In this document: positions 1-64,000 of the stretch, piece by piece
Layout: every line of letters starts with the position of its first letter
Position numbering within the stretch: position 1 is the first letter of the stretch
Made by a program: the position numbers and the translations under genes
Notes under the pieces: generated by a model
Databases searched by the model: none
Told to the model about the DNA's origin: nothing
Seen by the model: only the letters and a program-made list of their open reading frames with translations
Source: Micromonospora echinospora
GTDB taxonomy: Bacteria > Actinomycetota > Actinomycetes > Mycobacteriales > Micromonosporaceae
Length of the DNA stretch: 64,000 nucleotides
Assembly: GCF_014203425.1 (NCBI RefSeq)
Contig: NZ_JACHJC010000001.1
Span: 2,232,001-2,296,000 of the forward strand
Direction: 5' to 3'

Positions 1-168
1 CGCGTCGCCGACGAACACCCCGGACGCGGCCCGGTAACCGGTGGCCACTCCCCGGCGGGCGGCGGTGGCCAGCACGAAGAGCGAGTTCGGGCCGGGCAGC
101 AGCACGATCGCCACGGTGCCCAGCACGTACGTCCAGATGTCGGTGATCCCCAGCACGCCGGACATCAT
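1..168 (-). CDS. LysE/LeuE-type amino-acid exporter, N-terminal fragment
   Basis: The first 56 codons of a LysE-family translocator are present and the gene runs off the left edge of the window. The visible N-terminus starts with two Met codons, then a hydrophobic helix followed by the family signature LLPGPNSLFVLATAARRG, which is closest to leucine exporters (LeuE). Members of this family pump amino acids such as leucine or lysine out of the cell across the inner membrane. The ATG at 168 overlaps the TGA of the upstream gene (ATGA), so translation of the two is probably coupled and they form an operon. The substrate is inferred from family resemblance only. Confidence 0.85.
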   Translation of the reverse strand, partial: MMSGVLGITDIWTYVLGTVAIVLLPGPNSLFVLATAARRGVATGYRAASGVFVGDA

Positions 169-1412
169 GACGCCACGGAGGCCCCCGGGCGAAGACGTTC
201 CCGCAGGCTGGCCTGTGCGCTCGGCCACTCCTGCGCGAGCATCGAGTACTGGACGGTGTCCCGCCAGGAGCCGTCGGCGCGCTGCTTGTGCTGCCGCAGC
301 ACGCCCTCGCGGCTCGCGCCGAGCCGTTCGATGGCCCGCTGGGAGCGCTCGTTGCGGATGTCGGTGTGCCAGACCACGCGCACCGCGTCCAGCTCGTCGA
401 AGGCCCGGCCCAGCAGGAGCAGCTTCGCCTCGGTGTTGACGCCGGTACGCCACCACGGGCGGCCCAGCCAGGTGTAGCCGATCGCCAGCGACCGGCGGAC
501 CGGGTCGATCTCGTAGTAGGAGGTCGTGCCGATCACCGCGCCGGTGGTGGCGCAGCGCTGCGCCCAGCACACCTGCTCGCCGCGCTCCTGCGCGTCCAGG
601 TAGCCGCTGATCACCCGGCGCATCTCGTCGGCGTCGGCGGGCTGCGTACCGCCCAGGTGCCGCCACACCTGCGGGTCGTCGGTGGCGGCGTACAGCTCGT
701 CGGCGTGGGCGAGGTCGAGCGGCTCCAGCACGACGTGTTCGCCGCGCAGCACCGCCGGCTCGTGCCACGGTGAGCGGGCCGGCCGCAGGTACGCCGGCAC
801 CGGCGCGCTCACCCCCGGGGCGGGTTCGGGGCGGCCCGGCGTGAGCCGCAGCGGCACCACCCCGGCCCAGTACGGCAGTGCCTCGTCGGCCGGCTCGTCG
901 GCGACCCCACCGGTGCGCATCCGTACCGACACCTCGCGCAGCGGCAGCGCCAGCACCGCCGTCTCGGCCAGCTCGCGCCGGTTCGGCGGGCGGCTCTCGG
1001 CGGACCGGCCGGCGGCCACCTTCTCCACCAGCGCGGTCAGCACCGCCGCCTTCTCGTCGGCGTCCTCGACCAGCCGGGCGGTGCCGTGCGCCACCACGGA
1101 CCGGTAGTTGGCGCTGTGGTGGAACTGCGAACGGGCGTAGATCAGCCCGTCGAGGTGGGTGACGGCGACGCAGACCGGCAGCCCGGCTTCGCCCCGGGCG
1201 GCGAGCAGCGGCCGGCTGCCGGTGGAGCCGTGCAGGTAGAGCGTGCCGCCGACGCGCACGTGCAGGGTCGGCAGGACGCGCGGCTCGCCGTCCACAGTGA
1301 ACGCCAGCGTGCAGTGGTACGCCTCGTCGAGCAGCGCGTGCGCGGTGGCTGCGTCGTAGTGCATCCGGTCGCGGGCGCGGGTGGCGGTGGTGCGGGGGGT
1401 CGGAGGGTACAT
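165..1412 (-). CDS. PNPOx-like flavoprotein fused to GNAT acetyltransferase
   Basis: This 415-residue protein joins two domains. Residues about 20-180 resemble the split-barrel pyridoxamine 5'-phosphate oxidase (PNPOx-like) flavin/F420-binding fold (for example YARSQFHHSANYRSVV). Residues about 215-385 form a GNAT acetyltransferase of the RimJ/RimL type (LEPLDLAHADELYAATDD early, then NERSQRAIERLGASREG in the acetyl-CoA region). The start at 1412 follows a GGTGGG ribosome site; a Met 16 residues further in is an alternative. It is divergent from a MocR regulator and coupled to the exporter downstream. A role in small-molecule detoxification or modification with export of the product is an inference; neither substrate is known. 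Confidence 0.85.
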   Translation of the reverse strand: MYPPTPRTTATRARDRMHYDAATAHALLDEAYHCTLAFTVDGEPRVLPTLHVRVGGTLYLHGSTGSRPLLAARGEAGLPVCVAVTHLDGLIYARSQFHHSANYRSVVAHGTARLVEDADEKAAVLTALVEKVAAGRSAESRPPNRRELAETAVLALPLREVSVRMRTGGVADEPADEALPYWAGVVPLRLTPGRPEPAPGVSAPVPAYLRPARSPWHEPAVLRGEHVVLEPLDLAHADELYAATDDPQVWRHLGGTQPADADEMRRVISGYLDAQERGEQVCWAQRCATTGAVIGTTSYYEIDPVRRSLAIGYTWLGRPWWRTGVNTEAKLLLLGRAFDELDAVRVVWHTDIRNERSQRAIERLGASREGVLRQHKQRADGSWRDTVQYSMLAQEWPSAQASLRERLRPGASVAS

Positions 1413-1441
1413 GTGACATCCCACCTTTGTTCTAGTACAAT
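1413..1441 (+). promoter_or_regulatory. Promoter of the MocR gene, probably leaderless
   Basis: GTGACA (1413-1418) and TACAAT (1436-1441) are separated by 17 bp, a good sigma-A type promoter. The predicted start point is only a few bases from the GTG codon at 1451, and no Shine-Dalgarno sequence precedes that codon, so the MocR mRNA is probably leaderless. The -35 box abuts the divergent gene's start codon. Confidence 0.6.
1427..1440. promoter_or_regulatory. Candidate GntR/MocR operator
   Basis: TTGTTCTAGTACAA is a 14-bp palindrome (TTGT-N-CTAG-N-ACAA) with only one non-matching base pair. It covers the -10 box of the MocR promoter and lies 15 bp upstream of the divergent PNPOx-GNAT start, so one bound dimer could repress both genes. 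Palindromes with TGT...ACA arms are typical GntR-superfamily sites; assignment to this regulator is inferred from position. Confidence 0.55.
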
Positions 1442-1450
1442 CACCGAACT

Positions 1451-2788
1451 GTGGCAGCACAATATCAGGTCAGCGGATCCACGTCGGCCGCGATTTCGGC
1501 GAGCGTCGAATCGGGCATCCGCAGCGGTGACCTCGCCCCGGGCGACGCCCTGCCCGCCGTCCGGGCGCTCGCCGCCGAACTCGGCGTCAGCCCGGCCACC
1601 GTCGCGAAGGCGTACCAGGAACTGCGGCAACGCGGCCTGGTCGCGACCGCCGGCCGGCACGGCACCCGGGTCCGCCCCCGCCCGCCGGTGGCCGCCCGCC
1701 GCGCCGCGCTGCTGCCCCCGCCGCTGGCCGGCGGCCGCGACGTCTCCGCCGGTCAACCCGACCCCCGGCTGCTGCCCCCGCTCGGGCCGCACCTGGCCGC
1801 GCTCGCCACCGAGATCGGACCCCCCGGCGGGTACGCGACCGACGCGACGCTGCCCGACCTGGCCGCCCTGGCCCGGGAGCGGCTCGCCGCGGACGGCGTG
1901 CCGGACGGCGAGCTCACAGTCACCGGCGGCGCGCTCGACGGCATCGAGCGGCTGCTCGCCGCCCATTTGCGCCCCGGCGACGCGGTGGCGGTGGAGGACC
2001 CGGGCTGGGCCAACCTGCTCGACCTGATCGCCGCGCTCGGGCTGCGTGCCGTCGGGGTGCCGGTGGACGACGACGGCCCCACCGTCGGCGGGGTCCGGGC
2101 GGCGCTGGCCGCCGGGGTCCGGGCGCTCGTGGTGACCAGCCGGGCGCAGAATCCGACCGGCGCATCCGTCTCCGCCGACCGGGCGGCGGCGCTGCGGACG
2201 CTGCTGGACGGCCGCGCCGACCTGCTGCTGATCGAGGACGACCACGCCGCCGAACTGGCCCGCGTACCCCTGCATCCGCTCGCCGGGGCGACACCGGCGT
2301 GGGCCTTCGTCCGCTCGGTGAGCAAGCCCTACGGGCCCGACCTGCGGCTCGCCGTGCTGGCCGGCGACGAGGCCACAGTGGCCCGGGTGGCCGGGCGGGC
2401 GCGGGTCGGTGCCGGCTGGGTGTCCACGGTGCTGCAACGCCTGGTCGTGTCGCTCTGGCGCGACCCGGCCACCGCCGACCTGGTGCGGCACGCGGCGGAC
2501 AGCTACGACCTGCGGCGCGACGGGCTGGTGGCCGCGCTCGCCGTGCGCGGGGTGGCCGCGCACGGGCGTACCGGGATCAACGTCTGGGTGCCGGTGCCCG
2601 ACGAGACGGTGGCGGTCACGACGCTGCGCGACGCCGGATGGGCGGTGGCGCCCGGCCGGCTCTACCGCATCGCCGCCGACCCCGCCGTGCGCGTCTCGGT
2701 GAGCGCGCTGGACGAGGCCGACATCCCCGCGCTCGCCGACGCGCTCACCGCCGGAAGGAAGGGCCCCCTCTTAACGCATTCGGTATAG
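1451..2788 (+). CDS. MocR-type GntR regulator with aminotransferase-like domain
   Basis: The 445-residue protein has an N-terminal winged helix (residues about 5-75, including PAVRALAAELGVSPATVAKAY) and a fold-type-I aminotransferase domain (about 100-430). The PLP-binding lysine should be Lys292 in SVSKPYGPD, and an aspartate lies in LLIEDDHAAEL. MocR proteins sense PLP or a PLP adduct and control vitamin B6, GABA, taurine or transport genes. The divergent PNPOx-like gene is its likely target. The last nine residues (KGPLLTHSV) are encoded by an intergenic repeat element, and the usual TAA at the element's start is missing, so the reading frame runs on to a TAG at 2786-2788. The native C-terminus was probably shorter. 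Confidence 0.88.
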   Translation: MAAQYQVSGSTSAAISASVESGIRSGDLAPGDALPAVRALAAELGVSPATVAKAYQELRQRGLVATAGRHGTRVRPRPPVAARRAALLPPPLAGGRDVSAGQPDPRLLPPLGPHLAALATEIGPPGGYATDATLPDLAALARERLAADGVPDGELTVTGGALDGIERLLAAHLRPGDAVAVEDPGWANLLDLIAALGLRAVGVPVDDDGPTVGGVRAALAAGVRALVVTSRAQNPTGASVSADRAAALRTLLDGRADLLLIEDDHAAELARVPLHPLAGATPAWAFVRSVSKPYGPDLRLAVLAGDEATVARVAGRARVGAGWVSTVLQRLVVSLWRDPATADLVRHAADSYDLRRDGLVAALAVRGVAAHGRTGINVWVPVPDETVAVTTLRDAGWAVAPGRLYRIAADPAVRVSVSALDEADIPALADALTAGRKGPLLTHSV

Positions 2789-2806
2789 GAAGGGCCCCTT
2801 GTTAAC
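2759..2806 (+). repeat. 48-bp dispersed intergenic element, copy 1
   Basis: Two 17-bp units (2759-2775 and 2790-2806) of the form AAGGGCCCCTTSTTAAC lie on a 31-bp period, joined by a 14-bp linker containing GGTATAGG. The first unit carries a C-for-T change (CCCCCTC). The same architecture recurs at 20.0, 47.8 and 62.5 kb. Here the element overlaps the 3' end of the MocR coding sequence and ends 63 bp before udgX. Confidence 0.85.
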
Positions 2807-2869
2807 ACCTCCCGCGGAGCGCGGCGGGCCGCTCGCGTGCGCGGCGGCGGACGGGGTAGAACGATCGGC

Positions 2870-3568
2870 ATGGCCGAGACCGAGAGCGCACCCGGAGCGC
2901 AGGAGTTCATCCCGCCGTCGGCGGACACCATCGACGAGCTGCGCGCCGCCGCGACCGGGTGCCAGGGCTGCGAGCTGTACCGGGACGCCACCCAGACCGT
3001 CTTCGGCCGCGGTGACGAGCACGCCCGCGTGGTCTTCGTCGGCGAGCAGCCGGGCGACATCGAGGACCAGAAAGGGCTGCCGTTCGTCGGCCCGGCCGGA
3101 CGGCTGCTGCGCAAGGCCGTCGACGACGCCGCGCTCGACCCCGCCCAGATCTACCTGACCAACGCCGTGAAGCACTTCCGCTTCGAGCTGCGCGGCAAGC
3201 GGCGCATCCACCAGACCCCCGACCGGGTGCACGTCACCGCCTGCCGGCCCTGGCTGGTCGCCGAGTTCGCCCGGCTGCGCCCGGAGATCGTGGTGGTGCT
3301 CGGCGCCACCGCCGCCAAGGCGCTGCTCGGCCCGAGCTTCCGGGTGACGAGACAACGCGGTGAGCTGCTGCCCTGGCCGGCCGCCGCGCAGCACCCGGCG
3401 GACTTCGAGCGGGTGCCGGTCGACCGGTCCGGCGCGGTCACCGACGCCCCGGCGGCCCGGCTGCTGGCCACCATCCACCCGTCCGCGGTGCTGCGCGCCG
3501 ACAACCAGGACGTCGCGTACGAGGGCCTCGTCGCCGACCTGAAGGTGGCCGCCGAGGCGCTGCGCTGA
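2870..3568 (+). CDS. udgX: UdgX-type uracil-DNA binding protein
   Basis: The 232-residue protein belongs to the family-4-like uracil-DNA glycosylases. It shows CxxC at Cys31/Cys34 and Cys125 for an iron-sulfur cluster, the active-site motif GEQPGD (58-63) followed by LPFVGPAGRLL, and a C-terminal HPSAVLR motif. The insertion KRRIH (110-114) is diagnostic of UdgX, in which the histidine (here His114) becomes covalently attached to the abasic sugar after uracil excision, leaving a stable protein-DNA adduct. Only three cysteines are visible in the whole protein. The ATG at 2870 gives the normal family N-terminus; an upstream GTG-rich extension was not used. The gene is convergent with the next one with a single base between stop codons. 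Confidence 0.92.
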   Translation: MAETESAPGAQEFIPPSADTIDELRAAATGCQGCELYRDATQTVFGRGDEHARVVFVGEQPGDIEDQKGLPFVGPAGRLLRKAVDDAALDPAQIYLTNAVKHFRFELRGKRRIHQTPDRVHVTACRPWLVAEFARLRPEIVVVLGATAAKALLGPSFRVTRQRGELLPWPAAAQHPADFERVPVDRSGAVTDAPAARLLATIHPSAVLRADNQDVAYEGLVADLKVAAEALR

Positions 3569-3569
3569 G

Positions 3570-4226
3570 TCAGGAGCGCTGCTGCCAGGTGCACAGGCAG
3601 ACCCGGTTGCCGTCCGGGTCGGCCAGCACCCAGAAGCTCGGCGCCTCCGCGTCGCTGACCAGCGTGCCGCCGGCCGCCAGCGCCGCCGCGATGCGCGCGT
3701 CCACCTCGGCCGGATCCACCCACACGTCCGGGTGCCACCGCTGCCGTGGCTCCTCCCGGCCGGAGCGCTGGAACCAGACGGCCGGCAGCACGCCGTCCGG
3801 ATCGCGTACCTCGTCGGCGTCCGGGCCCGGGCCGGGCGGCGCGCCCCACGCCAGGACCGCGCGCCAGAACGGCAGCACCGCCGCGTGCTCGGGGGTGTCC
3901 AGCGCGAGTTCCAGCCGGGCCAGCCCGGCTGCCGACAGGGTCAGCCCGGAGTCGGCGGCCAGCCCCGAGACGAACCGGGCCAGCCGCAGGTCACGCTGGG
4001 TCACCCCGCCCACGTCGTGCGACCACAGCCGCACGTCCACGTGGGTGTAGCGCAGGTCCAGATCGGGATGATGGTCGACCCGCTCGGCCTCCGCGCCCAC
4101 CGCGGCCACCAGCGCCAGCCCGGCCGCGAAATCGGGGGTACGGATGCGCGTCTGCAACGCCCCCAGCAGGTACGTCCACCCGTCCAGCCCGGCCTCGGCG
4201 ACCTGTTTCCCCGTGAGTGTGCTCAT
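3570..4226 (-). CDS. Pterin-4a-carbinolamine dehydratase fused to VOC domain
   Basis: The first 100 or so residues match 4a-hydroxytetrahydrobiopterin dehydratase (PCD/DCoH), with the active-site region ERVDHHPDLDLRYTHVDV and a second motif TQRDLRLA. PCD recycles the pterin cofactor after aromatic amino-acid hydroxylation. The C-terminal 115 residues form a glyoxalase/VOC fold (for example WHPDVWVDPAEVDARI and WVLADPDGNRVCLCTWQ). The ATG at 4226 follows AGGATGG at a suitable distance. What the VOC half binds is not evident; the fusion occurs in other actinobacteria. No hydroxylase gene is adjacent. Confidence 0.85.
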   Translation of the reverse strand: MSTLTGKQVAEAGLDGWTYLLGALQTRIRTPDFAAGLALVAAVGAEAERVDHHPDLDLRYTHVDVRLWSHDVGGVTQRDLRLARFVSGLAADSGLTLSAAGLARLELALDTPEHAAVLPFWRAVLAWGAPPGPGPDADEVRDPDGVLPAVWFQRSGREEPRQRWHPDVWVDPAEVDARIAAALAAGGTLVSDAEAPSFWVLADPDGNRVCLCTWQQRS

Positions 4227-4309
4227 CCGGCCATCCTGACGTGCGTCACGGCCGTCCGCCACCGTCCACACGGCGATCACGGATCGACACGCGGGGATAC
4301 GATCCGGGC

Positions 4310-4837
4310 ATGGCCGACTCCCGACCTCGTGTGTCACTGCTCCGGTTCGGCGCACCCGGCCCGTACGTGGTCTCCATGCTGATCGCCGGCCTCCTCTGGC
4401 TGCCCATCCGGCTCTGGGAGCGGGACGGCTCCGTTCAGGCCGCGGTGGTCCAAGCCGGCCTGAACGCGGTGATCTGGGGGTTCGCGTTCTTCTTCACACT
4501 GAGCTGGTTCGCGAAGCCGCGCCCCGCCGAGGCGGACCGGGTCGCCGCCTGGGCTGTCGTCGAGACCGCGCTGCGCCGGGGCGAGCCGCCGGCCGACGAG
4601 GCGGGGCGCGCGGCGGTGGCGGACAACCTTCCCGCGGTACGCCGGGGAGCGCTGTTCGGGGTGGCCGGTGGCGTCCTGCTGCTCGGCGCGCTGATCGTGC
4701 TCGCGCTCGACGCCGGGTCGGAGGTCGCCGCCGTCGGGTTCGGCATCGTGCTGGTCGCGGTGCTGGCCGACGCCGTACGCACCGCCCGCCGGGAGCGGCG
4801 GCTGCGAGCGGCGCTCGCCTCTGTCCAGGGCGGGTGA
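4310..4837 (+). CDS. Four-helix membrane protein, unknown function
   Basis: A 175-residue protein with four predicted membrane helices in two pairs (around residues 20-35, 50-65, 115-132 and 135-150), separated by a charged loop, and an Arg-rich C-terminus (RTARRERRLRAAL). I do not recognise a characterised family. The ATG at 4310 is preceded by a weak ribosome site. Its end overlaps a GTG that could start the next gene, but the better start of that gene lies 21 bp downstream of this stop. Confidence 0.7.
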   Translation: MADSRPRVSLLRFGAPGPYVVSMLIAGLLWLPIRLWERDGSVQAAVVQAGLNAVIWGFAFFFTLSWFAKPRPAEADRVAAWAVVETALRRGEPPADEAGRAAVADNLPAVRRGALFGVAGGVLLLGALIVLALDAGSEVAAVGFGIVLVAVLADAVRTARRERRLRAALASVQGG

Positions 4838-4857
4838 GCGGTGCCAGACTGGCCGCC

Positions 4858-6000
4858 ATGGAGCAGCATCTCTACGAGCCCGTCCACGACGAGTTCCGCG
4901 ACCTGTGCCGCCGTTTCCTGACCCGGGAGGCGGTGCCGCACCACGAGCGCTGGGAGGCCGACGGGATCGTCGACCGGCAGGTGTGGCGGGCCGCCGGCGC
5001 GGCCGGGCTGCTCGGCCCCGACGTCGATCCCGAGTACGGCGGCGGCGGGCAGCGCGACTTCCGGTTCAACGCGGTGCTCGACGAGGAGATCGTCGCGGCC
5101 GGGTGCTCGGGCCTCGGGTTCGGGCTGCACAACGACGTGGTGGCGCCGTACCTGACCGAGCTGACCACCGAAGACCAGCGCAAGCGGTGGTTGCCGGGCT
5201 TCTGCTCCGGCGACCTGGTCACCGCGATCGCGATGAGCGAGCCGGGCGCGGGCAGCGACCTGGCCGGCATCCGCACCAGCGCGGTGCGCGACGGCGACAG
5301 CCTGGTCCTCAACGGGCAGAAGACGTTCATCACAAACGGTGAGATGGCCGACCTGGTGGTCGTGGTGGTCAAGACCGCGCCCGAGCAGGGCGCGCACGGG
5401 GTGAGCCTGGTCGTGGTGGAGAGCGGCACGCCGGGCTTCAGCCGGGGCCGCCGGCTGGCCAAGGTCGGGTTGAAGGCCAACGACACCGCCGAGCTGTTCT
5501 TCGACGACTGCCGGGTGCCGGCGGAGAACCTGATCGGCACCGAGAACCACGGCTTCTACCACCTGATGGCCAACCTGCCCCGGGAGCGGCTGAGCATCGC
5601 CGTCGCAGCGGTGGCGGCCTGCGAGAAGCTGCTCGCGCTCACCATCGAGTACGCCCGCTCCCGCGAGGCGTTCGGGCGGCCGATCGGCCGGTTCCAGCAC
5701 AACCGGTTCCTGCTGGCCGAGCTGGACACCGAGGTCACCATCGCGCGGACGTTCGTCAACCACTGCGTCGGCGAGTTCAACGCGGGCCGCCTGTCGGTGA
5801 CCGACGCGGCGAAGGCAAAGTGGTGGACCACCGAGTTGCAGACCAAGGTGGCCGACCGGTGTGTGCAGCTGCACGGCGGCTACGGCTTCATGGCGGAGTA
5901 CCCGGTGGCGAAGGCGTGGCTGGACAGCCGGGTGCAGACCATCTACGGCGGCACCACCGAGATCATGAAGGAGATCATCGGCCGGGGCCTCGGCCTGTAG
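4858..6000 (+). CDS. Acyl-CoA dehydrogenase
   Basis: A 380-residue FAD-dependent acyl-CoA dehydrogenase, the normal family length. Visible hallmarks are AMSEPGAGSDLAGI and NGQKTFITNG (FAD and substrate binding), YARSREAFGRPIGRFQHNRF, the C-terminal QLHGGYGFMAEYPVAKAWLDSR and IYGGTTEIMKEIIGR. The catalytic base in short/medium-chain enzymes is the Glu of the YGGTTEI motif. It would catalyse the alpha,beta-desaturation of an acyl-CoA. The ATG at 4858 is chosen because homologues start with a similar sequence; a GTG at 4834 overlapping the previous stop is the alternative. Chain-length specificity cannot be read from the sequence. Confidence 0.92.
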   Translation: MEQHLYEPVHDEFRDLCRRFLTREAVPHHERWEADGIVDRQVWRAAGAAGLLGPDVDPEYGGGGQRDFRFNAVLDEEIVAAGCSGLGFGLHNDVVAPYLTELTTEDQRKRWLPGFCSGDLVTAIAMSEPGAGSDLAGIRTSAVRDGDSLVLNGQKTFITNGEMADLVVVVVKTAPEQGAHGVSLVVVESGTPGFSRGRRLAKVGLKANDTAELFFDDCRVPAENLIGTENHGFYHLMANLPRERLSIAVAAVAACEKLLALTIEYARSREAFGRPIGRFQHNRFLLAELDTEVTIARTFVNHCVGEFNAGRLSVTDAAKAKWWTTELQTKVADRCVQLHGGYGFMAEYPVAKAWLDSRVQTIYGGTTEIMKEIIGRGLGL

Positions 6001-6067
6001 CGAAACCGGGTGCCGGCTCCAGGGCCGGGTGCGGGAGGATGGGGCACCCGTCCCACCAGGAGCGCGC

Positions 6068-7366
6068 ATGGCCACCGACCTGACCGCGCCGGCCCCGCCC
6101 CGGCCCGACGTCGCCGGCATCCAGCGGCGTACCGTCCGGCTGCTGTTCCTCACCCAGATCATCGGCGGCATCGGCGTCACCATCGGCATCTCGGTCGGCG
6201 CGCTGCTCGCCGCCCGGGTCGCCGGCACCGCCCTGGCCGGGCTGGCGCAGAGCGCCGGTGTGGTCGGCGCCGCGCTGCTCGCCATCCCCGTCACCCGGCT
6301 CATGACCGCCCGTGGCCGGCGACCGGGGCTGGTCCTCGCGTACGCGGTCGGCGCGGTCGGGGGCGTGCTGGTGGTGGTCGCCACCGTGACGCGCCTGGTG
6401 CCGCTGCTCTTCGTCGGCATGCTGCTGTTCGGCGGCGGCACGGCGGCCAACCTCCAGGCGCGCTACACGGCCGTGGACCTGGCCGAACCGCAGCGCCGGG
6501 GGCGGCAGCTCTCGCTGGTCGTCTGGGCCACCACCATCGGCGCGGTGGCCGCGCCGAACTTCGCCGCGCTCGCCGACGAGACCACCCGGGGCTGGGGCCT
6601 GCCGGCGCTGGCCGGCCCGTTCGCGTTCAGCGCCGTCGCGTTCACGCTGACCGCCGCCGTACTGCTGGTCCTGCTGCGGCCGGACCCGCTGCTCACCGCG
6701 CGCCGGCTGGCGGCGGCCGAGCCGGTGCCGGGCGCCGCGCCGGCGGTCACCCGCCGCGGTGGCATGGTCGCCGCGTGGCGCACGGTACGCGGGCGGCCGG
6801 CCGCCCGCCTCGGCATCGCCGCGGTGGCGGTGGGGCACCTGGTGATGGTCGCTGTCATGTCGATGACCCCGGTGCACCTCGGCGAGTGGCACTCCGACGA
6901 GGACGTGCTGCCCGTGGTCGGCCTGGTGCTCAGCCTGCACATCGCCGGCATGTACGCGCTGTCGCCGGTGGTGGGGTGGCTCACCGACCGGGTCGGCCGG
7001 CGGCCGGTGATCCTCGGCGGGGTGGCGCTGCTGCTGGCCGCGTGCGCGGTCTCCGGCACCGCCGGGCACCACACGGCGCTGCTGTCGGTGGGGCTGACGC
7101 TGCTCGGGCTGGGCTGGTCGGGCACGATGGTGGCGGGCTCGACGTTGCTCTCGGAGTCGGTGCCCACCGCCGAGCGGCCCGGCGTGCAGGGCCTGTCCGA
7201 CCTGCTCATGGGGCTGGCCGGGGCGGGCGCCGCGGCGGCGAGCGGGTTCGTCATGCGGGCCGTGGGGTACCCGACGCTCACCCTGCTGGCGGCGATCGCC
7301 GTGGTGCCGCTGGTGGCGCTGGCGCTGCGCCGTCCCGGCGCGGACCCACTCGACAAGGAGGACTGA
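6068..7366 (+). CDS. MFS transporter
   Basis: A 432-residue protein with about 12 predicted membrane helices and the MFS loop motif between helices 8 and 9 (GWLTDRVGRRPVI). The first half is LTQIIGGIGVTIGISVGALLAAR-like, a pattern common in actinobacterial drug/metabolite efflux permeases. The ATG at 6068 is preceded by AGGAG at a good spacing. It is followed after 4 bp by the DUF3046 gene and could be co-transcribed into the recA region. The substrate is unknown. Confidence 0.88.
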   Translation: MATDLTAPAPPRPDVAGIQRRTVRLLFLTQIIGGIGVTIGISVGALLAARVAGTALAGLAQSAGVVGAALLAIPVTRLMTARGRRPGLVLAYAVGAVGGVLVVVATVTRLVPLLFVGMLLFGGGTAANLQARYTAVDLAEPQRRGRQLSLVVWATTIGAVAAPNFAALADETTRGWGLPALAGPFAFSAVAFTLTAAVLLVLLRPDPLLTARRLAAAEPVPGAAPAVTRRGGMVAAWRTVRGRPAARLGIAAVAVGHLVMVAVMSMTPVHLGEWHSDEDVLPVVGLVLSLHIAGMYALSPVVGWLTDRVGRRPVILGGVALLLAACAVSGTAGHHTALLSVGLTLLGLGWSGTMVAGSTLLSESVPTAERPGVQGLSDLLMGLAGAGAAAASGFVMRAVGYPTLTLLAAIAVVPLVALALRRPGADPLDKED

Positions 7367-7370
7367 ACAC

Positions 7371-7571
7371 GTGCGGCTGACCGACTTCTGGACGCGGCTG
7401 GAGGAGGCGTTCGGGCCCGGCTACGCGGCCAGCATCGCCAGGGACCAGGTGCTGTCCCAGCTCGATGGGCGGACCATCGAGCAGGCGCTCGCGGCCGGTG
7501 AGCGAACGCACGTGGTGTGGCGCGCCGTGGTCGCCGCGTATCCCGACCGGGTGCCCGCCCGACTACGCTGA
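7371..7571 (+). CDS. DUF3046 protein
   Basis: A 66-residue protein starting [19 protein letters not shown], typical of DUF3046, a small actinobacterial family that is regularly found immediately upstream of recA. The GTG at 7371 is preceded by AAGGAGG (7355-7361), which overlaps the end of the MFS gene. No catalytic residues are recognisable and the function is unknown. The conserved position beside recA-recX hints at, but does not prove, a link to DNA repair. Confidence 0.9.
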
Positions 7572-7608
7572 GCAGCCTTTTCGTCGATCCCGCGTGTCGC
7601 TTGCCCAG

Positions 7609-7631
7609 TCGTACACCTGTTCGGCTATTGT
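7609..7631 (+). promoter_or_regulatory. LexA (SOS) box and promoter of recA
   Basis: TCGTACACCTGTTCGG (7609-7624) differs from the actinobacterial LexA consensus TCGAAC-N4-GTTCGA at one arm position and the last base. TATTGT (7626-7631) immediately downstream is a plausible -10. The site lies about 130 bp before the recA start, leaving a transcribed leader. The same TCGTAC half-site recurs in two of the three sites upstream of lexA in this window, supporting the assignment. Confidence 0.6.
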
Positions 7632-7756
7632 CCACAGCGGGGTGCTCGTCCACAGCTCACGGCCCGTCGGCTGGTTTTCTGTCGGACCCAGCGCCTAGCG
7701 TGTCCCGCGTGACGCGAAGCTCAGGAAAGACGCCGGCGAAGGCAGGGGTGGCAACG

Positions 7757-8806
<1,050 letters not shown>

Positions 8807-8817
8807 TCCGCTGACCT

Positions 8818-9510
8818 GTGGCAGGACGACGCGCCCGTACGGGACGGGGCTGGGATGCCGGCCCTCCCCGTACGGGCGACGCCACCGGTACGCCCCGGCC
8901 CCGCCGTGGGCGCCGCGATCGCGCGGCGGAGTCCGATGCAGGGGAGGCTCCGGCTCCGCCGCGCGACGAGGCCGAGCTGGCCCGGGAGATCTGCCTACGG
9001 CAGCTCGCGGTACGCCCCCGCACCCGCGCCGAGCTGGCCGGCGCGCTGGCCCGGCGCGGCATCTCCGAGGAGGTCGCCGAGCAGGTCCTCGACCGTTACG
9101 ACGAGGTGGGCATCGTCGACGACGCCGCCTTCGCCCGTGCCTGGGTGAGCAGCCGGCACAACGGCCGTGGGCTGGCCCGCCGGGCGCTCGCCAACGAGCT
9201 GCGCCAGCGCGGCGTCGACGGTGAGGTGGCCGGCGCCGCCCTGGACGGGCTGGACGAGGAGACCGAGGCGGAGACCGCCCGCGCCCTGGTGGAGCGCAAG
9301 CTGCGCAGCACCCGGGGTGAGCCGGACGCGGTGTTCCGGCGTCTGGTGGGCATGCTGGCGCGCAAGGGCTATCCGGCCGGGGTGGCGATCCGGGCGGTGA
9401 AGGACGCGCTGGCCGCGCAGAGCGCCGAGGCGGCCGAGTTCGCCGAGCACATCGACGCCGACGCGATGGCCGACGCCGAGAACGATCTCGACTCCCGCCG
9501 GCTCGACTGA
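8818..9510 (+). CDS. recX: Regulatory protein RecX
   Basis: A 230-residue RecX with an Arg/Pro-rich N-terminal extension of about 50 residues, then three tandem three-helix modules (from EICLRQLAVRPRTRAELAGAL to the C-terminus). The conserved YDEVGIVDDAAFARAWV and RRALANELRQRGV motifs are present. RecX binds RecA filaments and limits their activity, so co-expression with recA, 11 bp upstream, is expected. It starts with GTG at 8818 and no strong ribosome site is visible, consistent with translational dependence on recA. Confidence 0.95.
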   Translation: MAGRRARTGRGWDAGPPRTGDATGTPRPRRGRRDRAAESDAGEAPAPPRDEAELAREICLRQLAVRPRTRAELAGALARRGISEEVAEQVLDRYDEVGIVDDAAFARAWVSSRHNGRGLARRALANELRQRGVDGEVAGAALDGLDEETEAETARALVERKLRSTRGEPDAVFRRLVGMLARKGYPAGVAIRAVKDALAAQSAEAAEFAEHIDADAMADAENDLDSRRLD

Positions 9511-9561
9511 CAGACCGGCCGCCCTCGTCGCGGCCGCCGCCCCGAGGAGAGGCGCACACCG

Positions 9562-10260
9562 GTGCTGAAGGCGTGTCTCAACGGCACACGGCGGCGCGAC
9601 GAGCATGCTGCCGTGCCACTCACCCCGGCCGAGTTGGCCGCGGACGCGGTCCGCTGCGCGGCCGCCGGGGTGGCGGCTGTGCACGTGCACCCGCGCGACG
9701 ACACCGGCGCCGAGTCGCTCGACCCGGCGGTGATCGCCGCGGCTGTCACAGCCGTCCGGGCCGCCCGTCCCGGCCTGCCGGTCGGCGTGAGCACCGGCGC
9801 CTGGATCGTTCCCGACCCGGCCGAGCGGGTCGCCGCCGTCCGCGCCTGGACGGTGCTGCCCGACTTCGCCTCGGTCAACGCCCACGAACCCGGAGCGGCG
9901 GAGGTCGCAGCCGTGCTGCACGAGCGCGGCGTGATGGTCGAGGCCGGCCTCTGGACGCCGGCGGCGGTCGACGCCTGGCGCCGCTGGTCCGCGCCCACCG
10001 GGCGGGTCCTCGTCGAGTGCATGGCCGAGCAGGTCGAGACGGCGCTCGCCGACGCGGCGGCGATCCTCGCGGCGCTGCCGGCCGGGTGCCCGCCGGTGCT
10101 GCTGCACGGCGAAGGGCCGGTCACCTGGCCGGTGTACGCCGAGGCGGTCCGCCGGGGCCTGCACACCCGGATCGGCCTGGAGGACACGCTGCTGCTGCCC
10201 GACGGCACCCCGGCCTCCGACAACGTCGCGCTGGTGACCACCGCCCGCGCCCTCGCCTGA
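9562..10260 (+). CDS. Beta-keto acid cleavage enzyme (BKACE/DUF849 family)
   Basis: A 232-residue member of the BKACE family, whose founding activity is 3-keto-5-aminohexanoate cleavage with acetyl-CoA to form acetoacetate and a CoA ester. It has the zinc-binding HVHPRDD motif after the first strand, an early LKACLNG strand and NAHEPGA. It is shorter than the usual 270-300 residues, so this is a compact subgroup. The GTG at 9562 follows GAGGAG. The actual beta-keto acid is unknown. Gene orientation suggests possible read-through from recX (51-bp gap). Confidence 0.8.
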   Translation: MLKACLNGTRRRDEHAAVPLTPAELAADAVRCAAAGVAAVHVHPRDDTGAESLDPAVIAAAVTAVRAARPGLPVGVSTGAWIVPDPAERVAAVRAWTVLPDFASVNAHEPGAAEVAAVLHERGVMVEAGLWTPAAVDAWRRWSAPTGRVLVECMAEQVETALADAAAILAALPAGCPPVLLHGEGPVTWPVYAEAVRRGLHTRIGLEDTLLLPDGTPASDNVALVTTARALA

Positions 10261-10294
10261 CCCCACGCCACCGTTCCGGTGGGATGGGCGGTTT

Positions 10295-10369
10295 GATCCA
10301 CTGCAGATCGGGGAGGTGGTGGGGTCACAGGCACAGGGATGCCGCCACCTCGGCGAAGTGGAGTCGATC
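10295..10369. repeat. GATC-bounded imperfect inverted repeat, family B
   Basis: Two 32-nt arms (10295-10326 and 10338-10369) can pair at about 23 of 32 positions around an 11-nt loop. Both arms begin or end with GATC. The right arm (GATGCCGCCACC...GAGTCGATC) matches 28 of 32 bases with a copy at 26094-26125. It sits in the 594-bp gene-free gap between the BKACE gene and the rny leader. Confidence 0.7.
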
Positions 10370-10854
10370 ATGGGGGTCGGGGATGCCGTGCGCGTGCGGT
10401 GCGCCCGGTGGAGGGGGCCTGAGCAGGTCGGGAGTGCCGGGAAGTGGCGCCGGGCGGCGAGGTTTGTCCGGGCCTGTCCGGCATCTGATCACCAATGAGT
10501 GACGCCGCAACTTCTCTCCGTCCGGGTGGTTTGATCATGACTTTCTTGACCGAACGGCCCCTCGCGACCTAGCCTCGCCATACAGGCTCACTTTGCCCGA
10601 CCAGCGCAGGCTAAGCGCACAACATAGATCTCGTAACAGAACAGCATCACTTTGGCCAGCTACACCGGCCCTTGACGGGTGCTCCGGAGCCTCCGGAGTG
10701 GCCGACAACTGCAACCGGCCGCCAGCGGTGCCCCTCGTGGGACACCGCCGACGGAAAGCTGCCCAGAGCCAGCCGCTCCGGTCGGGCGTACAGAGCCGCA
10801 GGCGCGCGTCCTTCGCGCGTGCCCTGCGGCGCCGACGTTCAGGGGGAGGCGGCC
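10370..10854. other. Gene-free stretch upstream of rny
   Basis: No open frame here has a ribosome site or resembles a protein. From 10500 to 10660 the sequence is less GC-rich than the surroundings and holds the candidate rny promoter. The remainder is probably a transcribed leader of roughly 270 nt reaching the small ORF at 10855. Confidence 0.5.
10546..10575 (+). promoter_or_regulatory. Candidate rny promoter
   Basis: TTGACC (10546-10551) and TAGCCT (10570-10575) with an 18-bp spacer form a plausible housekeeping promoter in the least GC-rich part of the gap. If used, the mRNA has a long leader before the small ORF and rny. Confidence 0.45.
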
Positions 10855-10992
10855 ATGGCTGGGCGGCACAGGTTCACCGGCGGTCTGCCACACGGTCCGA
10901 GTCCCTCCCCGGAGGGCGGCACCGGCCGCCCGGCCGGCGGAGCACGGCGGGACGACGCGTCCGCGTACCACCGGTGCGGAGCGGCTCGATGA
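10855..10992 (+). CDS. Small ORF overlapping the rny start (45 aa)
   Basis: The ATG at 10855 follows the very strong ribosome site AGGGGGAGG (10841-10849). The product is a 45-residue basic, Gly/Pro-rich peptide (starting MAGRHRFTGGLPHG, ending CGAAR). Its TGA overlaps the ATG of rny as ATGA, the classic coupling arrangement, whereas rny itself has no good ribosome site. It may therefore act mainly as a translation-coupling leader for RNase Y. It resembles no family I know; coding status is supported by initiation signals and overlap, not by homology. Confidence 0.5.
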   Translation: MAGRHRFTGGLPHGPSPSPEGGTGRPAGGARRDDASAYHRCGAAR

Positions 10993-12755
10993 GCGCCTTC
11001 GACATCGTTCTCCTCATAGTGGTGCTGCTCCTGGTCGTGGTGGTGGTCGGCGCCGTGCTGTTCGGCGTGCGTACCCTCAAGCGGCTCAGCCTGGCGCCCG
11101 CGCCGGAGGATCCGGCCTTCATCGCGGAGAAGGACCGGCAGGAGCAGTCCCTCGCGGCGCTGCGTACCGCCGCCAGCGAGGCGAACAGCACCATCGACGT
11201 GGCGAAGTCCGCGGCCGCGGCGGCGCGTACCGAGGCGGCTGCCGCCAAGGCCGAGGCGAAGGCCGCCCGGGCCGAGGCGCGGCGGGTGCTCGACGACGCC
11301 CGCGCCGAGGCGGACACCGTGCTGGAGCGCGCGCACAAGCAGGCCGAGGCGGACGCCGAGCAGCTGCGCGCCACCGCGCGGCGCAGCGGCGAGCGGGAGG
11401 TGGCGGTGCTGGCCGCCACCACCCGGGAGCAGGCGGCCGAGGTGGAGCGGCGCGCCGCCCGGATGGACGAGCGGGAACGGCTGCACACCGAGGAGGTGGA
11501 GCGGCTGGCCGAGCGGGAGCGGCAGCTCACCGCCGCCACCGCGGCGCTCGCCGCCCGGGAGGCCGCCCTGGCCGAGCGGGAGCGGACGCTGACCGAGGTG
11601 GAGGAGCAGCGTCGCCGCGAGCTGGAGCGCGTCGCCGGGCTGACCGCCGACGCGGCCCGCGTCGAGCTGGTCGAGTCGATCGAGGGGCAGGCCAAGCGGG
11701 AGGCCGCGCTGCTGGTCCGGGAGATCGAGGCGGACGCCCGGGGCAGCGCCGAGCAGCGCGCCCGCAACATCGTGGTGGACGCCATCCAGCGGGTCGCCAG
11801 CGAGCAGACCGCGGAGAGCGTGGTCAGCGTGCTGCACCTGCCCGGTGACGAGATGAAGGGGCGCATCATCGGCCGGGAGGGGCGCAACATCCGCGCCTTC
11901 GAGTCGGTCACCGGCGTCAACCTGATCATCGACGACACCCCCGAGGCGGTGCTGCTGTCCTGCTTCGACCCGGTACGCCGGGAGGTCGGCCGGGTCACGC
12001 TGGAGAAGCTGGTACTGGACGGCCGGATCCACCCGCACCGGATCGAGGAGGTCTACGACCTGGCCCGGCAGGAGGTGGAGGAACTGTGCCTCCGGGCCGC
12101 CGAGGACGCGCTGGTCGAGGTCGGCATCACCGAGATCCACCCGGAGCTGGTGACGCTGCTGGGCCGGTTGCGCTACCGCACCTCGTACGGGCAGAACGTG
12201 CTCAAGCACCTGGTGGAGACCGCGCACATCGCCGGCGTCATGGCCGCGGAGCTGCGGCTGGACGTGCCGACGATCAAGCGGTGCGCGTTCCTGCACGACA
12301 TCGGCAAGGCGCTCACCCACGAGGTGGAGGGCAGCCACGCGATCATCGGCGCGGACGTGGCCCGCAAGTACGGCGAGAGCGAGGACGTGGTGCACGCCAT
12401 CGAGGCGCACCACAACGAGGTGCCGCCGCAGACCATCGAGGCGGTGCTGACCCAGGCGTCGGACGCCTGCTCGGGCGGGCGGCCGGGCGCGCGGCGGGAG
12501 AGCCTCGAGGCGTACGTGAAGCGGCTGGAGCGGATCGAGGAGATCGCGGCCGGCAAGCTGGGCGTGGAGAAGGTCTTCGCCATGCAGGCGGGCCGGGAGA
12601 TCCGGGTGATGGTCAAGCCGGACGACGTGGACGACATCGGCGCGGCGGTGCTGGCCCGGGACGTGGCCAAGCAGATCGAGGAGGAGCTGACCTACCCGGG
12701 TCAGATCCGGGTGACTGTGGTGCGCGAGTCCCGGGTCACCGAGATCGCCCGCTAG
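10989..12755 (+). CDS. rny: Ribonuclease Y
   Basis: A 588-residue RNase Y. Residues 1-30 form the membrane anchor (IVLLIVVLLLVVVVVGAVLF), residues about 50-230 a long charged coiled coil, about 280-345 the KH RNA-binding domain (MKGRIIGREGRNIRAFE) and about 395-500 the HD metal-dependent phosphodiesterase domain (FLHDIGKALTHEVEGSHA). It is an endonuclease that initiates mRNA decay at the membrane. The ATG at 10989 directly precedes the anchor. The gene is convergent with gluD, separated by a bidirectional hairpin. Confidence 0.95.
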   Translation: MSAFDIVLLIVVLLLVVVVVGAVLFGVRTLKRLSLAPAPEDPAFIAEKDRQEQSLAALRTAASEANSTIDVAKSAAAAARTEAAAAKAEAKAARAEARRVLDDARAEADTVLERAHKQAEADAEQLRATARRSGEREVAVLAATTREQAAEVERRAARMDERERLHTEEVERLAERERQLTAATAALAAREAALAERERTLTEVEEQRRRELERVAGLTADAARVELVESIEGQAKREAALLVREIEADARGSAEQRARNIVVDAIQRVASEQTAESVVSVLHLPGDEMKGRIIGREGRNIRAFESVTGVNLIIDDTPEAVLLSCFDPVRREVGRVTLEKLVLDGRIHPHRIEEVYDLARQEVEELCLRAAEDALVEVGITEIHPELVTLLGRLRYRTSYGQNVLKHLVETAHIAGVMAAELRLDVPTIKRCAFLHDIGKALTHEVEGSHAIIGADVARKYGESEDVVHAIEAHHNEVPPQTIEAVLTQASDACSGGRPGARRESLEAYVKRLERIEEIAAGKLGVEKVFAMQAGREIRVMVKPDDVDDIGAAVLARDVAKQIEEELTYPGQIRVTVVRESRVTEIAR

Positions 12756-12768
12756 ACCGAGGAACACG

Positions 12769-12798
12769 AAAGGGCTGGCCGTGGACGGCCAGCCCTTT
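12769..12798. terminator. Bidirectional terminator between rny and gluD
   Basis: A perfect 13-bp stem (12769-12781 with 12786-12798) closes a TGGA loop; the arms begin AAAGGG and end CCCTTT, giving a short A/T tract on both strands. It lies in the 56-bp convergent gap and is suited to stopping transcription in either direction. Confidence 0.85.
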
Positions 12799-12811
12799 CA
12801 CATGTGTCGGG

Positions 12812-13780
12812 TCAGACGGGGCCGCCGGTGCTCTCGGCCTGCGAGGCGAGCGCGGCAGGCGGCAGGGGCTGCGCCGGGGTGCCGGCGGTCTTGCGGCCCT
12901 GGGCGAGCCGGCGCTGGACGTACTGGGCCAGCTTCGACAGCGAGTAGTTGATGGCGATGAACAGCACGGCGATCACCACGTACACCTGGATCGGGTTGCC
13001 CAGGACGCCGATGATCTGCTTGCCGATGTTGAGCGTCTCCTCGTAGCTGATGATGAAGCCCAGCGAGGTGTCCTTGAGCACCACCACGAGCTGGCTGATC
13101 AGCGCCGGCAGCATGATCCGGAAGGCCTGCGGCAGCAGGATCAGCCCGGTGGTCTGGAACGGGGAGAGCCCGATCGCGGAGGCCGCCTCGGCCTGCCCGC
13201 CGGGCAGGCCCTCCATGCCCGAGCGCAGGATCTCGGCGATGACCACGGAGTTGTAGATGGTCAGGCCGATGACGAGGTACCAGAGGTTGTCGAACGAGGC
13301 GCCGAACTCGGGGAAGCCGCGAGCCACGAAGAAGATGGTGATGACGACCGGGAGGCCGCGGAACACCTCGACGCAGACCCGGGTCACGGCGGCCAGCACC
13401 CAGCTCAGCCCGCGCAGCAGGTACGCCACTGGTGCGGCAGCTCCGGTGAAGCGCCGCCGGGTCAGGCTCTTGAGCTGGATCCGCAGGACGGCGAGCAGGG
13501 TGCCGACGACGAGCGACGAGACGATGGCCAGCGCGGCGGCGATCAGGGTGTTCTTGAGGCCGAACCCGATCCGGTCCCAGACGAGCGAGAAGTTCTCGTT
13601 CGAGGGGTCGACCAGCGGCCCCCACAGCTCCATCGAGAACTGGCCTTTGTCGGCCAGCGGCCGGTAGATGAACAGGTAGGCGCCGACCAGCACCACCACG
13701 GCGGCGATCAGGCTGCTGATGAGCGTGACGCGTCGCTGGCGCGGCCCGGGGATGTCGTAGAGGACGCTCTGCTGGCTCAT
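12812..13780 (-). CDS. gluD: Glutamate ABC transporter permease GluD
   Basis: A 322-residue inner-membrane permease of the polar amino-acid (HAAT) class with an early helix (SLIAAVVVLVGAYLFIY), a periplasmic insertion and the EAA loop that contacts the ATPase (GGQAEAASAIGLSPFQTTGLILLPQAFRIMLP). It is the last gene of gluABCD. Its ATG overlaps the gluC stop by 4 bp (13777-13780). The family imports glutamate or related acidic amino acids; specificity is inferred from operon content and resemblance to corynebacterial GluABCD. Confidence 0.9.
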   Translation of the reverse strand: MSQQSVLYDIPGPRQRRVTLISSLIAAVVVLVGAYLFIYRPLADKGQFSMELWGPLVDPSNENFSLVWDRIGFGLKNTLIAAALAIVSSLVVGTLLAVLRIQLKSLTRRRFTGAAAPVAYLLRGLSWVLAAVTRVCVEVFRGLPVVITIFFVARGFPEFGASFDNLWYLVIGLTIYNSVVIAEILRSGMEGLPGGQAEAASAIGLSPFQTTGLILLPQAFRIMLPALISQLVVVLKDTSLGFIISYEETLNIGKQIIGVLGNPIQVYVVIAVLFIAINYSLSKLAQYVQRRLAQGRKTAGTPAQPLPPAALASQAESTGGPV

Positions 13781-14484
13781 CGGGCCACCGCCTGTCGCTT
13801 CTCGATCCGGTCCAGCAGGGCGCCGAGCGGGACCGTCATGATCAGGTATCCGACGGAGATGCCGATCGCCACCGGGATGAAGGGGTAGCCACCGGCGGAG
13901 GTGAGCTGGTCCGCGGTCTGCGAGAGGTCACCGACCACGCCGAAGAAGCCGACGAGCGCGGAGTTTTTGATCATCGCGATGATGACCGACCCGAGCGGCA
14001 CCACCGAGGCCTTCCAGGACTGCGGGAGCACGACGTGCCGCAGGTTCTGGCCGAAGGTGAGGCCCAGCGAACGCGCCGCCTCGGCCTGCCCGGCCGGTAC
14101 CGCGTTCACGCCGGACCGCAGGGCCTCGCAGACGAACGCGGCGGTGTAGAGGACCAGCGCGATCGTGCCGAACCGGAAGTAGGGCAGGTCGGTGCCGAGC
14201 CGGCTGAAGATCGAATCCAGGCCCGGGATGCGCAGGAAGTCGGCGTTGGAGCCCAGCGCCGGCAGGCCGAACGCGGCGAAGAACAGCACCACTGTCAGCG
14301 GCAGGTTACGGAAGACGTTCACGTACGTGGTGCCGACCGCGCGCAGCGGTGGCACCGGCGAGATCCGCAGCACCGCCACGACGGCGCCCAGGATCAGGGC
14401 GCCGATCGCGGCGAGAACGCAGATCTGGAGGGTGAGCCAGAACCCGCCCGCGAAGACGTCGAACTTGTCGATGAGCACATTCAC
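13777..14484 (-). CDS. gluC: Glutamate ABC transporter permease GluC
   Basis: A 235-residue HAAT-type permease with about five membrane helices and the EAA motif AGQAEAARSLGLTFGQNLRHVVLPQ. It pairs with GluD to form the membrane channel. It is translationally coupled to gluD and lies 36 bp downstream of gluB. The N-terminus is short, as is normal for GluC, in contrast to the extended N-terminus of GluD. Confidence 0.9.
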   Translation of the reverse strand: MNVLIDKFDVFAGGFWLTLQICVLAAIGALILGAVVAVLRISPVPPLRAVGTTYVNVFRNLPLTVVLFFAAFGLPALGSNADFLRIPGLDSIFSRLGTDLPYFRFGTIALVLYTAAFVCEALRSGVNAVPAGQAEAARSLGLTFGQNLRHVVLPQSWKASVVPLGSVIIAMIKNSALVGFFGVVGDLSQTADQLTSAGGYPFIPVAIGISVGYLIMTVPLGALLDRIEKRQAVAR

Positions 14485-14520
14485 GGGTCGGTGTCCTCCC
14501 CACCCTCCGGATCTAGCGGA

Positions 14521-15399
14521 TCAGTAGCGGTTGACGGCGGGCGGGTCGCCCAGGGTGGCGCCGAACTTGCCGGCGGTGTCGTCCCACGCCTTCTTCCAGC
14601 TGCCGTCCTGGAAGGCCTTGTCGAGCGTGTCGTTGATGAAGTTACGGAAGTCGGTGTCCTCCTTCTTGACACCGATGCCGTACGGCTCCTTGGTGAAGTT
14701 GTCGCCGGCCATCTTGAAGGACGCCTCGTCCTTGGCGATGTAGCCAAGCAGGATCACGTTGTCGGTGGTGACGGCGTCGACCTGCTTGCCCTTCAGGGCG
14801 TCGCGGCACTTGTCGTAGGTGTCGAAGAGCACCAGCTGGGTGCCGACGTCCTTGACGTACTTCTTGATCTCCTCGGCCGGGGTGGAGCCGGTGACCGAGC
14901 AGACCTTCTTGGCGCCGTCCTTGAACGAGTCGGGGCCGGTGATGGCCGACTCGTCCTTGCGGACCATGATGTTCTGGCCGGCCTCGTAGTACGGCCCGGC
15001 GAAGGCGATGCGCTCCTTGCGCTTGTCGTTGATCGTGTAGGTGGCCGCGACCAGGTCGACGGTGCCGTTCACGATGACGTCCTCGCGGACCTTCGACGGC
15101 GTCTCGACGTACTCGATCTTGTCCTCGGGGATGCCGAGTTCCTTCACGATCAGCTTCGCGACCTCGACGTCGAAGCCCTCCGGCTTGCCCGACAGGCCCT
15201 TCTGACCGAAGCCCGGCTGGTCGAACTTGGTGCCGACCTTGATCTTCTGGGCCTTGCTCAGCCGCTCCATGGTGCTGCCGGCCGCGAAGTCCTTGCTGCC
15301 GGCGCCGGTGCCCTCGTCGTCGCTGTCGCCACCGCAGGCGGACAGGCCGAGCGCCAAGGTCGCCGCCGCGGCAACCGCCGCCACGCGCTTGTAACGCAT
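14521..15399 (-). CDS. gluB: Glutamate-binding lipoprotein GluB
   Basis: A 292-residue extracytoplasmic solute-binding protein. A lipoprotein signal peptide ends in LSAC with the lipidated Cys22, followed by an acidic linker. The mature part has the type-3 periplasmic binding signature GFDVEVAKLIVKELG and DLVAATYTINDKRKERI. The ATG at 15399 is preferred because AAGGAG lies at a six-base spacing; a TTG at 15405 is possible. It captures glutamate-like ligands outside the membrane for GluCD. Confidence 0.93.
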   Translation of the reverse strand: MRYKRVAAVAAAATLALGLSACGGDSDDEGTGAGSKDFAAGSTMERLSKAQKIKVGTKFDQPGFGQKGLSGKPEGFDVEVAKLIVKELGIPEDKIEYVETPSKVREDVIVNGTVDLVAATYTINDKRKERIAFAGPYYEAGQNIMVRKDESAITGPDSFKDGAKKVCSVTGSTPAEEIKKYVKDVGTQLVLFDTYDKCRDALKGKQVDAVTTDNVILLGYIAKDEASFKMAGDNFTKEPYGIGVKKEDTDFRNFINDTLDKAFQDGSWKKAWDDTAGKFGATLGDPPAVNRY

Positions 15400-15451
15400 A
15401 CTCAATCTCCTTCTTCAACGGAGCCGCCGGGACGACTCCAACTACGGACGC

Positions 15452-16207
15452 TCAGTGAGTGAGGATCTTGGAGAGGAAGTCCTTGGCCCGCTCGCTGCGC
15501 GGGTTCGCGAAGAACTCGGCCGGCGGCGCGTCCTCGACCAGTTGCCCGTCGGCCATGAAGACGACCCGGTTGGCGGCGTGCCGGGCGAAACCCATCTCGT
15601 GGGTCACCACGACCATGGTCATGCCCTCGCTCGCCAGGGAGGTCATCACGTCCAGCACCTCGCCGACCATCTCCGGGTCCAGCGCGCTGGTCGGCTCGTC
15701 GAAGAGCATCGCCTTGGGCTGCATGGCCAGCGCGCGGGCGATCGCCGCCCGCTGCTGCTGGCCGCCGGAGAGCTGCGCCGGGTACTTGTCCGCCTGGTTG
15801 GCGATGCCGACGCGGTCGAGCAGGGCCAGGCCGCGCTCGCGGGCGGCGGCCGGCTTCTCCTTGCGCACCTTGACCGGCCCCAGCGTGACGTTGTCCAGGA
15901 TCGTCTTGTGGGCGAAGAGGTTGAACGACTGGAAGACCATGCCGACCTCGCTGCGCAGCTTGGCCAGGGGCTTGCCCTCGGCCGGCAGCGGCTGCCCGTC
16001 GAACGTGATGGTGCCCTTGTCGATGGGCTCCAGCCGGTTGATCGTGCGGCACAGCGTCGACTTGCCGGAGCCGGACGGGCCGATCACCACGACCACCTCG
16101 CCCCGGCCGACGGAGAGGGACACGTCGTCGAGCACGTGCAGCGGCCCGAACCACTTGTTGACCCCGTCGAGCACGATCAGCGGGTCGCCCGTCGTCACGT
16201 CGTCCAC
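15452..16207 (-). CDS. gluA: Glutamate ABC transporter ATPase GluA
   Basis: A 251-residue ABC ATPase with Walker [10 protein letters not shown] (43-51), signature LSGGQQQR, Walker [14 protein letters not shown] and the switch His in VVTHEMGFA. It powers the GluBCD importer from the cytoplasmic face. The GTG at 16207 follows AGGGAC. It is first in the operon; a GTCAC-N6-GTAAC motif about 92 bp upstream of its start may regulate it and/or selD. Confidence 0.93.
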
Positions 16208-16298
16208 CGTCCCTGTCGTCCATGCCGGAATTGGGGGTCGAGCGACCCCCGGTTGGGCAACTGTAGGCGGGGTGATGTGGCAGAACGCAACTCAGATG

Positions 16299-16314
16299 GT
16301 CACGGAGCGGTAAC
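16299..16314 (+). promoter_or_regulatory. Candidate MtrA/GlnR-type site between gluA and selD
   Basis: GTCAC-GGAGCG-GTAAC is a direct repeat of GTNAC half-sites with the 11-bp period used by OmpR-family regulators such as MtrA and GlnR. The extended sequence TGGTCACNGANCGGTAAC occurs again at 17504-17520. It is 92 bp from each flanking start codon. Confidence 0.45.
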
Positions 16315-16405
16315 ACCGGTCACCTGCATACCGGCACGTCCGAATTTTGTCACAGTCCGGGTGGGCCGAGTGGCGCCGAAGGCGCTGGCCAGAGATCATG
16401 ACGCG

Positions 16406-17395
16406 ATGACCGACGCGATCCGGCTGACCGACTACGCCCGTGGTGGCGGCTGCGCCTGCAAGATCCCTCCGGGTGAGCTGGAGGTGATGGTCGCCGGTCT
16501 CGGCTCGACCGGCGGCTCCGCCGACCTGCTGGTCGGGCTGGAGAACGGCGACGACGCCGCGGTGGTCCGGCTGGACGAGCGTACGGGCCTGGTGAGCACC
16601 GCCGACTTCTTCACCCCGGTGGTCGACGACGCCTACGACTGGGGCCGCATCGCCGCCGCCAACGCGCTCTCCGACGTGTACGCGATGGGCGGCACGCCGC
16701 TCGTCGCGCTGAACCTGCTCTGCTGGCCGCGCGGGGTGCTGCCGCCGGAGATGGCCCGAGAGGTGCTGCGCGGCGGTCTGGACGTGGCCCGGGAGGCGAA
16801 CTGCCACCTGGCCGGCGGGCACAGCGTGGACGACGACAGCCCGAAGTACGGCCTCGCGGTCACCGGCGTGGTCCGGCCGGACGAGTTGATCACCCTGGAC
16901 GCCGGGCGGGCCGGCCTGCCGCTGTCGCTGACCAAGCCGCTCGGCGTGGGCGTGCTCAACACCCGGCACAAGCAGACCGGCCAGCGCTTCCCCGAGGCGG
17001 TCGAGTCGATGGCCCGGCTCAACCGGGACGCGGCCCTCGCGGCGGTGGCCGCCGGTATCCGCTGCGGCACCGATGTCACCGGCTTCGGCCTGCTCGGGCA
17101 CGCCTCGAAGCTGGCCCGCGCGAGCCACCTCACGGTGGCGATCGACGCGGCGGCGGTGCCGTATCTGCCGGGCGCGCGGGAGGCGATGCGCGACGGGTAC
17201 GTCAGCGGCGGCACCCGGCGCAACCTGGACTGGGTCAACCCGTGGACCGACTTCGGCAGCGCGGACGAGGGGGAACGGCTGCTGCTGGCGGACGCGCAGA
17301 CCTCGGGCGGGCTGCTGGTCGCCGGCGAGGTGCCGGGCGGGATTGTCATCGGTGAGTTGTTGCCGGCCTCGGACCATCTGATCCGGGTCCGCTGA
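16406..17395 (+). CDS. selD: Selenophosphate synthetase SelD
   Basis: A 329-residue SelD. The glycine-rich N-terminal loop contains Cys16, Cys18 and Lys19 (GGGCACK), equivalent to the catalytic Cys and Lys of E. coli SelD; the position is Cys rather than selenocysteine. Other hallmarks are DDAAVV, STADFFTPVVDDAYDWGRIAA, LAGGHSVDD and TDVTGFGLLGH. It makes selenophosphate from selenide and ATP for selenocysteyl-tRNA (and selenouridine). selA, selB and tRNA-Sec are not within the window. The ATG at 16406 gives the standard N-terminus. Confidence 0.95.
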   Translation: MTDAIRLTDYARGGGCACKIPPGELEVMVAGLGSTGGSADLLVGLENGDDAAVVRLDERTGLVSTADFFTPVVDDAYDWGRIAAANALSDVYAMGGTPLVALNLLCWPRGVLPPEMAREVLRGGLDVAREANCHLAGGHSVDDDSPKYGLAVTGVVRPDELITLDAGRAGLPLSLTKPLGVGVLNTRHKQTGQRFPEAVESMARLNRDAALAAVAAGIRCGTDVTGFGLLGHASKLARASHLTVAIDAAAVPYLPGAREAMRDGYVSGGTRRNLDWVNPWTDFGSADEGERLLLADAQTSGGLLVAGEVPGGIVIGELLPASDHLIRVR

Positions 17396-17504
17396 GTCCT
17401 CGACTCACGGCGCGGCCGGGCGGTCGCCGCGGCACCGTACCCGATAAACTGTCATCTTCCAGCTACTCTGGGCAACGTCGCCCGAGGGAATTTTGCCCGG
17501 AATG

Positions 17505-17520
17505 GTCACAGACCGGTAAC
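17505..17520 (+). promoter_or_regulatory. Candidate MtrA/GlnR-type site before the orphan gene
   Basis: GTCAC-AGACCG-GTAAC repeats the site at 16299-16314, including the flanking TG and the internal CG before GTAAC. It lies 88 bp upstream of the start at 17609, a spacing very like that of the first site to selD. Confidence 0.45.
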
Positions 17521-17608
17521 TTGCGCCCGGCTGAGGGCAAATGCCCTCCACCATCGTCAGTAAGGCCCGATCCGGAGGCCGGTGGAACGAGCGCAGCGAG
17601 GAGGCGGC

Positions 17609-18088
17609 ATGACCGAGCTGTGGAACTGGAGAATCGACGGCGGCGAGCCGGTGGAGGTCTACCCGGCACTGGCCGAGGCGCTCGGCCGGGTGGTGATGCC
17701 CCTGGCGGTGGCCGACCCGGCCCGGCTCCCCGCGTACGCGGTGGTCTGCGACGTGTGGGAGGCGCCCGGGCTGTACCGCACCGTCGTCGACTGTTACGGC
17801 GTGCCCGAGAACCTGGCCGAGCTGCCCGCCATCGCGGCGCTGGCCCGGCTGCTGGGTCGCAACTGCCTGCTGCGCGACGACACGCTCGACGCCGGCCGGC
17901 ACCTGCTGGTCGCCCCGGACGGCACGATCCGCCCGGTGCACTTCGACGTGGCCGACACCGACGACGGCGAGGTGCTCAGCCACCACCGGCTCTGCACGCA
18001 GGCCGACCCGCGCTGCCGGGGCTGGTCGCAGTGCCACCGCTCCCGCTGGGCCCCCGACACGGTCGCCCCGGCGCTCGCCGCCGCCTGA
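17609..18088 (+). CDS. Hypothetical protein with C-terminal Cys/His/Trp-rich segment
   Basis: A 159-residue soluble protein; I do not recognise the family. The N-terminus (MTELWNWRIDGG) leads into an alpha/beta region, and the last 40 residues carry two His, three Cys and two Trp (HHRLC, RCRGWSQCHRSRW), which could bind a metal. The ATG at 17609 is preceded by GAGGAGG at a good distance. It is monocistronic, with a candidate MtrA/GlnR-type site upstream. Codon usage is typical of the neighbours. Confidence 0.75.
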   Translation: MTELWNWRIDGGEPVEVYPALAEALGRVVMPLAVADPARLPAYAVVCDVWEAPGLYRTVVDCYGVPENLAELPAIAALARLLGRNCLLRDDTLDAGRHLLVAPDGTIRPVHFDVADTDDGEVLSHHRLCTQADPRCRGWSQCHRSRWAPDTVAPALAAA

Positions 18089-18227
18089 CCGCGAGCGCGC
18101 GCTAAGGCGGGCGCGACGGGCACGCGCCACCGCGCGACGGGCACCGGCGCTCGCCCCGGCGTCGGAGCGGCGTCGGAGCGGTGGCGGCGCCGGGAGCGTG
18201 TGCTCGGCGCCGAGGGCGTCCGGCCGG

Positions 18228-18455
18228 TCAGCCCCGGGCTGCCGGCTGCTGGCCCCGCACCACGAGCTGGTCGAGCAACGTCGCGGTGGCGGCGGCCACG
18301 GCGTCCACCGCGGCGTCGAACGCGGCGGCGTTGTGCGCGGCCGGGGTACGGAATCCGGAGATCTTCCGGACGTACTGCAACGCGGCGGCGCGGATGTCCT
18401 CCTCGGTGACCACCGGGACGTACGGCTCACGCAGGGTCTTGATGCTCCGGCACAT
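18228..18455 (-). CDS. DUF2277 family protein
   Basis: A 75-residue protein beginning [20 protein letters not shown] and containing [19 protein letters not shown], the near-invariant core of DUF2277. The family is widespread in actinobacteria; no biochemical role is established. AGGAGGAG precedes the ATG at 18455. It is divergent from miaB with only 52 bp between start codons, so they share a promoter region. Confidence 0.92.
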
Positions 18456-18507
18456 GGCTCCTCCTCGTTCGGTCCGACCAGCTCCACCCGGATACGCTGT
18501 CCGGGTC

Positions 18508-20007
18508 ATGACTACCGCAGCCGCGGGCAGCCCGCGCACCTACCAGGTGCGTACGTACGGCTGCCAGATGAACGTGCACGACTCCGAGCGCATCTCCGGC
18601 CTCCTCGAGGATGCCGGTTACGTGCGCGCCGCCGAGGCCGACGATCAGCCCGACGTGGTGGTGTTCAACACCTGCGCGGTCCGGGAGAACGCCGACAACC
18701 GGCTCTACGGCAACCTGGGTCATCTGCGCCCCGTGAAGGCGAAGCACCCCGGGATGCAGATCGCCGTCGGCGGCTGCCTGGCCCAGAAGGACCGCGGCGA
18801 CATCGTCCGCAAGGCGCCCTGGGTGGACGTCGTCTTCGGCACGCACAACATCGGCGCGCTGCCCGCGCTGCTGGACCGGGCGCGGCACAACGCCGCGGCC
18901 GAGGTGGAGATCCTGGAGTCGCTGGAGGTGTTCCCCTCCACGCTGCCGACCCGGCGCGAGTCGACGTACGCCGGATGGGTCTCGATCTCCGTCGGCTGCA
19001 ACAACACCTGCACGTTCTGCATCGTGCCCTCCCTGCGCGGCAAGGAGAAGGACCGCCGCCCCGGCGACGTCCTCGCCGAGGTCCGCGCGCTCGCCGACGC
19101 CGGCGTGCTGGAGGTGACGCTGCTCGGGCAGAACGTCAACTCGTACGGCGTCGAGTTCGGCGACCGGTACGCGTTCGGCAAGCTGCTGCGCGCCTGCGGC
19201 GACATCGACGGGCTGGAGCGGGTGCGGTTCACCAGCCCGCACCCGAAGGACTTCACCGACGACGTGATCGCCGCGATGGCGGAGACGCCGAACGTCTGCC
19301 ACTCGCTGCACATGCCGTTGCAGTCCGGCTCGGACGACGTGCTGCGGGCGATGCGCCGCTCGTACCGGTCGGAGCGTTACCTGGGGATCATCTCCAAGGT
19401 CCGGGCGGCGATGCCGGACGCGGCGATCACCACCGACATCATCGTCGGATTCCCCGGCGAGACCGAGGCCGACTTCGCCCGCACGCTCGACGTGGTCCGG
19501 GAGGCGCGGTTCTCGTCGGCGTTCACGTTCCAGTACTCCAAGCGCCCCGGCACCCCGGCCGCCACGATGGACGGCCAGTTGCCCAAGCAGGTCGTGCAGG
19601 AGCGCTACGAGCGGCTGATCGCCTGCGTCGAGGAGATCACCTGGGCGGAGAACAAGAAGCTGGTCGGGGAGACCGTCGAGGTGCTCGTGGCAGTCGGCGA
19701 GGGCCGCAAGGACGAGCGCACCGGCCGGATGTCCGGCCGGGCCCGCGACGGCCGCCTCGTGCACTTCGCCACCGGCGAGCTGGCCGGGCAGATCCGCCCC
19801 GGCGACATCGTGCACACCGTTGTCACGTACGCCGCCCCGCACCACCTCAACGCCGACGGCGCGCCGCTGGCGCACCGGCGTACCCGGGCCGGTGACGCGG
19901 CCGAGGCGGGACAGGTCCCGCGTACCCCCGGGGTGCTGCTCGGACTGCCGACGATCGGCGCGCCGGCCCCGTCACCGGCCCCCACCGGCGGCTGCGCCGC
20001 CCACTGA
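18508..20007 (+). CDS. miaB: tRNA-2-methylthio-N6-dimethylallyladenosine synthase MiaB
   Basis: A 499-residue radical-SAM methylthiotransferase. The N-terminal UPF0004 domain contains [20 protein letters not shown] and GGCLAQ (three cluster cysteines). The radical-SAM CxxxCxxC motif is Cys164, Cys168 and Cys171. A TRAM RNA-binding domain follows, then a 40-residue Pro/Ala/Gly tail. It adds a methylthio group to i6A37, the product of MiaA encoded 4 kb away. The ATG at 18508 sits 10 bp after a TACGCT -10-like box with no ribosome site, so the mRNA may be leaderless. Confidence 0.95.
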
Positions 20008-20019
20008 CCGCCCCCGCGT

Positions 20020-20100
20020 AAGGAAGGGCCCCCTTTTAACACTCGGTGTTAAAAGGGGGCCCTTCCTCTACCGCAGGCGTTAATAAGGGGCCCTTCCTTG
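20020..20100. repeat. Composite copy 2 of the dispersed element (three units)
   Basis: A single plus-orientation unit (about 20020-20040) faces a complete two-unit element in minus orientation (units 20048-20064 and 20079-20095, 31-bp period, linker complementary to GCCTGCGGTAGAGG). This places inverted units tail to tail between the convergent miaB and cellulase genes. Confidence 0.85.
20021..20067. terminator. 22-bp perfect hairpin between miaB and cellulase
   Basis: The two opposed repeat units form a perfect 22-bp inverted repeat (20021-20042 and 20046-20067) around a TCG loop. The stem includes GGGCCCCC and TTTTAAC, so it should be a very stable terminator usable from both sides. Confidence 0.8.
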
Positions 20101-20105
20101 CACGA

Positions 20106-21800
<1,695 letters not shown>

Positions 21801-21980
21801 TCATCGAGTACGCGCGCAGCGCGCGCCGGGCCGTGTCGTGTGGACGGCCACCCGCGAGATGTCGCACCGGCGATCGTCGACGACGTAGATCAGCCGTCGG
21901 TGCCCTCGTGCCGGTGCCTGAACCTGGCTCCGCCGCTCATTCTGATCAGCCTGCCTCGATGCGTCAACCCGGCCCGGACG

Positions 21981-22019
21981 CAGGTGAGCCCCCGGCCGAT
22001 CCGGCCGGGGGCTCACCTG
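21981..22019. terminator. Terminator downstream of the DUF349 gene
   Basis: A perfect 18-bp stem (21981-21998 and 22002-22019) with an ATC loop lies 42 bp after the DUF349 stop codon on the minus strand. There is no long T tract, as is usual in GC-rich actinobacteria. Confidence 0.8.
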
Positions 22020-22060
22020 TGGCGTGTCTGTCCGCCGGCCTGCCGGCCGGGGTGCTTCCG

Positions 22061-23269
22061 TCAGCCGGCCTGCTCGGCGAGCTGGAGGAACTGCCGCTTC
22101 GACGCGAGCGCCTGCTCGGCCTCCTTGATCCGGCGGGCGTCACCGGCGGCCTGGGCCCGGGCCAGCCGGTCCTCGGCCTCGGCGACCTGAACGCGCATCT
22201 GCGCCAGCAGCGGGTTGTCCTCCTTGGAGGTACGCCGCCACGCCGAGTCCATCACCTCGCGGACCTTGTCGTCCACGGCCCGCAGCCGGCGCTCCAGCCC
22301 GGAGGCGGCCTCGCGGGGCACGCGACCGGCCTCGTGCCACTGCGCCTGGATCTCCCGCAGCTTCGCCTGGGCGCTCTTCGGGTCGCCGTCGACGTCGAGC
22401 GCCTCGGCCTCGGCCAGCAGCGCCTGCTTGCGCTCCAGGTTGGCGCGCTGCTCGTTGTCGCGCGCCGAGAAGACCTCGCTGCGCCGGCTGAAGAACTCGT
22501 CCTGCGCGGCCCGGAACCGTTCCCAGAGCTTCTGCTCGGCCTCCTTGGCGGCGCGCGGCGCGGCCTTCCACTGGGCCATCAGGTCCTTGAGCTGACCGGC
22601 GGTGACGCCCCAGTCGGTGGACTCCTTGAGCTTCTCCGCCTCGGCGACCAGCTCCTCCTTGACCGTCTGCGCCTGCTTGCGCTGCTGGTCGAGGGAGGCG
22701 AAGTGGGCGCCCCGGCGGCGGGTGAAGCCGTCCCGGGCGGCCGCGAACCGCTTCCACAGCTCACCGTCGGTCTTCTTGTCGACGCCGCGGATGGTCTTCC
22801 ACTCGTCGAGGATCTCCTTGAGCCGGTCCCCGGCGGTCTTCCAGCCGGTCGACTCGGCGGCCAGCTTCTCGGCCTCCTCGACCAGGGTGGTCTTGCGCGC
22901 CAGCGCCTCACCCCGGGCGGCCTCGCGGGCCGCCTTGGCCTCACCGGCCTTCTCCTCGGCGAGGACGGCGAGCTTGTCCAGCCGGGCGGCCAGCGCGTCG
23001 AGGTCACCGACCACGTGCGCCTCGCCCAGCGAACCGCGGATCCGCCGGATCGTGGTCAGGGAGTGGCCGGCGTCAGCCGCGCCCGAGTTGAGCCGGGCCT
23101 CGGTCAGGTCGACCTCGGTCACCAGATCGGCGTAGCGCCGGGCGAAATGGGCGAGCCCTTCCTCCGGTGCGCCTGCCTGCCAGGATCCGACCACCCGCTC
23201 GCCCTCGGCCGTCTTGACGTAGACGGTGCCGTCCTCGTCCACCCGTCCGAAGGCAGTCCAGTCGCTCAT
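22061..23269 (-). CDS. DUF349 coiled-coil protein
   Basis: A 402-residue protein composed of repeated DUF349 modules of roughly 70 residues, each with W-x-TAGDRLKEILDEWK-like and LWERFRAAQDEFFSRR-like helices. The N-terminal 60 residues (MSDWTAFGRVDEDGTVYVKT) are a separate small domain typical of actinobacterial members. The family is predicted to be elongated and alpha-helical; no enzymatic role is established. The start at 23269 is well defined. It is monocistronic. Confidence 0.88.
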   Translation of the reverse strand: MSDWTAFGRVDEDGTVYVKTAEGERVVGSWQAGAPEEGLAHFARRYADLVTEVDLTEARLNSGAADAGHSLTTIRRIRGSLGEAHVVGDLDALAARLDKLAVLAEEKAGEAKAAREAARGEALARKTTLVEEAEKLAAESTGWKTAGDRLKEILDEWKTIRGVDKKTDGELWKRFAAARDGFTRRRGAHFASLDQQRKQAQTVKEELVAEAEKLKESTDWGVTAGQLKDLMAQWKAAPRAAKEAEQKLWERFRAAQDEFFSRRSEVFSARDNEQRANLERKQALLAEAEALDVDGDPKSAQAKLREIQAQWHEAGRVPREAASGLERRLRAVDDKVREVMDSAWRRTSKEDNPLLAQMRVQVAEAEDRLARAQAAGDARRIKEAEQALASKRQFLQLAEQAG

Positions 23270-23473
23270 GTGCCCATCCTCGTTCTCCCGGCGTCGAGGG
23301 GACAGTCCCCTCGAATCGCCGCCACGGCGCAGCAAACTTTCTCCCGGCATTGTCACAGGTCCGACCCGGTCCGTGTCGAGCGCCTGCCGTCGACCGTGAC
23401 CATACGGTGTCGTACGCCCTCGATGACCGGATCGGCGCGGGGACGCACCGGCGGATCCCGATAGGTTGGGGGC

Positions 23474-24193
23474 GTGCCACTGGTCGCCGCCGCCGTCTGC
23501 CCCCATCCGCCGTTGATCGTGCCCGAGCTGGCCGGGGCCGCCGCGCCCGAGCTGGACGACCTGCGCGCCGCCGCCGACGCCGCTGTCGCCCGGCTGCTCG
23601 CCGCCGAGCCCGAGGCGATCCTGCTCGTCGGCGGTGGGCCGGAGACCGTCCGGTTCAATGCCGCCGACTGGGGTTCCCTGCGCGGCTTCGGGCTGGACCG
23701 GCCGGTGCGGCTGTGGAAGACCTCGTGCTCCGGCGGGGACCGCCTGCCGCTGAGCCTGACCGTCGGCGCGTGGCTGCTCAACCGCTCCGGCACCGCACTG
23801 CCCCGCCTGGCCCGGTCGGTGGCGCACGACGCCACGCCGGCCGAGTGCGCGGCGTTCGGCGCGAGCCTGATCGCCGACGACGATCCGCGGGTCGCGCTGC
23901 TCGTGCTCGGTGACGGGTCCGCCTGCCGCGGCGTCACCGCGCCGGGGTACGACGACCCGCGCGCGCCCGCGTACGACGAGGGGGTCGCAGTGGCCCTGGC
24001 CGGCGCGGACACGGCGGCGCTGCGCGACCTGGACCCGGTGCTGTCGGCGCAGCTGCGGGTCGCCGGCCGCGCGCCGTGGCAGGTGCTGGCCGGCGCGGTC
24101 GAGGCGGCCGGCGGCGACTGGCGGGGTGAGCTGGGCTACCACCGCGCCCCCTACGGCGTGGCCTACTTCGTGGCGAACTGGGAGCGGGTGTGA
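23474..24193 (+). CDS. Class III extradiol dioxygenase (LigB)-like protein
   Basis: A 239-residue protein starting MPLVAAAVCPHPPLIVPELAG, which matches the N-terminus of LigB/MEMO-like extradiol dioxygenase superfamily proteins. The PHPP segment supplies the first metal-ligand-like His; further His residues are sparse, so activity is doubtful. It overlaps miaA by 4 bp (GTGA), and the LigB-like/miaA/dapF order is a recurrent actinobacterial arrangement. A role linked to tRNA modification is possible but unproven. It starts with GTG at 23474, 10 bp after a TAGGTT -10-like box, so it may be leaderless. Confidence 0.8.
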   Translation: MPLVAAAVCPHPPLIVPELAGAAAPELDDLRAAADAAVARLLAAEPEAILLVGGGPETVRFNAADWGSLRGFGLDRPVRLWKTSCSGGDRLPLSLTVGAWLLNRSGTALPRLARSVAHDATPAECAAFGASLIADDDPRVALLVLGDGSACRGVTAPGYDDPRAPAYDEGVAVALAGADTAALRDLDPVLSAQLRVAGRAPWQVLAGAVEAAGGDWRGELGYHRAPYGVAYFVANWERV

Positions 24194-25095
24194 CAGTCGT
24201 CGCCGTGGTCGGGCCGACCGCTGCCGGGAAGTCGGCGCTGAGCATCGCGCTGGCGCACGCGCTCGGCGGCGAGGTGGTCAACGCCGACTCGATGCAGCTC
24301 TACCGGGGCATGGACATCGGCACCGCGAAGCTGACGCCGGCCGAACGCGAGGGTGTGCCGCATCACCTGCTGGACATCTGGCCGGTGACCGAGCCGGCGA
24401 GCGTCGCGGAATACCAGGCGCTGGCCCGCGCGGCCGTCGACGACATCCTGGCCCGGGGGCGGGTGCCGCTGCTGGTCGGCGGCTCCGGGCTGTACGTGCG
24501 GGCGGTGCTCGAACAGTTCGAGTTCCCCGGCACCGACCCGGCGCTGCGTCAGCGGCTGGAGGCGGAACTGGCGGCTGTCGGTCCCGGTCCGCTGCACGCG
24601 CGGCTGGCCGAGGCGGACCCGGGGGCGGCGGCGAGCATCCTGCCCACGAACGGGCGGCGGATCGTGCGGGCGCTGGAGGTGATCGAGCTGACCGGCGCGC
24701 CGTTCACCGCGTCGCTGCCGTCGCCCACGCCGTACTACCCGTCGGTGCAGCTCGGCGTCGACCTGGACACGGCCCTGCTGGACGAGCGGATCGCGCTGCG
24801 GGTGGACCGGATGTGGGCCGACGGGCTGGTCGACGAGGTGCGGGCGCTGGTCGCCGAAGGGCTGCCCGAGGGGCGTACGGCCAGCCGGGCGCTCGGCTAC
24901 CAGCAGGTGCTGCGCTTCCTGGCCGGGGAGCTGACCGACGCCGAAGCGCACGAAGAGACCATCCGCGCCACCCGCCGGTTCGTCCGGCGGCAGCGCTCCT
25001 GGTTCCGGCGTGACCCGCGCGTGCACTGGCTGGACTCGGCGTCGCCCGCATTTCTCGACACTGCCCTGCGGGTGGTCGCCGAGCATCGGGGATGA
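24190..25095 (+). CDS. miaA: tRNA dimethylallyltransferase MiaA
   Basis: A 301-residue MiaA with P-loop GPTAAGKS (8-15), the DSMQLYRGMDIGTAK motif, GGSGLYVRAV and C-terminal RRQRSWFRRDPRVHWLD. It transfers dimethylallyl from DMAPP to A37 of tRNAs reading UNN codons, making the i6A that MiaB then methylthiolates. The GTG start overlaps the upstream stop. dapF follows after 7 bp, so the three genes form an operon. Confidence 0.97.
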   Translation: MTVVAVVGPTAAGKSALSIALAHALGGEVVNADSMQLYRGMDIGTAKLTPAEREGVPHHLLDIWPVTEPASVAEYQALARAAVDDILARGRVPLLVGGSGLYVRAVLEQFEFPGTDPALRQRLEAELAAVGPGPLHARLAEADPGAAASILPTNGRRIVRALEVIELTGAPFTASLPSPTPYYPSVQLGVDLDTALLDERIALRVDRMWADGLVDEVRALVAEGLPEGRTASRALGYQQVLRFLAGELTDAEAHEETIRATRRFVRRQRSWFRRDPRVHWLDSASPAFLDTALRVVAEHRG

Positions 25096-25102
25096 TGGGG
25101 GC

Positions 25103-25960
25103 GTGGAGTTCACGAAGGGTCACGGCACCGGCAACGACTTCGTCATCCTGCCCGACCCGGACGGCGCCCTCGACCTGACGCCCGGCCTGGTCGCCGCGCT
25201 CTGCGACAGGCGGCGTGGCCTCGGCGGCGACGGCGTGCTGCGCGTGGTGCGCGCCGCCAAGCATCCCGAGGGCGTCGCGCTGGCCGGCGAGGCCGAGTGG
25301 TTCATGGACTACTGGAACTCCGACGGCTCGTTCGCCGAGATGTGCGGCAATGGGGCCCGCGTGTTCGTGCGCTACCTGCTGGACCGTTCGCTGGCTGCCG
25401 CCTCGTCGGACGGGACGCTGCCGATCGCCACCCGCGCCGGCCTGGTCCGGGCCCGCGTCGAGGGCGCGGACGTGGCGGTCGAGATGCGCCGCCCCCGGCT
25501 GTACGACACGGCGACCGCCACGCTCGGCGGGCTGACGCTGCCCGGCGCCGCCGTGGACGTCGGCAACCCGCATCTGGTGTGCGCGCTGCCCGCCGCGCTG
25601 GAGCTGACCGCGCTCGACCTCACCCGCGCGCCCGACGTCGACGCCTCCACCTTCCCGGCCGGGGTGAACGTCGAGTTCACCACGCCGGGCGAACCGGTCG
25701 CCGGCGTCGACGCGCACGTGCTGATGCGGGTCTACGAGCGCGGCTCGGCCGAGACGCTCTCCTGTGGCACCGGCGCGTGCGCGGTCGGCGCGGTGGCGTT
25801 GCGCGACGCCGGCCTCGACACCGGCACGGTGGCGGTAGACGTGCCCGGCGGACGCCTCACCGTCACGGTGACAGCCGACTCCTGCTGGCTGTCCGGCCCA
25901 GCGGTCCTGGTGGCCACAGGCACCCTGACCCCCTCCGCCCTTGGCGGTTCTGCCGGTTGA
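25103..25960 (+). CDS. dapF: Diaminopimelate epimerase DapF
   Basis: A 285-residue DapF with both catalytic cysteines: Cys81 in EMCGNGARVF and Cys221 in SCGTGACA. FTKGHGTGNDFV at the N-terminus is typical. It converts LL- to meso-diaminopimelate for lysine and peptidoglycan synthesis. The GTG at 25103 gives the correct N-terminus. The TGA stop is embedded in the left arm of a 15-bp perfect inverted repeat (TTGATCAAGG), so the end of the gene coincides with a repeat element. Confidence 0.96.
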   Translation: MEFTKGHGTGNDFVILPDPDGALDLTPGLVAALCDRRRGLGGDGVLRVVRAAKHPEGVALAGEAEWFMDYWNSDGSFAEMCGNGARVFVRYLLDRSLAAASSDGTLPIATRAGLVRARVEGADVAVEMRRPRLYDTATATLGGLTLPGAAVDVGNPHLVCALPAALELTALDLTRAPDVDASTFPAGVNVEFTTPGEPVAGVDAHVLMRVYERGSAETLSCGTGACAVGAVALRDAGLDTGTVAVDVPGGRLTVTVTADSCWLSGPAVLVATGTLTPSALGGSAG

Positions 25961-26016
25961 TCAAGGAGTTTGCGGCGGATTTCCAGTGCTCCGCCGACGC
26001 GAACTCCTTGATCAAC
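25956..26016. repeat. 15-bp perfect inverted repeat at the dapF stop
   Basis: GTTGATCAAGGAGTT (25956-25970) and its exact complement (26002-26016) enclose a second 7-bp stem (25973-25979 with 25990-25996). The left arm includes the dapF stop codon. It is probably a terminator and one of several GATC-bounded hairpins in this 360-bp gap. Confidence 0.75.
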
Positions 26017-26125
26017 ACCAGCTCGGCGAAGTGGTGGTGTCGCCGGCCCTTTGATGCCACCACCCCGGCGAACTCGTGTTGATCAAGGGTGCTGATACCG
26101 CCACTTCGGGGAAGTGGAGCCGATC
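26012..26125. repeat. Family B hairpin units downstream of dapF
   Basis: An imperfect inverted repeat (26012-26041 with 26053-26082) shares its left end with the previous hairpin. It is followed by a 32-nt unit (26094-26125, GATACCGCCACTTC...GAGCCGATC) that matches 28 of 32 bases of the unit at 10338-10369. The segments share the core TCGGNGAAGTGG. Confidence 0.65.
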
Positions 26126-26182
26126 AAACTGCGCTGAAGGACCTTCTGTTTGACTTGTCCGTCTCAGGGCGAGGCGATGTTG

Positions 26183-26234
26183 GAGATCTTGGAAGATTCG
26201 GGCCCCTATGAGGGCCATTTCCTTCCAAGATCTC
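26183..26234. repeat. Inverted repeat with GAGATCTTGGAAG arms
   Basis: A 13-bp perfect inverted repeat (26183-26195 and 26222-26234) flanks a core with GGGCCCCTATGAGGGCC. It is distinct from the neighbouring GATC hairpins and lies 87 bp beyond the malic enzyme stop codon. The rest of the dapF-malic enzyme gap holds no gene. Confidence 0.65.
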
Positions 26235-26320
26235 GTGTGGACGCTCGTCGGGGACGGCTGACTACCCGGCTGCGGGCGGGCCTTGCAAGACGGCGCTGCG
26301 CCGCGAGCGGGAGGAACGTG

Positions 26321-27793
26321 TCAGGGGGTGGCGCTGGCGTTGGCGGCGATCTCGGGCAGGTCGGCCGGGCCCGGGTCGGCTGCGGGGGCCGGCGTGGCGG
26401 CCGGGTTCTGGGCAGCGGCCCGTACGGCGGCGGCCACGGCGGGGGCGACCCGGGAGTCGAAGACGCTGGGCACGATCACCGTCGGGTTGATCTTTTCCTC
26501 GCCGACGACGTCGGCGATGGCCCGGGCGGCCGCGAGCGCCATCTCCTCGGTGAACTCCTCGGCGTGCGCGTCGAGCATGCCGCGGAACACGCCGGGGAAG
26601 GCGAGCACGTTGTTGATCTGGTTGGGCTGGTCCGAGCGGCCGGTGGCGACCACGGCGGCGTACTTGCGCGCCTCGCGCGGGTCGACCTCCGGGTCGGGGT
26701 TGGCGAGCGCGAAGACGATCGAGTCCTTCGCCATCTGGGCGACGTCCTCGCCGGTGAGCAGGTTCGGCGCGCTGACGCCGATGAACACGTCCGCGCCGCG
26801 TACCGCGCCGGCCAGGTCGCCGGAGTAGTTCTCCTTGTTGGTGTTCTCGGCCAGCCACTGCCAGGCCGGGTTGAGGTCCGGCAGACCGCGGTGCAGGGCG
26901 CCCTGGCGGTCGTACGCGATGATGTCGCCGACGCCCTGGCGCAGCAGCAGCTTCATGATCGCGGTGCCGGCCGCGCCGGCGCCGGAGACCACGACCCGGA
27001 CGTCCGCGAGCTGCTTGCCCACGACGCGCAGCGCGTTGGTGAGCGCGGCCAGCACGCAGATCGCGGTGCCGTGCTGGTCGTCGTGGAAGACCGGGATGTC
27101 GAGGGCCTCGCGCAGCCGGGCCTCGATCTCGAAGCAGCGCGGCGCGGCGATGTCCTCCAGGTTGATCCCGCCGTACGCGGGCGCGATCGCCTTGACGATC
27201 GCCACGATCTCGTCGGTGTCCTGGGTGTCCAGGACCACCGGCCAGGCGTCCACCCCGCCGAAGCGCTTGAACAGCGCGGCCTTGCCCTCCATCACCGGCA
27301 GCGAGGCGGCCGGGCCGAGGTTGCCCAGGCCGAGCACGGCGGTGCCGTCGCTGACCACGGCGACGGTGTTGCGCTTGATGGTGAGCCGGCGGGCGTCGGC
27401 CGGGTTCTCCGCGATCGCCATGCAGACCCGGGCCACACCCGGGGTGTACGCGCGGGACAGCTCGTCGCGGGTGCGCAGCGCGACCTTCGGGGTCACCTCG
27501 ATCTTGCCGCCGAGGTGCAGCAGGAACGTCCGGTCGGAGACCTTGCGCACGTCGACCCCGTCGAGCGCGGTGAGCGCGTCGACCACCTGGTCGGCGTGCC
27601 CGGCGTCGGCGGTGTCGCAGGTGAGGTCGACGATCACGTGCGCGGGGTCGGAGTCGACCACGTCGAGCGCGGTGACGATGGCCCCGGCCTCGCCGGCGGC
27701 GGTGGTGAGCCGGCCGATGGAGGTGGCGTCGGCGGGTACCGCGATCCGGATGGTGATGGAGAATCCGGCACTCGGCAGTCGTGTGTTGGCCAC
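26321..27793 (-). CDS. NAD-dependent malic enzyme with N-terminal ACT domain
   Basis: A 490-residue protein. Residues about 10-85 form an ACT-like regulatory domain (SITIRIAVPADATSIGRLTTAAGE...). Residues about 95-460 are a malic enzyme with YTPGVARVC, the NAD-binding VVVSGAGAAGTAI, FHDDQHGTAI (metal ligands) and FALANPDPE. It oxidatively decarboxylates malate to pyruvate, linking the TCA cycle with gluconeogenesis; the ACT domain suggests allosteric control by an amino acid. A 30-residue Pro/Ala tail ends the protein. ATG 27793 follows GGAGG. Confidence 0.93.
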   Translation of the reverse strand: MANTRLPSAGFSITIRIAVPADATSIGRLTTAAGEAGAIVTALDVVDSDPAHVIVDLTCDTADAGHADQVVDALTALDGVDVRKVSDRTFLLHLGGKIEVTPKVALRTRDELSRAYTPGVARVCMAIAENPADARRLTIKRNTVAVVSDGTAVLGLGNLGPAASLPVMEGKAALFKRFGGVDAWPVVLDTQDTDEIVAIVKAIAPAYGGINLEDIAAPRCFEIEARLREALDIPVFHDDQHGTAICVLAALTNALRVVGKQLADVRVVVSGAGAAGTAIMKLLLRQGVGDIIAYDRQGALHRGLPDLNPAWQWLAENTNKENYSGDLAGAVRGADVFIGVSAPNLLTGEDVAQMAKDSIVFALANPDPEVDPREARKYAAVVATGRSDQPNQINNVLAFPGVFRGMLDAHAEEFTEEMALAAARAIADVVGEEKINPTVIVPSVFDSRVAPAVAAAVRAAAQNPAATPAPAADPGPADLPEIAANASATP

Positions 27794-27989
27794 GAGAAAC
27801 TCCTCCGTCGGCGCTGAGCGGCTCGACTGGCATTTCTACTCGCCTGCCCAGGTCGCCCGGCATCCGCCCCCGCTACCGGTCGGTAGCGTCACGGGCATAA
27901 GACAGGTGCGCCCGGCGTTGACACATGTCAGGATTGCTGTCACGCGCCGAAAATTCTCGGCGATGCACATAACGGACAGGAGACGCAGT

Positions 27990-29453
27990 TTGCGCGAGCA
28001 GGAGACCTTCCATCCCTACGAGGACGACGAGCTCAAGGCCACCACGGGTGAGTACGAGCTGTCGGAGCGGCAGGCGCTGCGGCGGGTCCCCGGCCTCTCC
28101 ACCGAACTCACCGACATCACCGAGGTCGAATACCGCCAGCTGCGGCTGGAGCGGGTCGTCCTGGTCGGGGTCTGGACCGAGGGCACGCAGACCGACGCCG
28201 ACAACAGCCTCACCGAGTTGGCGGCGCTGGCCGAGACGGCCGGCTCGCAGGTGCTCGAAGGGCTGATCCAGCGCCGGCACCGGCCCGACCCGGCCACGTA
28301 CATCGGCCGCGGCAAGGTCGACGACCTGGGCGCCGTGGTGCTCGCCACCGGCGCCGACACGATCATCTGCGACGGTGAGCTGTCGCCGTCGCAGCTGCGC
28401 AACCTGGAGCAGCGCACCAAGGTCAAGGTGGTCGACCGGACCGCCCTGATCCTCGACATCTTCGCCCAGCACGCCAAGAGCAAGGAGGGCAAGGCGCAGG
28501 TCGAGCTGGCCCAGCTCGAATACCTGCTGCCGCGCCTGCGCGGTTGGGGCGAGGCGCTGTCCCGGCAGACCGGTGGTAGCGGTCGCGGCGGTGGCGCCGG
28601 CGGCGGCGTGGGTCTGCGCGGTCCCGGTGAGACCAAGCTGGAGACCGACCGGCGGCGCATCCGCCACCGCATCGCGCGGCTGCGCCGCGAGATCAAGAGC
28701 ATGGCGACGGTACGCCAGACCAAGCGCGCCCGGCGCACCCGTAACGCGGTGCCCGCGGTGGCCATCGCCGGCTACACAAACGCCGGCAAGTCCAGCCTGC
28801 TCAACCGCCTCACCGGGGCGGGCGTGCTGGTGGAGAACGCGCTGTTCGCCACGCTGGACCCGACCACCCGCCGCGCCACCACGTCCGACGGGCGGCTCTA
28901 CACGCTGTCCGACACCGTCGGGTTCGTCCGGCACCTGCCGCACCAGATCGTCGAGGCGTTCCGCTCGACGCTGGAGGAGGTCGGCGACGCGGACCTGGTC
29001 GTGCACGTGGTCGACGGCACCCACCCGGACCCGGAGGAGCAGGTCCGGGCGGTACGCGAGGTGCTCGCCGAGGTGGGCGCCGACCGGCTGCCGGAACTAC
29101 TGGTGGTGAACAAGACCGACGCCACCGACGAGGAGACGATGCTGCGGCTCAAGCGGCTGTGGCCGGACGCCGTGTTCGTCTCCGCGCACAGCGGGCGCGG
29201 GATCGACGAGCTGCGCGAGGCGGTCGAGCGCCGACTGCCCCGGCCGGCCGTCGAGGTGCGCGTCGTGCTCCCGTACGACCGGGGTGACCTGGTCGCCCGG
29301 GTGCACCGGCAGGGTGAGGTGCTCAGCACCGCGCACCTGCCCGAGGGCACGCTGCTGCACGTACGGGTGGGCCAGGGGCTCGCCGCCGAGCTCGCGCCCT
29401 ACCGGGCGGGGGACCGGCTGACCAGCGACGAGCGGGTGGGCGCCGGACGGTGA
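27990..29453 (+). CDS. hflX: GTPase HflX
   Basis: A 487-residue HflX. The N-terminal domain contains TYIGRGKVDDL and the helical hairpin region QVELAQLEYLLPRLRGWG. A Gly-rich loop follows, then the G domain with G1 GYTNAGKSS, G3 DTVGFVRHLP and G4 NKTD. HflX binds the 50S subunit and splits stalled ribosomes under stress. I chose the TTG at 27990 because GGAG lies at an optimal spacing (27979-27982); an in-frame ATG at 27963 is the alternative. A CGCCGA/TCGGCG inverted repeat lies just upstream. Confidence 0.95.
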   Translation: MREQETFHPYEDDELKATTGEYELSERQALRRVPGLSTELTDITEVEYRQLRLERVVLVGVWTEGTQTDADNSLTELAALAETAGSQVLEGLIQRRHRPDPATYIGRGKVDDLGAVVLATGADTIICDGELSPSQLRNLEQRTKVKVVDRTALILDIFAQHAKSKEGKAQVELAQLEYLLPRLRGWGEALSRQTGGSGRGGGAGGGVGLRGPGETKLETDRRRIRHRIARLRREIKSMATVRQTKRARRTRNAVPAVAIAGYTNAGKSSLLNRLTGAGVLVENALFATLDPTTRRATTSDGRLYTLSDTVGFVRHLPHQIVEAFRSTLEEVGDADLVVHVVDGTHPDPEEQVRAVREVLAEVGADRLPELLVVNKTDATDEETMLRLKRLWPDAVFVSAHSGRGIDELREAVERRLPRPAVEVRVVLPYDRGDLVARVHRQGEVLSTAHLPEGTLLHVRVGQGLAAELAPYRAGDRLTSDERVGAGR

Positions 29454-29503
29454 GCCGTCCGGCGTCACCCGCCGGAAACCCCCGCCGTGCGACACTGAGC
29501 GTC

Positions 29504-31225
29504 ATGCGGCACGTTGTCTCCTCGGTCACGCTCGCGCTCGGCCTGGTCGGCGCGGTCGTGGCGCCGGCCGGGCCGGCCCCGGCGGCACCCGCCGCGGCCC
29601 CCGTGCTGGCCGCGGCTCCCAAGAAGAAGTGCACGGTCGAGGACAACCGCCTCCGCGAGCTGTCCGGCCTGATCGCCACCAGCAGCGGATACGTCGTGAT
29701 CAACGACGGCACCGACGACGCCAGCCGCAAGCGGGTCTTCTACCTGGACGCCAAGTGCAAGGTCGACAAGGAGGTCCGGTACTCCGGCGACGGGCCCTTC
29801 GACACAGAGGACCTGGCGCTCAGTCCGGACCGCAAGACCCTCTGGATCGCCGACACCGGCGACAACGTGGAGAAGAAGACCCGCCGGGAGCGGGTCGCGG
29901 TCTGGACGATGCCGCTGAGCGGCGCGAAGCAGCCGGTGCTGCACCGGCTCAGCTACCCGGGCAAGGAGCCGCACGACGCGGAGGCGCTGCTCGTCGGCGA
30001 CGACAACATGCCGCTGGTGATCACCAAGGAGCTCTCCGGCAAGTCGGAGATCTACACCCCGACGGTGAAGCTGAAGGCCGGCGGTGACCCCGAGCCGATC
30101 CCGATGAAGAAGGTCGGCGAGGTCACGCTGCCGAAGACCGACACCGAGAACAAGCTCGGCTCGCCGGGCAGGGCGCTGGTGACCGGCGCGGCCCGCTCAC
30201 CCGACGGCAGCAAGGTCGTGCTGCGCACGTACGCCGACGCGTTCGAGTTCGACGTGGCCGGCGGCGACATCGTCAAGGCGCTGACCACCGGTAAGCCGCG
30301 GATCACCCCGCTGGCCGACCCGTTCGGCGAAGCGATCTCGTACACGCCCGACGGCAAGTTGTTCGTCACCGTCTCCGACGGCGGGACGCTCGACGACTCG
30401 GACCCGATCGAGATCCTCAGCTACACGCCGTCCACCACCGGGGTGGAGGCGCTTCCGAACGGCGGGAAGGCCGAGACGAAGGCGGCCGCCGAGAAGTCCT
30501 GGCTCGAAGGGCTCTCACTCGACGAGATCACGTACCTGATCGCGGCGGTCGGGGTGCTCGGCGCGCTACTGGTCGGCGCGGGCGTCTTCGGCATCCTGCG
30601 GTCGCGGCGCAAGCCGGCGCCCCGCGCGACGGCCGGGGAGCCCGAGCGCAGCGGCGAGTTCCCGGTGAACGGCTTCCCGTCGGGCGAACGGCCGGACGCC
30701 CCGCGCGGCGGGGTCTACGGCGGTGGTCAGGGCGGCGTCTACGGTGGCGCGGCGAACGGCGGCCGTCCGCCCTCCGGCGGTGGCCGGCCGGGCGGCGGCG
30801 TGTACGGCGGCGCGCCCCGGGGCGGCGGCCGTGGCCAGGGTGGCGGCCGTCCTCCGGGCGGTGGCGTCTACGGCGGCGGCCCGGCCGGCGGCGGAGGCCG
30901 CGGTGGCGGTGTCTACGGCGCAGGCCAGGGCGCGCCGGGTGGCGGTACGGGCCAGGGCGGTCCGGCCCGTGGCGGCCCGGGTGGCGGCGGAGGTCAGGGC
31001 GGTTCGGGCCGTGGCGGCCAGGGTGGCGGCTACGGCGGCGGCCCGGGTGGGGCCGGATACCGCGGGCAGCCCGGCGGCGGGCCGCGCGGGGGCGGCGGCC
31101 GGGCCGAGCCGCCGCGTCGCGGCCAGGAACCGCGTGGCGCGCGCCGCGACGACGATTACGACGACCGGGGCCCGTACGGCCCGGTGTCCGGCGGCGGCCG
31201 GGAGTACCGGGGCGACCGCTACTGA
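29504..31225 (+). CDS. Secreted beta-propeller-like protein with TM anchor and Gly-rich tail
   Basis: A 573-residue protein: signal peptide (residues 1-about 32), a basic linker PKKKC, and an extracytoplasmic domain to about 330 with repeating strand signatures (TEDLALSPDRKTLWIADTGDN, DGKLFVTVSDGG) resembling a propeller. A membrane helix follows at about 345-366, flanked by RSRRK. The cytoplasmic tail of about 205 residues is almost entirely Gly/Arg/Pro/Gln, with GGVYGG-type motifs recurring at least five times. I do not know its function. The tail resembles low-complexity segments that form condensates or bind RNA, which is speculation. Confidence 0.82.
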   Translation: MRHVVSSVTLALGLVGAVVAPAGPAPAAPAAAPVLAAAPKKKCTVEDNRLRELSGLIATSSGYVVINDGTDDASRKRVFYLDAKCKVDKEVRYSGDGPFDTEDLALSPDRKTLWIADTGDNVEKKTRRERVAVWTMPLSGAKQPVLHRLSYPGKEPHDAEALLVGDDNMPLVITKELSGKSEIYTPTVKLKAGGDPEPIPMKKVGEVTLPKTDTENKLGSPGRALVTGAARSPDGSKVVLRTYADAFEFDVAGGDIVKALTTGKPRITPLADPFGEAISYTPDGKLFVTVSDGGTLDDSDPIEILSYTPSTTGVEALPNGGKAETKAAAEKSWLEGLSLDEITYLIAAVGVLGALLVGAGVFGILRSRRKPAPRATAGEPERSGEFPVNGFPSGERPDAPRGGVYGGGQGGVYGGAANGGRPPSGGGRPGGGVYGGAPRGGGRGQGGGRPPGGGVYGGGPAGGGGRGGGVYGAGQGAPGGGTGQGGPARGGPGGGGGQGGSGRGGQGGGYGGGPGGAGYRGQPGGGPRGGGGRAEPPRRGQEPRGARRDDDYDDRGPYGPVSGGGREYRGDRY

Positions 31226-31235
31226 GACGACACGG

Positions 31236-31267
31236 AAAAGGGGTGACCTGCGACGGTCACCCCTTTT
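31236..31267. terminator. Bidirectional terminator between the propeller gene and lexA
   Basis: A perfect 13-bp stem (31236-31248 and 31255-31267) begins AAAAGGGG and ends CCCCTTTT around a TGCGAC loop, giving T tracts in both directions in the convergent gap. Confidence 0.88.
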
Positions 31268-31280
31268 CGCTGCTGTCGGG

Positions 31281-32063
31281 TCAGATGCGGCGCAGCACCG
31301 CGACGACGCGGCCCATGATGGTGGCGTCGTCGCCGGGGATCGGGTCGAAGGCCGGGTTCTGCGGCATCAGCCAGACGTGCCCGTCCCGGCGCCGGTAGGT
31401 CTTGACCGTCGCCTCGCCGTCGAGCATCGCGGCCACTATGTCGCCGACCTCGGCGTTGGGCTGCTGCCGGACGACCACCCAGTCGCCGTCGCAGATCGCC
31501 GCGTCGAGCATCGAGTCACCCTTGACCTGGAGCATGAAGACCTCGCCCTCGCCGACCAGCTCGCGGGGGAGGGGGAAGATGTCCTCCACAGCCTGCTCGG
31601 CCAGGATCGGGCCACCGGCGGCGATGCGGCCCAGCATCGGCACGTACGCCGGGGTGGGCCGCTGCGCGCGGGCGGCCTCGTCGTCGGCCTCGCCCGGGGC
31701 CCGGACGTCGACGGCGCGCGGCCGGTTCGGGTCGCGGCGCAGGTAGCCCTTCTTCTCCAGCTCCTTGAGCTGGTAGGCGACGCTGGACGGGGAGACCAGC
31801 CCGACCGCCTCGCCGATCTCGCGCACGCTCGGCGGGTAGCCGTGCCGCTCGACCCAGGTGCGGATGAACTCCAGGATCCGCCGCTGCCGGGCGGTCAGGT
31901 CGACGGTCGCCGGGTCGGGGAAGCTGCTCACCACCGGCGTGACCGGGCGCACCGCCGCGGGGGCGGTGCGGCTGCGGGCGGCGCGGGGGCGGCGGGTCGC
32001 CGGAGGACCCGCCCCGTCGTTCGGCTGCGGGTTCTTCTGCCGGCTGGCCCGGTCCTCGGTCAC
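31281..32063 (-). CDS. lexA: SOS repressor LexA
   Basis: A 260-residue LexA with a 45-residue Pro/Arg/Ala N-terminal extension. The winged helix spans about 55-120 ([30 protein letters not shown]), the cleavage site is Ala149-Gly150, and the catalytic dyad is Ser184 (KGDSM) and Lys221 (ATVKTY). RecA filaments trigger its self-cleavage. The GTG at 32063 follows AGGGAGG. Three LexA-box-like sites lie in the divergent gap to nrdR, consistent with autoregulation. Confidence 0.97.
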
Positions 32064-32147
32064 GTCCGTCCCTCCCTGGTCGGCGCTGGGGTGCCTCGTC
32101 GGCTCGTGGTGCGTGTGGTCTGACCGTATAGGTGAGATCGGTCATTT

Positions 32148-32163
32148 TCAAACATCTGTACGA
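32148..32163 (-). promoter_or_regulatory. Candidate LexA box 1
   Basis: Read on the minus strand this is TCGTAC-AGAT-GTTTGA, two mismatches from TCGAAC-N4-GTTCGA. Thirteen bases of it are the exact inverse of those in box 3 (32233-32245). It lies 85 bp upstream of the lexA start. Confidence 0.5.
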
Positions 32164-32199
32164 CCTGGTGTCGGCGTGTCGCGCCGAATTCCTGGATTT

Positions 32200-32215
32200 C
32201 CGAACTGTTGTTCTG
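32200..32215. promoter_or_regulatory. LexA box 2 (perfect core)
   Basis: CCGAAC-TGTT-GTTCTG contains the perfect GAAC-N4-GTTC core. It is 137 bp from the lexA start and is the best SOS box in the gap. Confidence 0.7.
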
Positions 32216-32232
32216 ATAGAAGAGTACGCCGC

Positions 32233-32248
32233 TCGTACAGATGTTCCA
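32233..32248 (+). promoter_or_regulatory. Candidate LexA box 3
   Basis: TCGTAC-AGAT-GTTCCA has one mismatch per arm. With box 1 it forms a 13-bp inverted pair spanning box 2, an arrangement that could support cooperative binding or looping. Confidence 0.5.
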
Positions 32249-32348
32249 TCCGGCAAGCCCGTGACTAGCACGGGAGGCCGTCCGTTGGGCTCCTCGGTGG
32301 CGTCGCGCCGGACGTGATGCTGGCGACGCGCCGGACACGCCGACCAAC

Positions 32349-32397
32349 TTGACCTCGCTTGGGGTTCGGCATACGGTCGACCCCTAGATGTAGTAGT
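32349..32397 (+). promoter_or_regulatory. nrdR-nrdJ promoter with candidate NrdR box
   Basis: TTGACC (32349-32354) and TACGGT (32372-32377) with a 17-bp spacer form a strong promoter. CCCCTAGATGTAGTAG (32381-32396) covers the predicted start point and resembles the CTAGAT-centred actinobacterial NrdR boxes, so NrdR would autoregulate nrdRJ. Only one such box is visible, whereas two are usual. The rest of the 489-bp lexA-nrdR gap holds the LexA boxes and no convincing gene. Confidence 0.5.
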
Positions 32398-32552
32398 CAT
32401 ACGGGCGTAAGTTGCCCACAGGTTGGGTTCAACTACCGAACGCACTCCCGCACCGCACACTCGGCGACGGTCATCGGACGATGACTCCGCCGTGCCGACG
32501 CGTGCCCGGGAGCCGGTAGGTGTGCCCGCGATCGACGGAGGAGGTCGGGCGA

Positions 32553-33053
32553 ATGCGGTGTCCGTACTGCCGGCACGCCGACTCCCGGGTGGTCGACTCG
32601 CGGGAGGCCGACGACGGCCAGCTCATCCGGCGGCGACGGTCGTGCCCGGAGTGCGGCAAGCGGTTCACCACCGTCGAGGAGGCGGTGCTCGCGGTGGTCA
32701 AGCGCAGTGGGGTGACCGAGCCGTTCAGCCGTACGAAGATCATCGGTGGGGTGCGCAAGGCGTGCCAGGGGCGGCCGGTCGACGACGACTCGATCGCGCT
32801 GCTGGCACAGAAGGTCGAGGAGACCGTACGGGCCAAGGGGGCGGCCGAGATCCCCAGCCACGAGGTGGGCCTGGCCATCCTCGGCCCGTTGCGTGACCTC
32901 GACGAGGTGGCCTACATGCGGTTCGCCAGCGTCTACCGGTCCTTCGACTCGCTCGCCGACTTCGAGCGCGAGATCGAGACGCTGCGGGCCGCCGCGCGCG
33001 CCCGGGAGGGCGCCGGTGCTCAGGCGGCCGACGCCGCCGGCGCGATCAGCTGA
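32553..33053 (+). CDS. nrdR: Transcriptional repressor NrdR
   Basis: A 166-residue NrdR. The N-terminal zinc ribbon uses CPYC and CPEC ([18 protein letters not shown]...[13 protein letters not shown]) and an ATP-cone (about 47-135) senses dATP/ATP. It represses ribonucleotide reductase genes when dNTPs are plentiful; nrdJ lies 67 bp downstream. The ATG at 32553 follows GGAGGAGG. A short Ala-rich tail ends the protein. Confidence 0.97.
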
Positions 33054-33120
33054 CATTTTCGGGTTTCTGACAGATACACGAGGCGCGGTGGGTGACCGTG
33101 CCGACGAGGGGGGCGAGGGC

Positions 33121-35985
33121 GTGACGACCAGTAAGTCACGGAACAAGGCCGGGGCGGGGCTGAAGATCGAGCGTGTCTGGACGACGGCGGGGGTGCATCC
33201 CTACGACGAGGTCGCCTGGGAGCGCCGCGACGTCGTCATGACGAACTGGCGGGACGGCTCGATCAACTTCGAGCAGCGCGGGGTGGAGTTCCCCGAGTCC
33301 TGGTCGGTCAACGCGGCGAACATCGTGACCACCAAGTACTTCCGGGGCGCGGTGGGGACCCCGGAGCGGGAGTGGTCGCTCAAGCAGCTGATCGACCGGG
33401 TGGTCGAGACCTACCGCACCGCCGGTGAGGAGTACGGCTATTTCGCCAGCCCGGCCGACGCCGAGGTGTTCGCGCACGAGCTGACCTGGATGCTGCTGCA
33501 CCAGGTGTTCAGCTTCAACTCGCCGGTCTGGTTCAACGTCGGCACGCCGTCGCCGCAGCAGGTCAGCGCCTGCTTCATCCTGGCCGTCGACGACTCGATG
33601 GACTCCATCCTCGACTGGTACAAGGAGGAGGGGCTGATCTTCAAGGGCGGCTCCGGCTCCGGCGTCAACCTGTCCCGGATCCGCTCCTCCCGCGAGCTGC
33701 TCTCCTCCGGCGGCAACGCCTCCGGTCCGGTCAGCTTCATGCGCGGCGCGGACGCCTCCGCCGGCACCATCAAGTCCGGCGGCGCCACCCGGCGCGCGGC
33801 GAAGATGGTCATCCTCGACGTGGACCACCCGGACATCCAGGAGTTCGTGGTCACCAAGGCGCGCGAGGAGGACAAGATCCGCGCGCTGCGCGACGCCGGG
33901 TTCGACATGGACCTGGGCGGCGCCGACATCGTCAGCGTGCAGTACCAGAACGCCAACAACTCGGTCCGCGTCTCGGACGAGTTCATGTCCGCTGTGGAGA
34001 ACGGCGGCGGCTTCGACCTGCGCGGCCGGCTCGACGGGCAGACCATCGAGACGATCGACGCCAAGAACCTGTTCCGCGCCATCTCCCAGGCCGCCTGGGA
34101 GTGCGCCGACCCGGGCCTGCAGTACGACGACACCATCAACGACTGGCACACCTGCCCGGAAACCGGGCGGATCACCGCGTCGAACCCGTGCTCGGAGTAC
34201 CTGCACCTGGACAACTCCTCGTGCAACCTGGCCTCGTTGAACCTGATGAAGTTCCTCCGCGCCGACGGCGGCTTCGAGGTGGAGAAGTTCGTCAAGTCGG
34301 TCGAGTTCGTCATCACCGCGATGGACATCTCGATCTGCTTCGCCGACTTCCCGACCGAGAAGATCGGTGAGACCAGCCGCGCCTACCGGCAGCTCGGCAT
34401 CGGGTACGCCAACCTGGGCGCGCTGCTGATGGCCTCCGGCCTGCCGTACGACTCGGAGCACGGCCGGGAGGTGTCCGCCGCGATCACCTCGCTGATGACC
34501 GGCACCGCCTACCGCCGTTCCGCCGAGCTGGCCGGCATCGTCGGCCCGTACGACGGCTACGCCCGCAACGCCGAGCCGCACAAGCGGGTCATGCGCAAGC
34601 ACGCCGCCGCCAACGACGCGATCAAGCCGACCGGCACCGTGGCCACCGCCGTGCAGCGCGAGGCGACCAAGCAGTGGACGCTGGGCAACAAGCTCGGCGA
34701 CAAGTTCGGCTGGCGCAACTCGCAGGCCAGCGTGCTCGCCCCGACCGGCACCATCGGCCTGATGATGGACTGCGACACCACCGGCGTCGAGCCGGACCTG
34801 GCGCTTGTGAAGTTCAAGAAGCTGGTCGGCGGCGGCTCGATGCAGATCGTCAACCAGACCGTGCCGCGCGCCCTGCGCAGCCTCGGCTACCCCGAGGAGC
34901 AGGTCGAGGCGATCGTCGAGCACATCGCCGACCACGGCCACGTGGTGGACGCCCCGGGCCTCAAGCCGGAGCACTACCCGGTCTTCGACTGCGCCATGGG
35001 CGAGCGGTCGATCGCGCCGATGGGCCACGTGCGGATGATGGCGGCGGTCCAGCCGTTCATCTCCGGCGCCATCTCCAAGACGGTCAACATGCCCGAGCAG
35101 GCCACCGTCGAGGACGTCGAGAAGATCTACTTCGAGGGCTGGAAGCTCGGCCTGAAGGCGCTGGCGATCTACCGGGACAACTGCAAGGTCGGCCAGCCGC
35201 TGTCGGTTGCCAAGCCGAGCAAGGGCGCCGTCGAGACCCAGGCCCCGGCCGCCGCGCCGGAAAAGGTCGTGGAGAAGGTCGTCGAGTACCGCCCGGTGCG
35301 CAAGCGACTGCCGAAGAAGCGCCCCTCGGAGACCATTTCGTTCTCGGTCGGCGGCGCGGAGGGCTACCTCACCGCCTCGTCCTACCCGGACGACGGCCTC
35401 GGCGAGGTCTTCCTCAAGATGTCGAAGCAGGGCTCGACCCTGGCCGGCGTGATGGACGCCTTCTCGGTGGCCATCTCCATCGGTCTCCAGTACGGCGTCC
35501 CGCTGGAGACGTACGTCAGCAAGTTCACCAACATGCGCTTCGAGCCGGCTGGCATGACCGACGACTCGGACGTGCGGATGGCCGCCTCGGTGATGGACTA
35601 CATCTTCCGTCGCCTGGCGCTGGACTTCCTGCCGTACGACCGCCGTGCCGAACTGGGCATCTTCACCGCCAAGGAGCGGGCCGCCCAGCTCGCGGCCGAG
35701 GCGGAGGCGGAGGCGAGCGGTGCGGACCTCACCGCGATGGCCTCCTCCGCCCCGGTCGAGGCGCCGGAGCCGAAGACCGGTCCGATCGCGCAGCCGGCGC
35801 AGGAGATGGCCGACGTCGCGGCCGCCAAGCCGGCCCCGGCCGTGGGTTCCAGCACCGAACTGCTGGAGGCCGTGATCAGCAAGGCCGCCGACGCGCCGCT
35901 CTGCTTCACCTGCGGCACGAAGATGCGGCCCGCCGGTAGCTGCTACGTCTGCGAGGGCTGCGGCTCCACCAGCGGCTGCAGCTGA
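33121..35985 (+). CDS. nrdJ: Vitamin B12-dependent ribonucleotide reductase (class II)
   Basis: A 954-residue adenosylcobalamin-dependent NrdJ. Recognisable segments are the N-terminal NSPVWFNVG and GSGSGVNLSRIRSS, the active-site loop ITASNPCSEYLHLDNSSCNLASLN with the catalytic Asn/Cys/Glu triad, and a long linker. The C-terminal CFTCGTKMRPAGSCYVCEGCG tail carries two CxxC pairs for redox relay and zinc. It reduces ribonucleotides without oxygen, using B12 rather than an Fe/Mn radical. It starts with GTG at 33121 after a GGGGGGCGAGGG stretch. Co-transcription with nrdR gives feedback control. Confidence 0.96.
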   Translation: MTTSKSRNKAGAGLKIERVWTTAGVHPYDEVAWERRDVVMTNWRDGSINFEQRGVEFPESWSVNAANIVTTKYFRGAVGTPEREWSLKQLIDRVVETYRTAGEEYGYFASPADAEVFAHELTWMLLHQVFSFNSPVWFNVGTPSPQQVSACFILAVDDSMDSILDWYKEEGLIFKGGSGSGVNLSRIRSSRELLSSGGNASGPVSFMRGADASAGTIKSGGATRRAAKMVILDVDHPDIQEFVVTKAREEDKIRALRDAGFDMDLGGADIVSVQYQNANNSVRVSDEFMSAVENGGGFDLRGRLDGQTIETIDAKNLFRAISQAAWECADPGLQYDDTINDWHTCPETGRITASNPCSEYLHLDNSSCNLASLNLMKFLRADGGFEVEKFVKSVEFVITAMDISICFADFPTEKIGETSRAYRQLGIGYANLGALLMASGLPYDSEHGREVSAAITSLMTGTAYRRSAELAGIVGPYDGYARNAEPHKRVMRKHAAANDAIKPTGTVATAVQREATKQWTLGNKLGDKFGWRNSQASVLAPTGTIGLMMDCDTTGVEPDLALVKFKKLVGGGSMQIVNQTVPRALRSLGYPEEQVEAIVEHIADHGHVVDAPGLKPEHYPVFDCAMGERSIAPMGHVRMMAAVQPFISGAISKTVNMPEQATVEDVEKIYFEGWKLGLKALAIYRDNCKVGQPLSVAKPSKGAVETQAPAAAPEKVVEKVVEYRPVRKRLPKKRPSETISFSVGGAEGYLTASSYPDDGLGEVFLKMSKQGSTLAGVMDAFSVAISIGLQYGVPLETYVSKFTNMRFEPAGMTDDSDVRMAASVMDYIFRRLALDFLPYDRRAELGIFTAKERAAQLAAEAEAEASGADLTAMASSAPVEAPEPKTGPIAQPAQEMADVAAAKPAPAVGSSTELLEAVISKAADAPLCFTCGTKMRPAGSCYVCEGCGSTSGCS

Positions 35986-36000
35986 CGACCGACCGAAAAC

Positions 36001-36034
36001 GCGAGCGCGGCAGGGATTTCCCTGCCGCGCTCGC
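36001..36034. terminator. Bidirectional terminator between nrdJ and DUF397
   Basis: A perfect 15-bp stem (36001-36015 and 36020-36034) with an ATTT loop, flanked by AAAA on the left and TTTT on the right, sits in the 70-bp convergent gap. Confidence 0.88.
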
Positions 36035-36055
36035 GCCTGTTTTGGCGAGTCGGAC

Positions 36056-36223
36056 TCAGCGCAGGGTACGGAGGAACACCTGCCACGGCTGACGCCCAAA
36101 GCGTAGAACCGGGCCGCCTGCATCCTTGCTGTCGCGGACTTCTACTGCCTGGTCGGCGTATCTCGCTTCGACGCAGGCTCCGTTGGTGCCGCTCCGGGTG
36201 CTCTTGCGCCACTGCGAGTCCAC
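36056..36223 (-). CDS. DUF397 protein
   Basis: A 55-residue protein reading MDSQWRKSTRSGTNGACVE, then RDSKDAGGPVLRFG: the standard DUF397 pattern (WRKSSrS, CVEVA, VRDSK). The GTG at 36223 follows AGGAGG at a five-base spacing. DUF397 proteins are nearly always encoded next to a DUF5753-type XRE regulator, here 9 bp upstream, and behave as its antagonist or partner in Streptomyces development (WhiJ/AbaA-like pairs). GC content is lower than in the flanking genes, suggesting acquisition. Confidence 0.9.
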   Translation of the reverse strand: MDSQWRKSTRSGTNGACVEARYADQAVEVRDSKDAGGPVLRFGRQPWQVFLRTLR

Positions 36224-36232
36224 GTCCGCCTC

Positions 36233-37075
36233 CTACTCCACGGGCAGCGCGCCTCGGATCGCTTCGATCATTGCCGCCGAGTCGGTTGGCGACAGGGCCG
36301 CGGCGCGCAGGCTGTTGAACACCACCGTACAGCGGCGTACATCCTCGCCCTCCGCGTAGAGATCACCCGTCAGACCCTCGATGTAGACCACGCTGGGGCC
36401 GTCAGCGAAGTTGAGGATGTGGAAGCTAGACAGCATGGAAGCGTAGGCACCTTCCCGGAACGGGATCACCTGGACCGTGACGTTCCATCGGCTGCCGGCG
36501 TCGAGCAAGGCGGTGAGCTGGTCGGCCATGACGGCTGCGCCACCGATCTGGCGGTGCAGGACTGCTTCGTCCAGTACAGCCACCAGGCGGAGTTTCCCCG
36601 ATGAGATCAACTCTTGGCGGTGCGTCCGAACGGCGACTCGCCTCTCGACCGCCTCGGGTGAAGGTTCGAAGGCGTCCTCCGCCATCATTGCCCGCGAATA
36701 CGCCGGTGTCTGGAGCAGGCCCGGCACGACAAGCGTCTCGAAGGTCTGCACCTCCTCGGCTGCGGATTCCAAGCCGATGTACTGCCGATACGACGAGGGC
36801 AGATCCCCGTACTTCGCCCACCAGCCGCGCTGCTTCCCAGCGCGCGCCATCGACAGCAGCGTGTCGCGCAGTTCGGCATCGGTGACGCGGTAGCGATCAA
36901 GCAGCGCGTTGAGCGCAGGGCCTTTGATGCCGACCCGACCGGCCTCGATGCGGCGCAGGGTGCTCGCGGTCACCTCGATTGCCGCCGCTGCTTCCTCGGC
37001 GGTGACATCAGCCTGCTCTCGCGCTTTGCGTAACTGCGCCCCGAGCTGGAAGCGAACGAAGGTCGGACTCTCCAT
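36233..37075 (-). CDS. XRE-family regulator with DUF5753 domain
   Basis: A 280-residue regulator: an N-terminal Cro/CI helix-turn-helix (about 8-65, KAREQADVTAEEAAAAIEVTASTLRRIEAG) and a C-terminal DUF5753 domain (QTFETLVVPGLLQTPAYSRA, AYASMLSSFHILNF). The pair with the downstream DUF397 gene is a large actinobacterial family, of which WhiJ is the characterised example. The ATG at 37075 faces four overlapping small genes on the other strand, its probable targets. The gene is visibly less GC-rich than its neighbours. Confidence 0.92.
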   Translation of the reverse strand: MESPTFVRFQLGAQLRKAREQADVTAEEAAAAIEVTASTLRRIEAGRVGIKGPALNALLDRYRVTDAELRDTLLSMARAGKQRGWWAKYGDLPSSYRQYIGLESAAEEVQTFETLVVPGLLQTPAYSRAMMAEDAFEPSPEAVERRVAVRTHRQELISSGKLRLVAVLDEAVLHRQIGGAAVMADQLTALLDAGSRWNVTVQVIPFREGAYASMLSSFHILNFADGPSVVYIEGLTGDLYAEGEDVRRCTVVFNSLRAAALSPTDSAAMIEAIRGALPVE

Positions 37076-37146
37076 GCCGGTGATTGTGCCGCCCGGCCGA
37101 CGTGCGGCGGACACGCGACACGCCCGCGCGACATGCGCGCCCATCG

Positions 37147-37176
37147 TTGACTGACTGAAAATGCGCGCGCAAAATT
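37147..37176 (+). promoter_or_regulatory. Promoter of the small-ORF cluster with palindromic spacer
   Basis: TTGACT (37147-37152) and AAAATT (37171-37176, spacer 18) form a good promoter. The spacer contains the perfect 10-bp palindrome TGCGCGCGCA (37162-37171), well placed for a repressor such as the divergent XRE protein. Confidence 0.5.
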
Positions 37177-37205
37177 AGCTGCGCATGAGCAACGTAGGAG
37201 GCGGC

Positions 37206-37394
37206 ATGCGTACACGTGTGTCGTACGAGGACTACGTGGTGGCGGTCGCGCTGACCCTCGCCCGGCGACACCGCCCGGTGTGGTCCTGGCAGCGGTGGCG
37301 GCGGATCTGCCGCTGCGGTGCGGAGCTGCCGTGCCGCGCACGCCATCGCATCCCGATCCGTCGCGGCCACTGGCCGGGAGAGGAGCAGACGTGA
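37206..37394 (+). CDS. Small Cys-containing protein 1 of island (62 aa)
   Basis: A basic 62-residue protein starting MRTRVSYEDYVVAVALTLARRHRPVW, with a predicted helix followed by ICRCGAELPCRARHR, a compact CxC...C...H cluster that could bind zinc. The ATG at 37206 follows AGGAGG at a good spacing; an in-frame ATG at 37185 lacks one. Its TGA overlaps the GTG of the next gene. I recognise no family with a known function. It is the first of four overlapping genes opposite the XRE/DUF397 pair. Confidence 0.7.
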   Translation: MRTRVSYEDYVVAVALTLARRHRPVWSWQRWRRICRCGAELPCRARHRIPIRRGHWPGEEQT

Positions 37395-37570
37395 CGGAGC
37401 CGCAGGTCCAGCAGATCCTGTCGGTACACGTACCCGGCATCGACGGCTTCTGCGCGGGGTGCCGGGCATGGTGGGCGCGCCTGTGCCCGTACCCCTGTCA
37501 GCAGGTCGAATGGGCGGCCCGCAGGCAGGCGCGGACCGCCACCCGGCGCTTCCTGGACGGCCTCCGGTGA
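37391..37570 (+). CDS. Small Cys-containing protein 2 of island (59 aa)
   Basis: A 59-residue protein with HVPGIDGFCAGCRAWWARLCPYPCQQ, four cysteines in a CxxC...CxxxC arrangement like a zinc knuckle, and a basic C-terminal helix (RRQARTATRRFLDGLR). The GTG overlaps the upstream stop (GTGA) and its own stop overlaps the next GTG. A GAGAGGAG ribosome site lies inside gene 1. Function unknown. Confidence 0.7.
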   Translation: MTEPQVQQILSVHVPGIDGFCAGCRAWWARLCPYPCQQVEWAARRQARTATRRFLDGLR

Positions 37571-37785
37571 CCACCCACGGGCCGGTTCTTCCGGTGTGGA
37601 GCTGCGGTGGGTGTGGTGCCCCGTGGCCCTGCCCGACGCGGCGTCGTGAGCTGCGGGCCGAGTTCTCGGGAGCGCCGGTGTCGTTGGGCTTGTACATGGG
37701 GTCCTATCTGGTGTGGGCGGCGGAGGATCTGACCTGGGTGCCGGCCGGGGTGTTGCATCAGCGCTTCCTCGGGTGGGTGCGATGA
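37567..37785 (+). CDS. Small Cys-containing protein 3 of island (72 aa)
   Basis: A 72-residue protein with WSCGGCGAPWPCPTRRRELRAEF, a CxxCxxxxxC cluster, then a hydrophobic stretch (SLGLYMGSYLVWAAEDL). It is coupled to both neighbours by 4-bp overlaps. Similar short proteins are often left as hypothetical or loosely called flavin reductase; I see nothing in it that supports that name. Confidence 0.68.
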   Translation: MTTHGPVLPVWSCGGCGAPWPCPTRRRELRAEFSGAPVSLGLYMGSYLVWAAEDLTWVPAGVLHQRFLGWVR

Positions 37786-37961
37786 GTGTCATTCGGCCGG
37801 GCGACGAACGGTTTCATTACTGCGACGGCTCGCACCGGTGGGTGCCGCTCGATCCGGACTTCGACCAGGAGGTCTGGGAGGCAATGGTGCGCGAGCACCA
37901 GCAGCGGCACCTGGAGGAGATCTCGCGAGGACTTCGTCCCCGTCGGCCCAAACGGCCGTAG
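37782..37961 (+). CDS. Small protein 4 of island (59 aa)
   Basis: A 59-residue protein starting MSVIRPGDERFHYCDGSHRWVPLDPDFD, with one Cys and several His, then an acidic helix and a basic tail RGLRPRRPKRP. Its ATG overlaps the preceding TGA (ATGA). It completes a tightly packed four-gene unit. Function unknown. Confidence 0.68.
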   Translation: MSVIRPGDERFHYCDGSHRWVPLDPDFDQEVWEAMVREHQQRHLEEISRGLRPRRPKRP

Positions 37962-38010
37962 GTGCCCACTGTCACACCCCATGGCGTACGCGAGCTGGAA
38001 TGCTCGGGGG

Positions 38011-38955
38011 ATGAGCACGACCGACATCTATCGGGCGTTCGCCGAGCGCGAGGCGCGCGGCGTGTCGCCGGCGTACGAGCGCTTGTCGCGGGCGGTGGCG
38101 CGCGACCGAAAGCTGCTCGCGCTGCTCGACACGCTGCCACCGGCCAAGCGTCAGCCGAACCTGCTGTTCGGTGTGGTGCGGCTGGGCGGCGGGCCGGTGG
38201 ACGACCCGGCTGCCTTTCGGGCGTACGTGCTGGCGCACTGGCCGGACGTGGCGGCGCAGATGCGGGTGCGGGCGACGCAGACGAACGAGGCCGGCCGTTG
38301 CGCGGTGCTGCTTCCGGTGCTGGCGGCGTTGCCGCAGCCGCTGGCGTTGCTGGAGGTCGGCGCGTCCGCCGGATTGTGCCTCTACCCGGACCGGTACGCC
38401 TACCGCTACGGCGACCGGCGGGTCGGCGACGGCGAGCCGGTGCTCGACTGTGACCTGACCGGCGCCGAGCCGCCGCAGCGGCTGCCGGAGGTGGTGTGGC
38501 GCGCCGGGCTGGACGTGAACCCGCTCGACGTCACCGACCCGGCCGACCTGGCCTGGCTGGACGCGCTGATCTGGCCGGAGCACCGGCACCGCCGGGACCG
38601 GCTGCGCGCGGCGGCGGCGGTCGCGGCGGCCGATCCGCCACTGCTGGTACGCGGTGACCTGGTGGACGACCTGCCGGCGCTGGCTGAGCAGGCTCCGCCC
38701 GGGGCGACGCTCGTGGTGTTCCACAGTTCGGTGCTCTACCAGGTGCCGCCGCCGCGCCGGGAGGCTTTCACCGCGCTGGTGCGGACGCTGACCGGCCGCT
38801 GGCTCGCCAACGAGGACCCGTCCGTGCTGCCGCACGCGGCGCTACCGAAGCCGCCGGGCGACGGCTTCCACAACGTCCTCGCCCTCGACGGCCACCCCCT
38901 TGCCTGGACCAGGGGCCACGGCCAGGCGATCACCTGGCTCCCGACCCCGACCTGA
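38011..38955 (+). CDS. DUF2332 family protein
   Basis: A 314-residue DUF2332 protein. It has RQPNLLFGVVRLGGG, then LLEVGASAGLCLYPDRYAYRYG, a Gly-rich motif similar to an SAM-binding loop, and VVFHSSVLYQVPPPRR near the C-terminus. The fold is related to class I methyltransferases, but activity has not been established. The start at 38011 is chosen over an in-frame ATG at 37981 by homologue N-termini. It lies 49 bp after the small-ORF island and may not belong to it. Confidence 0.85.
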   Translation: MSTTDIYRAFAEREARGVSPAYERLSRAVARDRKLLALLDTLPPAKRQPNLLFGVVRLGGGPVDDPAAFRAYVLAHWPDVAAQMRVRATQTNEAGRCAVLLPVLAALPQPLALLEVGASAGLCLYPDRYAYRYGDRRVGDGEPVLDCDLTGAEPPQRLPEVVWRAGLDVNPLDVTDPADLAWLDALIWPEHRHRRDRLRAAAAVAAADPPLLVRGDLVDDLPALAEQAPPGATLVVFHSSVLYQVPPPRREAFTALVRTLTGRWLANEDPSVLPHAALPKPPGDGFHNVLALDGHPLAWTRGHGQAITWLPTPT

Positions 38956-38960
38956 GCGCG

Positions 38961-39017
38961 TGATCATGAGGTTGGCGGCGCGACACGCCGGCGCGACGAC
39001 CGTCAGCCTCATGATCA
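38961..39017. repeat. Inverted repeat TGATCATGAGG between DUF2332 and methyltransferase
   Basis: TGATCATGAGG (38961-38971) and its exact complement (39007-39017) enclose a GC-rich loop containing CGCGACACGCC. It resembles the dapF-proximal TTGATCAAGGAG hairpin in position and arms and may be a terminator. Confidence 0.65.
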
Positions 39018-39060
39018 ACGGGGCGGTGCGGGCGCGGGTGGGGGACTAGGGTCGGCGGGT

Positions 39061-39696
39061 GTGAGTGAACCTGGGTGGCTGGTGGAGACGCGGGCCGCCT
39101 ACGACACCGTTGCTGAGGACTACGCGCGGCTGCTGCCCGATGTGGTGGAGCCACCGCTGGACCGGGCGCTTCTGACCGCGTTCGCCGAGATGGTCGGGCC
39201 GGGTCGGCCGGTGCTGGAGGTGGGCTGCGGGACCGGGCGCGTCACCGCCCACCTGCACGGGCTCGGCCTCGACATCAGCGGCGTCGACCTCTCGCCCGGC
39301 ATGGTGGCGGTGGCCCGGCGGACGTACCCGGATCTGCGCTTCGAGGTCGGCTCGCTGACCGAACTGACCGCGCCGGACGGGTCGCTGGCCGGGCTGGTCT
39401 CCTGGTACTCGCTGATCCACCTGCCACCGGACCTGCTGCCCGAGGTGTTCGCCGGCTTCCACCGGGTGCTCGCCCCGGGTGGTCATCTGCTGCTGGCGGT
39501 GAAGGCCGGCGACCGGCTTGACCGACGGCAGCAGGCATACGGCCACCCCGTCGGGTACGACGTCTACTGGCTGTCGCCGGAGCGGCTGGCCGCGCAGCTC
39601 GCGGCGGCCGGGTTCGCGGTGACGGCAACGACGGTCCGCGCGCCGGCCGACGGCGAGCGGCAGCCCCAGGCGTTCCTGCTCGCGCACCACGACTGA
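39061..39696 (+). CDS. Class I SAM-dependent methyltransferase
   Basis: A 211-residue methyltransferase with motif I VLEVGCGTGRVTAHL, a motif II region ISGVDLSPGMVAVAR and motif III-like LAPGGHLLLAV. The N-terminus (YDTVAEDYARLLP) is typical of small-molecule type-11 methyltransferases. The substrate is unknown. It starts with GTG at 39061. No operon partner is obvious. Confidence 0.88.
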   Translation: MSEPGWLVETRAAYDTVAEDYARLLPDVVEPPLDRALLTAFAEMVGPGRPVLEVGCGTGRVTAHLHGLGLDISGVDLSPGMVAVARRTYPDLRFEVGSLTELTAPDGSLAGLVSWYSLIHLPPDLLPEVFAGFHRVLAPGGHLLLAVKAGDRLDRRQQAYGHPVGYDVYWLSPERLAAQLAAAGFAVTATTVRAPADGERQPQAFLLAHHD

Positions 39697-39755
39697 ACCG
39701 GACGCAGCTCGACCGAGTCGCCGACCTCGACGGGAAACGGGCCGGCAGCAGACGG

Positions 39756-40709
39756 TCAGGGCCGGCGCGGAGTCACCGAGATCTGCTCGGCGATCGCGAC
39801 GACCTGGTCGACGGAGAGCCGCAGCGGCGCCTGCAGGTTGACCACTGCCCCGCCGGGCACCTCGGTCTGCAGGAACCAGAAATCCTTGGCGCGGATAAGA
39901 TGGGCTTCCCGGCCGCCCACCGTGACCCTTCGCTCCTCCCGGGCTCCCATCACGTTGCGCAGCAGGTCCGGGTCACGGCGTGGAACCACCTGCACGGTGA
40001 GCGTCTCGTCGGGGGAGTCGCCCTGCAGGGTCAGGATGGTGTCGTCCTTGAACGTGGCGACCCGCCAACCGCGCGGCGCCAGCCGGACCCGCAGCGGCAC
40101 CTGCTGCGGCTCGTCGACGACGTGCTCGGCCAGCCGGAGCAGCGCCGCGTCGTCGGCGAAGATGCCGTGCCCGGTCAGCGACACCCACTGACCGGGCCTG
40201 CGTTCCCACGACATGTCGAGCCGGCGCGGTCCGCCGGGGTTCGGCTCCTCGTAGATCTCGGCCGGGCGGCCTGCGACGGCCACCGGACGCGACGTCGTCG
40301 CGATCCGTGGCGGTCGGCTGTCCCAGACGAAGAGGTAGACGTCGTCGGTGGCGCTGCGGGACAGGTACACGGCGAGGAACTGGCCCGGAGCGTAGCTGTA
40401 GCGAGGTGGGCTCAGCGTCGCCGGCCGCGAGCGCAGGGTCAGCGGAAACTCCGGGATCGTCGCAGCCACCAGGGTCAACGGCTCCACCGATCGATCGAGC
40501 GGACGCACCGCGAGGCCTACGCCCGCCCCGGCTGCTACCGCGGCCCCGGCTGCCACCAGGAGCGTCCGCCGCCGCAGCGGCGGGACGGTCCGGCGTACGG
40601 ATGCGGCGGCGAACTCGCCGGCGAGGCGGTCCCTCGCGAGGCGGAGCGTCTCGGTGGACGCTTCCGGGGCGTCCGGTCCGTGCGTACGTAGCAGGTTGAT
40701 CTCGTTCAT
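39756..40709 (-). CDS. Membrane-anchored protein co-encoded with ECF sigma factor
   Basis: A 317-residue protein with an N-terminal cytoplasmic segment of about 50 residues (starting MNEINLLRTHGPDAPE), one membrane helix (RRRTLLVAAGAAVAAGAGVGLAV) and an extracytoplasmic domain. The N-terminal pattern is that of CU044_5270-like proteins encoded with ECF sigma factors. The ATG overlaps the sigma-factor stop (ATGA). It is probably the regulator or sensor of the sigma factor, although it lacks a zinc-binding anti-sigma motif. Confidence 0.78.
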   Translation of the reverse strand: MNEINLLRTHGPDAPEASTETLRLARDRLAGEFAAASVRRTVPPLRRRTLLVAAGAAVAAGAGVGLAVRPLDRSVEPLTLVAATIPEFPLTLRSRPATLSPPRYSYAPGQFLAVYLSRSATDDVYLFVWDSRPPRIATTSRPVAVAGRPAEIYEEPNPGGPRRLDMSWERRPGQWVSLTGHGIFADDAALLRLAEHVVDEPQQVPLRVRLAPRGWRVATFKDDTILTLQGDSPDETLTVQVVPRRDPDLLRNVMGAREERRVTVGGREAHLIRAKDFWFLQTEVPGGAVVNLQAPLRLSVDQVVAIAEQISVTPRRP

Positions 40710-41314
40710 GTCGGCTCCTCTAGGGCGAGCGCGAGTCGGGTGAGTCGGCGGGCACGGTGCAGGCGGGAACGGACGGTGCCGAGCGGGATGTCGAGCACGG
40801 CGGCGATCTGCTCGTACGACAGGTCCGCCCACGCGGTGAGCAGCAACACGTCCCGGTCCCGCCGGTGCAGCGAGGCCAGCGCCAGGGCCAGGTCCCGGCG
40901 TAGTGCGCCGGCGTCCAGTCGGTCGATCGCGTCCTCGATCACCGGCGGTGCCAACTCGCCGGCGGCGAGCCGGGCCAGCGCGCGGTAGCGGCGTTCCTCG
41001 GTCCGCACGTGCCGGCGCACGAGGTTGGTGGCGATCCCGAAGAGCCACGGCCGTACGCCGACGTCCGAGGTGTATGACGCCCTCCGCCGGAATGCGACCA
41101 GGAAGGTCTCGGCCAGTAGGTCGTCCGCCGGCGGACCGATGCGGCGAGCCAGATAGCGGTGCACGGGGACGGCATGCCGGTCGAACAACAGCCCGAACCG
41201 CTCCGGCTCGGCAACGGACGCGCGGATCACATCGTCGTCCGACGGCTCGTCGGGCGGCCCGACCCCGGGATGTTCCCGCTCGTGGGCCTCGGCCCGGCGC
41301 ATCTTGTTCGTCAC
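40706..41314 (-). CDS. ECF RNA polymerase sigma factor
   Basis: A 202-residue ECF sigma factor. Region 2 runs from FGLLFDRHAVPVHRYLARRIG through AETFLVAFRRRASY and PWLFGIATNLVRRH. Region 4 contains LHRRDRDVLLLTAWADLSYEQIAAVLDIPLGTVRSRLHRARR. It directs RNA polymerase to a small regulon in response to an extracytoplasmic signal. The GTG at 41314 and an ATG at 41302 are both possible starts and neither has a ribosome site. Confidence 0.9.
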   Translation of the reverse strand: MTNKMRRAEAHEREHPGVGPPDEPSDDDVIRASVAEPERFGLLFDRHAVPVHRYLARRIGPPADDLLAETFLVAFRRRASYTSDVGVRPWLFGIATNLVRRHVRTEERRYRALARLAAGELAPPVIEDAIDRLDAGALRRDLALALASLHRRDRDVLLLTAWADLSYEQIAAVLDIPLGTVRSRLHRARRLTRLALALEEPT

Positions 41315-41468
41315 ATCCGTTCATGCCCGGTCGACGCGGACCGGTTCACGGCGCAACCGCATCCCGTCGTAGTGTCCCTCCCGGACAGCAGGCGCGACGG
41401 GAGCTACCAGCGTGGGCACCCAGGGCGCCGCGCGAGGGTACGGGGAGGCCGCTCCGTAGACTCCAGCG

Positions 41469-41702
41469 GTGCGTGACGAGCTGGCGGACCGGCCGCTTAC
41501 CGAACCGCACCCGTCGCGGCTGTCGCCGGATCACCAGGGGCGGGAGCGGATCCTGGCCGTGCACGCCGCTGCCCTGGCCGCCGGGGAGGCCGGCTATCTG
41601 GACCCGGAGACCGGGCTGTTCGTGCTCAGCGCGGGATTTCTCGCCCGGCGCGGCACGTGCTGCGGGCGCGGCTGCCGGCACTGTCCGTACGTAACCGATT
41701 AG
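41469..41702 (+). CDS. DUF5522 protein
   Basis: A 77-residue protein with AGEAGYLDPETGLFVLSAGFL and the C-terminal CCGRGCRHCPY, four cysteines and a His that probably bind metal. This is the DUF5522 pattern, seen in many bacteria as a free protein or as a domain tail. GTG start. Function unknown. Confidence 0.88.
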   Translation: MRDELADRPLTEPHPSRLSPDHQGRERILAVHAAALAAGEAGYLDPETGLFVLSAGFLARRGTCCGRGCRHCPYVTD

Positions 41703-41788
41703 GGGCTTCCGTCCCCGCGCGGGCACGCCGTACGGTGTCCGACGGAACTCCGGCGGGTCGGACCCGCCGCCGACCGCGGAGGTCTCCC

Positions 41789-42337
41789 GTGCGTGCCCGA
41801 ATCTGGCTGGCCGTGCTGGCCGTCCTGCTCGCCGCCGGCTGCGCCGAGGAGGCCCCGACGGTGGCCGTGCCGGCGGATCCGCGCCCGCCGGTCGCGGTCG
41901 CGGCGGCGTCCTCGGGCGGCGCCTGCCGCCTGCTCGACTTCGCGGTGATCGCCGAGCACACCGGCGGCGAGTTCGACGTGGCCGCCGCCACCGAGCGGGG
42001 CGACACGCACACCTGCGTGGTGCGCGCGGCCGGTGCGGTGCTGCCGGAGCTGACGCTGTCGGTGACCGAGACGTCGATCGACGCGGCCACGTTCACGCTC
42101 GACGTGCAGCCCAGCGGCGCCACGAAGATCACCAAGCTGGGTAAGGCCGGCTACCGGCGCACGCTGCCCAAGACCGCGAAGGCGGGCCCGGTCGCCGAGG
42201 TCGGCTGGCTGGCCACCGAGGGCCGGCTCGCCACGCTGCGCTGGACCGCACCCACCGGCGCCGCCAAGGCGGAGGCGGACAAGACGGCCGGCAAGCTGGT
42301 CACGCTGGCCAAGGTGATCGACACCCGCCAGCTCTGA
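41789..42337 (+). CDS. Lipoprotein, possibly DUF3558-like
   Basis: A 182-residue lipoprotein. The signal peptide (MRARIWLAVLAVLLAAGC) ends in a lipobox with Cys18. The mature part has ACRLLDFAVIAEHTGGEF and HTCVVR, cysteine-paired segments reminiscent of DUF3558 lipoproteins. GGAGG precedes the GTG at 41789. Its stop codon lies in the stem of a bidirectional hairpin shared with the convergent regulator gene. Confidence 0.8.
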   Translation: MRARIWLAVLAVLLAAGCAEEAPTVAVPADPRPPVAVAAASSGGACRLLDFAVIAEHTGGEFDVAAATERGDTHTCVVRAAGAVLPELTLSVTETSIDAATFTLDVQPSGATKITKLGKAGYRRTLPKTAKAGPVAEVGWLATEGRLATLRWTAPTGAAKAEADKTAGKLVTLAKVIDTRQL

Positions 42338-42354
42338 CCCGACGATCGGGTCAG
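42334..42354. terminator. Hairpin overlapping both convergent stop codons
   Basis: CTGACCCGA (42334-42342) pairs perfectly with 42346-42354 around a CGA loop. The TGA of the lipoprotein gene (42335-42337) and the stop of the DtxR-type gene (42351-42353 on the minus strand) both lie within the stem. Confidence 0.7.
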
Positions 42355-43037
42355 CGGGCCGCGACGAACACCCGGGACGCCACCTCGCGGGGCAGGCGTA
42401 CCCGGTCGCCGGAGCGGTCGATGGAGACGCCGTCGCGTTCCTGCGCCACAGTCACCGTCGCGCCCGGGTCGACACCGGCGGCGTGCAACTGCCGGAGCAC
42501 GTCCGAGTCGGTCTGCACGCTCTCGCAGATGCGGCGCACCACGACCTGGCCGGACAGGCCGGGGAAGGCCAGGTTGCGCTCGCTCTCGCCGGCCTCGACC
42601 GGCGGCTGGCCGGGGTCGCCCAGCTCCTCCAGGCCCGGGATCGGGTTGCCGTACGGCGAGCGGGTGGGGCGGTTGAGCAGGTCGAAGACCCGCTTCTCCA
42701 CCGCGTCGCTCATCACGTGCTCCCACCGGCAGGCCTCTTCGTGGGCCTCCTCGTAGGGCATCCCGATCACGTTCACCAGCAGCAGCTCGGCCAGCCGGTG
42801 CTTGCGCATCACCGACACGGCGGTGGTGCGGCCGGCCGCCGTGAGGCTCAGGTGCCGGTCGCCCTCGACCGTGAGCAGGCCGTCCCGCTCCATCCGCGCG
42901 ACGGTCTGGCTGACGGTCGGGCCGCTCTGCTTGAGCCGCTCGGCGATGCGGGCACGCAGCGGCGGCACACCCTCCTCCTCGAGTTCGAGGATGGTGCGCA
43001 GGTACATCTCGGTCGTGTCAACAAGGTCGTGCTTCAC
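42351..43037 (-). CDS. ideR: IdeR/DtxR-family metal-dependent regulator
   Basis: A 228-residue iron-dependent repressor very similar to mycobacterial IdeR: LVDTTEMYLRTILELEEEG, ARIAERLKQSGPTVSQTVARMERDGLL (winged helix) and the metal/dimerisation segment EACRWEHVMSD (Cys and His ligands), followed by NPTRSPYGNPIPG-like sequence and a C-terminal FeoA-like SH3 domain. Fe2+-bound IdeR represses siderophore genes and activates storage genes. The GTG at 43037 follows GGGAGG. No canonical iron box is seen nearby. Confidence 0.9.
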   Translation of the reverse strand: MKHDLVDTTEMYLRTILELEEEGVPPLRARIAERLKQSGPTVSQTVARMERDGLLTVEGDRHLSLTAAGRTTAVSVMRKHRLAELLLVNVIGMPYEEAHEEACRWEHVMSDAVEKRVFDLLNRPTRSPYGNPIPGLEELGDPGQPPVEAGESERNLAFPGLSGQVVVRRICESVQTDSDVLRQLHAAGVDPGATVTVAQERDGVSIDRSGDRVRLPREVASRVFVAAR

Positions 43038-43135
43038 GTCAGCGGCCTCCCGGGCTCCGATGGTACCCGTTACCACCGACCATCGACGGCAGGCGAAGCC
43101 GGAGGTCGCGGCCCGGATGGTGTTGACTGGACCGC

Positions 43136-43993
43136 ATGTCCGCCACCGCAGACCTGCTGGTCGAGCCCGACCGGCTCGCCGCCGAACTCGATCATGCCGA
43201 TCCGCCGACCCTGCTCGACGTCCGCTGGCGGCTCACCGGCCCGCCCGGCCGCGAGGACTACGCGGCCGGTCACCTGCCCGGTGCGGTCTTCGTCGACCTG
43301 GACACCGAGCTGTGCGGGCGGCCCGGCGCCGCCGGCCGGCACCCGCTGCCGGACCCGGCGGCGTTGCAGGCCGCGCTGCGGGCGGCGGGCGTCCGCGCCG
43401 GTCACCCCGTCGTGGTGTACGACGGGGGCGACGGCATGTCCGCCGCCCGGGCCTGGTGGACGCTGCGCTGGGCGGGCCACCGGCAGGTGCGGGTGCTGCA
43501 CGGCGGCTACCCGGCCTGGACGGCCGCCGGCCTGCCGGTCGACACCGACGTACCCGCCCCGGCGCCGGGCGACGTGACGGTGGCGCCGGGCGCGCTGCCG
43601 GTGCTGGACGCCGCGCGGGCCGCCCGGCTCGCCGCTGCCGAGCCCGGGGTGCTGCTCGACGTACGGGCCGAGCCGCGCTACTTCGGCGAGCACGAGCCGG
43701 TCGACCCGGTCGCCGGGCACGTGCCGGGCGCGGTGAACCTGCCCGCGCCGGAGTACGTCACGCAGGGGCGGTTCCCGGACGCGGACGCGCTGCGGGAACG
43801 GTTCGCCGCCGCCGGGGTGGACGCGGGCGCGCCGGTCGGGGCGTACTGCGGCTCCGGAGTGACGGCCGCGCAGGCGGTGCTGGCGCTGCACCTGGCCGGC
43901 CGTGCGGACGCCGCGCTGTACGTCGGCTCGTGGAGCGAGTGGGTGGCCGACCCGGACCGTCCGGTCGCCACCGGCGGCACGTCCGGCCGGTGA
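43136..43993 (+). CDS. Thiosulfate/3-mercaptopyruvate sulfurtransferase
   Basis: A 285-residue protein with tandem rhodanese domains (about 10-130 and 155-280). The catalytic cysteine is in the second domain (GAYCGSGVTAAQ), and the CGSGVT loop favours a mercaptopyruvate- or thiosulfate-type sulfurtransferase. The first domain has RVLHGGYPAWTAAG with no Cys. It transfers sulfane sulfur to cyanide or thiols. It is monocistronic and divergent from the IdeR-like gene (98 bp between starts). Confidence 0.92.
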   Translation: MSATADLLVEPDRLAAELDHADPPTLLDVRWRLTGPPGREDYAAGHLPGAVFVDLDTELCGRPGAAGRHPLPDPAALQAALRAAGVRAGHPVVVYDGGDGMSAARAWWTLRWAGHRQVRVLHGGYPAWTAAGLPVDTDVPAPAPGDVTVAPGALPVLDAARAARLAAAEPGVLLDVRAEPRYFGEHEPVDPVAGHVPGAVNLPAPEYVTQGRFPDADALRERFAAAGVDAGAPVGAYCGSGVTAAQAVLALHLAGRADAALYVGSWSEWVADPDRPVATGGTSGR

Positions 43994-44040
43994 GCGTACG
44001 TCAGGTGGGCGCACCCCGGCCCACGTGCGACGATGGCCGC

Positions 44041-45222
44041 ATGGCCGACGACACGGTGGTGGTGTGGGACGAGGCTCTCCTCACCTACGACATGGGCGAC
44101 CATCCGCTCGACCCGGTCCGGGTCGAGCTGACCATGGCGCTCGCCCGTGAGCTGGGCGTGCTGGACCGGCCCGGCGTGCGGCTGGTCAAGCCCGAGCCGG
44201 CCGACGACGCGCTGCTCACCCGCGTCCACGATCCGGCCTATCTGGACGCGGTGCGGGCCGCGCCGCGCGACCCGCTGTTCGCCGGGTTCGGCCTGGGCAC
44301 GTCGGACAATCCGGTCTTCGACGGCATGCACGAGGCGAGCGCGCTGATCGCCGGCGCCACGGTCGCCGCCGCCGAGGCGGTCTGGCGCGGCGAGGCCCGC
44401 CGTGCGGTGAACGTGGCCGGCGGGCTGCACCACGCGATGCCCGCCCGCGCCGCCGGCTTCTGCGTCTACAACGACCCGGCGGTGGCGATCGCCCGCCTGC
44501 TCGACCTCGGCGCGCAGCGGATCGCGTACGTGGATGTGGACGTGCACCACGGCGACGGCGTACAGGAGATCTTCTACCGCGACCCGCGGGTACTCACCAT
44601 CAGCCTGCACGAGACGCCGCTCGCGCTGTTCCCCGGCACCGGCTTCCCGGACGAGACCGGCGGGCCGGGCGCGGAGGGCACCGCCGTCAACGTGCCGCTG
44701 CCGCCCGGGGTCGGCGACGCCGGCTGGCAGCGCGCGTTCCACGCGGTCGTGCCGTCGGTGCTGCGCGCGTACCGGCCGCAGGTGCTCGTCACCCAGTGCG
44801 GCGCCGACGGGCACCGCAAGGATCCGCTGGCCGACCTGCGCCTGTCGGTGGACGGGCAGCGGGCCACCTACCGCACGCTGCGCGCGCTCGCCGACGAACT
44901 GTGCGACGGGCGCTGGATCGCCACCGGCGGCGGCGGGTACGCGCTCGTCGAGGTGGTGCCCCGGGCCTGGACGCACCTGCTCGCGATCGCCACCGGTGAG
45001 CCGATCGACCCGGCCACGCTCACCCCGCCGGGGTGGCGGGACCTGGCCGCGCGGCGGCGACCCGGGCACGAGGTGCCGCTGCGGATGACCGACGACGTCG
45101 ACCCGTCGTACCTGCCGTGGCAGCCCAGCGGTGAGCCGAACGCGGTGGACCGGGCCGTCGCGGCCACCCGCAAGGCGGTCTTCCCGCTGCTCGGGCTCGA
45201 CCCGCACGACCCGCGCGACTGA
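44041..45222 (+). CDS. acuC: Acetoin utilisation protein AcuC (class I-type lysine deacetylase)
   Basis: A 393-residue zinc-dependent deacetylase of the histone-deacetylase fold. The active-site GGLHHAMP, the metal-ligand motif DVDVHHGDGVQ and TGGGGYALVEV are intact. In bacilli and actinobacteria AcuC deacetylates acetyl-CoA synthetase and so switches it on. It is followed after 25 bp by a gene for the matching type of protein acetyltransferase, giving an eraser-writer pair. Confidence 0.93.
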   Translation: MADDTVVVWDEALLTYDMGDHPLDPVRVELTMALARELGVLDRPGVRLVKPEPADDALLTRVHDPAYLDAVRAAPRDPLFAGFGLGTSDNPVFDGMHEASALIAGATVAAAEAVWRGEARRAVNVAGGLHHAMPARAAGFCVYNDPAVAIARLLDLGAQRIAYVDVDVHHGDGVQEIFYRDPRVLTISLHETPLALFPGTGFPDETGGPGAEGTAVNVPLPPGVGDAGWQRAFHAVVPSVLRAYRPQVLVTQCGADGHRKDPLADLRLSVDGQRATYRTLRALADELCDGRWIATGGGGYALVEVVPRAWTHLLAIATGEPIDPATLTPPGWRDLAARRRPGHEVPLRMTDDVDPSYLPWQPSGEPNAVDRAVAATRKAVFPLLGLDPHDPRD

Positions 45223-45247
45223 GCCGGCGGCAGGGAAGGACCGACCG

Positions 45248-47803
45248 GTGACCACCGTCGAACAACCCGTGGACGTGCTGCTCAGCGACGGCACGACCGT
45301 CCAGCTGCGACAGATCCGTCCCGAGGACGCGCCCGAGATCGTGGCCATGCACGGCCGCTTCTCCGAGCGCACCCGCTACCTGCGCTACTTCTCGCCGTAC
45401 CCGCGCATCCCGGAACGTGACCTGAAGCGCTTCGTCAACGTCGACCACCGCGACCGCGAGGCGTTCGTGGTGCTCGCCGGCGAGCGGATCGTCGCCGTCG
45501 GCCGGTACGAGCGCCTCGGCCCCGCCTCGCCCGAGGCCGAGGTGGCGTTCGTGGTCGAGGACGCCTACCAGGGCCGGGGCATCGGCTCGGTGCTGCTGGA
45601 GCACCTGGCCGACGCGGCCGGGCGCAACGGCATCGTGCACTTCGTCGCGGAGGTGCTGCCCGCGAACGGCACCATGCTGCGCGTCTTCGCCGACTTCGGC
45701 TACCAGGTCCAGCGCCAGTACGCCGACGGCGTGGTGCACCTGAGCTTCCCGATCGCGCCGACCGAGGCGACCCTGGAGGTGCAGCGCGGCCGGGAGCACC
45801 GCACCGAGGCGCGCTCGATCGCCCGGCTGCTCGCCCCGCGCGGCATCGCCGTCTACGGCGCCAGCACCACCGGGCAGGGCGTCGGCGCGGCGCTGCTCGG
45901 GCACCTGCGCGACGGGGGGTTCACCGGCGCGATCGTGCCGGTGCACCCGAGCGCGTCGACAGTGGCGGGGCTGCCCGCGTACCCGTCGGCGGCCGACGCC
46001 GGTCAGGACGTCGACCTGGCGGTGGTGGCGGTCCCGCCGGACGCGGTGACCGACGTGGTGCGCGACGCCGCACGCGCGGGCGCGCACGGGCTGGTGGTGA
46101 TCTCGGCCGGGTTCGCCGAGTCCGGGCCGGCCGGCGCGGCAGCGCAGCGCGCGCTGGTCCGCGCCGCGCACCTGGCCGGCATGCGGGTGGTCGGACCGAA
46201 CTGCCTCGGCGTCGCCAACACCGACTCGGCGGTACGCCTCAACGCCACGCTCGCCCCGGTGCTGCCCGCGGCGGGCCGGGTCGGCGTGTTCAGCCAGTCC
46301 GGCGCGTTCGGGGTGGCGCTGCTCGCCGAGGCGTCCCGCCGTGGGCTCGGGCTGTCCAGCTTCGTGTCGGCCGGCAACCGGGCCGACGTGTCCGGCAACG
46401 ACCTGCTCCAGTACTGGCAGGACGATCCGTCCACCGACGTCATCACGCTCTACCTGGAGACGTTCGGCAACCCGCGCAAGTTCGCCCGGCTGGCCCGGCG
46501 CATCGGCCGCAGCAAGCCGGTGGTGGCGCTCGCCTCGCTGGCCCGGCCGCCGGGCGTGGGGGAGGCGCCCGCGCTGGACGCGGCTGCGGTGAGCGCGCTG
46601 TTCGCCCAGTCCGGCGTGATCCGGGTGGACACCGTGTCCGAGCTGCTCGACGTCGGTGTGCTGCTGGCGCACCAGCCGTTGCCGGCCGGGCGGCGGGTCG
46701 CGGTGGTGGGCAACTCCTCGGCGCTGACCGGGCTGGCCGCGACCGCCTGCGCGGCCCAGGGGCTGGCGGTGGCCGACGGGTACCCGCAGGACGTCGGGCC
46801 GAGCGCCGGGGCCGCCGCGTACGCCGCCGCGCTCGGTGACGCCGTGGCCGACGAGCGGGTGGACGCCGTGGTGGCGGTGTTCGCGCCGCCGTTGCCGGGG
46901 CAGCTCGCCGACCCGGTGGCCGACTTCGCGGCGGCGCTGCCCGACGCGCGGGTCACCGGCAAGCCGGTGGTGGCGACGTTCCTCGCCGGACTGGTGCCGG
47001 CCGGGGTGCCGGCGTACCCGAGCGTCGAGGAGGCGGTGCGCGCGCTGGGCCGGGTCACCGCGTACGCCGACTGGCTGCGGCGGCCGCCCGGTGTGCTGCC
47101 GGAACTGCCAGACGTGGACCGGACGGCGGGGCACGCCGCGCTGCGTCCCGACGGTGCCGACGCGGCGGCGCTGCTGCGCGCGTACGGGATCGACGTGGTG
47201 GAGTCGGTCCCCGCCGGCACAGCCGGGGAGGTGCTGGCGGCGGCCGAGCGGCTCGGCTGGCCGGTGGCGCTCAAGGCCGCCGCGCCCGGCCTGCGGCACC
47301 GCCTCGACCTGGGCGCGGTACGCCTCGACCTGGCCGACGCCGCCGCGCTGCGCCGCGCGTACGCCGAGATGGTGCCGGTGTTCGGCGCGGAGGTGCTGGT
47401 CCAGCCGATGGTCGCGCCCGGCGTGGCGTGCGTGGTGGAGCTGGTGGAGGATCCGGCGTTCGGGCCGGTGGTCGGGTTCGGGCTCGGCGGTGTGGCCACC
47501 GAGCTGCTCGGCGACCGGGCCTGGCGGGCGGTGCCGCTGACCGACCGGGACGCCGCCGAGCTGGTCGACGAGCCCCGGGCCGCGCCGCTGCTGCACGGGC
47601 ACCGGGGCGCCGCGCCGGTGGACCGGGCGGCCCTGGTCGACCTGCTGGTGCGGGTCGGGCGGCTCGCCGACGAGCAGCCGCGGGTGCGGTCGCTCACGCT
47701 CAACCCGGTGCTGGCCCGGCCGGACGGCATCTCGGTGCTGCACGCCACTGTGCGCACCGGCGCGGAGGTCGCCCGCCCGGACACCGGCCCCCGCCGCTTG
47801 TAA
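45248..47803 (+). CDS. Protein lysine acetyltransferase: GNAT fused to NDP-forming acyl-CoA synthetase
   Basis: An 851-residue multidomain protein. The N-terminal GNAT domain (about 15-170) has the acetyl-CoA loop YQGRGIGSVLLEHL. The middle is a CoA-binding/ligase-like region (about 190-650; GIAVYGASTTGQG, VGPNCLGVANT, GVFSQSGAFGVALL) and the C-terminus is ATP-grasp-like (about 670-851). The order, GNAT first, is that of Streptomyces lividans PatA, which acetylates and inactivates acyl-CoA synthetases. GTG at 45248. The TAA stop is the first three bases of a dispersed repeat. Confidence 0.92.
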   Translation: MTTVEQPVDVLLSDGTTVQLRQIRPEDAPEIVAMHGRFSERTRYLRYFSPYPRIPERDLKRFVNVDHRDREAFVVLAGERIVAVGRYERLGPASPEAEVAFVVEDAYQGRGIGSVLLEHLADAAGRNGIVHFVAEVLPANGTMLRVFADFGYQVQRQYADGVVHLSFPIAPTEATLEVQRGREHRTEARSIARLLAPRGIAVYGASTTGQGVGAALLGHLRDGGFTGAIVPVHPSASTVAGLPAYPSAADAGQDVDLAVVAVPPDAVTDVVRDAARAGAHGLVVISAGFAESGPAGAAAQRALVRAAHLAGMRVVGPNCLGVANTDSAVRLNATLAPVLPAAGRVGVFSQSGAFGVALLAEASRRGLGLSSFVSAGNRADVSGNDLLQYWQDDPSTDVITLYLETFGNPRKFARLARRIGRSKPVVALASLARPPGVGEAPALDAAAVSALFAQSGVIRVDTVSELLDVGVLLAHQPLPAGRRVAVVGNSSALTGLAATACAAQGLAVADGYPQDVGPSAGAAAYAAALGDAVADERVDAVVAVFAPPLPGQLADPVADFAAALPDARVTGKPVVATFLAGLVPAGVPAYPSVEEAVRALGRVTAYADWLRRPPGVLPELPDVDRTAGHAALRPDGADAAALLRAYGIDVVESVPAGTAGEVLAAAERLGWPVALKAAAPGLRHRLDLGAVRLDLADAAALRRAYAEMVPVFGAEVLVQPMVAPGVACVVELVEDPAFGPVVGFGLGGVATELLGDRAWRAVPLTDRDAAELVDEPRAAPLLHGHRGAAPVDRAALVDLLVRVGRLADEQPRVRSLTLNPVLARPDGISVLHATVRTGAEVARPDTGPRRL

Positions 47804-47853
47804 GGAAGGGCCCCTTCTTAACGCCTCAGGTAGAGAAAGGGCCCCTTCTTAAC
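47801..47853 (+). repeat. 48-bp dispersed intergenic element, copy 3
   Basis: Units AAGGGCCCCTTCTTAAC occur at 47806-47822 and 47837-47853 (identical, 31-bp period) with linker GCCTCAGGTAGAGA. The upstream extension TAAGGA begins with the stop codon of the acetyltransferase gene. Confidence 0.88.
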
Positions 47854-47908
47854 AGCGCCCAGCCGCGCGCGGGCGCCGCAGCGCCCGACCGCGCGCGCTC
47901 CACAAGGC

Positions 47909-48316
47909 TCAGCCGCGTTCGGAGATCTGCTGCACCGCCCACTCGTTGCCGTCCGGGTCGCGGAGGAAGACGAAGCCGACGTTGTCCAGCGGATGCGGCA
48001 CCGGACGCGGGTTCTTGCCGAGCACCTGGATCTCGCTCACGTCAACGCCCCGCTCGACCAGCTCGGCGTGCGCCCGTTCCAGGTCGGCCACGACGAGTTG
48101 CAGGCCCTTGAGTGACCCCGGCGGCATCTCCGGTACGACGCCACGGCCGAGCACTATCGAGCAGCCGGAGCCCGGGGGTGTGAGTTGGACGATCCGCCCC
48201 GCGCCGCCCAGATCCGTGTCGTGGTCGACGGCGAAGCCGAGCCGTTCGGCGTAGAACTCCTTGGCCCGGTCCACGTCGGAGACCGGTACGACTACCACTT
48301 CCAGCGTCCAGTTCAC
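47909..48316 (-). CDS. VOC-family (glyoxalase-like) protein
   Basis: A 135-residue VOC protein: MNWTLEVVVVPVSDVDRAKEFYAERLGFAVDHDTDLG, then FVFLRDPDGNEWAVQQIS with the usual C-terminal metal-ligand region. Substrate unknown. The GTG overlaps the upstream stop (GTGA), making it the third gene of an ArsR-SRPBCC-VOC operon. Confidence 0.9.
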   Translation of the reverse strand: MNWTLEVVVVPVSDVDRAKEFYAERLGFAVDHDTDLGGAGRIVQLTPPGSGCSIVLGRGVVPEMPPGSLKGLQLVVADLERAHAELVERGVDVSEIQVLGKNPRPVPHPLDNVGFVFLRDPDGNEWAVQQISERG

Positions 48317-48804
48317 GATGTCGCTCCTGTCGTCGTATTGGTGTGCAGTACGGCCGTGAGCCGGTCGAACGCCTCGGCCAGGCCGCGGGTCATCGGGTAG
48401 CGCAGGACCGTGTCGCGGCCCTGCGTGGTGGCGTATCGCAGGTGGGTGACGACTGTGGTCCGGCCGGCCGAGCCGGTGAAGTCGTGGCGTACGAGCGTCT
48501 CGCCCGGGTAGGACTGGTCGTCGAAGAGTTCGGTGCAGACCAGGCGCGCCGGCACGTCGATCTCCCGGTACGTGCCGCCCTGTGCCATCAGGTCGCCCTG
48601 CGGCCCGCGGGAGACGAACCGCCAGCGCCCGCCCACCCGCAGGTCCACCTCGCACTCGACGAGGTGCCAGCCGCGCGCGCCCCACCAGCGCATCAGCAGC
48701 TCGGGGCGGGTGAATGCGGCGAACACCAGGTGCCGGGGGGCGGCGAAGTCGCGGCTGAGCCGGATCTCCCGGTCGCCGTGCAGGGTCACGGCCAGGCCGT
48801 TCAC
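48313..48804 (-). CDS. SRPBCC (AHSA1-like) protein
   Basis: A 163-residue START/SRPBCC protein: LSRDFAAPRHLVFAAFTRPELLMRWWGARGW is the classic AHSA1-like N-terminus, followed by VGGRWRFVSRGPQGD. Such proteins bind hydrophobic ligands and are very often paired with an ArsR regulator, as here. The GTG at 48804 overlaps the ArsR stop. Ligand unknown. Confidence 0.9.
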   Translation of the reverse strand: MNGLAVTLHGDREIRLSRDFAAPRHLVFAAFTRPELLMRWWGARGWHLVECEVDLRVGGRWRFVSRGPQGDLMAQGGTYREIDVPARLVCTELFDDQSYPGETLVRHDFTGSAGRTTVVTHLRYATTQGRDTVLRYPMTRGLAEAFDRLTAVLHTNTTTGATS

Positions 48805-49142
48805 CGCTGCTCCCCGGCGGTCAGCTCGGCGAGCACCTCGTCCAGGCGCGCGTAGCTCTCGGCCCAGTAGTCCCGGTAGTCCGCCAGCCACGCGACGGCC
48901 TCCCGCAGCGGCCGGGCGTCGAGCCGGCAGGGGCGGCGCTGCGCGTCCCGGCCCCGGGTGACCAGGCCGGCGCGTTCGAGCACCTTGAGGTGCTTGGAGA
49001 CGGCCGGCTGGCTCATCGCGAAGGGCTCGGCCAGCTCGGTGACTGTGGCCTCCCCGGCGGCCAGCCGGGCGAGGATGGCCCGCCGGGTGGGGTCGGCGAG
49101 CGCGGCGAAGGTGGCGTCGAGTAGATCCGGTGGCACGTTCAT
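48801..49142 (-). CDS. ArsR-family regulator
   Basis: A 113-residue winged-helix repressor: FAALADPTRRAILARLAAGEATVTELAEPFAMSQPAVSKHLKVLERAGLV. It lacks the CxC metal motif, so it is of the SdpR-like, non-metal type found with SRPBCC genes. An ATG at 49142 sits only two bases after AGGAGG, so a GTG at 49136 (eight-base spacing) may be the true start. A palindrome overlapping the ribosome-site region suggests autorepression. Confidence 0.9.
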   Translation of the reverse strand: MNVPPDLLDATFAALADPTRRAILARLAAGEATVTELAEPFAMSQPAVSKHLKVLERAGLVTRGRDAQRRPCRLDARPLREAVAWLADYRDYWAESYARLDEVLAELTAGEQR

Positions 49143-49148
49143 AACCTC

Positions 49149-49164
49149 CTGGTTGTGTAACCAG
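49149..49164. promoter_or_regulatory. Candidate ArsR operator
   Basis: CTGGTTGTGTAACCAG is a perfect 6-bp inverted repeat (CTGGTT/AACCAG) around GTGT. It lies 7-22 bp upstream of the ArsR start and just downstream of a TATAGA -10-like box on the minus strand, the position expected for autoregulation. Confidence 0.55.
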
Positions 49165-49199
49165 TCGGTTCTATACGGCGGGAGCGCCCAGGTCAAGCG

Positions 49200-49232
49200 C
49201 GACAGGCCCCGGCGAACCGCCGGGGCCTGTCG
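49200..49232. terminator. Terminator downstream of sigB-type gene
   Basis: A perfect 15-bp stem (49200-49214 and 49218-49232) around AAC lies 14 bp beyond the sigma-factor stop codon. Confidence 0.85.
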
Positions 49233-49245
49233 AGGTAGGGGTGGA

Positions 49246-50232
49246 TCAGCAGGCGTACGCCTCCAGCCGGTTCGCCCGCTCCGGGTCGCGCAGCTTCAGC
49301 AGCGTCACCTTCTCGATCTGCCGGATCCGCTCCCGGGACAGCCCGAACTCGCGGCCCACCTCGTCCAGCGTGCGCTGCCGGCCGTCGTCCAGACCGAAGC
49401 GCAGCCGGATCACCGCCTGCTCCCGCTGGGACAGCGTGGCCAGCACGATGCGGACCTCGTTGCGCAACTCGCCGTTTGTGGCGGCGTCACCGGGCTCGGT
49501 ACGCGGGTCGACGGCGGCGACGAAGTCGCCGAGCGCGCTCTCGCCGTCCTCGCCGACGGCCTGGTCCAGGCTGACCGGCTCCCGGTCGTAGGAGATCAGC
49601 TCGATCACCTGGAACTCGGGGATCTCCAGCGCCTTGGCCACCTCGCTCACGGTGGGCTCGCGACCCAGCGACACCGACAGCTCGCGGCGCACCCGGACCA
49701 TCCGGTTGACCTGCTCGACCATGTGCACGGGGATGCGGATGGTGCGGGCCTGGTCGGCCATGGCGCGGGTGATGGCCTGGCGGATCCACCAGGTGGCGTA
49801 GGTGGAGAACTTGTAGCCCTTGGTGTAGTCGAACTTCTCGACGGCGCGGATGAGGCCGAGGTTGCCTTCCTGGATGAGGTCGAGGAAGGCCATGCCGCGG
49901 CCGGTGTAGCGCTTGGCGATGCTCACCACCAGCCGCAGGTTCGCCTCCAGCAGGTGGTCCTTGGCGGCGCGGCCCTCGGCCGCGATCAGCGCCAGGTCCG
50001 CGCGCAGCTCGGCGGAGACGGGGGTGCAGGTGGCCAGCTTCTCCTCGGCGAAGAGGCCGGCCTCGATCCGCTTGCTCAGCTCGACCTCCTGCGCCGCGGT
50101 GAGCAGCTTGGTGCGGCCGATGCCGTTCAGGTACGCCCGGACCAGGTCGGTGGAGACGCCGCGCTCGTCGGTGGCGTCGAGGTCCGTGAGGGTGACGTCC
50201 ATGTCCTGGTGCTCGATCATCTGCTGGGTCAT
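49246..50232 (-). CDS. sigB: Group 2 (SigB/Hrd-type) sigma-70 factor
   Basis: A 328-residue principal-like sigma factor. Region 1.2 is [30 protein letters not shown], regions 2.1-2.4 include [21 protein letters not shown] and [15 protein letters not shown], and region 4.2 is [20 protein letters not shown]. It lacks the long N-terminal 1.1 extension of SigA. It should recognise the same promoters as SigA in stationary phase or stress. A 204-bp stretch covering region 2 is identical at DNA level to the sigA gene at the right end of the window. ATG at 50232 follows GGGGAG. Confidence 0.93.
49714..49917 (-). repeat. 204-bp tract identical to sigA
   Basis: Every base, including synonymous sites, equals 63575-63778 on the same strand (offset 13,861 bp). 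The tract encodes regions 2.1 to the start of 3.0. Identity stops abruptly at both ends, which suggests recent gene conversion. Confidence 0.9.
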
Positions 50233-50452
50233 CTCTGTTCTCCCCGTGTCCGACGTGCCTACCGGTCCCGTGCCGCCCAGGCGGTGCTGGCCGATGACAA
50301 ACAGCTTGGCGGTCGGGGCGTGAGACGGGAGTGAGGCGATCGGGGAACCGACAGGAATCCGGTGTGGAATCCGCGTGCCGCTTGCCCGGCGCGGTTACCG
50401 TGCCAGCGACCGGCCGTCGGGGCCGGACCCGTACGGACGATCGGAGAACGTG

Positions 50453-51241
50453 GTGGTCTTCAAGCGGCTCATGCAGGCGATGGGTGTGGGCGGACCGTCC
50501 GTGGAGACGGTGCTCGCCAACCCCAACTGCCGCCCCGGCGGTGTGCTGGAGGGCCGGATCCAGGTGATCGGCGGCGACCACCCGGTGGACGTCAGCTACG
50601 TCGCGCTCGGCCTGGTCACCCGGGTCGAGGTGGAGAGCTCCGACTCCGAGTACGACGTCAACCAGGAGTTCGGCCGCGCCCAGATGACCGGCCCGTTCCG
50701 GCTGGAGCCGGGGCAGCGTCACGAGGTGCCGTTCCGCTACCAGGTGCCCTGGGAGACGCCGCTGACCGATCTGTACGGCCAGCACCTGCACGGCATGACA
50801 ATGGGCCTGCGTACCGAGCTGGAGGTGGCCCGCGCGGTGGACAAGGGCGACATGGACGCCGTGTCGGTGCATCCGCTGCCCGCCCACGAGCGGCTGCTGG
50901 AGGCGCTGCTGCGGCTGGGCTTCCGCTTCGCGCGCGCCGACGTCGAGCGTGGGCACATCTATGGCGTACGCCAGCAGTTGCCCTTCTACCAGGAGATCGA
51001 GTTCTACCCGGCGCCGCAGTACGCGGGCGCGATGAACCAGCTGGAGGTCACCTTCGTCACCGACCCGCAGCAGGTGCACGTGGTGCTGGAGCTGGACAAG
51101 CGGGGCGGCCTGTTCACCGAGGGCCGCGACGCGTTCGGACGGTTCACGGTGGACCACGCCACGGCGGACCGCACCGACTGGGCCGCCCATCTCGACGGCT
51201 GGCTGCGGCAGTCGCTGTCCCGCCGAGGGCTGTTCTCCTAG
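50453..51241 (+). CDS. Spo0M-like sporulation protein
   Basis: A 262-residue arrestin-fold Spo0M family protein: MVFKRLMQAMGVGGPSVETVL, GGVLEGRIQVIGGDHPVDVSYVALGL and PFRYQVPWETPLTDLYG. In Bacillus Spo0M influences sporulation and cell division; in actinomycetes its role is unclear. Two adjacent GTG codons occur; the second (50453) has the better distance from GGAG. It is convergent with dtd, with 6 bp between stops. Confidence 0.88.
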   Translation: MVFKRLMQAMGVGGPSVETVLANPNCRPGGVLEGRIQVIGGDHPVDVSYVALGLVTRVEVESSDSEYDVNQEFGRAQMTGPFRLEPGQRHEVPFRYQVPWETPLTDLYGQHLHGMTMGLRTELEVARAVDKGDMDAVSVHPLPAHERLLEALLRLGFRFARADVERGHIYGVRQQLPFYQEIEFYPAPQYAGAMNQLEVTFVTDPQQVHVVLELDKRGGLFTEGRDAFGRFTVDHATADRTDWAAHLDGWLRQSLSRRGLFS

Positions 51242-51247
51242 TCCGCC

Positions 51248-51669
<422 letters not shown>

Positions 51670-51670
<1 letters not shown>

Positions 51671-53154
51671 CAGTCGGTCACCGGCTCGACGATGCCGCGC
51701 TCGACCAGGTGCGCCACGATCGGCCCGGCCGCCTCGGCCAGCTCGTCCGGCGTCACGTCGTGCGCGGCGGCCAGCAGGGCGAGCTGGTCGCGCAGCGGCA
51801 GCCGGCCGTCGGCGCCGCCGACCAGGGCGAGCACCAGCGGGTCGATCTCCTCCGACCAGCGCAGCCCGCGCGGCATGGCCAGGACCTGCCGGTCCACCGC
51901 CCAGCCGTCGTCGCCCATGGTGGCCTCCTGCCGCAGCTGGAGCCCGTCGGCGGCGCGGTAGCGGGCGGCGAGCAGGCCCTCGGTGTCCCGGGCGTGCAGC
52001 CAGTCCTGGCGGGTGAACCACTCGCCGATCCGGTCGCCGAGCGGCGGCTCGACCCGCTGGCGCAGGTCCTCCACCCGGACGATCGGCTGCTCGTGGCCGG
52101 AGCGGCGCAGCGAGACGATGCCGAAGCCGATCGCCTCGACCTTGTGCGCGTCGAACCAGTCCAGCCAGGACGCCATCCGCTGCGGGTCGGCGCTCTCGCC
52201 GACGTCGGTCAGCCAGAGGTTCACGTACGCCATCGGGTCGGCCACCTCACGCTGGATGACCCAGGCGTCCAGGCCGGTGCCGGCGAACCAGCCGGTGACC
52301 CGCTCGGCCCAGTCCTCGCCGGTGACGTGCACCCAGTTCGCCAGGTACTGCATGGTGCCGCCCTCGGTGAGCAGGTCCGGCGCGGCGGCGGCCAGTTCCG
52401 CGCCGATCGCGTCGCCGACCCGCCCGGAGTCGCGGTAGACGTGCGTGGTGGTGCCCGGCCCGACCACGAACGGCGGGTTGCTGACCACCAGGTCGAAGCG
52501 GCGTCCGGCCACCGGGGCGACCATGTCGCCGCGCAGCAGCTCCCAGTCCTGCCCGTTGAGGGCGGCGGTGGTGGCGGCGAAGCGCAGCGCCCGCTCGGAG
52601 ACGTCGGTGGCGGTGACCCGGCGGGCGTGGGTGCCCAGGTGCAGCGCCTGCACGCCGGAGCCGGTGCCGAGGTCGAGCGCGGTGTCCACGGTCGGGCGTA
52701 CCGCCGCCGAGATCAGCGTCTGGGTGGCGCCGCCGATGCCCAGCACGTGCTCGGCGTGCAGCGGCCGGCCGGGCCGGGCGCTGGCGGGCACGTCGGCGAG
52801 CACCCACCAGTCGTCGCCGTACGGCTCCAGGTCGACCCCGGCGCGCAGGCCGTCGCCGTGCCGCTCGACGATGCCCCCGGCGAGCGCCTCGTCCACCGTC
52901 AGCGGGGCCAGCGCGGCGGCCACCGCCGCCTCCGGCTCGATCTGGTCGCAGATGAAGACGCGGATCAGCGTGGCCAGCCGGTCCCGGTCCTCGGTGGCGC
53001 GCAGCGCGGCCCGGTGGTCGTTGCGGGCCACCCCGCCGGTGGCCCGCGGGCCCAGCCGGTCGGCGATGCCGTTGGCGGTGAAGCGGGCAAGCGTGAGCGC
53101 GGTGCGCAGCGCGTCGACCCCGGCGGGGGAGAGCAGCATGTCGTGACGGTTCAC
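51670..53154 (-). CDS. Actinobacterial methyltransferase with NPPF motif
   Basis: A 494-residue protein. The central SAM-binding domain has motif [16 protein letters not shown] and the catalytic motif SNPPFV typical of N5-glutamine or N6-adenine methyltransferases (PrmC-like). A 130-residue N-terminal domain and a C-terminal winged-helix-like region ([22 protein letters not shown]...) are specific to this actinobacterial group. The target is unknown; possibly release factors, a ribosomal protein or rRNA. The GTG at 53154 follows AGGA. It is coupled to dtd. Confidence 0.85.
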
Positions 53155-53335
53155 GTGCTCATCCTGCCTCGGGCGTCGTCCGCCGTGACGCGCACCCGCC
53201 GATCCATAACGTGAACCGCATCTATAGGCAGCTATCTCTTTTATGTGTGTCGATCTATGGCTAGCATTCCTGCCAACATCCGTCGATGGGGTGATCCGGG
53301 CACAAACCGGGCCGCCCCGGTAGGGAGTCCAGACG

Positions 53336-54556
53336 ATGCCCGACGTGTCCCTTCCCCGGCGGCGCGCGCTGCGTGCGCTCGCCGTCACGGCCGCCGCCGC
53401 GGCCTTCGCCGCCGCCGCCTCCACGCCCGCTCTCGCCGCGCCCACCGGGGAGGTCCGGTACGCCGGTGCCGCCGACGCCGTCAGCGGCAGCTACGTGGTC
53501 GTGCTCAAGGGCGACGCGGTCGGCACCGCGAACACCCTCGCCGCCCGTACCGCCGTGCCGGACCGGGCCGCCGGCCTGGCCAAGCGCTACGGCGGCAACG
53601 TCGGCACGGTGTGGAGCTCCGCCCTCACCGGCTACAGCGCGAAGATGACCGCCGCCCAGGCGCGCCGGCTCGCGGCCGACCCGGCCGTCGCGTACGTCGA
53701 GCAGGACCGCGTCATGACCACCCAGGGCACCCAGACCGGGGCCACCTGGGGCCTGGACCGGATCGACCAGCGCAACCTGCCGCTGAACAGCACCTTCACC
53801 TACCCGAACACCGCCAGCAACGTGCGCGCCTACATCATCGACACGGGCATCCGCACCACGCACAGCGACTTCGGCGGCCGGGCCACCTGGGGCACCAACA
53901 CGGTGGACACCAACAACACCGACTGCAACGGCCACGGCACGCACGTCGCCGGCACGGTCGGCGGCACCAAGTACGGCGTGGCCAAGAGCGTGCGCCTGGT
54001 CGCCGTCAAGGTGCTCAACTGCTCCGGCAGCGGCACCACCGCCGGTGTGATCAGCGGCGTCAACTGGGTCACCTCGAACGCGGTGAAGCCGGCCGTGGCC
54101 AACATGAGCCTCGGCGGTGGCGCCAGCACCACGCTGGACAACGCGGTGGCCAACTCGATCAACTCCGGCATCACGTACGCGCTCGCGGCCGGCAACTCCA
54201 GCGCCAACGCGTGCAACTCCTCGCCGGCCCGGGTCGCCGCGGCGATCACGGTGGGTGCCACCACCAGCACCGACGCCCGTGCCTCCTACTCCAACTACGG
54301 CTCCTGCGTGGACATCTTCGCCCCGGGTTCGTCGATCACCTCGGCGTGGCGGACCAGCGACACCGCCACCAACTCGATCAGCGGCACCTCGATGGCGTCC
54401 CCGCACGTGGCCGGCGCGGCGGCGCTCGTGCTGTCCGCGAACACCTCCTACACCCCGGCTCAGGTGGCCAGCTACCTGACCAGCAACGCCACCACCGGCA
54501 AGGTGACCAGCCCGGGCTCGGGCTCGCCGAACCGGCTGCTCTTCGTCGTCAACTGA
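53336..54556 (+). CDS. Secreted subtilisin-family (S8) serine protease
   Basis: A 406-residue preproprotein. Signal peptide residues 1-34 (RRRALRALAVTAAAAAFAAAASTPALA), an I9 propeptide inhibitor to about 128 (SYVVVLKGDA...VAYVEQDR) and the catalytic domain. The triad is Asp169 (YIIDTGI), His200 (GHGTHVAG) and Ser352 (GTSMASPHVAG), and the oxyanion Asn is in AAGNSS. It has four cysteines, giving probable disulfides as in proteinase K. It is secreted and self-processed. The upstream 180 bp are AT-rich for this genome and hold the promoter. Confidence 0.95.
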   Translation: MPDVSLPRRRALRALAVTAAAAAFAAAASTPALAAPTGEVRYAGAADAVSGSYVVVLKGDAVGTANTLAARTAVPDRAAGLAKRYGGNVGTVWSSALTGYSAKMTAAQARRLAADPAVAYVEQDRVMTTQGTQTGATWGLDRIDQRNLPLNSTFTYPNTASNVRAYIIDTGIRTTHSDFGGRATWGTNTVDTNNTDCNGHGTHVAGTVGGTKYGVAKSVRLVAVKVLNCSGSGTTAGVISGVNWVTSNAVKPAVANMSLGGGASTTLDNAVANSINSGITYALAAGNSSANACNSSPARVAAAITVGATTSTDARASYSNYGSCVDIFAPGSSITSAWRTSDTATNSISGTSMASPHVAGAAALVLSANTSYTPAQVASYLTSNATTGKVTSPGSGSPNRLLFVVN

Positions 54557-54583
54557 CGACAGGGTGACCTGACCGAGCAGTGG

Positions 54584-54626
54584 GCCGCGGCCCGGTGGAC
54601 CTCCCAGGGGTCCGCCGGGCCGCGGC
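54584..54626. terminator. Terminator after the S8 protease gene
   Basis: An 18-bp stem (54584-54601 and 54609-54626) with one mismatch and a 7-nt loop lies 28 bp after the stop codon. Confidence 0.75.
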
Positions 54627-54682
54627 ACGTCGTCGGGGAGTCGGCGCCCCCGACCGCCGGGCGGGACGGCACTATGGTCCTC

Positions 54683-55258
54683 ATGACGCTCTCCCTGCCC
54701 ATCGACCCGCAGGCCAACGAGCTGCTGGCGCGCAGCCCGCTGGCCCTGCTCCTCGGCATGGTGCTCGACCAGCAGGTGCCGATGGAGAAGGCGTTCTCCT
54801 CCCCGTACGTGCTGGCGCAGCGGCTCGGCCACGAGCCGGACGCCGCCGAACTGGCCGGGTACGACCCGGAGGCGCTCGTGGAGCTCTTCGCCCGGCCGCC
54901 GGCGCTGCACCGCTTCCCCAAGGCGATGGCGGCCCGCGTGCAGGAGGTGTGCCGGACGCTCGTCGAGCGGTACGACGGCGACCCGGCCCGGCTCTGGTCG
55001 GACGTGGCCGACGGGCGGGAGCTGTTGCGCCGGGTCGGCGAGCTGCCCGGGTTCGGCCGGCAGAAGGCGCAGATCTTCGTGGCGCTGCTCGGGAAGCGGT
55101 TCGGGATCACCCCGGACGGCTGGCGCGAGGCGGCCGGCGACTACGGCGACGCGGACGCCCACCGGTCGGTCGCGGACGTGACCGATCCGGAGTCGCTGCG
55201 CCGGGTACGCGAGTTCAAGCAGCGGATGAAGGCGGAGGCGAAGGCCGCGAAGGGCTGA
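54683..55258 (+). CDS. HhH-GPD-type base excision repair protein
   Basis: A 191-residue helix-hairpin-helix protein: LGMVLDQQVPMEKAFSSPYVL at the front and LPGFGRQKAQIFVALLGKRFG, the hairpin-helix followed by the GPD-type loop. It belongs to an actinobacterial group related to endonuclease III/MutY but lacks the iron-sulfur cysteines. It is probably a DNA glycosylase of unknown specificity. An ATG at 54674 is an alternative start; neither has a ribosome site. Confidence 0.8.
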   Translation: MTLSLPIDPQANELLARSPLALLLGMVLDQQVPMEKAFSSPYVLAQRLGHEPDAAELAGYDPEALVELFARPPALHRFPKAMAARVQEVCRTLVERYDGDPARLWSDVADGRELLRRVGELPGFGRQKAQIFVALLGKRFGITPDGWREAAGDYGDADAHRSVADVTDPESLRRVREFKQRMKAEAKAAKG

Positions 55259-55329
55259 TCCGCGGCCCGCCGCCGCAACCGGCCCGCCGCCCCTGTCGTT
55301 TGTTGCCAGGACGGGGGACGGGGGCGACG

Positions 55330-56562
55330 ATGGCCGAGCAGCGGGGTGGGGCGCTGCTGCGTAGCGCGTCCAGCCCCGGCCGGGCCACCTTCCTGGAGCT
55401 CTTCTTCGACCTGGTCTTCGTGTTCGCGCTGACCCGGGTCTCGCAGCGCCTGATCGACGGCATCGACGGCTCGGCCGGTGCGGTGGCCGCCGACGTGGGC
55501 CGGACCCTGCTGCTGTTCATGGTGCTGTGGCAGGTCTGGACGATCACCACCTGGGTCACCAGCCGCTACGAGCCGGAGCGCGTCGTCATCCAGGCGGTGG
55601 TGGTCGGCACCATGTTCGGCAGCCTGGTGCTGGGCGTGACGCTGCCCCGCGCGCTGGAGGAGCGGGCGCTGCCGTTCGCGCTCGCGTACGTGGCGGTCAT
55701 GCTGGGCCGGCCGTTGGCGATCGCGGTGGCGTTGCGCGGGCACCCGCGCCGCCTGGTCCCGGTGCGGCTGGCCGCCTGGGCGGCGGCCAGCGCCCCGCTG
55801 TGGCTCGCCGGTGCGCTGCTGCCCGGCCCGCGCCTGGCGCTCTGGGTGGTCGCGCTGGCGGTGGACCACCTCGGCACGCTCCTGGGCTGGCCGCTGCCGG
55901 GGATCGGGGCGTCACGCATCCGGCAGTGGCTGGTCACCGGGGAGCACATCGCCGAGCGGTACCAGCAGATCTTCCTCATCGCGCTGGGCGAGTCGATCCT
56001 GGTCATCGGCGTGACCTACAGCGGGAAGGAGTTCTCCGGCGAGGCCGCCGCGGCGTTCGCGATCTCGTTCCTGATCACCGCGTTGCTCTGGCGGATCTAC
56101 TTCTACCGGGCCGGTCACCTGCTGGCGGAGGCGTTGCGGACGGCCGGGACGCCGGGGCGGCTGGCCGAGTCGGCGGCGCAGACCCATCTGTTCATGGTGC
56201 TCGGCGTGCTCAGTGCGGCGGCCGGTTACGAGCTGGTCATCGCCCACCCGTTCGACCCGTCCCGGCCGAACTGGCTGGTCTTCGTGGTGGGCGGCCCGGC
56301 GCTCTTCCTGGCCGCCCGCTCCCGGTTCGAGTACGAGATCTTCGGCCGGGTGTCCCGCTCCCGGCTGGCCGGGCTGCTGGCCCTGGTGCTGCTCCTGCCC
56401 GCGTTCGCGACCATGCCGGCGATGCTGGCGCTCGGGGCGGTGGCCGTCGTGCTGGCGCTCGTCGCGTTCGCCGACGCCCGCCGGGCCTGGCACCGCCCAC
56501 CGGAGCACTCCGCCTCGCCGATCGGCCGGGAGACGCTCGGCGAGGCCAGCCCTGAGGCGTGA
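55330..56562 (+). CDS. Low temperature requirement protein A (LtrA) homologue
   Basis: A 410-residue membrane protein with about 10-11 helices. The N-terminal ATFLELFFDLVFVFALTRVSQ and EHIAERYQQIFLIALGESILVIG are LtrA signatures. In Listeria LtrA is needed for growth in the cold; its molecular role is unknown. The gene ends 4 bp from the convergent antitoxin gene. Confidence 0.92.
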   Translation: MAEQRGGALLRSASSPGRATFLELFFDLVFVFALTRVSQRLIDGIDGSAGAVAADVGRTLLLFMVLWQVWTITTWVTSRYEPERVVIQAVVVGTMFGSLVLGVTLPRALEERALPFALAYVAVMLGRPLAIAVALRGHPRRLVPVRLAAWAAASAPLWLAGALLPGPRLALWVVALAVDHLGTLLGWPLPGIGASRIRQWLVTGEHIAERYQQIFLIALGESILVIGVTYSGKEFSGEAAAAFAISFLITALLWRIYFYRAGHLLAEALRTAGTPGRLAESAAQTHLFMVLGVLSAAAGYELVIAHPFDPSRPNWLVFVVGGPALFLAARSRFEYEIFGRVSRSRLAGLLALVLLLPAFATMPAMLALGAVAVVLALVAFADARRAWHRPPEHSASPIGRETLGEASPEA

Positions 56563-56566
56563 GCCG

Positions 56567-56878
56567 TCAGGCGGCGGTCGGGCGGGACAGCGACGCCAGC
56601 GCGCGGCGCACGTCGGCCAGTGAGACGGTGGCCGAGTCGTCCAGGTCGGCCAGGCCGGCCTCGATCCACTGCCGCATCAGCGTGGTCACTCCGATGCCGC
56701 GCGCGTCGGCGGCGGCGCGGACCCGCTCGTACGTCTCCAGCGGCAGCCGGACCGACCGGCTCACCATCGGCACGTCGGTGTCGGGGGTGGGCAGTTGCGC
56801 CGGTGACGTCTCGTCGATCAGGTCGGCGAACGTGTCGCCCCCGGCGTGGAACCGCTTGGTCGCCTCGTCACGGTGCAT
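56567..56878 (-). CDS. BrnA-like ribbon-helix-helix antitoxin
   Basis: A 103-residue protein whose central part (MVSRSVRLPLETYERVRAAADARGIGVTTLMRQWIEAGL) is a ribbon-helix-helix DNA-binding domain. The N-terminal acidic segment (MHRDEATKRFHAGGDTFADLIDE) may wrap the toxin. The gene overlaps the upstream toxin gene by 11 bp; toxin-first order is that of brnT-brnA. It probably neutralises the toxin and represses the operon. Confidence 0.75.
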   Translation of the reverse strand: MHRDEATKRFHAGGDTFADLIDETSPAQLPTPDTDVPMVSRSVRLPLETYERVRAAADARGIGVTTLMRQWIEAGLADLDDSATVSLADVRRALASLSRPTAA

Positions 56879-57179
56879 CGTGACCGCCTCCTCGTCGGCG
56901 TGAGTTCCGCACCGCCTCGTCGTAGCGCTTGGCCTCGACGTCGCTCAGTTCGCGGGCGGAGAGGATGTCCCAGTCGTTGTCGGTGCCCTCGGCCTCGGCC
57001 AGCAGCACGGCGAGCCGCCGGCCCCGGTGGTCGGTCGCGTAGACCACCATCACGTCGTCACCGAGGTGCCGGATGACCCGGTGCCTGCTGTGCAGGGCCT
57101 CCCAGACTTCCCCGGGTGTGACGTCGTAGACCCGCAGGTTCGCCAGCGCCTCGTCGGTGAAGCTGAACCGGTTGGCCAC
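56868..57179 (-). CDS. BrnT-like ribonuclease toxin
   Basis: A 103-residue protein: FSFTDEALANLRVYDVTPGEVWEAL, then VVYATDHRGRRLAVLLAEAE and DILSARELSDVEAKRYDEAV. The last segment matches the conserved ISAR...E..YE C-terminus of BrnT toxins, which are RelE-fold RNases. The start is taken at the GTG at 57179, 6 bp downstream of a TACGCT -10-like box (leaderless); a GTG at 57221 would add 14 residues. Toxicity is inferred from the family and pairing. Confidence 0.7.
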   Translation of the reverse strand: MANRFSFTDEALANLRVYDVTPGEVWEALHSRHRVIRHLGDDVMVVYATDHRGRRLAVLLAEAEGTDNDWDILSARELSDVEAKRYDEAVRNSRRRGGGHDAP

Positions 57180-57285
57180 CGCCGAAGCGTACCACGCACG
57201 TAACACACGACCGGTCGTCACGAATTTCGCCGATCATCCGTCCGGAGTGACAGGATGAGGCGTATCCCCTCGTAGGAGGTCCGTG

Positions 57286-57642
57286 GTGAAGCGTCAGGCG
57301 TACCAGCCGATCCTGATCACCGACGCCCCGCGCAGCCAGGACGACCAGCTCAACAGCCGGCAGAAGCGTTACGTGCTGATGATGGCCATCCGGGTCGCGT
57401 GCCTGGTGGCGGGCGCGATCCTGGTCGGCGCGAAGGCACCGCTGCTCTGGTTCTGGCTGCCGTTGTGCGCGCTCGGCATGGTGCTCGTGCCCTGGCTCGC
57501 CGTGCTGCTCGCCAACGACCGGCCGCCCAAGGAGGAGCACCGGCTGGCGAACCGGTTCCAGAACCGCCGCCGCGAGGAGCCCGCGCCCACTGCGCTGACC
57601 ACGCAGGAGAACCCGCGCAAGATCATCGACGCCGAGCCCTGA
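57286..57642 (+). CDS. DUF3099 membrane protein
   Basis: A 118-residue protein with two membrane helices (about 30-48 and 55-75) and a hydrophilic tail. The N-terminal YQPILITDAPRSQDDQLNSRQKRY is the DUF3099 signature. Of the two adjacent GTG codons the second (57286) is at a six-base spacing from AGGAGG. Function unknown; typical of actinobacteria. Confidence 0.88.
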   Translation: MKRQAYQPILITDAPRSQDDQLNSRQKRYVLMMAIRVACLVAGAILVGAKAPLLWFWLPLCALGMVLVPWLAVLLANDRPPKEEHRLANRFQNRRREEPAPTALTTQENPRKIIDAEP

Positions 57643-57672
57643 CCGGTCCGGACGGGCCACCGCCCGGACCGG
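57643..57672. terminator. Hairpin between DUF3099 and the PfkB kinase
   Basis: CCGGTCCGG (57643-57651) pairs with 57664-57672 around a 12-nt loop in the 37-bp convergent gap. It is a moderate candidate for a bidirectional terminator. Confidence 0.55.
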
Positions 57673-57679
57673 CCGCCCG

Positions 57680-58633
57680 TCAGGGGGTGGGGCGGGCGCC
57701 TACCGTCGTCACTGCCAGCGCGCCCAGGTCGCCGGCGCGGGCCAGCGCGGCGCGCGGATCGGCGCCGGCCAGCCAGGCGGTGAGCAGCCCGGCCGCGAAC
57801 GCGTCCCCGGCCCCGGTCACGTCCACCACGTCCACCCCCGGCGCCGGAGCGAACTCCACCACGCCGCCGCGCTGCACCCAGACCGCGCCGGCCGCGCCCT
57901 GCTTGACCACCACCCGGTGCGCCACCGCCGTCAGCGCCCGGGCCTGCGCCGCCGGGTCCAGCCCGCCGGCCAGCACCGTCGCCTCGTCCGTGTTGACGAG
58001 CAGCAGGTCGACGTCGCGTACCCAGGTCAGGAACGCCCCGCCGACGCGCCGCAGCGGCGCCGCGGACGCCGCGTCGACGCTGACGGTCAGCCCGCGCGCG
58101 CGGGCCGTGGCCAGCGCGCGCAGGCCGGCGCCGCGCGACCCGACGTCCAACAGGGTGTACGCGGACAGGTGCAGATGCCCGGCGTCGGGCGCCGCGGCCA
58201 GCGCCGCGTCCACGTGCGCGGCGGTCAGCCGCAGGTTCGCGCCCCGCTGGCTGACCATGGTCCGCTCCCCGTCGTGGGTGAGCACGATGACGGTGCCGGT
58301 CGGGTAGCCCTCGTGCCGCTCCACCGCGCAGTCCACACCGATGCGGGTCAGCTCGTCCACCCGCTCCCGGCCGGTCTCGTCGTCGCCGACGGCGGCGACC
58401 AGCGTCACCGCCGCGCCCTGCCCGGCGAGCCAGGCCGCGGTGTTCGCCGCCTGCCCGCCGCCGCTGAACCGGATCCCGGCCGCGGTGTCCGAGCCGGTGG
58501 CGAGCGGCCCGGACAGGACCGCGAGCACGTCGGTGATGACGTCGCCGACGACGACGACGCGCGGCGCTGCGCTCATGCCGTGCCAGCCGGGCATGCCCTC
58601 ACGGCCCTCGCTGCGCTCGGTGCGTTCGCTCAT
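57680..58633 (-). CDS. psuK: PfkB-family sugar kinase, probable pseudouridine kinase
   Basis: A 317-residue ribokinase-fold kinase: N-terminal [15 protein letters not shown], substrate motif [19 protein letters not shown], and the catalytic [19 protein letters not shown] with the base Asp in GAGDAF. Because it is coupled to psuG it probably phosphorylates pseudouridine. ATG 58633 overlaps the psuG stop (ATGA), but a second copy of the same junction 57 bp inside (ATG 58576) marks the conserved N-terminus and may be the real start. Confidence 0.85.
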
Positions 58634-59565
58634 GCCGTGCCGGCGGTACGACGGGCCGCCGCGGCGACCGCGATCCGGGCCGCGAGGTCGGCGTTGCGCA
58701 GGATGATCCGGACGTTCACGGTCAGGCTGGCGCCCTCGGTGGCGGCGTGGAAGTGCGACAGCAGGAACGGGGTGACCGCCTTGCCGGTGATCCCTTCCCG
58801 GGCCAGCGCGGCCAGCCCTTCGGTGAGCGTGCGGTCGTGCAGCGCCGGGTCGAGCTGCTCGTCGGCGGGCAGCGGGTTGGCCACCACCAGACCGCCGTGG
58901 TGCACACCGTGCGCCGCGCGGGCGGCCAGCACGTCCGCCACCTGCTCCGGCGACTCGACCGACCAGTCCAGGTCGAAGCCGGCGTCGGTGAGGTAGAAGC
59001 CGGGGAATCGGCGGGTGCGGTAGCCCACCACGCCCACCCCGAGCGTCTCCAGCCGTTCCAGCGTGGCGCCCACGTCGAGGATCGACTTCACCCCGGCGCA
59101 GACCACCGCGATCGGGGTCCGGGCCAGCGTGACCAGGTCGGCCGACTCGTCGAACGTCTGTGTCGCCTCGCGGTGCACGCCGCCGAGCCCGCCGGTGGCG
59201 AACACGCCGATCCCGGCCGCCGCCGCGACCGCGCTGGTGGCCGCGACGGTGGTGGCGCCGTCCGCGCCGGTGGCCGCCGCCGGGGCCAGGTCGCGGACCG
59301 AGAGCTTGCTCACGCCGTCGACGGTGGCGAGGCGGGTGAGCTGGGCGTCGTCCAGCCCGACCCGCAGCTCGCCGGCGAGCATGCCGATGGTGGCCGGCAC
59401 CGCCCCCGCGTCCCGTACCGCCTGCTCGATCTCGCGCGCCACGCGCAGGTTGTCCGGCCGGGGCAGCCCGTGCGAGACGATCGTGCTCTCCAACGCCACG
59501 ACCGGGCGGCCGTCGCGCAGGGCGTCGGCCACCTCACTACCGAGACTGATGTGAAAGTTGGTCAC
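58630..59565 (-). CDS. psuG: Pseudouridine-5'-phosphate glycosidase
   Basis: A 311-residue Psu[62 protein letters not shown] and [15 protein letters not shown] with the catalytic Lys. It cleaves the C-C bond of pseudouridine 5'-phosphate to uracil and ribose 5-phosphate. With the downstream kinase it forms a complete pseudouridine salvage route. GTG at 59565. Confidence 0.95.
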
Positions 59566-59653
59566 GTCGGCTACCGTACGGGCCGCTCCCGCCCGGGGCC
59601 CAGGTGGACCAGGACGGACCGACCTGCAAAACTGGAACGCCGGAGGTGGAGTC

Positions 59654-59872
59654 GTGAGCACAGAGATTCTCGAGCGTCCCGAGCTGAAGGACGCAGACAC
59701 TGGTCCGGAGATGTTCCACTACGTCCGCAAGGAGAAGATCGCCGAGAGTGCCGTCATGGGCACCTTCGTGGTCGCGCTCTGCGGCGAGACGTTCCCGGTC
59801 ACCAAGGCGGCCAAGCCGGGCTCCCCGGTCTGCCCCAAGTGCAAGGAGATCTACGACTCGTACCGCGAGTGA
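59654..59872 (+). CDS. DUF3039 protein
   Basis: A 72-residue protein: [46 protein letters not shown] and [13 protein letters not shown]. The Cys of CGETF and the CPKC pair probably bind zinc. The family is conserved in actinobacteria with no assigned function. GTG start, preceded by GGAGG. Confidence 0.92.
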
Positions 59873-59912
59873 TGCCGGACGGCGTCGCGGCCCGCGCACG
59901 TAACCTGCGGCG

Positions 59913-60563
59913 GTGACCACCTCCACCGCCCTGCTCCTCGCCGACCTCACCGGCGTGGCGGTCTTCGCCGCCTCCGGCGCCTCCGCGGCGGTGGCGAAAC
60001 GGCTCGACCTGTTCGGCGTCGTCTTCGTCGGCGTGGTCGCCGCGCTCGGCGGCGGCATCTTCCGCGACCTGGCGATCGACGAGGTTCCCCCGCTGGCGTT
60101 CGCCGACTGGCGGTACGCCGCCACCGCCTCCCTCACCGCCGCCGCCGTGTTCTGGCTGCACCCGCAGCTCACCCGGCTGCGCACCACAGTGCTGGTACTG
60201 GACGCCGCCGGCCTCGGCCTGTTCACGGTCATCGGCACGCTCAAGGCCCTCGACGCCGCCGTGCCGCCGGTCGGCGCCTGCATGATCGGCATGCTCACCG
60301 CGATCGGTGGCGGGCTGGGCCGTGACCTGCTCACCGGCGAGATCCCGGTGGTGCTGCGCCGGGAGATCTACGCCCTCGCCGCGCTCGCCGGAGCGGTAAC
60401 GGTGGCGCTGCTGTCGGCGTACGGACAGGCGACCGCCGTGCCGCTCACCGCCGCCGTCCTGCTCGTGTTCGGGCTGCGCCTGATCGCGCTGCGCCGGCGC
60501 TGGTCCGCGCCGGTGGCGACGCTGCGGCCGCCGCGCACCGGCACCGGGGGACCACTGTCCTGA
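59913..60563 (+). CDS. TRIC-type cation channel (UPF0126)
   Basis: A 216-residue membrane protein with seven helices arranged as two repeats, each with a Gly-rich kink (AALGGGIFRDL and AIGGGLGRDLLTGEIP). This is the bacterial TRIC family, a potassium-permeable homotrimeric channel; the older name is UPF0126/YicG. The GTG at 59913 is the likely start. It is 40 bp after DUF3039. Confidence 0.93.
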   Translation: MTTSTALLLADLTGVAVFAASGASAAVAKRLDLFGVVFVGVVAALGGGIFRDLAIDEVPPLAFADWRYAATASLTAAAVFWLHPQLTRLRTTVLVLDAAGLGLFTVIGTLKALDAAVPPVGACMIGMLTAIGGGLGRDLLTGEIPVVLRREIYALAALAGAVTVALLSAYGQATAVPLTAAVLLVFGLRLIALRRRWSAPVATLRPPRTGTGGPLS

Positions 60564-60742
60564 CCCGCCGTGCGCCGGGGTGCGCGGATGTGACAGGCGT
60601 GGCGTCGAGTGGGGCGTACGGCCCGCGCTGGTTATGCTGAGTCCGCCTTCGCGGCACAGGATGCGCGAGGGCGTTTTCATGGGCGGCGGCTCCCGTGGCC
60701 CCGGTCGGGCCCGCCGCCGTCCGCGGCGGAGAGGAGCTACGC

Positions 60743-62476
60743 GTGCCACCGCGGATGCCGACGCTCGACACGTTCCCGCCCCTGCGTGCCTGGCAACGCA
60801 AGGCGCTCGTGGAGTACCTGCGCCGCCGGACCGAGGACTTCACAGCGGTCGCCACGCCCGGCGCCGGTAAGACCACGTTCGCGCTGCGGATCGCCGCCGA
60901 GCTGCTCGCCGACGGCACCGTCGAGGCAGTCACCGTGGTCGCGCCGACCGAGCACCTGAAGACCCAGTGGGCGCAGGCCGCCGCCCGGGTCGGCATCCAG
61001 CTCGACGCCGCGTTCCGCAACGCCGACCTGCACTCCGCCGCCGACTTCCACGGCGCGGTCGTCACGTACGCCCAGGTGGGCATGGCGCCGCAGGTGCACC
61101 GCCGGCGCACCATGACCCGCCGCACGCTGGTCATCCTCGACGAGATCCACCACGCCGGCGACTCGCGGACCTGGGGCGACGGCGTCAAGGCGGCGTTCGA
61201 GCCCGCGGTACGCCGCCTGATGCTCACCGGTACGCCGTTCCGCTCCGACGACAACCCGATCCCGTTCGTCAGCTACGAGCGCGGCGGGGACGGGCTGCTG
61301 CGTTCCCGCGCCGACTCGGTCTACGGGTACTCCGACGCGTTGCGCGAGGGCGTGGTCCGGCCGGTGCTGTTCCTGGCGTACTCGGGGGAGACCCGGTGGC
61401 GCACCAACGCGGGTGAGGAGCTGGCGGCCCGGCTCGGCGAGCCGATGACGCAGGACCTGGTCGCACAGGCGTGGCGTACCGCGCTGGACCCGGCCGGCGA
61501 CTGGATGCCGCAGGTGCTGCGCGCCGCCGACGCCCGGCTCAGCGTGCTGCGCGCCAACGGCATGCCGGACGCGGGCGGCCTGGTCATCGCCAGCGATCAA
61601 CAGGTGGCCCGCGCGTACGCGAAGCTGCTGGAGCAGGTGACCGGCGAGAAGGCCGCCGTGGTGCTTTCCGACGACCAGGGCGCGTCCGCGCGGATCGCGA
61701 CGTTCGCCGCCTCTCAGCAACGGTGGCTGGTAGCGGTGCGGATGGTGTCCGAGGGCGTCGACATCCCCCGGCTGGCAGTCGGCGTGTACGCGACCAGCGC
61801 CAGCACCCCGCTGTACTTCGCGCAGGCGATCGGCCGGTTCGTCCGGGCCCGCCGCTCCGGTGAGACCGCGTCGGTGTTCCTGCCCAGCGTGCCGCACCTG
61901 CTCGGGCTGGCGAGCGAGATGGAGGCCGAGCGGGACCACGTGCTCGGCAAGCCGAAGGACCGCGAGGGCTTCGACGACGACCTGTTGGAGCGCGCCCAGC
62001 GCGACGACGGCGCCAGCGGCGAGCTGGAGAAGCGCTTCGCCGCGCTCTCCGCCACCGCCGAGCTGGACCAGGTCATCTTCGACGGCGCGTCGTTCGGCAC
62101 CGCCGCCCAGGCCGGTACGCCCGAGGAGGAGGAATACCTCGGCCTGCCCGGTCTGCTCACCGCCGACCAGGTCTCGCTGCTGCTGACCAAGCGGCAGGCC
62201 GAGCAGCTCGCCGCGCAGAAGCGCCGGGCCGCCCAGCGGACCGCTGAGCCGGCCGCTGCGGCCCCGGCGGTGGCGCCCCCACCGATGAGTGCCGCCCAGC
62301 GCCGCGTGGCGCTACGGCGGCAGCTGAACGCTCTGGTGGCCGCCCGGCACCACCACACCGGCCAGCCGCACGGCAAGATCCACGCCGAGCTGCGCCGGAT
62401 CTGCGGCGGCCCGCCCAGCGCGCAGGCGACGATCGAGCAGCTCGAGGAGCGCATCGCCACCGTCCAGACCCTGTAA
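60743..62476 (+). CDS. Superfamily 2 DEAD/DEAH helicase
   Basis: A 577-residue SF2 helicase: Q-like LRAWQRKALVEYL, motif I ATPGAGKTTFA, motif II DEIHHAGDSRTWG, motif III LTGTPFRSDDNP, and motif VI QAIGRFVRARRSG. The C-terminal 150 residues are charged and Ala-rich. This is a common actinobacterial group resembling XPB/RadD-like helicases; its role is unknown. The GTG at 60743 follows GAGGAG at six bases. Its TAA stop begins a dispersed repeat. Confidence 0.9.
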   Translation: MPPRMPTLDTFPPLRAWQRKALVEYLRRRTEDFTAVATPGAGKTTFALRIAAELLADGTVEAVTVVAPTEHLKTQWAQAAARVGIQLDAAFRNADLHSAADFHGAVVTYAQVGMAPQVHRRRTMTRRTLVILDEIHHAGDSRTWGDGVKAAFEPAVRRLMLTGTPFRSDDNPIPFVSYERGGDGLLRSRADSVYGYSDALREGVVRPVLFLAYSGETRWRTNAGEELAARLGEPMTQDLVAQAWRTALDPAGDWMPQVLRAADARLSVLRANGMPDAGGLVIASDQQVARAYAKLLEQVTGEKAAVVLSDDQGASARIATFAASQQRWLVAVRMVSEGVDIPRLAVGVYATSASTPLYFAQAIGRFVRARRSGETASVFLPSVPHLLGLASEMEAERDHVLGKPKDREGFDDDLLERAQRDDGASGELEKRFAALSATAELDQVIFDGASFGTAAQAGTPEEEEYLGLPGLLTADQVSLLLTKRQAEQLAAQKRRAAQRTAEPAAAAPAVAPPPMSAAQRRVALRRQLNALVAARHHHTGQPHGKIHAELRRICGGPPSAQATIEQLEERIATVQTL

Positions 62477-62526
62477 GGAAGGGCCCCTTCTTAACGCCTG
62501 CGGTAGTGCAGGGGCCCCTTGTTAAC
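62474..62526 (+). repeat. 48-bp dispersed intergenic element, copy 4
   Basis: Units at 62479-62495 and 62510-62526 (31-bp period) are joined by GCCTGCGGTAGTGC. The extension TAAGGA starts on the helicase stop codon (62474-62476), exactly as in copy 3. Confidence 0.88.
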
Positions 62527-62560
62527 ACCACGGGCAGGGGCACGCGGGGCGAGCACACAG

Positions 62561-62601
62561 AACCGGCCGGAGGCGACCCGTGTGGGTGCCTCCGGCCGGT
62601 T
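62561..62601. terminator. Terminator downstream of DUF7455
   Basis: A perfect 14-bp stem (62561-62574 and 62588-62601) with an internal ACCC/GGGT extension lies 30 bp beyond the DUF7455 stop codon and faces the helicase gene. Confidence 0.82.
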
Positions 62602-62630
62602 ATGTCGTGATGTGGATTTCCTGTCGGACC

Positions 62631-62864
62631 TCAGTTCGCCATCAGATCGGCGCCACGCCAGCTGAACTCCGGGTCCGACGCGTAGCGCACGGTGATCTTC
62701 ACGAGATCCTCCGCGTACTTGTTCGCGTGGTGCCCACAGAACACCAGCTCACTCCCACCCGCCAGGGTGATCCGGAGCTTGCCGGCGGCATTGCAGCGGT
62801 CGCACCGTTCATCGGTGGCCGGGGGGCTCACCGTCTCGGGCGGCGGCGTGAGGGTCGGGGTCAT
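62631..62864 (-). CDS. DUF7455 zinc-ribbon-like protein
   Basis: A 77-residue protein: CDRCNAAGKLRITLAGGSELVFCGHHANKYAEDL. The CxxC...CxHH pattern suggests zinc binding. It is an actinobacterial family regularly found next to the principal sigma factor gene, as here. AGGAGG precedes the ATG at 62864. The 245-bp gap to sigA holds its promoter and two TCACCGATGA repeats. Confidence 0.88.
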   Translation of the reverse strand: MTPTLTPPPETVSPPATDERCDRCNAAGKLRITLAGGSELVFCGHHANKYAEDLVKITVRYASDPEFSWRGADLMAN

Positions 62865-63109
62865 CGCCTTCCTCCTCTGGTCGTCACCGATGAACACTCT
62901 CTTCGGTTGCTCACCTATCGTGCAACACCCATCTCGGGCCCTGCCTTCCCTGTGTGCCCGCGGGGGACCGAGGTCACACATGGCGTGGGAGACAGTGTGC
63001 CGTGCACCAAGGGTGCCACGTCAACGATCACAAACAGGCAACCGATCGATCACCGATGAGTGTTCTACGGCTGGTGATCAAACCGGCACGAATTGTTGAC
63101 GTCCGGTGG

Positions 63110-64000
63110 TCAGTCCAGGTAGTCGCGGAGCACCTGGGAACGCGAGGGGTGCCGCAACTTGGACATGGTCTTCGATTCGATCTGCCGGATGCGTTCCCGG
63201 GTCACGCCGTACACCTGGCCGATCTCGTCCAGGGTGCGCGGCTGACCGTCGGTGAGGCCGAAGCGCAGGCGCACCACGCCCGCCTCACGCTCGGACAGCG
63301 TCTGGAGGACCTGCTGGAGCTGGTCCTGGAGCAGCGAGAACGACACCGCGTCGACAGCGACGACCGCCTCGGAGTCCTCGATGAAGTCGCCGAGCTGGCT
63401 GTCACCCTCGTCGCCGATGGTCTGGTCCAGCGAGATGGGCTCCCGGGCGTACTGCTGGATCTCCAGCACCTTCTCCGGTGTGATGTCCATCTCCTTGGCA
63501 AGCTCCTCCGGGGTGGGCTCGCGGCCCAGGTCCTGGAGCAGCTCGCGCTGGATCCGGCCGAGCTTGTTGATCACCTCGACCATGTGCACGGGGATGCGGA
63601 TGGTGCGGGCCTGGTCGGCCATGGCGCGGGTGATGGCCTGGCGGATCCACCAGGTGGCGTAGGTGGAGAACTTGTAGCCCTTGGTGTAGTCGAACTTCTC
63701 GACGGCGCGGATGAGGCCGAGGTTGCCTTCCTGGATGAGGTCGAGGAAGGCCATGCCGCGGCCGGTGTAGCGCTTGGCCAGTGAGACCACCAACCGCAGG
63801 TTGGCCTCCAGCAGGTGGTTCTTGGCCCGCTCGCCGTCCCGGGAGATCCACATCAGGTCGCGCTGCAGGTCGCGGACCAGCTTCTCCTCGCCCTCGTCGG
63901 CGGCGCGCAGCCGCTCGGCGGCGTAGAGGCCGGCCTCGATCCGCTTGGCCAGCTCGACCTCCTGCTCGGCGTTGAGCAGCGGAACCTTGCCGATCTGCTT
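63110..64000 (-). CDS. sigA: Principal RNA polymerase sigma factor (3' part)
   Basis: The C-terminal 296 residues of a SigA/HrdB-type factor; the N-terminus lies beyond the right edge. Visible are region 1.2 ([24 protein letters not shown]), the non-conserved region, region 2 ([42 protein letters not shown]), region 3 ([20 protein letters not shown]) and region 4.2 ([22 protein letters not shown]), ending LRDYLD. It is the housekeeping sigma factor. Region 2 is identical at DNA level with the sigB-type gene. Confidence 0.95.
63575..63778 (-). repeat. 204-bp tract identical to the sigB-type gene
   Basis: This is the partner of 49714-49917, identical at every base. Immediately outside, synonymous and non-synonymous differences appear at once. 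Confidence 0.9.

What the first reader, a model, noticed from the sequence alone, without database searches (positions are those of the whole stretch)
2759..62526. Four copies of a 31-bp-period, two-unit intergenic element (AAGGGCCCCTTSTTAAC)
The element has strict architecture: a 17-bp unit, a 14-bp linker containing GGTA, and a second 17-bp unit. It is found at 2759-2806, 20048-20095 (reversed), 47806-47853 and 62479-62526. Two copies start with TAAGGA on a gene's stop codon. Each unit holds a near-palindrome AAGGGCCCCTT. Four copies in 64 kb imply hundreds per genome. It could be a REP/MITE-like element mobilised in trans, or a genus-specific transcription terminator.
Basis: seen in the sequence. 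Interest (0 to 1): 0.7.

Follow-up and report, generated by a model that had tools for sequence, protein, structure and literature searches.

The report
Repeats tied to a nuclease gene
The repeated intergenic sequence is one of about ninety copies in this Micromonospora genome of a REP-like element that, across the genus, is found almost only in species carrying one particular single-copy gene, itself bracketed by the element, for a protein that joins a toxin-antitoxin-type DNA-binding half to a repair/homing-nuclease half.

Summary
The window's genome (a Micromonospora near M. chalcea and M. tulbaghiae) has 88 two-unit copies at <=3 mismatches; the reversed-pattern control has 0. It is not simply a terminator: at 62475-62526 it lies between a stop codon and a separate hairpin that relatives also have without the element.

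Main finding: one copy pair brackets a single-copy gene, X, between glyS and dusB. In 31 of 31 fetched X loci both flanks carry inward-facing copies. Over a draw of 121 genus genomes, 36 of 37 with X have >=5 elements, against 5 of 84 without (P = 3e-24). The one X-bearing genome scoring zero (G568) has its own variant: 20 copies in 406 kb, 0 in the control. X is predicted to be an AbiEi antitoxin fold fused to a Vsr/homing-endonuclease fold, under purifying selection. The genome has no Y1/RAYT transposase.

M. tulbaghiae, without X at the locus, lacks the two-unit element at all 13 alignable sites and has 2 copies by pattern.

Best reading: a REP/RAYT-like system run by an unrelated AbiEi-nuclease fusion. 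Dependence on X is strongly supported; mobilisation by X is inferred.

The parts
2755..2806 (+). Two-unit element 1 (AAGG + 48 bp). It overlaps the 3' end of a MocR-like regulator ORF (1451-2788), whose last codons and TAG stop lie in the element
   Evidence: tulbaghiae lacks it
20018..20101 (-). Element 2, three-unit copy: two-unit element on - (20048-20099) plus an inverted third unit on the other side. Lies between convergent miaB-like (18508-20007 +) and cellulase (20106-21728 -) genes
   Evidence: chalcea and G123 occupied, tulbaghiae empty with an ordinary GC hairpin
47802..47853 (+). Two-unit element 3; the preceding gene (45248-47803, CoA-ligase/GNAT domains) ends in a TAA that overlaps it; the next gene is convergent (47909-48316 -)
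   Evidence: occupied in G123, empty in chalcea and tulbaghiae
62475..62526 (+). Two-unit element 4; overlaps the TAA stop of a ResIII/DEAD-box helicase gene (60695-62476)
62562..62600 (+). Separate hairpin (ACCGGCCGGAGGC...GCCTCCGGCCGGT), seen by eye in many relatives with or without the element; candidate real terminator of the helicase gene
   Evidence: sequence; orthologous 3' flanks

Best explanation
The element is a non-autonomous REP-like repeat. Each copy is two imperfect 20-23-bp palindromes set about three helical turns apart; some copies carry a third, inverted palindrome. The repeats depend on one single-copy gene, X, which is itself bracketed by two inward-facing copies between glyS and dusB. 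Shown here: X and the repeats come and go together across the genus, the copies around X in G568 carry that genome's own variant, and X is under purifying selection. Inferred: X binds the palindromic units with its AbiEi winged-helix half, also at the copy about 116 bp upstream of its own start (autoregulation), and nicks or cuts nearby with its Vsr/EDxHD-like nuclease half. Repair or gene conversion then copies repeats into new sites, mostly just after stop codons, and keeps the family homogeneous. Copies are later inherited vertically. Lineages that lose X can lose the repeats.
Against: No transposition, binding or cleavage was observed; these are sequence data only. Many sites are old: 5 of 5 chalcea loci share G000 sites, so movement is slow. 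No target-site duplication was seen in the empty/occupied comparisons printed. Five X- genomes keep 15-84 elements (G537 = chalcea, G175, G571, G560, G528), so X is not needed for short-term persistence, and three of these are unexplained. X matches in two pieces in G538 and G550 and in PLK6-60 and gifhornensis, so it may be broken there while elements stay. In G000 itself the MTES_1575 match is below Pfam's cut-off (E 0.019). AbiEi-type binding of these units is by analogy only.
Confidence: 0.68

Rival explanations
1. X is a domesticated DNA-binding protein and the elements are its chromosomal sites. X bound at gene ends acts as a roadblock terminator or insulator between genes. The nuclease half is inactive or serves another task, and elements spread only rarely.
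For: 78 of 82 copies outside called ORFs have at least one gene 3' end beside them, only 4 lie between divergent genes. Sites are kept between species. At four tulbaghiae empty sites that I folded, and at its X-less locus, a strong GC hairpin stands in place of the element (-27 to -59 kcal/mol; the four were picked by eye from 13). The 31-bp spacing puts both units on one face of the helix. X is under purifying selection.
Against: In tandem gene contexts the element has no orientation preference (21 of 38). Some copies lie inside called genes (5 of 87) and one supplies the start codon of anmK. A separate hairpin follows the helicase gene. E202, D236 and H254 of the nuclease half are invariant. 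Lineage-specific insertions exist.
Confidence: 0.2
2. A classic MITE moved by an unlinked DDE transposase; X is only a passenger caught between two copies.
For: Inverted bracketing of X and of other ordinary genes (VTT-domain, YchJ-like and zinc-dehydrogenase genes); short size; intergenic spread.
Against: X is at one locus and bracketed in 31 of 31 loci, and X predicts the elements. No target duplication was seen. I recognised no transposase among the ORFs of the six close pairs, by eye plus Pfam for three of the enclosed genes.
Confidence: 0.07
3. An intrinsic, bidirectional transcription terminator family typical of the genus, unrelated to X.
For: Gene-end placement; the three-unit window copy folds strongly, and unit 2 and unit 3 match each other within copies (2 mismatches in total versus 10.5 shuffled, P = 0.0002).
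Against: Only 11 of 87 copies have the third unit. Two of four window copies fold no better than shuffles. Some genomes have GGGCACC in both units, which pair with each other less well. 70 of 121 genus genomes have no copy by the pattern (the pattern misses variants such as G568). It does not explain X.
Confidence: 0.04

Closest known systems
REP/REPIN elements and RAYTs (REPtrons)
   Same: About 100 short palindromic extragenic repeats per genome, genome-specific variants, a single-copy gene flanked by two inverted repeats (RAYT description: passages of PMC2817692 and of PMC8049555).
   Different: The gene is not a Y1/HUH transposase: PF01797 is absent, and X is AbiEi plus Vsr-like. A two-unit, 31-bp-period architecture. 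No consistent GT(A/G)G head on unit 1.
CGTC-tagged REPs
   Same: A REP family without a RAYT; the authors state that these apparently lack a dedicated transposase (passages of PMC3733652).
   Different: Other sequence; Micromonospora, Salinispora, Streptomyces, Frankia and Actinobacteria are not named in that main text.
AbiEi antitoxins (type IV toxin-antitoxin AbiE; Rv2827c)
   Different: No AbiEii toxin gene beside X in G000: neighbours are glyS and dusB. X carries a nuclease domain. About 90 sites in the genome, not one operator.
Vsr / EDxHD homing endonucleases (I-Bth0305I)
   Different: Not in an intron or intein; fused to an AbiEi domain; associated with dispersed repeats.

Membership tests
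REP elements mobilised by RAYT | Short palindromic intergenic repeats in high copy | tested here: met
   88 copies, 82 of 87 outside called ORFs
REP elements mobilised by RAYT | Dedicated single-copy gene flanked by two inverted repeats | tested here: met
   31 of 31 X loci; one ortholog-level match per X+ genome, in two pieces in G538 and G550
REP elements mobilised by RAYT | The gene is a Y1/HUH tyrosine transposase (PF01797) | tested here: not met
   No PF01797 in G000; X and homologues match AbiEi_4 and MTES_1575
REP elements mobilised by RAYT | GT(A/G)G head directly before the palindrome | tested here: inconclusive
   Unit 2 is preceded by GTAG in most copies, unit 1 by GTGN-AAGG
MITE of a DDE transposon | Target-site duplication | tested here: inconclusive
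   None seen in the empty/occupied alignments printed, but flanks are often rearranged, so small ones could be missed
Intrinsic terminator | Stable GC hairpin with U tract in typical copies | tested here: inconclusive
   z -0.50 to -3.84 for the three two-unit window copies, about -6 for the three-unit copy; U tracts not scored
AbiE type IV toxin-antitoxin system | AbiEi antitoxin fold | tested here: met
AbiE type IV toxin-antitoxin system | Adjacent AbiEii nucleotidyltransferase toxin | tested here: not met
   The flanking genes in G000 are glycine-tRNA ligase and DusB
Homing endonuclease (EDxHD/Vsr fold) | Nuclease fold with conserved catalytic-type residues | tested here: met
   (predicted model)
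Homing endonuclease (EDxHD/Vsr fold) | Cuts the empty allele and converts it | not testable with these tools
   Needs biochemistry and crosses; the cassette is absent as a unit in 22 of 31 rows

The most novel reading that the evidence does not exclude
A REP-like repeat population maintained by a new class of dedicated enzyme: an AbiEi-Vsr fusion nuclease evolved independently of RAYT transposases. The enzyme binds its repeats as an antitoxin binds its operator, cuts like a homing endonuclease, and makes the whole repeat population live or die with one gene. M. tulbaghiae would be a recently extinct population, and M. chalcea one that has lost the gene but not yet the repeats.
Probability: 0.5. 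Interest if true: 0.92.

Novelty: new variant of a known kind. Interest (0 to 1): 0.84.

Why it matters
In the passages read here only RAYTs are named as dedicated enzymes of REP families, and one REP class is stated to lack one. If X drives these repeats, the arrangement of a REP population plus a single-copy gene has arisen at least twice with unrelated enzymes, which would make it a general strategy. It also ties a common annotation ('type IV toxin-antitoxin system AbiEi family antitoxin domain-containing protein') to genome-wide repeats. The genus offers X+, X-lost and element-free close relatives, so origin, maintenance and extinction of a repeat population become directly testable.

Tried and rejected
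RAYT: PF01797 absent. Rfam: no family in the window at gathering threshold. Phage carriers: 0 exact matches in viral contigs for one two-unit pattern. Transposase as cargo between the six close inward-facing pairs: none recognised; three enclosed genes checked by Pfam are ordinary. The first own-genome pattern had the linker one base too long and found 1 place; corrected. Direct-unit RNA pairing as a general mechanism: disfavoured because some genomes have GGGCACC in both units. Strand bias by genome half: none (23 of 46 and 22 of 42 on +). Profile search of PDB sequences with the X alignment: no credible hit. Literature: (listings only, in the held open-access library) showed no paper describing this element or an AbiEi-nuclease tied to repeats; most subscription papers are not in that library. 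Papers were seen as passages only: PMC3733652, PMC2817692, PMC7319586, PMC3710099, PMC8049555. I first took the helicase gene at 60695-62476 for a DUF349 protein from memory; Pfam corrected this to a ResIII/DEAD helicase. An early notebook entry counts CP22 as sharing 3 of 4 and tulbaghiae 2 of 2 sites with G000; rechecking, both flanks match for 2 of 4 and 1 of 2 (the others by one flank). In one search I printed 41 of the 80 loci plus the window. The 2.4-5.4 Mb interval was chosen after looking. The cause of the near-complete loss in M. tulbaghiae is not explained.
Full report
OBSERVATION. The 17-bp unit is far above chance in the window (14 matches at <=3 mismatches versus 0.14 expected). 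The window is G000:C1:2232001-2296000 of a 7.13-Mb, one-contig genome; by the ResIII/DEAD-helicase gene at 60695-62476 its nearest named relatives are M. chalcea and M. tulbaghiae. The genome has 88 two-unit copies at <=3 mismatches (45 on + and 43 on -), against 0 for the reversed pattern. 87 of the 88 were read with flanks. Beyond the pattern searched, AAGG precedes unit 1 in 87 of 87, with GTGN common before it. 11 of 87 have an inverted third unit, which matches unit 2 of its own copy much better than units of other copies (2 versus 10.5 mismatches, P = 0.0002). Copies are uneven along the chromosome: 10 of 88 lie in 2.4-5.4 Mb, 42% of the length (P = 4e-10, interval chosen after looking).

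CONTEXT. With a simple codon-usage gene caller, 5 of 87 copies lie inside called ORFs. Of the other 82, 40 lie between convergent genes, 38 between tandem genes and 4 between divergent genes. Where a gene runs toward unit 1 (61 of 82), its stop lies 2 bp (20 copies, TAA within the element edge), 4 bp (13) or 7-13 bp (26) away; 2 run into the element. In tandem contexts orientation is even (21 of 38). So placement favours gene ends, but orientation does not behave like a terminator. At the helicase gene the element occurs in 3 of 42 rows printed (41 of 80 loci plus the window), and a separate strong hairpin follows, by eye, in many rows with or without it.

INSERTION AND LOSS. M. tulbaghiae (95-96% identical over the 19.5-kb stretch tested) lacks the two-unit element at 13 of 13 sites that could be aligned; one keeps a single-unit remnant. 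By pattern it has 2 copies genome-wide against 84 in chalcea; one of the 2 is at a G000 site by both flanks, the other by its right flank only. A weight matrix from the 87 copies finds 0 in 174 kb of tulbaghiae but 9 in 120 kb of G123, 7 in 168 kb of chalcea, 9 in 140 kb of NBS 11-29, 5 in 140 kb of solifontis and 12 in 140 kb of haikouensis. In the site table (22 sites, 7 genomes) tulbaghiae is empty at all 14 sites where it could be aligned, one of them only loosely (850-bp gap); 7 of the 14 are occupied both in the G000/chalcea/G123 group and in at least one of NBS 11-29, solifontis and haikouensis, one of these by a weak match. On the single-gene tree tulbaghiae is nested among occupied species, so loss in tulbaghiae is the simplest reading. 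The opposite also occurs: two haikouensis copies, one adjacent pair, stand where tulbaghiae, G123 and NBS 11-29 all have short empty sites of nearly equal length. No target duplication was seen. At anmK (Pfam AnmK) the frame starts at a TTG in the element edge, where tulbaghiae has an ATG. Of 30 loci from 7 genomes, both flanks match loci fetched around G000 elements or units in 5 of 5 for chalcea, 1 of 2 tulbaghiae, 3 of 5 NBS 11-29, 3 of 5 solifontis, 2 of 4 CP22, 1 of 4 PLK6-60 and 0 of 5 haikouensis; one more each of tulbaghiae, CP22 and haikouensis match by one flank.

THE PARTNER GENE. The close pair at 6114754 (+) and 6115883 (-) brackets one gene, X. At this locus, over 30 named genomes plus G000, 9 rows have the two-unit element and X, and 22 have neither; chalcea and tulbaghiae share an X-less allele with a similar hairpin (folded for tulbaghiae). 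X lies between glyS and dusB. In the 30 X loci returned plus G568, 31 of 31 carry inward-facing two-unit elements on both sides, the upstream one 105-152 bp (mostly 115-118 bp) from the start of X; in 12 of 31 the downstream element overlaps the stop codon of X.

CO-OCCURRENCE. In the same draw of 121 genomes of the genus, X (E < 1e-90) is in 37 and 36 of these have >=5 elements by pattern; of 84 without X, 5 do (Fisher P = 3e-24). A further 10 X- genomes have 1-3 matches. The exceptions were followed. G568 (X+, 0 by pattern) has X flanked by a TTACC variant and 20 variant copies in 406 kb against 0 in the reversed control. G571 (50 elements, no full X) has an internally deleted X between elements. 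G537 is chalcea by identical places. G175, G528 and G560 remain unexplained. X is matched in two pieces in G538 and G550, and in PLK6-60 and gifhornensis, so it may be frameshifted there. On 32 named rows X needs 8 changes (at least 6 on well-supported branches) and is no more clustered than shuffled labels, so the association is repeated, not inherited once. In the wider family 32 of 200 genomes in 5 of 44 genera have the strict pattern, and several genomes of one genus show copies with GGGCACC in both units (capped listing). Among 296 genomes of the class, matches to one unit outside the family were scattered, 1-3 per genome.

MECHANISM. Shown: the element family is real, gene-end biased, lineage-variable, and statistically bound to X, which it brackets. 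Inferred: X recognises the units. AbiEi binds two 23-bp inverted repeats in the promoter of its own operon (passages of PMC7319586), and an element lies at a near-fixed distance upstream of X. Inferred and weaker: the nuclease half starts copying or conversion of elements. The rival with most left in it is an X-bound roadblock at gene ends; in its favour, four tulbaghiae empty sites that I picked and folded have strong hairpins instead. The near-complete loss in tulbaghiae, while chalcea keeps its copies without X, is not explained by either.

COMPARISON. The system works like a REP/RAYT REPtron: RAYT genes are described as always flanked by two inverted REPs (PMC2817692; a later paper also reports RAYT genes flanked by other inverted repeats, PMC3733652) and as single-copy and vertically inherited (PMC8049555). 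It is not a member, because the defining Y1 transposase was tested and not found. I therefore call it a new variant of a known kind. If X is shown to mobilise the repeats, it would be a new kind of enzyme for them.

Noticed in passing
window 25956-26016: A different inverted-repeat family (GTTGATCAAGGAGTTTGCGGCG ... inverted) starts on the stop codon region of the gene called to end at 25960. Similar GTTGATCAAGAAGTTT hairpins sit at the helicase 3' end in several other Micromonospora species.
   Followed up: partly
window 58558-58645: Another dispersed, partly tandem repeat: many 60-90-bp matches in three relatives, with overlapping matches about 50-57 bp apart in G586 and G123. It lies at the 5' end of the gene called on the minus strand at 57680-58633.
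   Followed up: no
L278 1863-1915 (Micromonospora sp. HNM0581, no X at the locus): A single hairpin GTAAGGAAGGGCACCCTCC...GGAGGGTGCCCTTCCTTAC sits at the glyS end where others have the element: possibly a remnant or a related hairpin family.
   Followed up: no
L011 / G000 2308018: The element replaces the native start of an anmK gene; the coding frame seems to start at a TTG supplied by the element edge.
   Followed up: partly
L024 and its tulbaghiae ortholog L185: One of the two copies left in M. tulbaghiae matches a G000 copy that lies inside a called ORF, as if loss there were not tolerated.
   Followed up: no
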